Assembly: GCA_036345935.2 (NCBI GenBank) | Contig: JADWOT020000004.1 | Span: forward strand, 4,808,168 to 4,872,167 | Origin: Taenia hydatigena | Taxonomy: Eukaryota > Platyhelminthes > Cestoda > Cyclophyllidea > Taeniidae | Direction: 5' to 3' | DNA length: 64,000 nucleotides | Part shown: positions 1-64,000 of the stretch, piece after piece | Position numbering within the stretch: the stretch's first letter is position 1 | Layout: each line of letters starts with the position of its first letter | Made by a program: the position numbers and the translations under genes | Notes under the pieces: generated by a model | The model's database searches: none | The model's input: the letters and a program-made list of their open reading frames with translations, nothing else | What the model was told of the DNA's origin: nothing

Positions 1-263
1 GACTATAGGCAAAGGATACGATTGTGCTTAGTATTTCTGGCCGCCAAGTAAAATGCTTCAACCGACGTCAAACGACAAATGTTAATTTGCCTTCTTGACA
101 TTGGGACACCTTATTCACCTTCAGGAAGCATTGCAAATCGCTTTTGACATGGTCGAGGTAGTAATGAACTGCTCGCATCACCCCACCTTTCGCAAGCCAT
201 TACACCTTACCTCGCTTACCTTCAATTGTGCGCTGTCTAGCAATCATACATATGTATATATAT
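1..263. other. Flank without recognised gene
   Basis: No gene is supported here. A short open frame from 95 begins with TTG and shows no recognisable motif. The only structure is an AT-rich palindromic run at 251-270, built of TA steps bounded by TATG/CATA, which looks like a microsatellite. The 2.5-kb duplicated block begins just after it. Confidence 0.6.
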
Positions 264-2789
264 ATACATATATGATAGACGAAGGGAACGGGGCTGTTGG
301 CATGGCTCGGAGATCAGGCCACGCGATTTAGAGAATATGACCACCTATGTGACCAAAACCGAAACCGGCATTCATGATTAGCAAAGTATTGTAAAAGATG
401 CGGCGCCTTAAAACCCATTGAATGAATAAATTAGGGCCAAGGGATTTCTGCGATAGCGGGTAGTTGCCCTTCAGTCATTAGTGCACAAACCTCAATCTTG
501 TATCTGATCGATGATGCACCCTTGCCGAGTCGTAGATTAATGGTTAAAACGGAGTATTGTGGTGTGGACAAGTCGTTGACTAGGTGACAAAACGTTTATC
601 ACGCAGACTAACTCCTTACCTCAAAGGTGATGATCACTGCAGTGCAGCTGAAGTGGGTTAATCGGCCTGAATTTGTGTACTAACTCGCCATCTCGAGAGA
701 CATTATTCCTGAAATTGCTTATTGCAGCGCTTTTTCTGACTCATGTGAGACAGTTGGGAGTGTTTGCATGCGAAGCCACAAGTTTACATGCGTTCTTCTT
801 TCGGACGCAGTACACACTCTGCAGCATTGTTGGCATCGAGAGACACCCTCCTTTTACCACCTGTAAGCCTCTTTCTTGCTTCACAGAAATCGCACTCCTA
901 CCTGCAGTCTACGGCGACTGGAATACTCTGAGTGCAAGGCAGGTAGCGTCATCTTGACTTTGGATGCAGAAGTGATTGCACTCCTGAAATGTATCAAAAA
1001 CTCTTAACTTTATTCGTCTGTCGAATTTCTCCTGTGTTTAAGAAGGCATCTTTGGCAGAAAATGTTAGGTTTCGAGTCAAAAAGGAGTTATTTCTGGAAG
1101 GGAGGAGCACACCAAACATTTCTTCATGGCATTCTATGGCGTGCATCGCGCGTTGTGTCGATGGAGAGGAGGCGGATGTACCAGCGCACACGGTAGCTGG
1201 AAAGGTTGGAGATGAGGGCGAGGAGAAGAAGGGACGGGTGAAGAAAGAGCAGTTCGATGAATGTAGCATCACCTTTGCAAAATGGAACTGTCTGCAGTGT
1301 CACCACTCGCCTTCCTGACAGTCGATCAGAACTGATGTGAAGGATACCGACACGTTCTCTGGGCTGCTTAGTAATGTATGGTGGCAACAAGGAAGATTAT
1401 TTTGCAGCAATAATTTGTCGAACGCAAAAAATAGCCGAACTTTGCCTCTTGGACGGTAATGGTCATGTCTTTGGTATTCGGCGGCTGTCATCACTTCTAA
1501 CAAGTCCATACCCCGGAGAGGTAACAAATCACTGCAAAATTGGCATTCCTTTAGACTTCAGGTCAATTCTGTCTACTATAATTTATGTCAAAGACGAGAA
1601 CGTCATTGAGACAGATCATACTATTCTTTAGCAATAAACCTATTTATGCTGGCTGCATCAAGCGTTGGAGGGATGCCACCGCAACACGCATTGGCCAAAA
1701 TTCATGCGGCACACATGGCAATGCAAATGCAGGCTCTCCTCTGTTCACCTCTGCCACTTCCGCATTCTGTTATCCTGAATTCAAAACAAGGGGGAGAACT
1801 ATGCAACCCCAACTGACGATTCTAGCGATTTGTGTATGTGGGGCTAAGGGGAATGCATGCATCCTCCTTATTTACGGCGCCAATGCACAATCGCGTGCTG
1901 CGGTTGATAGTCCTTATCAGCATCATCGCAGAGGCTCACGGTGGCTTTGATACTTGTGCAACTTTATCTTGAATCATCCCGTTAACCAGATGGTTTACTT
2001 TTAGCAAAGGGGGTAGTATGCGTCTGGGTGGTTAATAGATGGGTCTAACTTCACCGCTACCTATCGTATGCTTCACAAAACTTGCCCGAACCATTTTAAC
2101 GCTTTACCACGATAACATGCTTGCTTACTTGCCCAGCAACTCACAATGTTTTCTCTTGTTATCGGCTGTGTGCAAGTCTACTTAAGTTGGTTAGAGGTAT
2201 GGCTGCATCCTTGTGGAGGGCACTACGGGTGTTAGCTACCTGTGATGCGGATCGCCACTCGCCAGCACGGTAGGCTGCCATCCTCTAAGCGCATTAAGTA
2301 AATGCTGTGACACACTGGTTGATACTATGTTAACAGAACAATGAGTTCTCCCAATCCGGTGATTTCAATCACTACCTTAATTTTAGTATCCATTGGACCT
2401 TTCCCCCATTTCTAATCAAGCTAGTTGTCTGCCGTAAACACACTGAAGGCTCCGATTACACGCATAGACGCTAAATGTGGAAATCACATGGCAAGATTGT
2501 GTTGATGCTGTTGAGCGGAATAATGGACGCCACACCTAAAGTATATTCCGAGGCGATGAACCTGCAAAGATTTGCATCCTGATGTCCACCGAATATGTGA
2601 CGCTAATTAACAAAGTGGCAACCCAAAAACACATTTCGTAAAGCTGAGTGCGTGCCTTATTTGGACGAAGACAGGAGTAGGTACAGAAGAACACCGAACG
2701 TGAACAATAAGTGTTCATGAGATAAAGGTAGGTGAACGTGTTATGACGGATTTCAAAATTAAACTACGCATAGGGATAGGGGTCGTGGA
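264..2789 (+). repeat. 2.5-kb duplicated block, copy 1
   Basis: This block matches 16661-19350 in the same orientation (offset 16,377 in the middle part). Divergence is uneven. It is about 10 percent or more on both sides but only about 1.5 percent between about 1385 and 2370. Copy 1 lacks a 186-bp segment present in copy 2 after position 2699. Open frames of 60-121 codons exist on both strands, but none has a recognisable domain and they overlap antisense, so I call no gene. The block ends where the two copies stop matching, after a shared stretch around 2780. Confidence 0.9.
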
Positions 2790-3390
2790 ATTAGGCCTAG
2801 CACTACTTTGTAGAATTGTGTCACATGCTCAACATACTTGACTCGTCTGGGTCGTATGACCTGTAGCTCCTTGAGCACGAACTCCTCAAATCGGCCATAA
2901 ATAGTAGCATCTATCGGATTCAATAACACCCGCCCCACAGTCTCAGTCTTTTCCGTATTACAATGCGTCCACAATGAGGCCGCGAGTTGACATTGGCAAA
3001 ACCTAATTCAACTTTCCTCTGCTTTAGGGGACTCACATCGAGGCAGTGTTGCTCGCGATCAACCAGAAAGAAGCAGGGATGCCCATAGCCATTGGTCGCT
3101 CAAACCAAAATGTACCCTACAATCCACAACAAGACTATAGGGCATGATGAAGTTGAAGATAGCACCTATACAATTGGTGTGTGTACACAAACAAGCTCCA
3201 AGCACATGCGTAGGTGTTATATCTAAGTATGCCAGTGGCAGATGAATCAGTGGATGAGTAATATTATCAGGAGCGCCTTATTCACTTTAGAACCTTATGA
3301 AATTTTTCGCACTATCAATGTTATTATCAAAAAAATTGAATTATGTGTCATATGAGGTAAAGAAATTGGTATATAAGCAATGTTGCGATA
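2790..3390. other. Intergenic, nothing recognised
   Basis: Between two repeat blocks I see no exon, RNA gene or clear repeat. A minus-strand frame (2759-2974, TTG start) has a protein-like composition but no family I recognise and no partner frame nearby. Confidence 0.45.
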
Positions 3391-4105
3391 TTAAGGAGTT
3401 GAATGCCGGTGAATTTATAGATCCACTGCGTTTGAATATATATTGCCTTGTCAGTAGAAATTAACAGACCACTTGAGCATCATTGCAAAATCCAAATGCA
3501 TATAATTAGCAATTAATTGACAACTTAACTATTTGAAATCAAGCTAATCATGAAGACTTCTTGGCGTTTGCCGGGTTCGTGTGACAGACTTTGCTTTAGG
3601 CGGTGGAATGGCATTCCAGATAATGTGGCAGCCGATAAATGACGGTGGCATCTACATGTCTAGCATTCTTCATTCATGCGGTATCTCGTCAACCTTGATT
3701 TCAATTCGAATCCAACTTAAACAAGTGATTACGGTTTTTTGAATAAAATATTTATAGGCGATGCGTGCAGTGCAGTGATTTCTTTATTTCCATCCATTTT
3801 CCTGCGCCTACCATCGTAATGAGAATTTTGGTTCTTTCTGAGATATCATTATCGTCTTAGACGAAACAGCGAATCGATAGCTTATCAATGGGAGGTTATG
3901 TGATGGCCTCCACCGACGTCGGATGGACCAGCCTGCTCCTCGGGGACGAAATTCGAGAGCTGTGTTCCCGCCGCATGCGTAAAAGGTACACTAAAATACG
4001 CAACTACTAACCACAGTACTCGTGCACAGAGAATGTCTGCGATGCAAGGAATTGGACATTTAATGCAAAATTCTAGTTCTTAAGCGACCAACTCCATCTT
4101 AATCA
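3391..4105 (+). repeat. Dispersed repeat D, old copy
   Basis: This stretch aligns along its whole length, at roughly 65-70 percent by eye, with plus-strand 38270-38990 and therefore with minus-strand 21849-22569 in the left arm. Shared landmarks in order are a block ending in GAATGCCG, a GTGTGAC-GACTTT stretch, a GCCGAT-AATG stretch, an AATAAAATATTTAT block and a CTGCTCC-CG-GGACGA block near 3934-3954. A shorter relative of the last third lies at 19967-20160. No complete reading frame survives. It is probably the remnant of a mobile or duplicated element of unknown type. Confidence 0.65.
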
Positions 4106-5002
4106 AATAGTAAAGCTGATCAAAGCAAAAGATTGTTAAAACTCACAAATCGGAATTAGGTCTTGCCAATCTTAACGTGCGGCTTCATTATGGGTTCATT
4201 GCAATGCGAAAAGACTACCGATTGTGTGCGAGAGAAGAAGCAGATCAATTGTGATAGGCGTCAGTCAGTGCGTTCCCCCAAGGAGGAGTCATAGTTGTCT
4301 AAAGTTGAACACCTTATATTTTGTAGCGATCTTACTCCTGAGTACCTATTTTGGCAACAAGACGTAGCGATTCCGATCACCTGCTTGGTAAACTCATATT
4401 CAGCCTCCGGTTGACCCTGTCCATCTGCATTATGAAGTTGTAAGGCATACATTGCAAACATACCCAAATCCCTCTCTCCATCACACACACACACATTCTG
4501 ACAGAAGCATACAACCACCCACCGTCTCCTTGGCACCGTTGGATCATTGACAGTCACCAACGAAGTGAGTAATTTTGTTATCCCTGCACCTGGTGTCAGA
4601 GTGTTCGGCTGACTGGTTGCGTAGAAAAGGGCATAGTTGGTTACGTAGCACGTAGGAGCAAATATGGGAGGGTGTAAGCCTTGGTAAGTGTGGAACCTAC
4701 ATGAGGGAGACAAGGAATGAGTTATCGTCGCCGTCATGTGATGATAGGGGTGATGTCTGCTAGACCTCGAGGACGGCTCAATCTGATCGTCTGCCGCACT
4801 GCTTTGGTCTGCTTGTAAAGGATATGGCATTGACACTTCAAAATGCATCACATCTTCTGTGGAGCTTCTGTTCCACACAATCACTTATTAAATGGCTGAG
4901 ATATAGGCACATTATTTGTGTAAATCTGCCCACGGTGTAGCATGTGATGGCGAGGAGTTTGCTATTGCCATAACGTTGTGAAATAGGGATGATTCAGTTT
5001 GA
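4106..5002. other. Upstream region of the CAP gene; one unexplained long minus-strand frame
   Basis: No gene is supported. A 207-codon minus-strand frame (4884 to 4261, GTG start) is the longest in the window. It has a low-complexity His/Ser/Pro-rich N-terminal part, no recognised domain, and no convincing upstream ATG. A short CA dinucleotide run sits near 4482-4493. I treat the frame as probably spurious. Confidence 0.4.
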
Positions 5003-5037
5003 CAATCATGGTAGGTCTGCTTGGCCTACCATGATTG
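5003..5037. promoter_or_regulatory. Perfect 13-bp inverted repeat upstream of the CAP gene
   Basis: Positions 5003-5015 (CAATCATGGTAGG) and 5025-5037 are exact reverse complements separated by nine bases. It lies 42 bp upstream of the TATA box and about 87 bp upstream of the start codon. That spacing suits a dimeric transcription-factor site or a DNA hairpin in the promoter. No known factor is assigned. Confidence 0.5.
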
Positions 5038-5078
5038 ACGAGACTATCGCACCATGTTTCACCATGCCATGCTTCGCG

Positions 5079-5086
5079 TATAAATA
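5079..5086 (+). promoter_or_regulatory. TATA box of the CAP gene
   Basis: TATAAATA preceded by a GC-containing stretch is a close match to the eukaryotic TATA consensus. Transcription would be expected to begin about 25-30 bp downstream, near 5105-5115, leaving a 5' UTR of only 10-20 nt before the ATG at 5124. The position fits the spliced gene model better than the alternative start at 5185. Confidence 0.6.
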
Positions 5087-5123
5087 GGTGGGATTTTCTC
5101 GCCCTCCTAGTCCACTTGCCAAG

Positions 5124-6359
5124 ATGATATGCCCAAGGAACGGTGAGTTGACAATTACAGAGTGAATGCCAATCTTTCACATAAATGTTGATCTGCACAA
5201 GCAAAGTAGTGACTCTGCATAATTTTTGCTTGCCAGGTCTCTTTGTGATAGTCATCAGCCTGATTACTCTCCTATCTGCTGCATCGCATCAGGTGTCCAC
5301 AGATGTAGAACAGGCCCAAATGCTAGAGGCTCATTTGGAAGTTCGAGAAAAGGTGCACCCGCCTGCCAGCGATATGCTACTAATGGTGCGTACCTTCTCC
5401 TCATGGCCGTAGTTAGCAGCACACTTGTCCGCACTTCATGTTACCCCACGTAATAGTACACTCAGCAACATTTGATAAAGTTCGTTTCTATTTATCCAGG
5501 AGTACTCAAATGAGCTGGAACTACTAGCAGATTATTGGGCCAGTCGATGCAGATTCGAGCATCCCGATTGGACGCAATATCCACAGTACAAGGGACTTGG
5601 CCAGAATATAGCAGCTGTCGGTGGTTTCAAGCCAGCCATCACCGAAGCCGCTTGTGGCTGGAGGGATGAATACAAGTATTACAGCTACTTCAACAACTCC
5701 TGCAGCTACGTGTGTGGCCATTACACACAGGTGAGAGAGCAGCATGTGCACGCTGCTAGTTGGACGCAGCGCATAGATGCCATTCGGGGTGTCTTGTAGT
5801 CATTTTTCCCAAGTATTAAATGAATACTTGCATGTTAATACAGGGTGTGGGAGCAAATGGGTAGAAGTAAAGTACATGGTATTATGTGGCAAAGCACCAA
5901 GTAGTATAGCTCGTCATGCTTTCTCTGTGCATAACCAGATGGTTTGGGCGACTTCAAATCTGGTGGGTTGCGCCATGCGACAATGCAATTACATGCGGCC
6001 TGAGTGGAGAAATCCACAATACTTTACAGTGTGTCAATACAAGCCTGCGTAAGTGTGATTTTCTTTAAAGAAGATTGCTGGATTTGCTGACTGACAGACT
6101 GAGTGGATGACTGTTCAGCTGTTGGAACAGCACATCTTTGGTTTGTGCGATTGTGACAGATGTAGTGAATCCTTTTAGGGGGAACTACCATGGAAGACTG
6201 CCGTATACATATGGAGCCAGTTGCAGCAAATGCCCGAAGGGATACTTCTGTTTCCGCAAACAATGCGTCAAAAAGCCTACATGCAAAAAAGTGCTGCCGA
6301 CATTGGTGTTGAAAGATCCTAAAGACAGAACTCTGCCGAAATGCGTGTTGTGGAATTGA
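5124..6359 (+). CDS. CAP/SCP-family secreted protein (venom-allergen-like, GLIPR1-like), five exons
   Basis: Exons 5124-5142, 5237-5385, 5500-5730, 5939-6048 and 6179-6359 join in frame into 229 residues. All introns are GT-AG (94, 114, 208, 130 bp). Residues 1-22 form a signal peptide (Arg5, then a hydrophobic core, cleavage after Ser-Ala-Ala), so the product should be secreted. The CAP domain spans about 32-170. CAP1 motif GHYTQMVWATS (129-139) straddles the exon 3/4 junction, and CAP2-like FTVCQYKPAGNY is at 162-173. Of the cation-binding tetrad, His77, Glu113 and His130 are present, but the usual Glu in G-E-N is Gln91. A Cys-rich tail follows (Cys185, 188, 194, 199, 205, 225). Asn121 is a possible glycosylation site. 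The ATG at 5124 (A at -3) with a strong donor gives a cleaner signal peptide than the unspliced ATG at 5185, which has TAA directly before it. Family members in parasitic worms are secreted and associated with the host interface; the exact ligand is unknown. No AATAAA lies close downstream; AATATA occurs at 6495-6500. Confidence 0.92.
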
Positions 6360-8707
6360 GCCTAGCAATCACCGCCTGGACTGGTTGCATTTGTTCTGAC
6401 GTCGTTGGCGTCGAGCACGTCTCATCCTTATCCCACTGCGTCCACTTTCCTTCCAGCTTTGAGTGCCAAGTCATTTTATGTTGCAGATAACTCTAATATA
6501 ATCAGTGCCTTCTTCGCTGTTGCCCAAGAGAATAGGTGATCTCTGTCTTAGGTATTTGCATGCCTCTCTAGATGGGAGCGAAAATGGAGTAGAACTTAGG
6601 CGTCCATCTTTTGCAAGCACTACGATTGCCAACGCTCTACAAATCGTGGGAATGTTGACATACTTAAAGTAGGATATATCTGGAAAGTAGTTAAGTGTAG
6701 ACATATAGTCGTAATCAAGTTTCGGAGGTTGCGCTCTTAGCATCTGAGAAGGGTTTGTGCATTGCAGCATAATTATTTGCCTTTTCATCCTATTTTGCTG
6801 GATATTAGTGGCTTAGACTTCTGTTGTAGGTTGGTAGAGGTGGCACAAAACCCATCACTGATCAACTACTTTGGTTACTGCAATGTTATCATTCTTCTGA
6901 AGTTGTGTCTACACTCTGACTGGCAAGATATCTGACTGGCTAGTTCACGTGCAACCCGCGCTTAACCATATCCTGACCTCACCAGTGTTAATTAACAAAT
7001 GCGGTATGCTATTGGAGATCTCCCAAATGTCATTTGATTTGTCCAAGATTTGAAGCAAACAATATGTTGCGTTATTGTGCCTCTTTTGCGGATGCAGTTC
7101 CGAATATAAATAGTGCATTGGTGTTTTGGCAATTAGAGTTGGGCAAATTGACGTAATTGAACCGCGATGAATCGTATGACTTGGTGGCAATTTCGATATT
7201 TAAATGGCCTATGTATGCACACAGTGCTGACTGCCACTTAATGTGCCGCAGAGTAGAAGTGGTGAAGTTCTTTGGGCGCCACAGAATGGAATAAGTTCGG
7301 TGCGGATTATGGGTGTTGATTTTTGCGATGGACATGACTTTGATGAGGGTGACCATTTGCCAACGCGTAAGAGTGGGGTACATAAATGATAGTTATGGGG
7401 CAGGATTTCAACTGATGAGGATAAGATGGACAAGGATGTGATGTTCAAAATGTCCACTAACCAGACATGGATGTGGGACATTAAAATACGCGTAAGTAGG
7501 GCCTTTGCTAAGGATGCACTTATCTCCAACAGTCGGAGAATTCACGATAGCCCAGTGCTTGGAGTAATAGCACTACCAGCACTAGATGGAGCATGAGTTG
7601 CCACAAATCGACTCCACTAGTCGGTCTGAGTAGCTGTTCTTTGTGGATCGTAAGCAGCCCACTCACCGTGTTTACGAGACAGTCGCTGAAAACCTCGCAT
7701 GATTAATGCGGTCGGTTTGTGGTTTAGCCTTGATGTCGCTTGACTTGCTACACACCAGGTCATTTAGTCCAAAGCGTGTCTGCTGAAATTCTATTTCATT
7801 GTACATGCGCAGCCTAGAAGGTTATATCATCTGAATACATTTATGAGATCTTCGTCTCGCGACCATTCCTTCCTTACACCTCTGTTCTCCTTGTTTTGAA
7901 TAGTGTCGTGCCAAATTTACAAGATGTCAAGAGGACCGTAGTTGTGCAGGGTGGTGAGAATTAAGTTTCACTGTACCTTACCTATCAACATCCAGTATGC
8001 TCAATCCGGTAGCAGTGGTTCCCGGATATTGTGAGCTAAACACGCTAACGATGCCCTAGTTATAATTCTAATGAAGCACATATGCACACATCGAATCTCG
8101 CCAAACACGACCTTTTCTCACCAAGCTGAGAAAAAAAGAGGGGGTGAAAGCACACTGATTACTCTCTAAAAGGGAATCAAAATCAGGTGAATTGGTCCGT
8201 TTTGAGGTTGGAAGATTTCAGTCAATAGAATGAATAGGATTCAATGAGCAAAAAGATAGAGCTGTCAGCGTGTAGTACACACCAGTGCTGACTGACGACC
8301 GCTTAGCGTCTCGTAAAAGCAGCGCAAAGATCCAAAGGAAAAAGTGGTCCACGTTGGAAATCGTCCATCCATCACCCGTGCAAGTGATCTTCAAACCAAG
8401 AAGCATTCACGTACATGTTGAAGCAAATGCGACATGCAGAAACATTCACAACCAAGGTGAGATTCTTCAAAAATCTTACCAGCCACATAGGCAGATTGAT
8501 ACAGTCTGGCAGTGGCGCAGGCTGCGTGTCGATGTCTCAACCGTAAGAGACACCACACCATCTCGGCTTAGGCTTGTTCGATTTGCGTCGGTCCATTGAC
8601 GAAGGAAAGCAAAACAAAGTGCCCTTCCGAAGGGTACTACAGTTGTGCCTGTGTCCAATAGGAAGTGAGTGATGGAGTATGGAGGAGGCTAGGTAGTGCA
8701 AAACAAT
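6360..8707. other. Intergenic region after the CAP gene
   Basis: I find no further CAP exon, RNA gene or recognisable coding exon here. Short overlapping frames on both strands look random. The one noteworthy item is a 40-bp dispersed motif at 7977-8018. The 3' UTR of the CAP gene presumably occupies the first few hundred bases. Confidence 0.5.
7977..8018 (+). repeat. Dispersed 40-bp motif, copy 1
   Basis: The core (ATCAACATCCAGTATGCTCA followed by ATCCGGTAGCAGT) recurs with few changes at 14390-14427 and 23681-23720, and in the mirrored and tandem copies of those sites. Flanks of the three sites do not align. Confidence 0.6.
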
Positions 8708-8830
8708 GCCATCAACAGCGACCATACCGCGTGGGAAACACCGGTTCTCGTCCGATCACGAAAGTAAGCTACGTCGAGTCGGGTTAGTACTTGCATGGGT
8801 GATCGGCTGGGAATGCTCTTGTTGCTGGTC
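8708..8830 (+). rRNA. 5S-rRNA-like sequence, divergent, possibly a pseudogene
   Basis: The order of conserved 5S blocks is intact: GACCATACC near the 5' end, CCGGTTCTCGTCCGATCAC, an A-box-like AAGTAAGC, and the C-box-like GTTAGTACTTGCATGGGTGA followed by CTGGGAAT. The first and last ten bases pair into a helix I with one mismatch (CCATCAACAG with CTTGTTGCTGG). Against the usual animal sequence there is a one-base deletion around the loop before the A box and changes in helices II and V. No strong T-run terminator follows at once. It is single-copy here and not in a tandem array, so an inactive or dispersed copy is as likely as a working gene. Confidence 0.7.
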
Positions 8831-9637
8831 CTCTCTCCTTCCTTTACTTTCTCGTTCACCCCTTTTGCTCCACCTACCTACCTGCTTACCTATCGGTCTG
8901 CTCTGCGCTGCAATCCACCTCACCTTAACGATTGCAAACACTCCTTCCCGCTGCACGACATCCTCATTTCCATTCCATTGTGTGGCACCACAGGCCGCCA
9001 CCATGCTTGGCGGGCATTGCACATCTGTTTACACTGGCATGCGCTAGAGCAGTGGAGGATGCGTAATGGTGGAAAGTAAATGGAATGGTGAGGAAATGGA
9101 GCCTGGCAAGTGGGTGGATGTATGGGTAGGTGAGCTGGAGGCAGGCGAATAGGTTGTGGTGCAGTGAGCTCGCCTAGTGATGCAGCAAAGAGGGAGAGTG
9201 CATAAGGCGTCGAAATAAAATCCTCTCCTCGCATAGCCGGGAGAATCAGTCGAAGGTCATGCCCTAGTCGTTGCTGTTGCTCCAAATCGTTGCACAAACA
9301 TACTGCTTCCACGTCTTTTCCATGTCCTACCTATCTCGCCACATTCCTTTTAATTTCAGCCCCACTGCATCAAGTGAAATTTGAAGGCGGTCAGAGAAAT
9401 CGGAGCAGGTTGCCACGAAAATTTACAATAACGTAGATTGACTCACGCAAAATTGACAAGTTATGGGTTGAGAAGGCAGCACTACGCATTGTCAGAGTTC
9501 TGCATAGGGAGAAAAAGCTGAGCAGTGTCCAGAAATGGCTTAAGGCACAATATCTGATGTCAGTTCGTCTGCGCAACACCAAAGTAGTCCTAAATTTTAC
9601 GGAAAGCACCCGATCCGCCTAGTAGGGCACTAAAGCC
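8831..9637. other. Pyrimidine-rich intergenic stretch
   Basis: The first 150 bp are strongly C/T-rich with CCTA steps, and the rest is unremarkable. Overlapping frames on both strands come from the biased composition and carry no recognised motif. It ends exactly where the giant inverted repeat starts. Confidence 0.5.
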
Positions 9638-9794
9638 AACTTAGCTGTTTCGCTACCATTAGAATTGCGGATGAATTTGAAGTGCCTCCTATAAGGACGC
9701 GGCTATACGCATGAACAACTTAGATAAAATTACACGCAGATGACTCATATTACCGATAACGAAGAAAAAATGCAACCAACTGCTCTTCCTGCAC

Positions 9795-9997
9795 TATTCC
9801 TTCTTATGTGCACTGGTGCGTCTGCCCGGTTCCATCCACACAATATGAGAAGCGTGTTATAGGATACTGTGACGAAATGTTTTGGAGTACTCGTCCCTTT
9901 TAGGAATTACCCCTTCTCATCTGACTCAGAACTTAGCAGCTGCTGTCAAAATACCCTGGTTAACACAAAATAACTTCTCTGGACTTGAATAAAGGCA
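9795..9997 (-). repeat. Dispersed repeat B, diverged inverted copy
   Basis: Read on the minus strand this resembles 17410-17600 and 1030-1220 of the 2.5-kb block. Shared landmarks are a CTTTATTC stretch, a GTGTTAA stretch, an AGTCA-GA-AAGG stretch, GAGTAC-CCAAAACATTTC, and then ACCAGTG-ACA. Identity is roughly 60-65 percent by eye. It indicates that part of the 2.5-kb block belongs to an older dispersed family. Confidence 0.5.
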
Positions 9998-11912
9998 CCG
10001 ATTTTTACTACTTTTCGGGGACTTGATATCATCTGACTCCAAACAAAATTACGACGGAGCTTTAGTGCCTCTGAACTAAGCTCTGTAAAACTGCACCCTT
10101 ATATCTAGAAGTCATCTCAGGCCAGAGGTCATGCTGGACGAATTCGCCCCTTTGAATGTGGGTTCTTCAGAGGATGCAAGGAATCTCTCGTAGTCCAGAG
10201 CCGTGTCGCAATCCGTGCCTTACGTATTTCCTTTGTGATTCTTAATGCCCTCGCCCCACAATGGAGCATCAACTTCACCCCACCACCACCTGTTTCTGCT
10301 GTGACTGGTCTGCAGGCTAGGGTGACTATAGTGCAATGCATATTTCCCCTTTCGCACTGCACTGTAAAATCGTACCGTTACAGCTCCTCGTACCAGCGTG
10401 CAACAAGACAGTCTATCTCTCGCCTTGCTTTTAAACGTACTATCCAAAGCGCGATGACTCGTTCCCATTGTGGGCGTCCTTGCTATGGGGTGATGGCTGG
10501 TGTGCACCACCATCAAGAAGGTGACAAATAGGTTACGTTAGGTTGCACCCCTCTATCACACATTTTGCTGATCTGGTACAGCGATGACGGATACTCTCAC
10601 TTCTCTGTTCCCCTGCCATTCATGAGAATACGCGGTACAAGACTGCGTCGCTAGAGCCAGGATTCAGTACGCTGGGTGAATGCATCATCACGCTCATTCC
10701 CCTCTAAAATCTTCCCCACATTTCTAACGATTTATGCAAGGCCCTTGCAACCGGACGGTACGACCAAAGTCGCTTAAATGGGCAGAGCAGAAATCGACCC
10801 TGTATTAGATCTGGAGTTGCACGTGCCCCTTAGAACCCGAACAACACAAAGTCCAAATCAGCAGCATGCTCCGGAATATACCTCTCCACGAGGGAAATAT
10901 CACCTAGGTGTACCATGAAATCGCTTTAAGGAAAAGCATGACCAGAGCACTTTCCTATGGGCACTCGAAAGTGATGGCCAACAAGAGAAACCGTCTCATT
11001 GACGCCAAAGTTCGTGGATGAATGCATGGCCTTTGGAATGTGCACTACTGCCACTAAATATGACATTTTTCCATTTGCCAAACGGTTCTATTCTCAACCA
11101 TCTTAAAAGATGACTTCTTCATGAGTGGAACTTAATTGCGTTCGCTGCGAATATGAGGTCATGGAAAATGAAATCACAGACTTACTTGATTGCTCGTATC
11201 AACGCCAAACACTACGTATCAGCTCGACGACCAAATGGTAGTAAATACACAGCATGCCACATTGCCGTTAGTCGTCGTTGCATAACTACTGATAGCAAAA
11301 ATGAGTAGACAACCTCTTCTTCATTTGATGGAAGTGTTGGGCTGGATCAGGTGTCAAACTGCAAAACATGTGTCCTTGCCAGTAGCTGTCCCAGTGTTAG
11401 TAGCGTGATCCCATCTGTGGATGACACACAAGTGCCTCACTGCGTGCCAAGAACATGCAGTTCACACAGCACGACCACTCATGTCTTGCATCCTTTTAAG
11501 CATTAAGCATCGACATTCATCAAATTCTGCACTTTAGGCTAAGGCGCAACATTTATGCCCAGAGGACGGTAGAGATCACATGAAAAGTGTTTGCGTAGGA
11601 TGAAATAATGCATTTATTTTTATTTCTCAAATGATGCCAATCGCACCAACAAAAGTGCGACAATTTCTTGCGTTGAATTAGTTCGGAGTACGGAAATATA
11701 TACGAGCAAAAATAGGCTTTGACTAGCAAAACATCTCATTCTGTCACAGTACATTTGCTTGATTAATTCAACTCAATCCAAACTAACCAACACCTAATTT
11801 GCATAGCCTATGCACTAATGCACACTATTTAATAATTAGTTCAAAGCGGCTGCGGCAGCTGCACTCTCATCATTAATATAAATCATCTTAAGGCGACATT
11901 TCTGACATACTG
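9998..11912. other. Arm sequence without recognised gene
   Basis: Overlapping frames of 77-98 codons on opposite strands at 10129-10531 share no recognisable domain. No RNA gene or clear repeat was seen. The mirrored sequence is at 48927-50841. Confidence 0.45.
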
Positions 11913-12110
11913 ATGAGCCATAAAATAACAGAAGAGGCGCTCGACGATTCCAAGCACGACCGGAGAGCTAGAGATCGACACCTCAGACTGCAGAATCATA
12001 AGGCAACTTTGAATTGCTTCACAAGACGGTTCTCTAACTTCTTGCCTTACATGCCATCTAAGCGCTCAAACACCTATGCCACAGGTGATGATGCCTTACC
12101 CAAAACGTAA
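11913..12110 (+). other. Possible C-terminal coding exon, unknown product
   Basis: A 65-codon open frame (ATG at 11913, TAA at 12108-12110) encodes a hydrophilic, Arg/Lys/Asp-rich sequence ending in a hydrophobic-basic segment and the tail ALPKT. An AG preceded by AATAAC lies at 11930-11934, so the frame could also be a terminal exon entered by splicing. I recognise no family. Composition is more protein-like than neighbouring frames, but nothing else in the area supports a gene. The mirrored copy is at 48729-48926 on the minus strand. Confidence 0.15.
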
Positions 12111-15100
12111 CGGTGTATCATTTCAGCTCACACACACCGCGCCCACACCAATCAACAAGCAAATTGATCACCACCTACGCAAGCCCGTCCAATCCTAACT
12201 TGCCTTTGTTTGCGAAGAAACACAAATAAATAATTAACAGCTTTTAATTTACCACTGATGGAAACTGTACAGAAAGGCACAGCATTGTCGAGACGTCATC
12301 ACAAATTAAAGGAGAGATATAGACATCAGGAGTGGTGATGATTAGAAATTTTAAGAGTTTTGAGCTGCTCTTCATTCGGGTGCTACCAAAAGACACGGTT
12401 GACCAGTCTATTGCCTCCTTTCCCCATCAACGCATGATCATTAGGATCCACACCAACAAGTCGCTGTTGTAACCCGCTTTGGCCAGTGGATCTCACGTCT
12501 GCACTGATCCGCACTATTGGCGTTTGAACCTGCGAAACCATGACAACAAACACGGACTAAGAGAAATCGCAGTAAATACAAAATAAAATGAGGTCTAAAA
12601 TGAGGTGCTGGTTCCAAATTTGTCAAAGGAATCATGATACAGCAGTATCACGTGAAGTGGCAGGCGCTAGCTCACGTTATGCCCTAAGTAGAATTCATTG
12701 ATTAAGAACGCCACAGAACAGCGGCAGCGCCCATACGCAACGAGGTGCGGTGATGAAACGAGTTTCTTGTGAAGGAAGGCGTCCACACTCGTGGACATGC
12801 CTTTCGAGAAAAACAGCCAACTTACTTGACTTTACACGTTATAGATGAATCCGAAACGCGAAAATCCTAACGTCTCATCAGGAGCCTCTTAATGGACTGA
12901 CGTCTACTCTTTGCAAGATAACAGAAGACAAGAGATCCCACCTCGCCAATCAGCCGCCTTTAAACTTCTCCCATAAGCATTAGCTTTACGAGAAAATTGC
13001 AGAAATGAGTAAAATCAACAAAAATAATGCTCAATATCGTCTAGCGCTCAAACACAAGGTTAATGCCCATATGCACTAAAACTTGGGCATATCTATGTCG
13101 GTGGCACCCCCCTCTCCCCCCTCGATACCCAGTGCACCCTTCCGCTGCATGAGACACGCGCATGACAGCAATCAGACTATGCGTATTACGTGTAATACAT
13201 AGGGCGTGCGTGTGCACGTGGACCTAAAGCAGCAGAACGTGTACCACGCATAGTGCAGCTGAACATTGTAAAGTACCCCATTTCTTTCCAATATGAGCAA
13301 CTTCCAACCTAAGCATTACTTGTAGCAATAATGTAATCAAAATCAAGTAATGGTCCGAAAAACACTCGCGACAATGGCGTCAAGGAGGTGCTAATTATAG
13401 CATCCCTGACAGTCAGATGTTCCAACTAAGATGAAGCGATTTCAACAAGCTCACTCACATCAGGCAGGACCGTACAAACGTTCTAGTGCCACATATCGCT
13501 GAAGTGAAGCGGATGAAGGTAAGTAGGCGAGCAGGTCCATGGACAGTGAAATAACCATATTACCTCACCCTCGCCTGTCTGTCTATCCAACCCTCTACCA
13601 CTCAAGTTACTCACACAACAGGTAAATGAATTAGGCGTTAGTAAAGAAACAGATGAAGCTTAACGCTTGCCAGTGCACATTTACCTGTGCCTCCAAAAAC
13701 GTCCACCGACTATCAGCCATCAAGACCATTAATGCGGCTGACCTATGGAAGACGCCAATGCTGCACTTTTGCCCCTCTCCACCACATGTCAGCCAACTAT
13801 TCGACCCGAGGCAAATCACCTAGAATTAATGCTAATTACTACTACGACTAAAAGGAAGGGCGAGGGAGACTGCTCTGGAACTACTACATTGCTACAGCAG
13901 GGAAGGCAAGCAAGTTGGGGTAATTAGTGGTTCGCCTTCGAAGTCATCACCGTGACATTACGCTTCAAGCAAACACTGCATTCACATGTGTTTCGGAGAC
14001 AAACATCCCAGGACGCTTCTTCCGATAATGATAAATTCGCACAGTTTAGTGTCTTAAGCAGGGAACACTAAACAGCCAGATACCATCAAACTTGCATCGT
14101 CAGCAGACGGAGCCAACGAAATTACTTCATAATGAGGAAAGTCTGGATGCGCCTCAAGTGCGCACTAATCCACAACATGATCCTCCGCAAATCCCCAAAA
14201 CAATGCGAAGACGTAAAGCAGCAGTAAGCTTCCTAACCACAAGTAGACCAATTAGCATATACTCATTCAATGCAAGTGTGCACAGCGCCCATGCTACCGT
14301 TCCAACTTGGAATGAGGTATACTTATTTGAAGGCAATGCTTACAGTCCACTGCAGATGCTCACACTTCGTGTGACGCAGATTGCCCCATCTTACCTATCA
14401 ACGTCCAGTGCACTCAATCCGGTAACAACCAATTCAACATACTTGACAATAAATACAAGCAACTTGTCCCAATCAAGCTTTGAATGCCCGTGCATACTCA
14501 TTGAATCCTGATAAATACAATCTTTCCCGTTTGGGCTAGAATGCCAGCACAAGTAATAGGCGAACACACACTACCTATCCTTCAAGACGGAAAACCAAAC
14601 AAGGTGCACGAAATGGATAAATCCAGTCATTTGTATGACTACATATCAATGAGCACAAGTCAGAACTGCCAATGCTTAATGTGTACCAATGTCGAGTGAA
14701 AGCAACAAGACAACTTATGACATCAAACAAGTGGGACATGTGGAAAACTGGAAAGTAAGATGAGGCATAGTGAGTCCTGAACCAGCGCTGAATTCACACT
14801 CAACAGGCAGTGTCTGTAGCTGGTACAAAAGACGGCACTTTGCAGTCAGGCCTCACACCTCATCAAAGCAGGCAAACAGCAAATCGAGACTTTTCAACCG
14901 TGCATAAATGTGCATTTATACGCACCTATGAATTGGCGGGTTCCTTCCTCCACCTATCCACAATCACTGCACCCTCCGACGTTGCCCTTGTTGCCTGCCA
15001 CGTCACGACGCAGGGGTGACTGCACAACACCGCTTGCATCCTACTCTGCAGACCTCCAACAGTTTTGGCAATAACTCATCAGCGAACGCTGACTGCCAAA

Positions 15101-16660
15101 CCGCCCATCAGCGGTGGCACAGCCTCAACGAAATACCTGTCCTCTGCAGGCCCGGAGGAAACATAGATGGCACGTTAATTCATTTATTCAGGCGTCATCA
15201 CTTTCGCAGCAGAATTCGATATTTGCATCCACCCCCAGCTATGCCAACAAACGTTAGGTTCGAATAACATCCTTGTATCTACAGGAACAAGCTGAGGCTT
15301 AAATAAGCCATGTCGATCAAACCAGTAGATAGACATTTAGTGTGACGACGGTGCAAACTGCAAGTTGACATCCCTTCGAAGCAGAATTCTCACGACCTTG
15401 GTCCAAGCTTATTCAGATCGCGCCTGCCAAAGCTGCGGAAGACCACATTCTGTTCGTCAATGAAAGAAAAACACTCAAGCACCCCTTTAGAGAGTGCTGC
15501 AGCTTTATTCGCGTCCAATTAGCACGACAGATTCCAACGATACGGTTGTTGCAACAACTTGGGGAAATGCAGCTGTTGCGCTGGATTTGGGAAAAGGCCT
15601 TGAAAAAGGGTACAAGACTAGTTCGTCAAAGCACAGCATAGAGCATATCAACTTATAAGCCTAAACACACTTGTATCACCGCACAGTGGAGAACAATAGG
15701 GAGGTTACACTTCAAATTCATCACTTTTTGTAAGCTCTCAGGGCTAATTAGATACACTACCACCGACAAGGGCATTCTTGTCGCCGTTAAAGTTTGAACC
15801 ATCGTTGGTGCCGAGTAAAGCCTGAAATTTTACGGTTCTCTTTCACTCTTCAACCAAAAGAGCCTACTTGGCCTAAATACTGCCGTAAACAAAACGCGCA
15901 ACGCACCCACCACATCCGCAGACAATATACTAAATACAACTAATGACCTTGAAACTGCCATAGCGGATGAAAAACTGCTAATTAAATACCTTTCTAAGTT
16001 TAGGAATACTGAATAGCAATAAAAAGCCAAATTCTGTTTTATAGCATTAGCATAAATAACTTATGCAGGCGTATAAAATCAAATGCAGTTCATCGTTAAA
16101 AATAAAACTATACAATTTATGTGTCGATAAAGAATTTGCAGACAATTGAATAAGAGACCAAACACCTTGCAAACTTATCAGCATCTGCGTTAAAAAAAAT
16201 TATGGCCAAATATGCTGCTATGCATACGACACTTGAAGCCCTATCCTTGAGCAGGCTGGTAGTTTTGTTACCAAATTGGAAGTTGAATAGTGAACTGTTG
16301 GCGGAGTACTTTTTTGCTTGTACAACTTGTTTTGGTCAGGGTCACAATGGTGGCCATCTTGCCCAGCTGCGTAGGCTGGCCGCTGAGCCATGCCAGCGGC
16401 TTATTTCCTTCTGCCTGTTGAATATATATACATATTCTACCCTATTATTCTGCCTTCTATTGCCTTCGAGGGAGCCTCGGGACGCTAGAGTCAGCTTTGG
16501 TAAATTCGACGCTTATCACACATGAAGTTCTAACTTCCTCCCGGCCTCTCGCTCCAAGAATGCATCTGAAGTGACATAGATTTACACAATGAGTAAAACT
16601 ATAGTGTTTCAAGACTCCCTTAAGGGCAAAAGAGGGCAAAATATCAGATCAGAATGCATG
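12111..16660. other. Arm sequence without recognised gene
   Basis: The longest frame (14092-14511, 139 codons, TTG start) is Ser/Thr/Pro/Gln-rich with no domain and begins close to a run of other random frames. The stretch holds the arm-mismatch cluster at 12737-13653, the 40-bp motif at 14390-14427, and a hairpin at 16379-16400 (GCCGCTG, 8-nt loop, CAGCGGC). Confidence 0.5.
14390..14427 (+). repeat. Dispersed 40-bp motif, copy 2
   Basis: It shares TTACCTATCAAC-TCCAGT and CTCAATCCGGTA with 7977-8018. The TTACCTATC prefix is shared by these two sites only. The mirror lies at 46412-46449. Confidence 0.6.
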
Positions 16661-19350
16661 CATATATTTAATGGACAAAGGGGACGGGGCTGTGGGCATG
16701 GCTTGGAGATCAGGCCACGCGATTTAGATAATGTGAACACCTATGTGACCGAAACCGAAACCGGCAGTCATGATTAACAAAGCATTGTAAAAGATGCGGC
16801 GCCTTAAAATCCTTTGAACGAATGGGTTAGGACCAAGGGATTTCTGTGATAGCGGGTGGTTGCCTTTCAGTCATTAGTGCACAAACCTCAGTCATGTATT
16901 TGATCGATGAGGCGCCCTTACCAAGTCGTAGATTAATGGTTAAAACAGAGTAGTGTGGTGTGGACAAGTCAGTCACTAGGTGACAGAACGTTTGTCGGGC
17001 AGACCAACTCCTTACTCCAAAGGTGATGATCCTTGCAGTGCAGCTGAAGTGGGTAAATCAGCCTGAATTTGTGTACTAACTCGCCATCTCGAGAGACATT
17101 ATTCCTGAAATTGCGAATCATGGGGGACAGTCGCGAGTGTTTGCATGCAAAGCTGCAATTTTTCTTGCGTTCTTCTTTTGGACGCAGTACACACTCTGCA
17201 GCTTTGTTGGCATCGAGAGACACTCTCCTTTTACCACCTGTAAGCCTCCCTCTTGCTTCACAGAAATCGCACTCCTACCTGCAATCTATGGCGAATGGAA
17301 TGCTCTGAGTGCAAATCAGATAATATCATCTTGATTCGAGAAACAGAAATTATTGTACTCTTAAAATGTATTAAATATTCTTACTTTATTCGTTTATCGA
17401 ATTTCTCCTGTGTTTAAGAAGGCATCTTTGGCAGAGAATTTTAGCTTTCGAGTCAAAAAGGAGTTATTTCTGGAAGGGAGGAGTACACCAAAACATTTCT
17501 TCATGGCATTCTATGGCGCGCATCGCGTGTTGTGCCGGTGGAGTGGAGGTGGATGTACCAGTGAACACAGCAGCTGCAAAGGTTGAAGATGAGAGTGAGG
17601 AGAAGAAGGGACGGGTGAAGAAAGGGCAGTTCGATGAATGTAGCATCACCTTTGCAAAATGGAACTCCCTGCAGTGTCAACACTCGCCTTCCTGACAGCC
17701 GATCAGAACTGATGTGAGGGATGCTGACATGTTCTATAGGCTGCTGAGCATTGTGTAGTGGCAACAAGGAAGATTATTTTGCAGCAATAATTTGTCGAAC
17801 GCAAAAAATTGCCGAGTTTTGCCTCTTGGGCGGTAATGGTCATGTCTTTGGTATTCGGCGGCTGTCATCACTTCTAACAAGTCCATACCCCGGAGAGGTA
17901 ACAAATCACTGCAAAATTGGCATTTCTTTAGACTTCAGGTCAATTCTGTCTACTATAATTTATGTCAAAGACGAGAACCTCATTGAGACAGATCATACTA
18001 TTCTTTAGCAATAAACCTATTTATGCTGGCTGCATCAAGCGTTGGAGGGATGTCACCGCAACACGCATTGGCCAAAATTCATGCGGCACACATGGCAATG
18101 CAAATGCAGGCTCTCCTCTGTTCACCTCTGCCACTCCCGCATTCTGTTATCCTGAATTCAAATCAAGGGGGAGAACTATGCAACCCCAACTGACGATTCT
18201 AGCGATTTGTGTATGTGGGGCTAAGGGGAATGCATGCATCCTCCTTAATTACGGCGCCAATGCACAATCGCGTGCTGCGGTTGATAGTCCTTATCAGCAC
18301 CATCGCAGAGGCTCACGGTGGCTTTGATACTTGTGCAACTTTATCTTGATTCATCCCGTTAACCAGATGGTTTACTTTTAGCAAAGGGGGTAGTATGCGT
18401 CTGGGTGGTTAATAGATGTGTCTAGCTTCACCGCTACCTATCGCATGCTTCACAAAACTTGCCCGAACCATTTTAACGCTTTACCACGATAACATGCTTG
18501 CTTACTTGCCCAGCAACTCACAATGTTTTCTCTTGTTATCGGCTGTGTGCAAGTCTACTTAAGTTGGTTAGAGGTATGGCTGCATCCTTGTGGAGGGCAC
18601 TACGGGTGTTAGCTGCCTGTGATGCGGATCGCCACTCGCCAGCACGGTAGGCTGCTATCCTCTAAGCGCATTAAGTAAATGCTGTGACACACTGGTTGAT
18701 ACTATGTTAGCGGAACAATGAGTTCTCCCAATCCGGTGATTTCAATCACTACCTTGATTCCAGTGTCCATTTGACCACTCCTCCATTTCTAATCAAGCTA
18801 GCTGTCTGACGTAGACACACTGAAGGCCCCGATTACACTCATAGACGCTAAAATTGGAAATTACATGGCGAGATTGTGTTGATGTTGTTGAGCGGAATAA
18901 TGGACGCCACACCTAAAGTATATTCCGAGGCGATGAACCCGCAAAGATTTGCAGCCTAATGTCCACAGAATGTGTGACGCTAATTAACAAAGTGGCAGCC
19001 CAAAAACACATTTCGCGAAGCTGAGTGCGTGGCCCATTTGGACGAAGACAAGAGTAGGCACAGCAGAACACCGAACAGACTCAACATGACTCTAAAACAT
19101 TTGAAGTTGGATGCTGATGAGCTCCAAATTGACCTTAAACACTTTCGGTTCAAACCGAAATTGAATGGAGGTTTCCAAGGAACCGCATATTTATAAATGT
19201 TTACACAGCTTCCTTGAACAGGCAGATTATCGTCTGCCTGAAAGAGAACACAGGCACTGTGCGTGAACAATAAGTGTTCATGCGATAAAGGTAGGTGAAC
19301 GTGTTGTGACGGTTTTCAAATTCAAACTACACATAGGGATAGGAGTCGTG
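16661..19350 (+). repeat. 2.5-kb duplicated block, copy 2 (inside left arm)
   Basis: It is homologous to 264-2789 in the same orientation. The central segment 17761-18748 is nearly identical to copy 1, while the flanks differ by about 10 percent or more. It carries an additional 186 bp (19077-19262) absent from copy 1. Because it sits inside the palindrome, a mirrored third copy lies at 41489-44178 on the minus strand. Confidence 0.9.
19077..19262. other. 186-bp insertion or deletion segment containing four hairpins
   Basis: Copy 1 of the block runs directly from CACCGAAC into GTGAACAATAAG, while copy 2 has 186 bp between. Within it are four consecutive inverted repeats: 19143-19160 (TTTCGGTT, CA, AACCGAAA, perfect), about 19170-19184 (GGTTTCC, AA, GGAACC, one bulge), 19186-19199 (around ATTTATAAAT), and 19219-19240 (CAGGCAGA, 6-nt loop, TCTGCCTG, perfect). 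I see no target-site duplication. Mirror at 41577-41762. Confidence 0.7.
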
Positions 19351-19966
19351 GAGCGATGCCGGTTGGGTAAGAGGCAGTGTTGGTTTGGTGACAGGACAGC
19401 AGCCTAATACGGTGGTACAGGATACAGACACGAGAGGAAGAAAAGGGGGAGAAGGAGGTGAAGTACCCACCCTGAGCAAAGTCACCAGTTCACCAGCTGC
19501 GCATGATACACGCTCCAATCGAGACAGGTTTCATCATGCCGCTTATGAGGACAGCGCATGGCCTGACTCACACTGTCGGCGTTCCCGCTTTCGCCAGCAC
19601 ATACTCGTGTGGGTGGGGTGTGACTGTTGGCATGGCCTATGCATGTAAAGTCACGGTCAATAGAACAACAACTAATCCGGGCTCTCATTTTGCACTTAAC
19701 TGACACGAATACGGCCTAGAATACATGCCGTAGAGTTTTAGTAAAGGTTGATTGAATAAGTGAGCAATAATTTATTTAAGGATACATGGACTGAAGGCCA
19801 GTACGACAGGCCTGCTAAGGATAACCTGTGTCGCATCATGCGTTTTATCTTTCGCACTCCCTTTGCGACTCTACGCCACCAAAATAAACCTACAGTGAGG
19901 ACGCAGATTAATATTGGCAAAGCCTATCTCAAATGTGTAATTTCTAACAACTTTCTGCTTTTTATT
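19351..19966. other. Arm sequence without recognised gene
   Basis: Overlapping short frames on both strands only. No CAP-family exon is present although the neighbouring duplicated block continues from the side of the CAP gene. Confidence 0.45.
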
Positions 19967-20160
19967 GGCTTTACCTTTTGACGTAGCTGAAATATGCTAG
20001 TTAGCAACTTCAATTTTTGTATTCAATGTGAAATTTTTCGAATCACGGGCATTTTATGCCCACAGGTACCACGTGTAATCTTTATGGTCCTTTGAACATA
20101 TTTAGGCGAACGTGGTAAGCAACTCTCGAACATCATCCTCGCGGAGCAAGTTGATCCTAC
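19967..20160 (-). repeat. Dispersed repeat D, 194-bp copy
   Basis: It aligns end to end with 21826-22019 in the same orientation at roughly 85 percent, including the blocks CGAATCACGGGCATT, GCCCACAGG and GCGGAGCAAGTTGATCCTA. It corresponds to the last third of the longer copy at 3391-4105. A TGA interrupts the frame that looks coding in the other copies. Confidence 0.8.
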
Positions 20161-21825
20161 GGTATTTAGGCTACCTTTATAGAACAGTCTTCTGTAACCA
20201 AAATATGTCGGCTTGCTCTGTAGCTGGGTTGTAAAGGGCTTTAAGTGCACAGAATTTTGCTTTGGGACCAATGGGGCATTGTTTTCCCTTAAGGGTCTAA
20301 ATGAGTTAGACCTTTGAGACTTGCAAGCTTAGACTTCTGGGCAATAAACCTTACTAGCATTAGAGTTTGTTTCTATGTTGGTATACAGCGTCTCTATCCG
20401 GCGCGTTCTTAGCCGTAGTTTTGGTAACCGTCGATTCGTAGATAACCCGACATACTGTTCGCCAGCAGGACACACTTGCTCAATGCTTCGGTTCGTCTGT
20501 CGGAGTCTATCAATGCTCCTACGCTGACTGGAATTAAAATGGCAAAATGAAATCAACTGGTGTCATACTGGAACAGCTAAAGCATCTGAGACTGGCTGCG
20601 GATTCATTTATTGCCATGCGCTACTCTCAATGGTCAGCAAATGATGGGGCATTAAAAACGATTGCCAAGGTTAAGAAGTTGTATGCTACTTACCACCTTC
20701 TTAGGCCGATTAAAGAGCTCAATTCAGCATGTGGCGAGGTAATGCTGCAAGCGTCAAATGCTCAGTGGCACACGTGTCAAGTTTTCTGTTTCATAATTGC
20801 ATCAGGTTTGCCATGTTACGATTAAATGTGAAGGTTCAAGACGGTCGGATGAACGATCCAACGGGCAGCACCTGGAGACGTTAGTCATTAAGCCGAGATC
20901 TGGCTTGGTAACTGACTTCCTTATTTGTTTTGGTATTTCACAGATATGTCAGAAAATCGTCACGAATAACTTGGGCAACACCACACATTTCTTCTCGCAT
21001 GACCCCATTGCCACCATGCCACGTAACCAACAGTTTGCAGCTTGACTCACCACTTGTACAGCTCACATTATTTTTAGGCACTGAACAATGCTTACCACTG
21101 AAATTTGCTGTTCAATGCTTGAAGCAATACGCTGACTTGCCGTCGATTAATCTTAATTCCCCTTCATTTACCATCCGGGTTGAACGACTGATCCGTCATG
21201 TCTCAACTGCCTACCGCGGTAGCACTCCAGGAAGCATCTCTATGGCTGCAGTTTAGAGATGAACAACCATTGTTTGCTAGTAAGTCAACATGAAGCCTGA
21301 ACTGAAAATTTCACTTACGAGGCCCAAACTCTTCTGCTCTATAATTCGGTGTAGTAAGTTACGCATCACACTCCATGCGCATGTAGTTTCCGTGCGCACC
21401 CAAAAGTGGTTTCTAACTTGTGTAGCGTGCCATTTTGAGGAAATAGAGTGAGCTGCTTATTTGTCCATCCTCTTTTGGCACTAGTCTTAACAACTTTCAC
21501 AGATTATTGCACCAGGACGGACCGCCTTCTGACTACTTCAACCCGAAGATCAGCAGGAGTAACCTTTGGTCATGCGCAAGCATGGGTGAACCACCGAACT
21601 TAAAAAACGTGAAGCGGATTTGTCAGCAAACCTTCCTTTTTTGGTCTGGTCCTTTCTTCACAGGCGTATCCTCTGCCAGCCACGCTTAACCAACCATAAG
21701 GAACTGCAAAATCCGCTTTAATGCCACAGCGCGGGTTTGATCTTCATCACTACTAGTCCACAACCCTGTCGCACGTAGGTAGCATATTGTGCAATATCTT
21801 GGTGAAATACTAAGAATAATGAGAA
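20161..21825. other. Arm sequence without recognised gene; tandem palindromes at 20286-20312
   Basis: Frames at 20547-20825 and 20930-21256 have no recognisable domain. CCCTTAAGGG (20286-20295) overlaps a perfect 7-bp hairpin, GGTCTAA (20294-20300), ATGAG, TTAGACC (20306-20312). No known element is assigned. Confidence 0.45.
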
Positions 21826-22569
21826 GGCTTTACCTTTTGACGTAGCTAAAATATGCCACTTAGCGACTTAAATTTTTGTATTCAATGTAAAATTCTTCGA
21901 ATCACGGGCATTCTATGCCCACAGGCACCACGTGTAATATTTATGGTCTTTTGAAAGCATCTAGGCGAAGTGGGTATACAACGCTCGAAGATCGTCCTCG
22001 CGGAGCAAGTTGATCCTATAGTGCCGATAGAATCCATTCCATAACCCTCCATCAATATGCCATCAACCCACCACTTGTCTAAGCCAATTAGGATGTCCCA
22101 GAACATTCAGCTTTCTTGCGTTAGCAATCGTCGCAGAAAAGGGAGGAAGACTGAAGGAAATCCTGTACAGTGCGTACCTTACATAAATATTTTATTTGAA
22201 ATCCATAATCAGTTGTTTGTGTTGGCATTCGAATCAAAATCAAGGTCGTAGAGACGCCGTACTAATGGTGTTTGATAAATATACAGGCGCTACTACCATT
22301 AATCGGCTTCTATTCTATCTGCGGTCCCATCCTACTGCCCAAAATAAAGTCCGTCACATGATTCGGGAAAAGGCTTAGAAGTGTGCGATGGATATTTTGA
22401 TTTCAAATACTCAAAATTATCCAGTGTTTATTAGTTTCGGGCCATCAAATTTGAAAATGGGTCATAAGACGATCGCGTACCCCGCTGCTTCTCATTGATA
22501 GGGCAAAATGCATTCCGACGCAGTGGATCGTGTTTGTATAATTTGCCAATTTAACGGCATTCAATTCTG
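21826..22569 (-). repeat. Dispersed repeat D, long copy
   Basis: Read on the minus strand it aligns over about 0.7 kb with plus-strand 3391-4105, and its 194-bp terminal part aligns with 19967-20160. Mirror at 38270-39013 and a third version near 62.48-63.22 kb. The D family thus occurs in both orientations relative to the left flank. Confidence 0.7.
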
Positions 22570-24780
22570 CAGTACCTCATCATTGCTCATACCGATATCA
22601 CAACCTTAAATTACACGAAATCTTATTTTTGCTTTTGTTTTCTGACAAAATGCCTTATGCGACTGGTTTGCCTTCGCCCCCATCCAATACATCTTTTTAT
22701 TCGCATTACTGTTTTCCACGTTGCCACTTACTTGACCTTAACAACGCTCTTGTTTCTCACTATGATGGAAATCAATTCAGCACGATTAATTATATTTGTG
22801 TTTCCTGATCCATAATAAATGTCTGCTTTTCATAGCCCAGTAGCGTCGAAACGGAGAGAGCACGAGTGGGTATTCTGCAACCGCACTAAAAGTTATTGTC
22901 CTTAACAAATCCATTAACCAAATTAAACACTGTGCAAAAATATTGCACTAAAGTCCTACATCCAGTGTAATGTTGTGACTGGCCCTCCCGTTGTCCCTGC
23001 TTTAAAACTTTTGTTCAGAAATGCGTATGCGTCAAAATCATGCGAAAATTTGTGTACCAAGGAGAAATCCGACTTCCAGTGCGATGCTTTAGACACCGTT
23101 GTGCAGCCGAGGACAAGAATGATTTTATTGCTGTGGATTTAAGTGCAGCCATTGTCCGATGACTCGCCTCCCTTCTTCTTTAGTCCCAAAAACTTTCATA
23201 AGTTGACTTAATGTTTCCCTACCTCAACTTACTTATACCAAGACATGGGACCCTCATTGCCCATAGTGTTCACCATGACCTGCATCACCTTCCGGTACTG
23301 ACTTTCAGACAACCTATTTGTTCTAAGGCAAATATTCCAACAAGCTCGCTTAACCCGAAGTCGTCAGTGTATACACGGAAAGGCGCTGAGATGCATAGTG
23401 AACTTGCTGGTTGTGGTGCTAACGTGTTGTGATAGTGGCAATTTGACAATGAGATGTCGCGTATGCTTAGATTGCATTAACCACATGAGGTGTGTCACGT
23501 TAATAAGAGCAATTCTTAGCAAGTCTGCTTATTGCACCTCAGCGAAAACGATTTCAGCTTAAATAAATGGAAAGAGGTGCCTATACTGCTCGTTTGACTT
23601 GGGATAAAAGCTTATTTGGAGGTAAGGACTATACATTACTGCAAAATTCATGCGGGTCACGGCGTATGTTGCGGTGTCGTACCCGTCAACATCCAGCGTG
23701 TTCAATCTGGTAGCAGTAACTGCAGTATACTGTAAAATCAGTGCTACAAAAACGTGTTCCAGTCGTATCTATATATTTATGTATGTATATTTATGCAGCT
23801 GATGCCAAGGAAACCTAATCGAAGAGAAGCGCCCTCAAATGCAGTTGTCTATGCTGAACTACTCGATTGCCAGAACCGATTCGGAATATTGATTAAAAGC
23901 TACTGTTGTTGTTGTTGTTCATGTTGTTGGGCAAGCAAGGTAATAACCCTTTAAAAGCGTTGGCTACGTTTGCGCATTTTTGGCTATTGTAACCTCAGAT
24001 TCTTCTGCAGCCATTATCAAGAGGATAAGTATAAATTGGCGAATTCAGGAGAAGGGGCACGGTTTTTAGTAATGGCTGCTGAATGTTCAGGGACGCGGCA
24101 GCGTAATGCACCTGAGCCCAGTCGATCTTGATTGGTAGGTCGTGTAGATGTCTTAGCACATCAAAGTGGTCAGAACCAAGTAGGGTCTTTTTCTTGTGAT
24201 TTATTACGCTGAGGGGAGCCTTCGTCGTTGGAGGATACACCCATAGTAGCCCATCTCTCAAACAGTGCTGGATTGAGCAATGTGATGGATGGATGAGGTG
24301 CCAAGTCGTCACAGTCGCAGTTTCCAGGGTGCCAATAGATGTTGATGTCGGTGCGACCATTTATGATGCACTAAAGCCATCGGTTCCCGTGGTTGTAGGA
24401 AAGAACACAGCTCGAAAAGTGCCAGTTGCTCTCTGATTTATCATCCGATTTTCATATAGATAATTGCTGTAACCAAAGTTGATGTGCATAATCTTTGACC
24501 CTATTAAGCTCACTTCCGAATAACAAAAGCAGAGGACTTAAATGCAGTTATTCTTATCAACGGCAGGTAAGAGTGAGTGGATGTGATTTAAATCGGAGTA
24601 CCAAAGAAGAATCTAAAATGCTCCAAATCACCAAGGGCCAATGGAGCATTTACTACTCAAGTGTAAATTAACATACCCAACATAAAGCGTCAGTAATAGA
24701 TTTGGGAGTTTCAGAGTGGTCTCCTGTTACATTTTGGACTTTTGGGCTTTAGCTGTCTCTGTTGCACTACATCACATTGT
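22570..24780. other. Arm sequence without recognised gene
   Basis: Only short frames. It contains the third 40-bp motif and a GTT microsatellite at about 23904-23928. A 121-codon minus-strand frame (23995-24360, CTG/GTG-type start region) shows no family. Confidence 0.45.
23681..23720 (+). repeat. Dispersed 40-bp motif, copy 3
   Basis: GTCAACATCCAG followed by TTCAATCTGGTAGCAGT aligns with the 7977-8018 core with four or five changes. The mirror is at 37119-37158, with a third version near 61.35 kb. Confidence 0.55.
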
Positions 24781-24819
24781 CAGGTGAGGGTTTTTTAAAA
24801 CATGTTTCACATGGGTAAA

Positions 24820-24935
24820 GGTGAAGTGGGTGAGTGAATGAAAGAAGGGTAAGCAGGATCAGGTTGCTCCCTCCTCTCGAAGTTATTGCCACTAGCACTG
24901 CTTGTTTGCTCATGCCTCCTCTTAATCTGCAGTGA
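24820..24935 (-). repeat. Repeat E, inverted relative to 27370-27490
   Basis: On the minus strand it reads GCATGAGCAAACA-GCA, then GCTTACTCTCCTTTC-like, then a pyrimidine-rich CACTCACC-ACTTCA stretch ending at CCATG. The same order appears on the plus strand at 27370-27490. Identity is moderate. The pair forms an inverted repeat about 2.4 kb apart inside the arm. Confidence 0.55.
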
Positions 24936-26244
24936 GCTGTAGTGAGCGTGAGAGAAATGCTATATTTCTTCATGCCTTTTGTTTTCGACTCTCTCACGAT
25001 TACTCATCCTGCGACGGGACCATGAGCATTCCCGAACATTATTAACGCGTCATTGCCTGCGACTGCTTTGCATCCCACAGAGGTGACACGTCCAACTTGC
25101 ATAATCCCCAATCAAACAAAGTTAACTGATTTCAACCCACTCAAGCGCTAAGTATGCTGCTTCCCTACTTAACCACACCATTCACTATCCATCATGCCTA
25201 GCTGGCTGACAATTAAATTTCGATCTCCAAAACCGTTTCGAACTTTTATCACCGGGAACGAAGCGGGATTCTTGGGTCAGACGCGCCTAGCCCGTCTGGA
25301 TTATTTAAATAACACTGCACTTAACTTATTTTATTTTGTGTTTCGGCTGTCAGCAATCTACGTGTACGTATGCGGCCTCTGCAAAATGACTCCAAAACAT
25401 GGCAGTACACGAGACAGAAATGTCATCTTTACAACCAGCATAAAATACGTAAGGTATGAGCACCAAATCCAAGTCTATAGTACGAAAGCTTGCACACTTA
25501 CATTCATACTGCTTAAAAATTTGGCTGATAGATGCAAAGGTGGGAAAATGGGAAATGGTTTGATCATTAGACACTGGATCGAAATGTGCGTGGGAGAAGG
25601 TTAGAACACTATGTGACCAGTCAGGCGGGCGCAATCGCTGACTTTATTTCTATCACGATTTGAGAGTGCCACAAACGGAGAAACGAGTAAAAGTTGGCTA
25701 GGTAATCTGTTTGTGTAGATGCACACGTAGGACGGAAACTTTGCTTATCGTTGCAGTGGTTGCTATGCCTAGCAGTGTGCGGTCAATTTTTCCATAGGAT
25801 GTTACACACTTCCTTGAATTCTGTCTCATAGTTGGTGTGCTTATTCGAGTAGGGATCCTGATTTGCAATCCATCATCTTGCAAGGAGGTCTTTACCACAT
25901 CGTCAAAATACTCGGCTGACATAACTTGCCCCTGCAAGTGTGCTTCGACAAACGCATAAAAATGACACTGAGCATAATTCGAAGTGACTAGGCTGGGCTT
26001 GGTGCAGACTTGAGGAATCCTGGAACTAGTTGCAATGACTACCACTTGGAGTGTAATGTGGATGCATTGGCACCACTGAGATGGTTTAACGCAGCAATAA
26101 TGCTAATTGGCATTTGCATTCGTTTGAAATTTCAACTGCCTTACGCATCGACGTTACTGAGGGACCTATCTACTGATCATCACTGCCATGACAACAACGA
26201 CGAGCGAGTGATGGAATGAGAGGACACCGACATAGGACTCAACA
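24936..26244. other. Arm sequence without recognised gene
   Basis: A 136-codon frame (25194-25604) and an antisense 94-codon frame overlap, and neither carries a recognised motif. The tandem copy near 59455-59865 keeps the frame, but the divergence is too low to test for constraint. Confidence 0.4.
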
Positions 26245-26725
26245 ATGAAGTGTTGAAGAACGTTAGAGGCGAGGCGGCAAGAGTGTCGGATCGCAGGGAG
26301 GGTGAAGTCCACGAGAGTAGACAATGTGTGCGAAGTAGCCCATCCCCTAAGCCGACGTGCACGCGTGGCTTTACGAGCACACCCAAACTTCTATCGCTCT
26401 CAGCAATGCAACTCTGTGTGTGCGTGTGTGCACAACAATTACCGCTGGCTCGTAGAATGGCAGCGACTTTTGTCGTCAAAGTTAAAACTGTGCTTGTGAA
26501 AGCGCATGAGCATATCGACCTAGACACTGGGCCGTTTTGCAAACATTACACACTTGGGTCCTTCATGCTAAATTATGCCATTCACCATCTTGCTCAGTAC
26601 CATTTTCATGCACTTGCAGCACAAATTGCGCTGCATTGCAGAGAGCAGGAGACGGTCCACTTCGCCTCACATCAGTTGTTCACTCTTGTGGAATTGACCC
26701 GATACTTTTGCTAACTCAGGTCAAC
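26245..26725 (+). repeat. Repeat C, element with internal inverted halves
   Basis: The left half (GGGTGAAGTCCACGAGAGTA onward at about 26298, then GCGAAGTAGCCCAT) recurs as an imperfect reverse complement at about 26640-26705 (minus: GGGTCAATTCCACAAGAGTG, then GGCGAAGTGG). Related single halves lie at 27960-28075 and 29150-29310. The 154-codon frame spanning the element is matched by a 120-codon antisense frame, as expected of a long imperfect inverted repeat and not of a gene. Confidence 0.6.
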
Positions 26726-27369
26726 CTTCCTCTTCCCATTTATCACCCCATATCGCTCTTCCACTGGCTGCTGCACCAACTTTTGGCCACTAGATGCATC
26801 GAAGCCGTCCCATTTGTCATTTATCATGTCAAATTCTCGCTTTACAAACAGAGGACATGATTAGCAGTCCACATTACATGATGTGAACTGCAGTACTTAT
26901 ATTGACTTAGTTAAAGTGGCATGCCTGCCTGTCTGGAGCACGGGAATAGCGTCATATGCTGAGGAAAACAGGGGGTGGAAATCGACTTCTCCCAATCGAA
27001 AAGAATGTTGAGCGCTTAAACGTCCGAAAGAGTCAGCAGTGTTTAATTCTAAATGGCGGAGCATGACCTCCATCAGGACAATTTTCCGTCCACCAAGCAA
27101 ATGAAATTGACAGTGATGACGAACAATTGAGTTTTAGTGCCTGAGCTAAATACCACTAGTTGATGTTGATTTGATTAAGAAATAGACGATATAAATGCTT
27201 TCACATTACAACACACAGAGCAATCACGAGTAATGACAGCTCGCTAATCCATCCAGGTGATTATGATTCCAACTCAGGTTGACTAGTCGTGAGACAGGCC
27301 AATTCGGTGTGTGTGTGAGGAATTGTGGCATCGCTCACATGCTTACTTTTGCCCGTTCATAGAGCACTT

Positions 27370-27490
27370 GGAAGCATGAGCAAACAGCACCAACTTTAGA
27401 AAGAGCAAATCCAAGCCTGCTTACTCTCCTTTCACCCACTCACTAATTCATTCACATTCATCCATGTTAGTCGGCAAGTTGAAAGCTCCT
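27370..27490 (+). repeat. Repeat E, forward copy
   Basis: Plus-strand partner of 24820-24935. The TTACTCTCCTTTCACCCACT block and the CATTCACATTCATCCATG end align with the other copy. The mirror on the right arm is at 33349-33469. Confidence 0.55.
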
Positions 27491-27938
27491 TACTGACAAT
27501 TAGTTCAATTCATTCGCGCATACCACTTGTTTCTTCTCAGTAACAATCAGATATTGCGCAAATTTACGCAGCAGTATGCACGACGTGGCAAGCATTCACT
27601 CAGCCCTTAACAAGTTGGAAGCCAGCAGCAATGACTACCTCACAATTGCACAATGTAGCCAAATCGATACCATCCGGTAACTTTAGGAAACGCGGTAAGC
27701 CTACTCGGCAATCATGCCAGTCCCAAGACTCATCTTATGCAAAAGTTAACGTGATTGAGGATCATATCCACCGATCTTAGTCCCAATGTCGATGGCTGCC
27801 GACTGATAAGGTGCCTTCTGTGTGTTCTGTAACGTGAAGTGGATGTAGTACCCAATGGTGAGATGGTACATTGTAGAAAGTGGGAAGAAAAAAGTTATCG
27901 TGAGGAGGAGAAAGCGTTGAATTACAAAACAGGCACAG

Positions 27939-28219
27939 TCCATTCGCGATTAGGCAGTGGAATCAATGCTAAGCAGCCCTTTTCTTAAGCCGGTGTGTGG
28001 ATATGCCTTTACAAGCACGCTCAAGCACCTGCTGCTCTCGGCGACTCAACTGTGGGAGTTCATGTCACTCTGCACTTAGAGTAAGTGGCAAATTGTGGGC
28101 GTCTGTGAATTTCGATCTCCAATGGCCTACTGCGTCCATGCAGAATCACCATTATCAAGGAAGTGAAGCTGTAATAGCTTAGAACAACACCGACTTAATA
28201 GTTGTGACCAAACGAATGA
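27939..28219 (+). repeat. Inner 281-bp end of left arm, reused at the tandem junction
   Basis: This segment is repeated without any change I can see at 51201-51481, where it directly follows the outer end of the right arm. Against its inverted partner 32620-32900 it has five mismatches, all within the last 220 bp, while most of the remaining arm has almost none. It contains one half of repeat C. Confidence 0.85.
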
Positions 28220-31200
28220 CTGGCTGACTAGTTGGTGCGTGTTGAGTAATGACGTATCTCAATGGGAGCAGCAGGTCAGGACACTGCTTTAACAAATCTA
28301 TTTTGATCACACCACCCACACAGCTGTGCTAATTTGTCACCGACATGACTGAACCCTACAGACTTCAATGCTTTTGTTGTCCATGCTGGAATCGACATCG
28401 CAGTTCTTGGTCCAAGTACTGCTTCAACATGTTGTTGTGTCGGGACCGACCCCTCATTTTTTCAATCTAATATCGTCGTTTTGCAGAGCTGAAATGCCCG
28501 TTCTATCACCTGAATGAATTAAGATGCTCAAAGCAATCCACGCGAGTAGAGGCTCAAAGATGGCTTTAATAGATTCCATTAATCCACCACGGTATTCACT
28601 GCATTTGTTCTTGTAGCAAAAATTAATAGTGAAAGTTCTGGTTAACAGACACATGAATAATAGCTGCCCCTCCAGTAGAGAGCAACTATGTTAGCATCGC
28701 TGGAACAAGTGGACGGTGAGTGTAAGGATATTTTTGGCTACCGGGCATATTTCCATTGCTAGGTATAAAGTTTCAGTAACTTGTAGACGGCGACCCATCA
28801 AAGTGGCTGGGTTAGCAAAATTACGTGGCTAGAAATGCTACGTGCAAATTTGGAAACAAATCGACTGTAAATGCGACCACAATTTAGTTCTACTTGGTTG
28901 CAGCCTACTAATACATGACCAACTCTGGAAAAGTAGGAACAGTCATCACGTGGAATAGAAGGTTGTTAGATTAGCGATATCGAGAGAGTTTATGGAATGC
29001 ATTAATTTTGTGTTTCGTTTGGACCGATTTTAAGTATTTATTGCTTCAAATTTGCACTTGAGGATTACATCTGCCGATGATGGTCTCAACTACGGCAAAG
29101 ACAACTGACTGATGGACTAGCTTCAGGCTAGCCTGTGATGAGGAGTTGCTGAGGCGATGCGTGAAAGCGAACGGGATGAGGAAGTGCCAGATCGCAGGGC
29201 GGATCAAGCCCACGAGGGTAGATAACTTATGCGATGCGAAGCACTCCATCTCCCAAGACGGTGAGTGCGTGGTTTTGCGAACGCACTGCAACTACCACTG
29301 CTTTACCCTTATCACGTGCCGCTCTGTGCTCACAGTGGGCAGTCGTGCGTATGTGCGCTGAGCAATAAACTTTGGTTTGGTGAATACAATCAAACTTGAT
29401 AGCGTAGCTAATCATATTGCACCTTAAGTATGAAGGTTGACGAAACGGATTTTCGTTTTTGAACCCACTTACTGACATGAAGCACCTTCACTTCCTACCA
29501 CCAAATCTGCTGCGTTGTGCATGCTTCGACTCGCAGAGATACTTTTCATTTTTATGATACTCCTTATAGCCAAAACTTATCTCCTGTTCGGTCTGCTTGA
29601 TTGCCTAAAATCCATTTTAATGCAATTTAGGATCAAGTTTACTTTACTACAAGGATACAAGTGGTGAAGACTACCCGTCGACGCACATGCCAGCAGCCGA
29701 GCTGGGTGGAATCGGGGACACCCGAGTACACATGAAGTCGTGGCTTTCCTTTCTTGTTGGTGAATAGTTTTGCCTACACAAAATGAATTCGCATCCTCGT
29801 CGCTACTTTAGTTCAGTTGTTTTACGATGGCAAAAGCTATAGGCTAGAATTGCGATTTGGATGGACTTGGTACAAAGAGCTCATGTTCGACTGTACTCAG
29901 TTATTCAAAACTTGCACATCTACTGAGAACGAAAGCACAATATGGTTTGGCATATCAATAAATGTTTGAGCGGTCTTATTCCCATGTCCAATAAGTGATA
30001 GCACCGTATGCCAAGTTGACAGTGTCATGCCGAGTTGGCCCAACACCTTGGCAAACCACTTTCTCTCGATCTTAAGATTATCTGGCAAAACTTAATCAAA
30101 TCATTCTGTCCGCAGTTGAACGAAAGAACACTATAGTATATTTCCTGGTTTGCACAATGGATAAATTAGTTTTATCATAACGGCTGTTTGTCAGGATTTG
30201 CTTTGGTAACCATTGGTAACTATTTATGGGTGGGTAAATCAACCTCTCACATAGTCCAACGCCGTTTTGGCTGGAATTGGATCCTTAGCAAATGTCTTTT
30301 CAATGCTTTAGAAGGGGCAACTAATGAAAGCTTCGGTATTAGTATCAGCACTGATAGCAGTAATTTCCACATTTTGCGAGTATGATGAAAGAAGGAAACG
30401 TAATTTTAACAAAAGCAGACAAATTGAAATTGAAACACACAGAGCTGAAGGAAAGTTAAGGTAGAAGGAAGATTGAAGAAAACTACTGGCGCTGAACTTG
30501 TCACATCGGAGCATCAACATCGGCGGGAGCAGGTGGAGGGAGAGGAAATCGGGGCCTAAAAAGCTGGGCAGGCGGGAGGTAGCTGCCGTTAAAAAGTGGG
30601 TGCGGGGTAATAGGTAGATTGACTAACAGCTTCAACACCGTCACCGCCTCCCATTGGTTGATGTTGGTGGGGCAATGTGCGGCGGATGCATGTCGTCAAT
30701 GTCCCCGGTTCCATAGGAGAAAGAGGAGGAGGGGGTGCAAACCCTTTGCCAAGACGACCCTGCTCACCGGCACGTATGCGCAATAGCGTGATGAACGTGA
30801 GACCACTGTGGAGGCATTCGAGGCGTGAGTTGTTAGAAATGAAGTAGCTATAATTTAACTTTCTAGGAATGATTCCGTTTTAACACTACACTCTGCTTAA
30901 GATAATGTGCCTCAACACTCACGGACTAGTCGGTACACCATTAATCATGGTGCTAGGTATGTGGTGATGCAGTCTTTTGCAAACGATTGCGTTAAACTCA
31001 TAGATACCCACCTTATAGTTTGCACCAAACCCAAAACCGTGATGAGGTGCTCTGCTATAATAAGAACCTGTGCTCATTTTAAAGGTGGTCGCATGTCTGT
31101 TATGAACTACTCTTACAATGGTGGTTCCGTCTCAAACCTCAGAATGTAGCACCCGATCTTGGATGAGCAATACATGATCTAGCCTGACATTAAATGCGGT

Positions 31201-32619
31201 TTGGTTTTTTGTGACCCATAAGCATTATGTACGGGAAAATATTGTGTGTCTCATGGAACTACTTCGCTACTTTTGTTTGATTCCATGGCTCTTAATTTGA
31301 TTCGAGTGTCCTTTGCAGAGATGCTAATTTGACCCTTATGTGTCCAGTATGCATAAATCTCACAAATAGCACCCTTTTACATCCCAGTGTTGGGAGTCTA
31401 TGCAGCCCAATTGATGCAGAGCTAAAAATGCAGGGGGAGATAATGGGCATTGTCCACTTTATTTCCACTGGATTGCCATGTGTATAAGTAAACAATTTGC
31501 CAAAAAAGTAATTTAAATTGGATACATTTTTGCTAGATCTATGAAAAGATCCTCAGAGCTCGTTACGAAAAATTGCGAGAATTTTCGAGCAGCTTTTACA
31601 AACTCTCTCAATAAAACTCACGAAACGGATTAAATGAACGATGGCTACGCAAGCAGATTAATCCTACTTCGCAACAGATTGCCCAAGTAGCATAAGCTGA
31701 TTGCTGTTTAGCACCCATAGCGCCTGAAACTTGCTGAAAACCTGCGTTCAGTAACCGGAGACACAAATGTCTTTCTTATTTCTCAGTGATTACTGAGCAG
31801 GCTTTTCGAGTGCACGGGCTATGCATTCACCGTTATTATTTTCTGCATCTAATTAATTTGCTCTCTGCTACTCAGGAGTACTAATGCTAAAAATAAAATG
31901 ATAATGACTTCTACTTGCAGAGTACGATTAGGTGTTTTCGATCTAGATGCTTTGTTTAGAAACGTTTTATCAATGCCTGAGCAGGCTGCTTAAACTTTAC
32001 CAAGAATTTGTGATACTTCTCAAATCCATAGGGGAAAGTGCCTTGGCACTCCTTACTTGCAAAAGCGATGAAGTCTTCCAACCTTAATGTCGACACGATA
32101 ATCGCACAATGGACAAAATTATAGCAAGTCTGATATATTTCACACTAAAGGAAGTTCGTGGAAGAAGGCCTGTTGAATTCAAGTAAACTTGTTCTGTTCG
32201 CTCAAAAGTCTTAAGAGCTAGCATGAGAAGTTCCATTTGGCACTGCTATAAAATCCGTTGAGTTAGTTTTGGGGTCAAACTGAAGGTTGCTATGGAAATT
32301 CAACAGGCATGATGCCTAGGAAATGTGGTTATCAGTCCTTTCGAGAGGGATGTCATTTCAATTAGTGATTTTAGACTTATTTCGCATCAAAGTCTTAAGT
32401 GTGCAAGTTCAACGCTTAATGAAGGGCTTCTATGTAACAGAGTTCTTAAAGACTCCGTTGATGCAACCGTATTGTGGATCGTAATTTGTTGAGACAGAAC
32501 GAAGGATGGGTTCACCGAATCATGCACATCCTTACGTTCAATGAGGTCTAATGCTTGAGCATAAAACGGTACTTCCTCCTCAAGCATTGCGTGCTCACCT
32601 ACTGATTGAGGCATGTGAT
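28220..32619. other. 4.4-kb spacer of the giant inverted repeat
   Basis: Unique between the arms but repeated at about 51482-55876. No gene is supported; frames are at most 83 codons and lack motifs. It holds a repeat C half at 29150-29310 and a G-rich stretch at about 30528-30735 (several GGG runs, GGAGGAGGGGG). A cluster of divergence from the tandem copy lies at 28487-28565 and a transition-only cluster at 31712-31838. Confidence 0.8.
29150..29310 (+). repeat. Repeat C half, spacer copy
   Basis: It shares GATCGCAGGG, CCCACGAG-GTAGA, GCGAAG-AC-CCATC and GTG-GTGGTTTT-CGA-CGCAC in order with 26285-26400. Tandem copy at 52412-52572. Confidence 0.6.
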
Positions 32620-35600
32620 TCATTCGTTTGGTCACAACTATTAAGTCGGTGTTGTCCTAAGCTATTACAGCTTCACTTCCTTGATAATGGTGATTCTGCA
32701 TGGACGCAGTAGGCCAGTGGAGATCGAAATTCACAGACGCCCGCAATTTGCCACTTACCCTAAGTGCAGAGTGATATGAACTCCCACAGTTGAGTCGCCG
32801 AGAGCAGCAGGTGCTTGAGCGTGCTTGTAAAGGCATATCCACACACCGGCTTAAGAAAAGGGCTGCTTAGCATTGATTCCACTGCCTAATCGCGAATGGA
32901 CTGTGCCTGTTTTGTAATTCAACGCTTTCTCCTCCTCACGATAACTTTTTTCTTCCCACTTTCTACAATGTACCATCTCACCATCGGGTACTACATCCAC
33001 TTCACGTTACAGAACACACAGAAGGCACCTTATCAGTCGGCAGCCATCGACATTGGGACTAAGATCGGTGGATATGATCCTCAATCACGTTAACTTTTGC
33101 ATAAGATGAGTCTTGGGACTGGCATGATTGCCGAGTAGGCTTACCGCGTTTCCTAAAGTTACCGGATGGTATCGATTTGGCTACATTGTGCAATTGTGAG
33201 GTAGTCATTGCTGCTGGCTTCCAACTTGTTAAGGGCTGAGTGAATGCTTGCCACGTCGTGCATACTGCTGCGTAAATTTGCGCAATATCTGATTGTTACT
33301 GAGAAGAAACAAGTGGTATGCGCGAATGAATTGAACTAATTGTCAGTAAGGAGCTTTCAACTTGCCGACTAACATGGATGAATGTGAATGAATTAGTGAG
33401 TGGGTGAAAGGAGAGTAAGCAGGCTTGGATTTGCTCTTTCTAAAGTTGGTGCTGTTTGCTCATGCTTCCAAGTGCTCTATGAACGGGCAAAAGTAAGCAT
33501 GTGAGCGATGCCACAATTCCTCACACACACACCGAATTGGCCTGTCTCACGACTAGTCAACCTGAGTTGGAATCATAATCACCTGGATGGATTAGCGAGC
33601 TGTCATTACTCGTGATTGCTCTGTGTGTTGTAATGTGAAAGCATTTATATCGTCTATTTCTTAATCAAATCAACATCAACTAGTGGTATTTAGCTCAGGC
33701 ACTAAAACTCAATTGTTCGTCATCACTGTCAATTTCATTTGCTTGGTGGACGGAAAATTGTCCTGATGGAGGTCATGCTCCGCCATTTAGAATTAAACAC
33801 TGCTGACTCTTTCGGACGTTTAAGCGCTCAACATTCTTTTCGATTGGGAGAAGTCGATTTCCACCCCCTGTTTTCCTCAGCATATGACGCTATTCCCGTG
33901 CTCCAGACAGGCAGGCATGCCACTTTAACTAAGTCAATATAAGTACTGCAGTTCACATCATGTAATGTGGACTGCTAATCATGTCCTCTGTTTGTAAAGC
34001 GAGAATTTGACATGATAAATGACAAATGGGACGGCTTCGATGCATCTAGTGGCCAAAAGTTGGTGCAGCAGCCAGTGGAAGAGCGATATGGGGTGATAAA
34101 TGGGAAGAGGAAGGTTGACCTGAGTTAGCAAAAGTATCGGGTCAATTCCACAAGAGTGAACAACTGATGTGAGGCGAAGTGGACCGTCTCCTGCTCTCTG
34201 CAATGCAGCGCAATTTGTGCTGCAAGTGCATGAAAATGGTACTGAGCAAGATGGTGAATGGCATAATTTAGCATGAAGGACCCAAGTGTGTAATGTTTGC
34301 AAAACGGCCCAGTGTCTAGGTCGATATGCTCATGCGCTTTCACAAGCACAGTTTTAACTTTGACGACAAAAGTCGCTGCCATTCTACGAGCCAGCGGTAA
34401 TTGTTGTGCACACACGCACACACAGAGTTGCATTGCTGAGAGCGATAGAAGTTTGGGTGTGCTCGTAAAGCCACGCGTGCACGTCGGCTTAGGGGATGGG
34501 CTACTTCGCACACATTGTCTACTCTCGTGGACTTCACCCTCCCTGCGATCCGACACTCTTGCCGCCTCGCCTCTAACGTTCTTCAACACTTCATTGTTGA
34601 GTCCTATGTCGGTGTCCTCTCATTCCATCACTCGCTCGTCGTTGTTGTCATGGCAGTGATGATCAGTAGATAGGTCCCTCAGTAACGTCGATGCGTAAGG
34701 CAGTTGAAATTTCAAACGAATGCAAATGCCAATTAGCATTATTGCTGCGTTAAACCATCTCAGTGGTGCCAATGCATCCACATTACACTCCAAGTGGTAG
34801 TCATTGCAACTAGTTCCAGGATTCCTCAAGTCTGCACCAAGCCCAGCCTAGTCACTTCGAATTATGCTCAGTGTCATTTTTATGCGTTTGTCGAAGCACA
34901 CTTGCAGGGGCAAGTTATGTCAGCCGAGTATTTTGACGATGTGGTAAAGACCTCCTTGCAAGATGATGGATTGCAAATCAGGATCCCTACTCGAATAAGC
35001 ACACCAACTATGAGACAGAATTCAAGGAAGTGTGTAACATCCTATGGAAAAATTGACCGCACACTGCTAGGCATAGCAACCACTGCAACGATAAGCAAAG
35101 TTTCCGTCCTACGTGTGCATCTACACAAACAGATTACCTAGCCAACTTTTACTCGTTTCTCCGTTTGTGGCACTCTCAAATCGTGATAGAAATAAAGTCA
35201 GCGATTGCGCCCGCCTGACTGGTCACATAGTGTTCTAACCTTCTCCCACGCACATTTCGATCCAGTGTCTAATGATCAAACCATTTCCCATTTTCCCACC
35301 TTTGCATCTATCAGCCAAATTTTTAAGCAGTATGAATGTAAGTGTGCAAGCTTTCGTACTATAGACTTGGATTTGGTGCTCATACCTTACGTATTTTATG
35401 CTGGTTGTAAAGATGACATTTCTGTCTCGTGTACTGCCATGTTTTGGAGTCATTTTGCAGAGGCCGCATACGTACACGTAGATTGCTGACAGCCGAAACA
35501 CAAAATAAAATAAGTTAAGTGCAGTGTTATTTAAATAATCCAGACGGGCTAGGCGCGTCTGACCCAAGAATCCCGCTTCGTTCCCGGTGATAAAAGTTCG

Positions 35601-38600
35601 AAACGGTTTTGGAGATCGAAATTTAATTGTCAGCCAGCTAGGCATGATGGATAGTGAATGGTGTGGTTAAGTAGGGAAGCAGCATACTTAGCGCTTGAGT
35701 GGGTTGAAATCAGTTAACTTTGTTTGATTGGGGATTATGCAAGTTGGACGTGTCACCTCTGTGGGATGCAAAGCAGTCGCAGGCAATGACGCGTTAATAA
35801 TGTTCGGGAATGCTCATGGTCCCGTCGCAGGATGAGTAATCGTGAGAGAGTCGAAAACAAAAGGCATGAAGAAATATAGCATTTCTCTCACGCTCACTAC
35901 AGCTCACTGCAGATTAAGAGGAGGCATGAGCAAACAAGCAGTGCTAGTGGCAATAACTTCGAGAGGAGGGAGCAACCTGATCCTGCTTACCCTTCTTTCA
36001 TTCACTCACCCACTTCACCTTTACCCATGTGAAACATGTTTTAAAAAACCCTCACCTGACAATGTGATGTAGTGCAACAGAGACAGCTAAAGCCCAAAAG
36101 TCCAAAATGTAACAGGAGACCACTCTGAAACTCCCAAATCTATTACTGACGCTTTATGTTGGGTATGTTAATTTACACTTGAGTAGTAAATGCTCCATTG
36201 GCCCTTGGTGATTTGGAGCATTTTAGATTCTTCTTTGGTACTCCGATTTAAATCACATCCACTCACTCTTACCTGCCGTTGATAAGAATAACTGCATTTA
36301 AGTCCTCTGCTTTTGTTATTCGGAAGTGAGCTTAATAGGGTCAAAGATTATGCACATCAACTTTGGTTACAGCAATTATCTATATGAAAATCGGATGATA
36401 AATCAGAGAGCAACTGGCACTTTTCGAGCTGTGTTCTTTCCTACAACCACGGGAACCGATGGCTTTAGTGCATCATAAATGGTCGCACCGACATCAACAT
36501 CTATTGGCACCCTGGAAACTGCGACTGTGACGACTTGGCACCTCATCCATCCATCACATTGCTCAATCCAGCACTGTTTGAGAGATGGGCTACTATGGGT
36601 GTATCCTCCAACGACGAAGGCTCCCCTCAGCGTAATAAATCACAAGAAAAAGACCCTACTTGGTTCTGACCACTTTGATGTGCTAAGACATCTACACGAC
36701 CTACCAATCAAGATCGACTGGGCTCAGGTGCATTACGCTGCCGCGTCCCTGAACATTCAGCAGCCATTACTAAAAACCGTGCCCCTTCTCCTGAATTCGC
36801 CAATTTATACTTATCCTCTTGATAATGGCTGCAGAAGAATCTGAGGTTACAATAGCCAAAAATGCGCAAACGTAGCCAACGCTTTTAAAGGGTTATTACC
36901 TTGCTTGCCCAACAACATGAACAACAACAACAACAGTAGCTTTTAATCAATATTCCAAATCGGTTCTGGCAATCGAGTAGTTCAGCATAGACAACTGCAT
37001 TTGAGGGCGCTTCTCTTCGATTAGGTTTCCTTGGCATCAGCTGCATAAATATACATACATAAATATATAGATACGACTGGAACACGTTTTTGTAGCACTG
37101 ATTTTACAGTATACTGCAGTTACTGCTACCAGATTGAACACGCTGGATGTTGACGGGTACGACACCGCAACATACGCCGTGACCCGCATGAATTTTGCAG
37201 TAATGTATAGTCCTTACCTCCAAATAAGCTTTTATCCCAAGTCAAACGAGCAGTATAGGCACCTCTTTCCATTTATTTAAGCTGAAATCGTTTTTGCTGA
37301 GGTGCAATAAGCAGACTTGCTAAGAATTGCTCTTATTAACCTGACACACCTCATGTGGTTAATGCAATCTAAGCATACGCGACATCTCATTGTCAAATTG
37401 CCACTATCACAACACGTTAGCACCACAACCAGCAAGTTCACTATGCATCTCAGCGCCTTTCCGTGTATACACTGACGACTTCGGGTTAAGCGAGCTTGTT
37501 GGAATATTTGCCTTAGAACAAATAGGTTGTCTGAAAGTCAGTACCGGAAGGTGATGCAGGTCATGGTGAACACTATGGGCAATGAGGGTCCCATGTCTTG
37601 GTATAAGTAAGTTGAGGTAGGGAAACATTAAGTCAACTTATGAAAGTTTTTGGGACTAAAGAAGAAGGGAGGCGAGTCATCGGACAATGGCTGCACTTAA
37701 ATCCACAGCAATAAAATCATTCTTGTCCTCGGCTGCACAACGGTGTCTAAAGCATCGCACTGGAAGTCGGATTTCTCCTTGGTACACAAATTTTCGCATG
37801 ATTTTGACGCATACGCATTTCTGAACAAAAGTTTTAAAGCAGGGACAACGGGAGGGCCAGTCACAACATTACACTGGATGTAGGACTTTAGTGCAATATT
37901 TTTGCACAGTGTTTAATTTGGTTAATGGATTTGTTAAGGACAATAACTTTTAGTGCGGTTGCAGAATACCCACTCGTGCTCTCTCCGTTTCGACGCTACT
38001 GGGCTATGAAAAGCAGACATTTATTATGGATCAGGAAACACAAATATAATTAATCGTGCTGAATTGATTTCCATCATAGTGAGAAACAAGAGCGTTGTTA
38101 AGGTCAAGTAAGTGGCAACGTGGAAAACAGTAATGCGAATAAAAAGATGTATTGGATGGGGGCGAAGGCAAACCAGTCGCATAAGGCATTTTGTCAGAAA
38201 ACAAAAGCAAAAATAAGATTTCGTGTAATTTAAGGTTGTGATATCGGTATGAGCAATGATGAGGTACTGCAGAATTGAATGCCGTTAAATTGGCAAATTA
38301 TACAAGCACGATCCACTGCGTCGGAATGCATTTTGCCCTATCAATGAGAAGCAGCGGGGTACGCGATCGTCTTATGACCCATTTTCAAATTTGATGGCCC
38401 GAAACTAATAAACACTGGATAATTTTGAGTATTTGAAATCAAAATATCCATCGCACACTTCTAAGCCTTTTCCCGAATCATGTGACGGACTTTATTTTGG
38501 GCAGTAGGATGGGACCGCAGATAGAATAGAAGCCGATTAATGGTAGTAGCGCCTGTATATTTATCAAACACCATTAGTACGGCGTCTCTACGACCTTGAT

Positions 38601-41600
38601 TTTGATTCGAATGCCAACACAAACAACTGATTATGGATTTCAAATAAAATATTTATGTAAGGTACGCACTGTACAGGATTTCCTTCAGTCTTCCTCCCTT
38701 TTCTGCGACGATTGCTAACGCAAGAAAGCTGAATGTTCTGGGACATCCTAATTGGCTTAGACAAGTGGTGGGTTGATGGCATATTGATGGAGGGTTATGG
38801 AATGGATTCTATCGGCACTATAGGATCAACTTGCTCCGCGAGGACGATCTTCGAGCGTTGTATACCCACTTCGCCTAGATGCTTTCAAAAGACCATAAAT
38901 ATTACACGTGGTGCCTGTGGGCATAGAATGCCCGTGATTCGAAGAATTTTACATTGAATACAAAAATTTAAGTCGCTAAGTGGCATATTTTAGCTACGTC
39001 AAAAGGTAAAGCCTTCTCATTATTCTTAGTATTTCACCAAGATATTGCACAATATGCTACCTACGTGCGACAGGGTTGTGGACTAGTAGTGATGAAGATC
39101 AAACCCGCGCTGTGGCATTAAAGCGGATTTTGCAGTTCCTTATGGTTGGTTAAGCGTGGCTGGCAGAGGATACGCCTGTGAAGAAAGGACCAGACCAAAA
39201 AAGGAAGGTTTGCTGACAAATCCGCTTCACGTTTTTTAAGTTCGGTGGTTCACCCATGCTTGCGCATGACCAAAGGTTACTCCTGCTGATCTTCGGGTTG
39301 AAGTAGTCAGAAGGCGGTCCGTCCTGGTGCAATAATCTGTGAAAGTTGTTAAGACTAGTGCCAAAAGAGGATGGACAAATAAGCAGCTCACTCTATTTCC
39401 TCAAAATGGCACGCTACACAAGTTAGAAACCACTTTTGGGTGCGCACGGAAACTACATGCGCATGGAGTGTGATGCGTAACTTACTACACCGAATTATAG
39501 AGCAGAAGAGTTTGGGCCTCGTAAGTGAAATTTTCAGTTCAGGCTTCATGTTGACTTACTAGCAAACAATGGTTGTTCATCTCTAAACTGCAGCCATAGA
39601 GATGCTTCCTGGAGTGCTACCGCGGTAGGCAGTTGAGACATGACGGATCAGTCGTTCAACCCGGATGGTAAATGAAGGGGAATTAAGATTAATCGACGGC
39701 AAGTCAGCGTATTGCTTCAAGCATTGAACAGCAAATTTCAGTGGTAAGCATTGTTCAGTGCCTAAAAATAATGTGAGCTGTACAAGTGGTGAGTCAAGCT
39801 GCAAACTGTTGGTTACGTGGCATGGTGGCAATGGGGTCATGCGAGAAGAAATGTGTGGTGTTGCCCAAGTTATTCGTGACGATTTTCTGACATATCTGTG
39901 AAATACCAAAACAAATAAGGAAGTCAGTTACCAAGCCAGATCTCGGCTTAATGACTAACGTCTCCAGGTGCTGCCCGTTGGATCGTTCATCCGACCGTCT
40001 TGAACCTTCACATTTAATCGTAACATGGCAAACCTGATGCAATTATGAAACAGAAAACTTGACACGTGTGCCACTGAGCATTTGACGCTTGCAGCATTAC
40101 CTCGCCACATGCTGAATTGAGCTCTTTAATCGGCCTAAGAAGGTGGTAAGTAGCATACAACTTCTTAACCTTGGCAATCGTTTTTAATGCCCCATCATTT
40201 GCTGACCATTGAGAGTAGCGCATGGCAATAAATGAATCCGCAGCCAGTCTCAGATGCTTTAGCTGTTCCAGTATGACACCAGTTGATTTCATTTTGCCAT
40301 TTTAATTCCAGTCAGCGTAGGAGCATTGATAGACTCCGACAGACGAACCGAAGCATTGAGCAAGTGTGTCCTGCTGGCGAACAGTATGTCGGGTTATCTA
40401 CGAATCGACGGTTACCAAAACTACGGCTAAGAACGCGCCGGATAGAGACGCTGTATACCAACATAGAAACAAACTCTAATGCTAGTAAGGTTTATTGCCC
40501 AGAAGTCTAAGCTTGCAAGTCTCAAAGGTCTAACTCATTTAGACCCTTAAGGGAAAACAATGCCCCATTGGTCCCAAAGCAAAATTCTGTGCACTTAAAG
40601 CCCTTTACAACCCAGCTACAGAGCAAGCCGACATATTTTGGTTACAGAAGACTGTTCTATAAAGGTAGCCTAAATACCGTAGGATCAACTTGCTCCGCGA
40701 GGATGATGTTCGAGAGTTGCTTACCACGTTCGCCTAAATATGTTCAAAGGACCATAAAGATTACACGTGGTACCTGTGGGCATAAAATGCCCGTGATTCG
40801 AAAAATTTCACATTGAATACAAAAATTGAAGTTGCTAACTAGCATATTTCAGCTACGTCAAAAGGTAAAGCCAATAAAAAGCAGAAAGTTGTTAGAAATT
40901 ACACATTTGAGATAGGCTTTGCCAATATTAATCTGCGTCCTCACTGTAGGTTTATTTTGGTGGCGTAGAGTCGCAAAGGGAGTGCGAAAGATAAAACGCA
41001 TGATGCGACACAGGTTATCCTTAGCAGGCCTGTCGTACTGGCCTTCAGTCCATGTATCCTTAAATAAATTATTGCTCACTTATTCAATCAACCTTTACTA
41101 AAACTCTACGGCATGTATTCTAGGCCGTATTCGTGTCAGTTAAGTGCAAAATGAGAGCCCGGATTAGTTGTTGTTCTATTGACCGTGACTTTACATGCAT
41201 AGGCCATGCCAACAGTCACACCCCACCCACACGAGTATGTGCTGGCGAAAGCGGGAACGCCGACAGTGTGAGTCAGGCCATGCGCTGTCCTCATAAGCGG
41301 CATGATGAAACCTGTCTCGATTGGAGCGTGTATCATGCGCAGCTGGTGAACTGGTGACTTTGCTCAGGGTGGGTACTTCACCTCCTTCTCCCCCTTTTCT
41401 TCCTCTCGTGTCTGTATCCTGTACCACCGTATTAGGCTGCTGTCCTGTCACCAAACCAACACTGCCTCTTACCCAACCGGCATCGCTCCACGACTCCTAT
41501 CCCTATGTGTAGTTTGAATTTGAAAACCGTCACAACACGTTCACCTACCTTTATCGCATGAACACTTATTGTTCACGCACAGTGCCTGTGTTCTCTTTCA

Positions 41601-44600
41601 GGCAGACGATAATCTGCCTGTTCAAGGAAGCTGTGTAAACATTTATAAATATGCGGTTCCTTGGAAACCTCCATTCAATTTCGGTTTGAACCGAAAGTGT
41701 TTAAGGTCAATTTGGAGCTCATCAGCATCCAACTTCAAATGTTTTAGAGTCATGTTGAGTCTGTTCGGTGTTCTGCTGTGCCTACTCTTGTCTTCGTCCA
41801 AATGGGCCACGCACTCAGCTTCGCGAAATGTGTTTTTGGGCTGCCACTTTGTTAATTAGCGTCACACATTCTGTGGACATTAGGCTGCAAATCTTTGCGG
41901 GTTCATCGCCTCGGAATATACTTTAGGTGTGGCGTCCATTATTCCGCTCAACAACATCAACACAATCTCGCCATGTAATTTCCACTTTTAGCGTCTATGA
42001 GTGTAATCGGGGCCTTCAGTGTGTCTACGTCAGACAGCTAGCTTGATTAGAAATGGAGGAGTGGTCAAATGGACACTGGAATCAAGGTAGTGATTGAAAT
42101 CACCGGATTGGGAGAACTCATTGTTCCGCTAACATAGTATCAACCAGTGTGTCACAGCATTTACTTAATGCGCTTAGAGGATAGCAGCCTACCGTGCTGG
42201 CGAGTGGCGATCCGCATCACAGGCAGCTAACACCCGTAGTGCCCTCCACAAGGATGCAGCCATACCTCTAACCAACTTAAGTAGACTTGCACACAGCCGA
42301 TAACAAGAGAAAACATTGTGAGTTGCTGGGCAAGTAAGCAAGCATGTTATCGTGGTAAAGCGTTAAAATGGTTCGGGCAAGTTTTGTGAAGCATGCGATA
42401 GGTAGCGGTGAAGCTAGACACATCTATTAACCACCCAGACGCATACTACCCCCTTTGCTAAAAGTAAACCATCTGGTTAACGGGATGAATCAAGATAAAG
42501 TTGCACAAGTATCAAAGCCACCGTGAGCCTCTGCGATGGTGCTGATAAGGACTATCAACCGCAGCACGCGATTGTGCATTGGCGCCGTAATTAAGGAGGA
42601 TGCATGCATTCCCCTTAGCCCCACATACACAAATCGCTAGAATCGTCAGTTGGGGTTGCATAGTTCTCCCCCTTGATTTGAATTCAGGATAACAGAATGC
42701 GGGAGTGGCAGAGGTGAACAGAGGAGAGCCTGCATTTGCATTGCCATGTGTGCCGCATGAATTTTGGCCAATGCGTGTTGCGGTGACATCCCTCCAACGC
42801 TTGATGCAGCCAGCATAAATAGGTTTATTGCTAAAGAATAGTATGATCTGTCTCAATGAGGTTCTCGTCTTTGACATAAATTATAGTAGACAGAATTGAC
42901 CTGAAGTCTAAAGAAATGCCAATTTTGCAGTGATTTGTTACCTCTCCGGGGTATGGACTTGTTAGAAGTGATGACAGCCGCCGAATACCAAAGACATGAC
43001 CATTACCGCCCAAGAGGCAAAACTCGGCAATTTTTTGCGTTCGACAAATTATTGCTGCAAAATAATCTTCCTTGTTGCCACTACACAATGCTCAGCAGCC
43101 TATAGAACATGTCAGCATCCCTCACATCAGTTCTGATCGGCTGTCAGGAAGGCGAGTGTTGACACTGCAGGGAGTTCCATTTTGCAAAGGTGATGCTACA
43201 TTCATCGAACTGCCCTTTCTTCACCCGTCCCTTCTTCTCCTCACTCTCATCTTCAACCTTTGCAGCTGCTGTGTTCACTGGTACATCCACCTCCACTCCA
43301 CCGGCACAACACGCGATGCGCGCCATAGAATGCCATGAAGAAATGTTTTGGTGTACTCCTCCCTTCCAGAAATAACTCCTTTTTGACTCGAAAGCTAAAA
43401 TTCTCTGCCAAAGATGCCTTCTTAAACACAGGAGAAATTCGATAAACGAATAAAGTAAGAATATTTAATACATTTTAAGAGTACAATAATTTCTGTTTCT
43501 CGAATCAAGATGATATTATCTGATTTGCACTCAGAGCATTCCATTCGCCATAGATTGCAGGTAGGAGTGCGATTTCTGTGAAGCAAGAGGGAGGCTTACA
43601 GGTGGTAAAAGGAGAGTGTCTCTCGATGCCAACAAAGCTGCAGAGTGTGTACTGCGTCCAAAAGAAGAACGCAAGAAAAATTGCAGCTTTGCATGCAAAC
43701 ACTCGCGACTGTCCCCCATGATTCGCAATTTCAGGAATAATGTCTCTCGAGATGGCGAGTTAGTACACAAATTCAGGCTGATTTACCCACTTCAGCTGCA
43801 CTGCAAGGATCATCACCTTTGGAGTAAGGAGTTGGTCTGCCCGACAAACGTTCTGTCACCTAGTGACTGACTTGTCCACACCACACTACTCTGTTTTAAC
43901 CATTAATCTACGACTTGGTAAGGGCGCCTCATCGATCAAATACATGACTGAGGTTTGTGCACTAATGACTGAAAGGCAACCACCCGCTATCACAGAAATC
44001 CCTTGGTCCTAACCCATTCGTTCAAAGGATTTTAAGGCGCCGCATCTTTTACAATGCTTTGTTAATCATGACTGCCGGTTTCGGTTTCGGTCACATAGGT
44101 GTTCACATTATCTAAATCGCGTGGCCTGATCTCCAAGCCATGCCCACAGCCCCGTCCCCTTTGTCCATTAAATATATGCATGCATTCTGATCTGATATTT
44201 TGCCCTCTTTTGCCCTTAAGGGAGTCTTGAAACACTATAGTTTTACTCATTGTGTAAATCTATGTCACTTCAGATGCATTCTTGGAGCGAGAGGCCGGGA
44301 GGAAGTTAGAACTTCATGTGTGATAAGCGTCGAATTTACCAAAGCTGACTCTAGCGTCCCGAGGCTCCCTCGAAGGCAATAGAAGGCAGAATAATAGGGT
44401 AGAATATGTATATATATTCAACAGGCAGAAGGAAATAAGCCGCTGGCATGGCTCAGCGGCCAGCCTACGCAGCTGGGCAAGATGGCCACCATTGTGACCC
44501 TGACCAAAACAAGTTGTACAAGCAAAAAAGTACTCCGCCAACAGTTCACTATTCAACTTCCAATTTGGTAACAAAACTACCAGCCTGCTCAAGGATAGGG

Positions 44601-47600
44601 CTTCAAGTGTCGTATGCATAGCAGCATATTTGGCCATAATTTTTTTTAACGCAGATGCTGATAAGTTTGCAAGGTGTTTGGTCTCTTATTCAATTGTCTG
44701 CAAATTCTTTATCGACACATAAATTGTATAGTTTTATTTTTAACGATGAACTGCATTTGATTTTATACGCCTGCATAAGTTATTTATGCTAATGCTATAA
44801 AACAGAATTTGGCTTTTTATTGCTATTCAGTATTCCTAAACTTAGAAAGGTATTTAATTAGCAGTTTTTCATCCGCTATGGCAGTTTCAAGGTCATTAGT
44901 TGTATTTAGTATATTGTCTGCGGATGTGGTGGGTGCGTTGCGCGTTTTGTTTACGGCAGTATTTAGGCCAAGTAGGCTCTTTTGGTTGAAGAGTGAAAGA
45001 GAACCGTAAAATTTCAGGCTTTACTCGGCACCAACGATGGTTCAAACTTTAACGGCGACAAGAATGCCCTTGTCGGTGGTAGTGTATCTAATTAGCCCTG
45101 AGAGCTTACAAAAAGTGATGAATTTGAAGTGTAACCTCCCTATTGTTCTCCACTGTGCGGTGATACAAGTGTGTTTAGGCTTATAAGTTGATATGCTCTA
45201 TGCTGTGCTTTGACGAACTAGTCTTGTACCCTTTTTCAAGGCCTTTTCCCAAATCCAGCGCAACAGCTGCATTTCCCCAAGTTGTTGCAACAACCGTATC
45301 GTTGGAATCTGTCGTGCTAATTGGACGCGAATAAAGCTGCAGCACTCTCTAAAGGGGTGCTTGAGTGTTTTTCTTTCATTGACGAACAGAATGTGGTCTT
45401 CCGCAGCTTTGGCAGGCGCGATCTGAATAAGCTTGGACCAAGGTCGTGAGAATTCTGCTTCGAAGGGATGTCAACTTGCAGTTTGCACCGTCGTCACACT
45501 AAATGTCTATCTACTGGTTTGATCGACATGGCTTATTTAAGCCTCAGCTTGTTCCTGTAGATACAAGGATGTTATTCGAACCTAACGTTTGTTGGCATAG
45601 CTGGGGGTGGATGCAAATATCGAATTCTGCTGCGAAAGTGATGACGCCTGAATAAATGAATTAACGTGCCATCTATGTTTCCTCCGGGCCTGCAGAGGAC
45701 AGGTATTTCGTTGAGGCTGTGCCACCGCTGATGGGCGGTTTGGCAGTCAGCGTTCGCTGATGAGTTATTGCCAAAACTGTTGGAGGTCTGCAGAGTAGGA
45801 TGCAAGCGGTGTTGTGCAGTCACCCCTGCGTCGTGACGTGGCAGGCAACAAGGGCAACGTCGGAGGGTGCAGTGATTGTGGATAGGTGGAGGAAGGAACC
45901 CGCCAATTCATAGGTGCGTATAAATGCACATTTATGCACGGTTGAAAAGTCTCGATTTGCTGTTTGCCTGCTTTGATGAGGTGTGAGGCCTGACTGCAAA
46001 GTGCCGTCTTTTGTACCAGCTACAGACACTGCCTGTTGAGTGTGAATTCAGCGCTGGTTCAGGACTCACTATGCCTCATCTTACTTTCCAGTTTTCCACA
46101 TGTCCCACTTGTTTGATGTCATAAGTTGTCTTGTTGCTTTCACTCGACATTGGTACACATTAAGCATTGGCAGTTCTGACTTGTGCTCATTGATATGTAG
46201 TCATACAAATGACTGGATTTATCCATTTCGTGCACCTTGTTTGGTTTTCCGTCTTGAAGGATAGGTAGTGTGTGTTCGCCTATTACTTGTGCTGGCATTC
46301 TAGCCCAAACGGGAAAGATTGTATTTATCAGGATTCAATGAGTATGCACGGGCATTCAAAGCTTGATTGGGACAAGTTGCTTGTATTTATTGTCAAGTAT
46401 GTTGAATTGGTTGTTACCGGATTGAGTGCACTGGACGTTGATAGGTAAGATGGGGCAATCTGCGTCACACGAAGTGTGAGCATCTGCAGTGGACTGTAAG
46501 CATTGCCTTCAAATAAGTATACCTCATTCCAAGTTGGAACGGTAGCATGGGCGCTGTGCACACTTGCATTGAATGAGTATATGCTAATTGGTCTACTTGT
46601 GGTTAGGAAGCTTACTGCTGCTTTACGTCTTCGCATTGTTTTGGGGATTTGCGGAGGATCATGTTGTGGATTAGTGCGCACTTGAGGCGCATCCAGACTT
46701 TCCTCATTATGAAGTAATTTCGTTGGCTCCGTCTGCTGACGATGCAAGTTTGATGGTATCTGGCTGTTTAGTGTTCCCTGCTTAAGACACTAAACTGTGC
46801 GAATTTATCATTATCGGAAGAAGCGTCCTGGGATGTTTGTCTCCGAAACACATGTGAATGCAGTGTTTGCTTGAAGCGTAATGTCACGGTGATGACTTCG
46901 AAGGCGAACCACTAATTACCCCAACTTGCTTGCCTTCCCTGCTGTAGCAATGTAGTAGTTCCAGAGCAGTCTCCCTCGCCCTTCCTTTTAGTCGTAGTAG
47001 TAATTAGCATTAATTCTAGGTGATTTGCCTCGGGTCGAATAGTTGGCTGACATGTGGTGGAGAGGGGCAAAAGTGCAGCATTGGCGTCTTCCATAGGTCA
47101 GCCGCATTAATGGTCTTGATGGCTGATAGTCGGTGGACGTTTTTGGAGGCACAGGTAAATGTGCACTGGCAAGCGTTAAGCTTCACCTGTTTCTTTACTA
47201 ACGCCTAATTTACTTACCTGTTGTGTGAGTAACTTGAGTGGTAGAGGGTTGGATAGACAGACAGGCGAGGGTGAGGCAATATGGTTATTTCACTGTCCAT
47301 GGACCTGCTCGCCTACTTACCTTCATCCGCTTCACTTCAGCGATATGTGGCACTGGAACGTTTGTACGGTCCTGCCTGATGTGAGTGAGCTTGTTGAAAT
47401 CGCTTCATCTTAGTTGGAACATCTGACTGTCAGGGATGCTATAATTAGCACCTCCTTGACGCCATTGTCGCGAGTGTTTTTCGGACCATTACTTGATTTT
47501 GATTACATTATTGCTACAAGTAATGCTTTGGTTGGAAGTTGCTCATATTGGAAAGAAATGGGGTACTTTACAATGTTCAGCTGCACTATGCGTGGTACAC

Positions 47601-50600
47601 GTTCTGCTGCTTTAGGTCCACGCGCACACGCACACCTGGTCTATTACACGTAATACGCATAGTCTGATTGCTGTCATGCGCGTGTCTCATGCAGCGGAAG
47701 GGTGCACTGGGTATCGAGGGGGGAGAGGGGGGTGCCACCGACATAGATATGCCCAAGTTTTAGTGCATATGGGTATTAACCTTGTGTTTGAGCGCCAGAC
47801 GATATTGAGCATTATTTTTGTTGATTTTACTCATTTCTGCAATTTTCTCGTAAAGCTAATGCTTATGGGAGAAGTTTAAAGGCGGCTGATTGGCGAGGTG
47901 GGATCTCTTGTCTTCTGTTATCTTGCAAAGAGTAGACGTCAGTCCATTAAGAGGCTCCTGATGAGACGTTAGGATTTTCGCGTTTCGGATTCATCTATAA
48001 CGTGTAAAGTCAAGTAAGTTGGCTGTTTTTCTCGAAAGGCATGTCCACGAGTGTGGACGCCTTCCTTCACAAGAAACTCGTTTCATCACCGCACCTCGTT
48101 GTGTATGGGCGCTGCCGCTGTTCTGTGGCGTTCTTAATCAATGAATTCTACTTAGGGCATAACGTGAGCTAGCGCCTGCCACTTCACGTGATACTGCTGT
48201 ATCATGATTCCTTTGACAAATTTGGAACCAGCACCTCATTTTAGACCTCATTTTATTTTGTATTTACTGCGATTTCTCTTAGTCCGTGTTTGTTGTCATG
48301 GTTTCGCAGGTTCAAACGCCAATAGTGCGGATCAGTGCAGACGTGAGATCCACTGGCCAAAGCGGGTTACAACAGCGACTTGTTGGTGTGGATCCTAATG
48401 ATCATGCGTTGATGGGGAAAGGAGGCAATAGACTGGTCAACCGTGTCTTTTGGTAGCACCCGAATGAAGAGCAGCTCAAAACTCTTAAAATTTCTAATCA
48501 TCACCACTCCTGATGTCTATATCTCTCCTTTAATTTGTGATGACGTCTCGACAATGCTGTGCCTTTCTGTACAGTTTCCATCAGTGGTAAATTAAAAGCT
48601 GTTAATTATTTATTTGTGTTTCTTCGCAAACAAAGGCAAGTTAGGATTGGACGGGCTTGCGTAGGTGGTGATCAATTTGCTTGTTGATTGGTGTGGGCGC
48701 GGTGTGTGTGAGCTGAAATGATACACCGTTACGTTTTGGGTAAGGCATCATCACCTGTGGCATAGGTGTTTGAGCGCTTAGATGGCATGTAAGGCAAGAA
48801 GTTAGAGAACCGTCTTGTGAAGCAATTCAAAGTTGCCTTATGATTCTGCAGTCTGAGGTGTCGATCTCTAGCTCTCCGGTCGTGCTTGGAATCGTCGAGC
48901 GCCTCTTCTGTTATTTTATGGCTCATCAGTATGTCAGAAATGTCGCCTTAAGATGATTTATATTAATGATGAGAGTGCAGCTGCCGCAGCCGCTTTGAAC
49001 TAATTATTAAATAGTGTGCATTAGTGCATAGGCTATGCAAATTAGGTGTTGGTTAGTTTGGATTGAGTTGAATTAATCAAGCAAATGTACTGTGACAGAA
49101 TGAGATGTTTTGCTAGTCAAAGCCTATTTTTGCTCGTATATATTTCCGTACTCCGAACTAATTCAACGCAAGAAATTGTCGCACTTTTGTTGGTGCGATT
49201 GGCATCATTTGAGAAATAAAAATAAATGCATTATTTCATCCTACGCAAACACTTTTCATGTGATCTCTACCGTCCTCTGGGCATAAATGTTGCGCCTTAG
49301 CCTAAAGTGCAGAATTTGATGAATGTCGATGCTTAATGCTTAAAAGGATGCAAGACATGAGTGGTCGTGCTGTGTGAACTGCATGTTCTTGGCACGCAGT
49401 GAGGCACTTGTGTGTCATCCACAGATGGGATCACGCTACTAACACTGGGACAGCTACTGGCAAGGACACATGTTTTGCAGTTTGACACCTGATCCAGCCC
49501 AACACTTCCATCAAATGAAGAAGAGGTTGTCTACTCATTTTTGCTATCAGTAGTTATGCAACGACGACTAACGGCAATGTGGCATGCTGTGTATTTACTA
49601 CCATTTGGTCGTCGAGCTGATACGTAGTGTTTGGCGTTGATACGAGCAATCAAGTAAGTCTGTGATTTCATTTTCCATGACCTCATATTCGCAGCGAACG
49701 CAATTAAGTTCCACTCATGAAGAAGTCATCTTTTAAGATGGTTGAGAATAGAACCGTTTGGCAAATGGAAAAATGTCATATTTAGTGGCAGTAGTGCACA
49801 TTCCAAAGGCCATGCATTCATCCACGAACTTTGGCGTCAATGAGACGGTTTCTCTTGTTGGCCATCACTTTCGAGTGCCCATAGGAAAGTGCTCTGGTCA
49901 TGCTTTTCCTTAAAGCGATTTCATGGTACACCTAGGTGATATTTCCCTCGTGGAGAGGTATATTCCGGAGCATGCTGCTGATTTGGACTTTGTGTTGTTC
50001 GGGTTCTAAGGGGCACGTGCAACTCCAGATCTAATACAGGGTCGATTTCTGCTCTGCCCATTTAAGCGACTTTGGTCGTACCGTCCGGTTGCAAGGGCCT
50101 TGCATAAATCGTTAGAAATGTGGGGAAGATTTTAGAGGGGAATGAGCGTGATGATGCATTCACCCAGCGTACTGAATCCTGGCTCTAGCGACGCAGTCTT
50201 GTACCGCGTATTCTCATGAATGGCAGGGGAACAGAGAAGTGAGAGTATCCGTCATCGCTGTACCAGATCAGCAAAATGTGTGATAGAGGGGTGCAACCTA
50301 ACGTAACCTATTTGTCACCTTCTTGATGGTGGTGCACACCAGCCATCACCCCATAGCAAGGACGCCCACAATGGGAACGAGTCATCGCGCTTTGGATAGT
50401 ACGTTTAAAAGCAAGGCGAGAGATAGACTGTCTTGTTGCACGCTGGTACGAGGAGCTGTAACGGTACGATTTTACAGTGCAGTGCGAAAGGGGAAATATG
50501 CATTGCACTATAGTCACCCTAGCCTGCAGACCAGTCACAGCAGAAACAGGTGGTGGTGGGGTGAAGTTGATGCTCCATTGTGGGGCGAGGGCATTAAGAA

Positions 50601-51201
50601 TCACAAAGGAAATACGTAAGGCACGGATTGCGACACGGCTCTGGACTACGAGAGATTCCTTGCATCCTCTGAAGAACCCACATTCAAAGGGGCGAATTCG
50701 TCCAGCATGACCTCTGGCCTGAGATGACTTCTAGATATAAGGGTGCAGTTTTACAGAGCTTAGTTCAGAGGCACTAAAGCTCCGTCGTAATTTTGTTTGG
50801 AGTCAGATGATATCAAGTCCCCGAAAAGTAGTAAAAATCGGTGCCTTTATTCAAGTCCAGAGAAGTTATTTTGTGTTAACCAGGGTATTTTGACAGCAGC
50901 TGCTAAGTTCTGAGTCAGATGAGAAGGGGTAATTCCTAAAAGGGACGAGTACTCCAAAACATTTCGTCACAGTATCCTATAACACGCTTCTCATATTGTG
51001 TGGATGGAACCGGGCAGACGCACCAGTGCACATAAGAAGGAATAGTGCAGGAAGAGCAGTTGGTTGCATTTTTTCTTCGTTATCGGTAATATGAGTCATC
51101 TGCGTGTAATTTTATCTAAGTTGTTCATGCGTATAGCCGCGTCCTTATAGGAGGCACTTCAAATTCATCCGCAATTCTAATGGTAGCGAAACAGCTAAGT
51201 T
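32620..51201 (-). repeat. Right arm of giant inverted repeat (18,582 bp)
   Basis: Reverse complement of 9638-28219; every feature of the left arm is found here at 60839 minus its position on the opposite strand. Base differences at 22531, 23492 and 23534 (left numbering) are cases where the left arm agrees with the tandem copy near 61.5-62.5 kb and the right arm differs. At the inner end the right arm agrees instead with the tandem copy near 55.9-56.1 kb. Frames at 47225-47413, 47414-47653 and 47676-47879 exist only in this arm, because the left arm carries the clustered substitutions there. No gene is called. Confidence 0.97.
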
Positions 51202-54200
51202 CCATTCGCGATTAGGCAGTGGAATCAATGCTAAGCAGCCCTTTTCTTAAGCCGGTGTGTGGATATGCCTTTACAAGCACGCTCAAGCACCTGCTGCTCT
51301 CGGCGACTCAACTGTGGGAGTTCATGTCACTCTGCACTTAGAGTAAGTGGCAAATTGTGGGCGTCTGTGAATTTCGATCTCCAATGGCCTACTGCGTCCA
51401 TGCAGAATCACCATTATCAAGGAAGTGAAGCTGTAATAGCTTAGAACAACACCGACTTAATAGTTGTGACCAAACGAATGACTGGCTGACTAGTTGGTGC
51501 GTGTTGAGTAATGACGTATCTCAATGGGAGCAGCAGGTCAGGACACTGCTTTAACAAATCTATTTTGATCACACCACCCACACAGCTGTGCTAATTTGTC
51601 ACCGACATGACTGAACCCTACAGACTTCAATGCTTTTGTTGTCCATGCTGGAATCGACATCGCAGTTCTTGGTCCAAGTACTGCTTCAACATGTTGTTGT
51701 GTCGGGACCGACCCCTCATTTTTTCAATCTAATATCGTCGTTTTGCAGAGCTGAGATGCCCGTTTTATCGCCGGAACAAATTAAGATGCTTAAAGCAATC
51801 CACGCCAGTAGAGGCTCAAAGATGTCTTTAATGGATTCCATTAATCCACCACGGTATTCACTGCATTTGTTCTTGTAGCAAAAATTAATAGTGAAAGTTC
51901 TGGTTAACAGACACATGAATAATAGCTGCCCCTCCAGTAGAGAGCAACTATGTTAGCATCGCTGGAACAAGTGGACGGTGAGTGTAAGGATATTTTTGGC
52001 TACCGGGCCTATTTCCATTGCTAGGTATAAAGTTTCAGTAACTTGTAGACGACGACCCATCAAAGTGGCTGGGTTAGCAAAATTACGTGGCTAGAAATGT
52101 TAAGTGCAAATTTGGAAACAAATCGACTGTAAATGCGACCACAATTTAGTTCTACTTGGTTGCAGCCTACTAATACATGATTAACTCTGGAAAAGTAGGA
52201 ACAGTCATCACGTGGAATAGAAGGTTGTTAGATTAGCGATATCGAGAGAGTTTATGGAATACATCAATTTTGTGTTTCGTTTGGACCGATTTTAAGTATT
52301 TATTGTTTCAACTTTGCACTTGAGGATTGCATCTGCCGATGATGGTCTCAACTACGGCAAAGACAACTGACTGATGGACTAGCTTCAGGCTAGCCTGTGA
52401 TGAGGAGTTGCTGAGGCGATGCGTGAAAGCGAACGGGATGAGGAAGTGCCAGATCGCAGGGCGGATCAAGCCCACGAGGGTAGATAACTTATGCGATGCG
52501 AAGCACTCCATCTCTCAAGACGGTGAGTGCGTGGTTTTGCGAACGCACTGCAACTACCACTGCTTTACCCTTATCACGTGCCGCTCTGTGCTCACAGTGG
52601 GCAGTCGTGCGTATGTGCGCTGAGCAATAAACTTTGGTTTGGTGAATACAATCAAACTTGATAGCGTAGCTAATCATATTGCACCTTAAGTATGAAGGTT
52701 GACGAAACGGATTTTCGTTTTTGAATCCACTTACTGACATGAAGCACCTTCACTTCCTACCACCAAATCTGCTGCGTTGTGCATGCTTCGACTCGCAGAG
52801 ATACTTTTCATTTTTATGATACCCCTTATAGCCAAAACTGATCTCCTGTTCAGTCTGCTTGATTGCCTAAAATCCATTTTAATGCAATTTAGGATCAAGT
52901 TTACTTTACTACAGTGATACAAGTGATGAAGACTACCCGTCGACGCACATGCCAGCAGCCGAGCTGGGTGGAATCGGGGACACACGAGTACACATGAAGT
53001 CGTGGCTTTTCTTTCTTGTTGGTGAATAGTTTTGCCTACACAAAAGGAATTCGCATCCTCGTCACTACTTTAGTTCAGTTGTTTTACGATGGCAAAAGCT
53101 ATAGGCCAGAATTGCGATTTGGATGGACTTGGTACAAAAAGCTCATGTTCGACTGTACTCAGTTATTCAAAACTTGAACATCTACTGAGAACGAAAGCAC
53201 AATATGGTTTGGCATATCAATAAATGTTTGAGCGGTCTTATTCCCATGCCCAATAAGTGATAGCACCGCATGCCAAGTTGACAGTGTCATGCCGAGTTGG
53301 CCCAACACCTTGGCAAACCACTTTCTCTCGATCTTAAGATTATCTGGCAAAACTTAATCAAATCATTCTGTCCGCAGTTGAACGAAAGACCACTATAGTA
53401 TTGTCCTGGTTTGCACAATGGATAAATTAGTTTTATCATACCGGCTGTTTGTCAGGATTGCTTTGGTAACCATTGGTAACTATTTATAGGTGGGTAAATC
53501 AACCTCTCACATAGTCCAACGCCGTTTTGGCTGGAATTGGATCCTTAGCAAATGTCTTTTCAATGCTTTAGAAAGGGCAACTAATGAAAGCTTCGGTACT
53601 AGTATCAGCACTAATAGCAGTAGTTTCCACATTTTGCGAGTATGATGAAAGAAGTGAACGTCATTTTAACAAAAGCAGACAAATTGAAATTGAAACGCAC
53701 AGAGCTGAAGGAAAGTTAAGGTAGAAGGAAGATTGAAGAAAACTACTGGCGCTGAACTTGTCACATCGGAGCATCAACATCGGCGGGAGCAGGTGGAGGG
53801 AGAGGAAATCGGGGCCTAAAAAGCTGGGCAGGCGGGAGGTAGCTGCCGTTAAAAAGTGGGTGCGGGGTAATAGGTAGGCTGACTAACAGCTTCAACACCG
53901 TCACCGCCTCCCATTGGTTGATGTTGGTGGGGCAATGTGCGGCGGATGCATGTCGTCAATGTCCCCGGTTCCATAGGAGAAAGAGGAGGAGGTGCAAACC
54001 CGTTGCCAAGGCGACCCCGCTCACCGGCACGTTTGCGCAATAGCGCGATGAACGTGAGACCACTATGGAGGCATTCGAGGCGTGAGTCGTTAGAAATGAA
54101 GTAGCTATAATTTAACTTTCTAGGAATGATTCCGTTTTAACACTACACTCTGCTTAAGATAATGTGCCTCAACACTCACGGACTAGTCGGTACACCATTA

Positions 54201-56244
54201 ATCATGGTGCTAGGTATGTGGCGATGCAGTCTTTTGCAAACGATTGCGTTAAACTCATAGATACCCACCTTATAGTTTGCACCAAACCCAAAACCGTGAT
54301 GAGGTGCTCTGTTATAATAAGAACCTGTGCTCATTTTAAAGGTAGTCGCATGTCTGTTATGAACTACTCTTACAATGGTGGTTCCGTCTCAAACCTCAGA
54401 ATGTAGCACCCGATCTTGGATGAGCAATACATGATCTAGCCTGACATTAAATGCGGTTTGGTTTTTTGTGATCCATAAGCATTATGTATGGGAAAATATT
54501 GTGTGTCTCATGGAACTACTTCGCTGCTTTTTTTTGATTCCATGGCTCTTAATTTGATTCGAGTGTCCTTTGCAGAGATGCTAATTTGACCCTTATGTGT
54601 CCAGTATGCATAAATCTCACAAATAGCACCCTTTTACATCCCAGTGTTGGGAGTCTATGCAGCCCAATTGATGCAGAGATAAAAGTGCAGGGGGAGATAA
54701 TGGGCATTGTCCACTTTATTACCACTGGATTACCATGTGTATAAGTAAACAATTTGCCAAAAAAGTAATTTAAATTGGATACATCTTTGTTAGATCTATG
54801 AAAAGATCCTCAGAGCTCGTTACAAAAAATTGCGAGAATTTTCGAGCAGCTTTTACAAACTCTCTCAATAAAACTCACGAAACGGATTAAATGAACGATG
54901 GCTACGCAAGCAGATTAATCCTACTTCGCAACAGATTGCCCAAGTAGCATAAGCTGATTGCTGTTTAGCACTCATAGCGCCTGAAACTTGCTGAAAACCT
55001 GCGTTCAGTAACTAGAGGCGCAAATGCCTTTCTTATTTCTCGGCGATTACCGAACAGGCTTTTCGAATGCACGGGCTATGTATTCACCATTATTGTTTTC
55101 TGCATCTAATTAATTTGCTCTCTGCTACTCAGGAGTACTAATGCTAAAAATAAAATGATAATGACTTCTACTTGCAGAGTACGATTAGGTGTTTTCGATC
55201 TAGATGCTTTGTTTAGAAACGTTTTATCAATGCCTGAGCAGGCTGCTTAAACTTTACCAAGAATTTGTGATACTTCTCAAATCCATAGGGGAAAGTGCCT
55301 TGGCACTCCTTACTTGCAAAAGCGATGAAGTCTTCCAACCTTAATGTCGACACGATAATCGCACAATGGACAAAATTATAGCAAGTCTGATATATTTCAC
55401 ACTAAAGGAAGTTCGTGGAAGAAGGCCTGTTGAATTCAAGTAAACTTGTTCTGTTCGCTTAAAAGTCTTAAGAGCTAGCATGAGAAATTCCAATTGGCAC
55501 TGCTATAAAATCCTTTGAGTTAGTTTTGGGGTCAAACTGAAGGTTGCTATGGAAATTCAACAGACATGATGCCTAGGAAATGTGGTTATCACTCCTTTCG
55601 AGAGGGATGTCATTTCAATTCGTGATTTTTGATTTATTTCGCATCAAAGTCTTAAATGTGCAAGTTCAACGCTTAATAAAGGGCTTCTATGTAACAGAAT
55701 TCTTAAAGACTCCGTTGATGCAACCGTATTGTGGATCGTAATTTGTTGACGCAGAACGAAGGATGGGTTCACCGAATCATGCACATTCTTACGTTCAATG
55801 AGGTCTAATGCTTGAGCATAAAACGGTACTTCCTCCTCAAGCATTGCGTGCTCACCTACTGATAGAGGCATGTGATTTCATCGTTTGGCCACAACTATTA
55901 AGTCGGTGTTGTCCTAAGCTATTACAGCTTCACTTCCTTGATAATGGTGATTCTACATGGACGCAGTAGGCCAGTGGAGATCGAAATTCACAGACGCCCA
56001 CAATTTGCCACTTACCCTAAGTGCAGAGTGATATGAACTCCCACAGTTGAGTCGCCGAGAGCAGCAGGTGTTTGAGCGTGCTTGTAAAGGCATATCCACA
56101 CACCGGCTTAAGAAAAGGGCTGCTTAGCATTGATTTCACTGCCTAATCGCGAATGGGCTGTGCCTGTTTTGTAATTCAACGCTTTCTCCTCCTCACGATA
56201 GCTTTTTTCTTCCCACTTTCTACAATGCACCACCTCACCATCGG

Positions 56245-56773
56245 GTGCTACACCCACTTCACGTTACAGAACACACAGAAGGCACCTTATCAGTCGGCAG
56301 CCATCGACATTGGGACTAAGATCGGTGGATATGATCCTCAATCACGTTAACTTTTGCATAAGATGAGTCTTGGAACTGGCATGATTGCCGAGTAGGCTTA
56401 CCGCGTTTCCTAAAGTTACCGGATGGTATAGATTTGGCTACATTGTGCAATTGTGAGGTAGTCATTGCTGCTGGCTTCCAACTTGTTAAGGGCTGAGTGA
56501 ATGCTTGCCACGTCGTGCATACTGCTGCGTAAATTTGCGCAATATCTGATTGTTACTGAGAAGAAACAAGTGGTATGCGCGAATGAATTGAACTAATTGT
56601 CAGTAAGGAGCTTTCAACTTGCCGACTAACATGGATGAATGTGAATAAATTAGTGAGTGGGTGAAAGGAGAGTAAGCAGGCTTGGATTTGCTCTTTCTAA
56701 AGTTGGTGCTGTTTGCTCATGCTTCCAAGTGCTCTATGAACGGGCAAAAGTAGGCATGTGAGCGATGCCACAA
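56245..56773 (+). repeat. Local duplication, first copy
   Basis: It equals 32988-33516 of the right arm and is repeated at 57188-57724. The first copy breaks off after CCACAA, one base before the N. Confidence 0.85.
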
Positions 56774-56774
56774 N
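56774..56774. other. Single ambiguous base N at a rearrangement breakpoint
   Basis: The only N in the window lies exactly where the right-arm copy jumps to an inverted spacer fragment. It probably marks an assembly join or an unresolved base. Confidence 0.9.
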
Positions 56775-57187
56775 TTTGAGCCTCTACTGGCGTGGATTGC
56801 TTTGAGCATCTTAATTTGTTCCGGCGATAAAACGGGCATCTCAGCTCTGCAAAACGACGATACCAGATTGAAAAAATGAGGGGTCGGTCCCGACACAGCA
56901 ACATGTTGAAGCAGTACTTGGACCAAGAACTCCGATGTCGATTCCAGCATGGACAACAAAAGCATTGAAGTCTGTGGGGTTCAGTCATGTCGGTGACAAA
57001 GTAGCACAGATGTGTGGGTGGTGTGATCAAAATAGATTTGTCAAAGCAGTGTCCTGACCTGCTGCTCACATTTAGATGCGTCATTACTCAACTTACTTGC
57101 ACCAACTAGTCAGCCAGTCATTCGTTTGGCCACACCTATTAAGTCGGTGTTGTCCTAAGCTATTACAGCTTCACTTCCTTGATAATG
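56775..57187 (-). repeat. Inverted fragment of arm end plus spacer start inserted in the tandem copy
   Basis: It is the reverse complement of about 51411-51820 (equivalently 28149-28558), with several differences, including a small insertion near 57088-57105. It carries the tandem-copy version of the divergent 51750-51830 cluster with at least one difference, so it is a separate copy and not an exact re-use. The right-hand junction shares GGT/GGTA with the resumed arm sequence. Confidence 0.8.
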
Positions 57188-57724
57188 GTACTACATCCAC
57201 TTCACGTTACAGAACACACAGAAGGCACCTTATCAGTCGGCAGCCATCGACATTGGGACTAAGATCGGTGGATATGATCCTCAATCACGTTAACTTTTGC
57301 ATAAGATGAGTCTTGGGACTGGCATGATTGCCGAGTAGGCTTACCGCGTTTCCTAAAGTTACTGGATGGTATCGATTTGGCTACATTGTGCAATTGTGAG
57401 GTAGTCATTGCTGCTGGCTTCCAACCTGTTAAGGGCTGAGTGAATGCTTGCCACGTCGTACATACTGCTGCGTAAATTTGCGCAATATCTGATTGTTACT
57501 GAGAAGAAACAAGTGGTATGCGCGAATGAATTGAACTAATTGTCAGTAAGGAGCTTTCAACTTGCCGACTAACATGGATGAATGTGAATGAATTAGTGAG
57601 TGGGTGAAAGGAGAGTAAGCAGGCTTGGATTTGCTCTTTCTAAAGTTGGTGCTGTTTGCTCATGCTTCCAAGTGTTCTATGAACGGGCAAAAGTAAGCAT
57701 GTGAGCGATGCCACAATTTCTCAC
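57188..57724 (+). repeat. Local duplication, second copy
   Basis: It repeats 56245-56773 and then continues as normal right-arm sequence. A CA run after it (57722-57740) is longer than in the other copies by eight bases. Confidence 0.85.
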
Positions 57725-60700
57725 ACACACACACACACACCGAATTGGCCTGTCTCACGACTAGTCAACCTGAGTTGGAATCATAATCACCTGGATGGAT
57801 TAGCGAGCTGTCATTACTCGTGATTGCTCTGTGTGATTTAATGTAGAAGCATTTATGTCGTCTAATCCTTAATCAAATCAACATCAACTGGTGGTATTTA
57901 GCTCAGGCATTAAAACTCAATTTTTCATCATCACTGTCAATTTCATTTGTTTGATGGACGGAAAATTGTCCTGATGGAGGTCATGCTCCACCATTTGGAA
58001 TTAAACACTGCTGACTCTTTCAGACGTTTAAGCGCTCAACATTCTTTTCGATTGGGAGAAGTCGATTTCCACTCCCTGTTTTCCTCAGCATATGACGCTA
58101 TTCCCGTGCTCCAGACAGGCAGGCATGCCACTTTAACTAAGTCAATATATGTACTGCAGTTCGCATCATGTAATGTGGACTGCTAATCATGTCCTCTGTT
58201 TGTAAAGCAAGAATTTGACATGATAAATGACTAATGAGATGGCTTCGATGCATCTAGTGGCCAAAAGTTGGTGCAGCAGCCAGTGGAAGAGCGATATGGG
58301 GTGATAAATGGGAAGAGGAAGGTTGACCTGAGTTAGCAAAAGTATCGGATAACGGGGTAGGTCAATTCCACAAGAGTGAACAACTGATGTGAGGCGAAGT
58401 AGACCGTCTCCTGCTCTCTGCAATGCAGCGCAATTTGTGCTGCAAGTGCATGAAAATGGTACTGAGCAAGATGGTGAATGGCATAATTTAGCATGAAGGA
58501 CCCAAGTGTGTAATGTTTGCAAAACGGCCCAGTGTCTAGGTCGATATGCTCATGCGCTTTCACAAGCACAGTTTTAACTTTGACGACAAAAGTCGCTGCC
58601 ATTCTACGAGCCAGCGGTAATTGTTGTGCACACACGCACACACAGGGTTGCATTGCTGAGAGCGATAGAAGTTTGGGTGTGCTCGTAAAGCCGCGCGTGC
58701 ACGTCGGCTTAGGGGATGGGCTACTTCGCACACATTGTCTACTCTCGTGGACTTCACCCTCCCTGCGATCCGACACTCTTGCCGCCTCGCCTCTAACGTT
58801 CTTCAACACTTCATTGTTGAGTCCTACGTCGGTGTCCTCTCATTCCATCACTCGCTCGTCGTTGTTGTCATGGCAGTGATGATCAGTAGATAGGTCCCTC
58901 AGTAACGTCGATGCGTAAGGCAGTTGAAATTTCAAACGAATGCAAATGCCAATTAGCATTATTGCTGCGTTAAACCATCTCAGTGGTGCCAATGCATCCA
59001 CATTACACTCCAAGTGGTAGTCATTGCAACTAGTTCCAGGATTCCTCAAGTCTGCACCAAGCCCTGCCTAGTCACTTCGAATTATGCTCAGTGTCATTTT
59101 TATGCGTTTGTCGAAGCACACTTGCAGGGGCAAGTTATGTCAGCCGAGTATTTTGACGATGTGGTAAAGACCTCCTTGCAAGATGATGGATTGCAAATCA
59201 GGATCCCTACTCGAATAAGTACACCAACTATGAGACAGAATTCAAGGAAGTGTGTAACATCCTATGGAAAAATTGACCGCACACTGCTAGGCATAGCAAC
59301 CACTTCAACGATAAGCAAAGTTTCCGTCCTACGTGTGCATCTACACAAACAGATTACCTAGCCAACTTTAACTCGTTTCTCCGTTTGTGGCACTCTCAAA
59401 TCGTGATATAAATAAAGTCAGCGATTGCGCCCGCCTGACCGGTCACATAGTGTTCTAACCTTCTCCCACGCACATTTCGATCCAGTGTCTAATGATCAAA
59501 CTATTTCCTATTTTCCCACCTTTGCATCTATCTGCCAAATTTTTAAGCAGTATGAATGTAAGTGTGCAAGATTTCGTACTATACACTTGGATTTGGCGCT
59601 CATACCTTACGTACTTTATGCTGGTTGTAAAGATGACATTTCTGTCTCGTGTACTGTCATGTTTTGGAGTCATTTTGCAGAGGCCGCATACGTACACGTA
59701 GATTGCTGACAGCCGAAACACAAAATAAAATAAGTTAAGTGCAGTTTTATTTAAATAATCCAGACGAGCTAGGCGCGTCTGACCCAAGAATCCCGCTTCG
59801 TTCCCGGTGATAAAAGTTCGAAACGGTTTTGGAGATCGAAATTTAATTGTCAGCCAGCTAGGCATGATGGATAGTGAATGGTGTGGTTAAGTAGGGAAGC
59901 AGCATACTTAGCGCTTGAGTGGGTTGAAATCAGTTAACTTTGTTTGATTGGGAATTATGCAAGTTGGACGTGTCACCTCTGTGGGATGCAAAGCAGTCGC
60001 AGGCAATGACGCGTTAATAATGTTCGGGAATGCTCATGATCCCATCGCAGGATGAGTAATCGTGAGAGAGTCGAAAACAAAAGGCATGAAGAAATATATC
60101 ATTTCTCTCACGCTCACTACAGCTCACTGCAGGTTAAGGGGAGGCATGAGCAAACAAGCAGTGCTACTGACAACAACTTCGAGAGGAGCAACCTGATCCT
60201 GCTTACTTTTCTTTCATTCACTCACCCACTTCACCTTTACCCACGTGAAACATGTTTTAAAAAACCCTCACCTGACAATGTGATGTAGTGCAACAGAGAC
60301 AGCTAAAGCCCAAAAGTCCACAATGTAACAGGAGACCACTCTGAAACTCCCAAATCTATTACTGACGCTTTATGTTGGGTATGTTAATTTACACTTGAGT
60401 AGTAAATGCTCCATTGGCCCTTGGTGATTTGGAGCATTTTAGATTCTTCTTTGGTACTCCGATTTAAATCACACCCACTCGCTCTTACCTGCCGTTGATA
60501 AGAATAACTGCATTTGAGTCCTCTGCTTTTGTTATTCGAAAGTGAGCTTAATAGGGTCAAAGATTAAGCACATCAACTTTGGTTACAGCAATTATCTATA
60601 TAAAAATCGGATGATAAATCAGAGAGCAACTGGCACTTTTCAAGCTGTATTCTTTACTACAACCACGGGAACCAATGGCTTTAGTGCATCATAAATGGTT

Positions 60701-63700
60701 GCACCGACATCAACATCTATTGGCACCCTGGAAACTGCGACTGTGACGACTTGGCACCTCATCCATCCATCGCATTGCTCAATCCAGCACTGTTTGAGAG
60801 ATGGGCTACTAGGGGTGTATCCTCCAACGACGAAGGCTCCCCTCAGCGTAATAAATCACAAGAAAAAGACCCTACTTGGTTCTGACCACTTTGATGTGCT
60901 AAGACATCTACACGACCTACCAATCAAGATCGACTGGGCTCAGGTGCATTACGCTGCCGCGTCCCTGAACACTCAGCAGCCATTACTAAAAACCGTGCCC
61001 CTTCTCCTGAATTCGCCAAGTTATACTTATCCTCTTGGCAATGGCTGCAGAAGTATCTGAGGTTACAATAGCCAAAAATACGCAAACGTAGCCAACGCTT
61101 TTAAAGGGTTATTACCTTGCTTGCCCAACAGCATGAACAACAACAACAACAGTAGCTTTTAATCACTATTCCGAACCGGTTCTGGCAATCGAGTAGTTCA
61201 GCATAGACAACTGCATTTGAGAGCGCTTCTCTTCGATTAGGTTTCCTTGGCATCAGCTGCATAAATATACATATATAAATATATAGATACGACTGGAACA
61301 CGATTTTAGAGCACTGATTTTACAGTATACTGCAGCTACTGCTACCAGATTGAACACGCTGGATGTTGACGGGTACGACACCGCAACATACGCCCTGACC
61401 CGCATGAATTTTGCAGTAATGTATAGTCCTTACCTCCAAATAAGCTTTTATCCCAAGTCAAACGAGCAGTATTGGCACCTCTTTCCATTTATTTAAGCTG
61501 AAATCGTTTTCGCTGGGGTGCAATAAGCAGACTTGCTAAGAATTGCTCTTATTAACGTGACACACCTCATGTGGTTAATGCAATCTAAGCATACATCTCA
61601 TTGTCAAATTGCCACTATCACAACACGTTAGCACCACAACCAGCAAGTTCACTATGCATCTCAGCGCCTTTCCGTGTATACGCTGACGACTTCGGGTTAA
61701 GCGAGCTTGTTGGAATAATTGCCTTGGAACAAATAGGTTGTCTGAAAGTCAGTACCGGAAGGTGATGCAGGTCATGGTGAACACTATGGGCAATGAGGGT
61801 CCCATATCTTGGTATAAGTAAGTTGAGGTAGGGAAACATTAAGTCAACTTATGAAAGTTTTTGGGACTAAAGAAGAAGGGAGGCGAGTCATCGGACAATG
61901 GCTGCACTTACATCCACAGCAATAAAATCATTCTTGTCCTCGGCTGCACAACGGTGTCTAAAGCATCTCACTGGAAGTCGGTTTTCTCTTTGGTACACAA
62001 ATTTTTCGCATGACTTTGACGCATACGCATTTCTGAACAACAGTTTTAAAGCAGGGACAACGGGAGGGCCAGTCACAACATTACACGGGATGTAGGACTT
62101 TAGTGCAATATTTTTGCACAGTGTTTAATTTGGTTAATGGATTTGTTAAGGACAATAACTTTTAGTGCGGTTGCAGAATACCCACTCGTGCTCTCTCCGT
62201 TTCGACGCTACTGGGCTATGAAAAGCAGACATTTATTGTGGATCAGGAAACACAAATATAATTAATCGTGCTGAATTGATTTCCATCATAGTGAGACACA
62301 AGAGCGTTGTTAAGGTCAAGTAAGTGGCAACGTGGAAAACAGTAATGCGAATAAAAAGATGCATTGGAAGGAGTTGAAGGAAAACCAGTCGCATAAGGCA
62401 TTGCGTCAGAAAACAAAAGCAAAAATAAGATTTCGTGTAATTTAAGGTTGTGATATCGGTATGAGCAATGATGAGGTACTGCAGAATTGAATGCCGTTAA
62501 ATTGGCAAATTATACAAATACGATCCACTGCGTCGGAATGCATTTTGCCCTATCAATGAGAAGCAGCGGGGTACGCGATCGTCTTATGACCCATTTTCAA
62601 ATTTGATGGCCGAAACTAATAAACACTGGATAATTTTGAGTATTTGAAATCAAAATATCCATTGCACACTTCTAAGCCTTTTCCCGAATCATGTGACGGA
62701 CTTTATTTTGGGCAGTAGGATGGGACCGCAGATAGAATAGAAGCCGATTAATGGTATTAGCGCCTGTATATTTATCAAACATCATTAGTACGGCGTCTCT
62801 ACGACCTTGATTTTGATTCGAATGCCAACACAAACAACTGATTATGGATTTCAAATAAAATATTTATGTAAGGTACGCACTGTACAGGATTTCCTTCAGT
62901 CTTCCTCCCTTTTCTGCGACGATTGCTAACGCAAGAAAGCTGAATGTTCTGGGACATCCTAATTGGCTTAAACAAGTGGTGGGTTGATGGCATATTGATG
63001 GAGGGTTATGGAATGGATTCTATCGGCACTATAGGATCAACTTGCTCCGCGAGGACGATCTTCGAGCGTTGTATACCCACTTCGCCTAAATGCTTTCAAA
63101 AGACCATAAATATTACACGCGGTGTCTGTGGGCATAGAATGCCCGTGATTCGAAGAATTTTACATTGAATACAAAAATTTAAGTCGCTAAGTGGCATATT
63201 TTAGCTACGTCAAAAGGTAAAGCTTTCTCATTATTCTAACTATTGCACCAAGATATTGCACAATATGCTACCTACGTGCGACAGGGTTGTGGACTAGTAG
63301 TGATGAGGATCAAATCCGCGCTGTGGCATTAAAGCGGATTTTGCAGTTCCTTATGGTTGGTTAAGCGTGGCTGGCAGAGGATACGCCTGTGAGGAAAGGA
63401 CCAGACCAAAAAAGGAAGGTTTGCTGACAAATCCGCTTCACGTTTTTTAAGTTCGGTGGTTCACCCATGCTTGCGCATGACCAAAGGTTACTCCTGCTGA
63501 TCTTCGGGTTGAAGTAGTCAGAAGGCGGTCCGTCCTGGTGCAATAATCTGTGGAAATCGTTAAGACCGAGGCCAAAATAGGATCAATAAGAGAGCAGCTC
63601 ACTCTATTTCCTCAAAATGGCACGCTACACAAGTTAGAAACCACTTTTGGGTGCGCACGGAAACTACATGCGCATGGAGTGTGATGCGTAACTTACTACG

Positions 63701-64000
63701 CCGACTTATAGAGCAGAAGAGTTTGGGCCTCGTAAGTGAAATTTTCAGTTCAGGCTTCATGTTGACTTACTAGCAAACAATGGTTGTTCATCTCTAAACT
63801 GCAGCCATAGAGATGCTTCCTGGAGTACTACCGCGGTAGGCAGTTGAGACATGACGGATCAGCCGTTCAACCCGGATGGTAAATGAAGGGGAATTAAGAT
63901 TAATCGACGGCAAGTCAGCGTATTGCTTCAAGCATTGAACAGCAAATTTCAGTGGTAAGCATTGTTCAGTGCCTAAAAATAATGTGAGCTGTACAAGTGG

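What the first reader, a model, noticed from the sequence alone, without database searches (positions are those of the whole stretch)
9638..51201. Giant palindrome: two 18.6-kb near-identical arms around a 4.4-kb spacer
Complementary positions add to 60839 from end to end without any indel, and only about two dozen base differences were found by reading. In animal genomes such arms are usually either very young or kept alike by arm-to-arm gene conversion, as in sex-chromosome palindromes of other animals. Here the arms look non-genic, so selection for duplicated genes is not an obvious cause. The alternative is misassembly.
Basis: partly seen in the sequence, partly recalled or inferred. Interest (0 to 1): 0.85.

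Follow-up and report, generated by a model that had tools for sequence, protein, structure and literature searches.

The report
Megabase ladder of mirror-image DNA repeats
The giant palindrome is really in the assembly, and it is one rung of a megabase-scale stretch of mirror-image repeats, probably in a tapeworm, whose paired arms seem to be copied onto each other; raw reads are still needed to rule out an assembly effect.

Summary
It belongs to repeats scattered over C4:2.99-5.43 Mb with two alternating mirror centres. S is one: 9 full-length probe matches, 6 with full inverted arm ends on both sides, 2 with one arm cut to 281 bp, 1 with one arm seen. X is the other: five inverted pairs of the CAP-gene flank at near-constant spacing. 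The edge at 51201 is junction J, read as a deletion of about 36 kb.

Eight S copies share breakpoints to within a base or two. Arms within one palindrome differ by 1.09% on average, against 2.27% between palindromes; the true pairing is the best of 720. In 4 of 6 palindromes the arms differ less than S does from its nearest copy; e and h do not fit. This favours arm-to-arm gene conversion.

No reads were available. Some copies in different contigs are suspiciously identical, so 99.86% may be inflated by assembly. The species (probably Taenia hydatigena) is inferred. New variant of a known kind.

The parts
9638..28219 (+). left arm of the S-centred palindrome (bL)
28220..32619 (+). spacer S, 4,400 bp; a 4,000-bp probe of it has 9 full-length matches in the genome, all on C4
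32620..51201 (-). right arm (bR), reverse complement of the left arm with 26 mismatches
51201..51202 (.). junction J: arm position 1 joined to arm position 18302 of the next unit; read as a deletion of about 36 kb (size inferred from the intact neighbour units); sets the outer end of the palindrome
   Evidence: the same junction, inverted, at C4:4913116/7
51202..51481 (+). arm end of about 281 bp left of the next S copy
51482..55876 (+). second S copy (Sc), 97.5% to S
   Evidence: C4:4859649-4864043
55878..56773 (-). start of the arm right of Sc, cut by the single N at 56774
56775..57117 (-). S fragment (S 1-339, 93.6%) beside the N
   Evidence: C4:4864942-4865284
57187..64000 (-). further arm copy (cR), continuing past the window
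1..2946 (.). right part of X, the spacer of the neighbouring X-centred palindrome (C4:4806551-4811113)
2947..8660 (+). right arm of the X-centred palindrome; its mirror copy is C4:4800836-4806550 (98.5%)
5185..6359 (+). exon pieces of a CAP-domain gene (weak Pfam CAP hits for two of three pieces scanned, below the curated cut-off)
8714..8830 (+). 5S-rRNA-like sequence, 69.8 bits (best 5S match listed for this genome 108.5 bits)
12737..13653 (.). cluster of 15 arm differences; the left arm equals copy eL at all 15, the right arm is a mosaic of other copies
28064..28183 (.). cluster of 5 arm differences next to S; at 4 of them the left arm shares its allele with cL and dR (the same side of S), at 28096 the right arm alone differs

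Best explanation
The palindrome is one rung of a long alternately inverted segmental-duplication array. A piece [CAP/5S flank - arm] stands in inverted orientation on both sides of S, giving arm>S<arm. A second mirror centre, X, links the flanks of neighbouring palindromes, giving a repeating dimer of about 60 kb. Amplification, probably by unequal exchange, spread copies over about 2.4 Mb of C4. After the palindromes had separated, the two arms of several of them went on being copied onto each other by gene conversion, most completely in this palindrome and in g. Deletions such as junction J trim units and set the present outer edge at 51201. Shown: shared breakpoints and recurrent layout in the assembly; arms on average more alike within a palindrome than between; the sequence at J. 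Inferred: unequal exchange, gene conversion as the homogenising process, the deletion reading of J, which arm came first, and that true arm identity is close to the assembled 99.86%.
For: Recurrent S layout: of 9 full-length probe matches to S (all 35 candidates scored), 6 have full arm-end matches inverted on both sides, 2 have one side cut to 281 bp, 1 shows one arm only (40 of 119 candidates scored). Eight S copies have the arm-S breakpoints within a base or two of ours; three of these stretches were fetched from elsewhere on C4 and hold no N. Recurrent X layout: five inverted CAP-flank pairs with gaps of 8.6-8.7 kb (40 of 347 candidates scored) and four 5S(-)/5S(+) pairs 16.2-16.4 kb apart. 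Of 11 neighbouring arm copies spaced 28.5-32.5 kb, 10 alternate strand (range chosen after seeing the positions; 10 of 15 at 27-33 kb, 19 of 26 under 50 kb). Homogenisation: arm divergence within palindromes a, b, e, f, g, h is 1.45, 0.26, 1.49, 0.57, 0.18 and 2.59% (mean 1.09), against 2.27% for opposite sides and 2.13-2.24% for the same side of different palindromes, and 2.19% for S; no other of the 720 pairings is as low (2 to 8 of 720 are as low in four sub-ranges). In a, b, f and g the arms differ less than their S differs from its nearest copy (1.62, 2.18, 2.01, 0.61%). The tree pairs bL+bR (99/96) and fL+fR (100/99); a clade of all start-side arms is rejected.
Against: No reads: collapse or homogenisation by read correction and polishing cannot be excluded. 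Only b and f have arms that are reciprocal nearest relatives; in a and g one arm has a closer relative elsewhere, in e and h neither arm is nearest to its partner. Arms of e (1.49%) and h (2.59%) differ more than their S from its nearest copy (0.75 and 1.62%), against homogenisation there. Arm positions 1-9000 of bL are identical to eL in another contig; hL equals aL over about 2 kb although 1.3 Mb away; dL and gR differ by 0.04%. In b and g the differences of the inner arm sit mostly in the last 281 bp beside S (1.78 and 1.43%, against 0.05 and 0% in arm 16300-18300), where paired short reads anchor best. The contigs with J (X and reversed Y) are collinear and 99.65% alike over 18.8 kb, so one locus may be present twice. 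The AU test assumes a tree without recombination. After mending two facts on rechecking (nearest relatives; the C1 relative, which is less clean than first written) confidence was lowered from 0.62 to 0.60.
Confidence: 0.6

Rival explanations
1. Assembly effect: the arms exist as diverged array copies, but read correction, consensus and polishing merged them, or two haplotypes were placed side by side, so the 99.86% identity (and perhaps this particular arm pairing) is inflated or false.
For: Identical stretches in different contigs (bL/eL 0 differences in arm 1-9000) or far apart (hL/aL, dL/gR); a single N with a duplicated 533-bp overlap at 56774; collinear, 99.65% identical X and reversed-Y segments sharing J; differences beside S retained in b and g. 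If the species is T. hydatigena, the published route was 33x PacBio with Canu, Pilon and SSPACE plus a Hi-C version (PMC8384839, passages).
Against: The inverted layout around S recurs at eight S copies and the X layout at five places. The assembly keeps many inner-arm copies apart at 0.5-3%, and an indiscriminate merging process has no reason to favour arms of the same palindrome. A missed sequencing adapter would give a palindrome with almost no spacer, not a 4.4-kb non-palindromic one (recalled).
Confidence: 0.22
2. Young inverted duplication without conversion: this palindrome arose very recently and its arms have had no time to diverge.
For: Only 26 differences and no indels.
Against: The same breakpoints are shared with seven other S copies whose S differs by 2.2-2.5% from this S, so the layout predates their separation; homogenisation or replacement of an arm is then needed.
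Confidence: 0.08
3. Exchange among array units in general (unequal crossing-over, block duplication) rather than arm-to-arm conversion makes some arms alike by chance of which block was copied.
For: dL/eR 99.2%, dL/gR 99.96%, aL/hL 100% over about 2 kb: arms of different palindromes can be nearly identical; e and h arms do not pair.
Against: The true pairing is the best of 720, and b and f arms are reciprocal nearest neighbours.
Confidence: 0.1

Closest known systems
Human Y palindromes and mammalian X palindromes with arm-to-arm gene conversion (PMC3723533: abstract parts and passages; PMC8981503: start of abstract in a listing)
   Same: Long inverted arms with more than 99% identity around a non-palindromic spacer; arms more alike than their relatives elsewhere.
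   Different: Here there are many copies in a ladder with two kinds of centre; no known sex chromosome is involved (tapeworms are hermaphrodites, recalled); no protein domain was found in the arm ORFs tested.
Maintained inverted repeats in Caenorhabditis (PMC1803023, first of four parts of the text read)
   Same: Inverted-repeat structure kept while the sequence diverges; not presented as a sex-chromosome feature in the part read.
   Different: The examples read have intergenic arms of 124-160 bp plus gene pairs; here each arm is at least 18.6 kb and the structure recurs over megabases.
Mouse Yq ampliconic array of repeated palindromic units (recalled, no call)
   Same: A series of large units that contain palindromes.
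   Different: As recalled, the unit is far larger, lies on a Y chromosome and carries expressed gene families.

Membership tests
Ampliconic palindrome maintained by arm-to-arm gene conversion | Inverted arms longer than about 10 kb, at least 99% identical, around a spacer that is not itself inverted | tested here: met
   18,582 bp, 99.86%, 4,400-bp spacer
Ampliconic palindrome maintained by arm-to-arm gene conversion | Arms of one palindrome more alike than equivalent arms elsewhere although the layout is older | tested here: met
   for this palindrome (b) met: 0.26% against 0.74% or more to any other arm compared, and S 2.2% from its nearest copy; over the six palindromes met on average, not in e and h
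Ampliconic palindrome maintained by arm-to-arm gene conversion | Presence in raw long reads, with two arm copies by depth | not testable with these tools
   no reads available
Ampliconic palindrome of a sex chromosome | Location on a sex chromosome | not tested
   species inferred only; taeniids are hermaphrodites (recalled)
Ampliconic palindrome of a sex chromosome | Genes in the arms, typically testis-expressed | tested here: inconclusive
   no Pfam domain over its curated cut-off in 20 ORFs; CAP gene pieces only in the outer flank; no expression data
DNA transposon or foldback element with long terminal inverted repeats | Transposase or other mobile-element protein between or in the repeats | tested here: inconclusive
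   none among 20 ORFs; shorter ORFs and target-site duplications were not examined
Sequencing palindrome from a missed adapter | Arms meet with little or no spacer, and breakpoints are not shared with other places (recalled) | tested here: not met
   4.4-kb spacer; breakpoints shared within a base or two at 8 S copies

The most novel reading that the evidence does not exclude
A self-homogenising two-centre palindrome ladder several megabases long on a chromosome of a hermaphrodite without sex chromosomes: arms convert, spacers can flip (S occurs in both orientations), and inverted pairs of a CAP-family gene near X are kept nearly identical, so that palindromes would here serve a multigene family rather than a non-recombining sex chromosome.
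Probability: 0.3. Interest if true: 0.75.

Novelty: new variant of a known kind. Interest (0 to 1): 0.52.

Why it matters
Long palindromes kept alike by gene conversion are usually explained by the lack of a recombination partner on sex-limited chromosomes. A ladder of them on an ordinary chromosome of a hermaphrodite would show that arm-to-arm conversion does not need that setting. Many parallel palindromes in one genome also give a natural replicate set for measuring conversion. If the species is T. hydatigena, it bears on why this genome is larger than those of its relatives: the published survey counted blocks of five or more genes as segmental duplications (PMC8384839, passages), which would miss arms without genes.

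Tried and rejected
Chance: excluded. Missed-adapter palindrome: rejected because of the spacer and shared breakpoints. Mobile element with long inverted ends: no supporting protein domain in 20 ORFs, not fully tested. Tandem Repeats Finder and ARAGORN listed nothing in the window. CAP flank as single-copy control: rejected. Counting J genome-wide by pattern did not complete. Searches for CAP and HSP70 in the genome did not complete. Literature: searches (Taenia, inverted repeat, segmental duplication, genome; autosomal palindrome, gene conversion, inverted repeat) found no paper; (tapeworm, palindrom, gene conversion) listed two, on a retrotransposon and on centromere base composition, not opened; one search was too loose to say anything. 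Subscription journals are mostly not held.

First thought of and weakened: that the C1 relative (L032) shows the state before the inverted duplication. The arm runs straight into S there, and the homology to the end of S stops at S 4399, but three pieces of arm 16.3-16.9 kb occur in the same 10 kb, two of them inverted and some kilobases behind the S end, so polarity is only suggested.

Rows left out: pieces under 250 bp were dropped, so hL lacks most of arm 18316-18582 and the h value for 18302-18582 rests on few sites; c and d were left out of the pairing test because one arm is only 281 bp; three second pieces of split copies were merged, giving 36 places from 39 C4 rows, and the four rows on other contigs were not used.
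Full report
OBSERVATION. Pairing each position i with 60839-i gives two arms, 9638-28219 and 51201-32620, 18,582 bp, no indel and 26 mismatches, around a 4,400-bp spacer S at 28220-32619. The 26 differences are not spread evenly: 15 lie at 12737-13653, 5 at 28064-28183 and 6 elsewhere.

IT IS NOT ALONE. Self-comparison of the window shows that 51201-56773 repeats 27939-33516 (97.7%) in direct orientation and that 57187-64000 repeats 32987-39789 (97.3%). A single N at 56774 joins pieces with 533 bp in common. The window is G000:C4:4808168-4872167 of a 306-Mb assembly. A 1-kb arm probe has 43 match rows, 39 of them on C4 between 2.99 and 5.43 Mb, on both strands; only 40 of 639 candidates were scored. 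I fetched 200 kb around the window and mapped it in units of flank, arm and S. The palindrome lies in one stretch without N of about 100 kb, 4764949-4864940. The 200 kb hold five S copies, named a-e here (b is ours), each with inverted arm sequence on its two sides, in c and d on one side only 281 bp.

TWO MIRROR CENTRES. S centre: a 4,000-bp probe of S has 9 full-length matches, all on C4 (all 35 candidates scored). Six have full arm-end matches inverted on both sides, two have one arm cut to 281 bp, and one (4755220) shows only one arm, though only 40 of 119 candidates were scored. In the eight copies read base by base the arm ends meet S within a base or two of the same places. Another pair of inverted arm ends at C4:3056991/3062844 is 88% like ours. 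S stands on the plus strand in four copies and on the minus strand in five. X centre: the CAP flank occurs in five inverted pairs with gaps of 8.6-8.7 kb (3021782-/3033958+, 3082806-/3094109+, 4657398-/4669685+, 4800896-/4813168+, 5407527-/5419529+; 40 of 347 candidates scored). Four 5S-like pairs are 16.2-16.4 kb apart, minus then plus. Arm copies spaced 28.5-32.5 kb alternate strand in 10 of 11 cases, a range chosen after looking; in 27-33 kb it is 10 of 15, under 50 kb 19 of 26. The repeat is read as a dimer of about 60 kb: X - flank - arm > S < arm - flank - X, with many irregular places.

WHY THE PALINDROME ENDS WHERE IT DOES. At 51201 the right arm stops at arm position 1 and jumps to arm position 18302 of the next unit (junction J). 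Other units run on from arm position 1 into the CAP flank (bL itself, aR, cR, eR), so J reads as a deletion of about 36 kb (size inferred). J is seen twice, at C4:4859368/9 and inverted at 4913116/7, within an 18.8-kb stretch 99.65% alike. Only about one base is shared at the break (by eye), which would fit end joining.

RELATIVES OUTSIDE THE ARRAY. On C1 (L032) the arm end runs directly into the start of S at about 75% identity, and a piece of the end of S stops at S 4399. That would fit an older arm-S order to which the inverted arm was added. But three pieces of arm 16.3-16.9 kb lie in the same 10 kb, two inverted and some kilobases behind the S end, so the polarity is only suggested. On C4:14.64 Mb (L033) only S 1254-4065 is found, without an arm.

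HOMOGENISATION. Three further palindromes (f, g, h) were fetched; none of the three stretches holds an N. Over arm 16300-18582, arms of the same palindrome differ by 1.45 (a), 0.26 (b, ours), 1.49 (e), 0.57 (f), 0.18 (g) and 2.59% (h), mean 1.09. Opposite sides of different palindromes differ by 2.27%, same sides by 2.13-2.24%, and S by 2.19%. Of the 720 possible pairings the true one has the lowest mean; in four sub-ranges 2, 4, 8 and 2 of 720 are as low. In the tree bL pairs with bR (99/96) and fL with fR (100/99), and a clade of arms on the start side of S is rejected (under a model without recombination). If the palindrome layout is older than the separation of the copies, as shared breakpoints imply, arms within a palindrome should be at least as diverged as S is from its nearest copy. 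They are less diverged in a, b, f and g (1.45, 0.26, 0.57, 0.18 against 1.62, 2.18, 2.01, 0.61%), but not in e and h (1.49 and 2.59 against 0.75 and 1.62%). Arm-to-arm gene conversion in part of the palindromes is the natural reading (inferred). The X-centred neighbour shows a similar picture: 86 difference columns over 5.7 kb, only 9 of them in the inner 4.1 kb (window 2947-7066), which holds the CAP exon pieces.

AGAINST. Without reads the identity cannot be trusted to the last tenth of a percent. bL and eL, in different contigs, are identical over arm 1-9000. hL equals aL over about 2 kb at 1.3 Mb distance and dL/gR differ by 0.04%. Only b and f arms are reciprocal nearest relatives; in a and g one arm is closer to another palindrome, in e and h both are. 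In b and g nearly all differences of the compared stretch lie within 281 bp of S, where short paired reads can be anchored. The X contig and the reversed Y contig are collinear around J, as two haplotypes of one locus would be. In the difference cluster at 12737-13653 the right arm matches a mosaic of other copies, which could be ectopic conversion or mispolishing. On the other side, the assembly keeps many inner-arm copies apart at 0.5-3%.

CONTENT. No Pfam domain reached its curated cut-off in 20 of the longer ORFs of arm, spacer and flank. The flank carries CAP exon pieces (Pfam CAP at E 0.002 and 0.0066 for two of three pieces scanned, below the cut-off). The b and a copies beside X encode four identical pieces; the cR copy has stops and a frame break. 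The 5S-like sequence scores 69.8 bits, against 108.5 for the best 5S listed (47 of 10195 candidates scored), so it is probably a relic.

SPECIES. No COX1 was found to confirm it. [quoted passage not shown] gene-poor arms like these would escape that measure.

COMPARISON. The nearest known kinds are sex-chromosome palindromes with arm-to-arm conversion (PMC3723533: mean conversion tract 2,068 bp, inversions rare; abstract and passages) and maintained inverted repeats in Caenorhabditis (PMC1803023, first of four parts read). It works like these; membership cannot be completed without reads. The ladder with two alternating centres on a probably non-sex chromosome is the new element.

Noticed in passing
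window 56774: Single N joins two pieces that share 533 bp (56244-56776 and 57187-57719, 97.9%), with an S fragment between: looks like a scaffolder join of overlapping contig ends.
   Followed up: partly
C4:4846111-4864940 and 4926375-4907544: Collinear, 99.65% identical, both holding junction J, but with the neighbouring S in opposite orientation: duplicated haplotype or recent duplication with a spacer flip.
   Followed up: partly
C7:3303541/3307277 and C8:1776368/1780128: CAP-flank relatives at about 80% also sit as close inverted pairs on other contigs.
   Followed up: no
C7:0.56-11.55 Mb, C3:11.48-11.73 Mb, C8:1.21-1.24 Mb: Many dispersed 5S copies; inverted pairs 26.4 kb apart on C3 and C8, possibly further palindrome arrays.
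   Followed up: no
window 268-2699 and 16664-19076: A 2.4-kb stretch of X is a 92% copy of an arm segment.
   Followed up: no
C4:4890965-4891836: CAP copy in unit c carries in-frame stops and a frame break, while the b and a copies have identical exon pieces without stops.
   Followed up: partly
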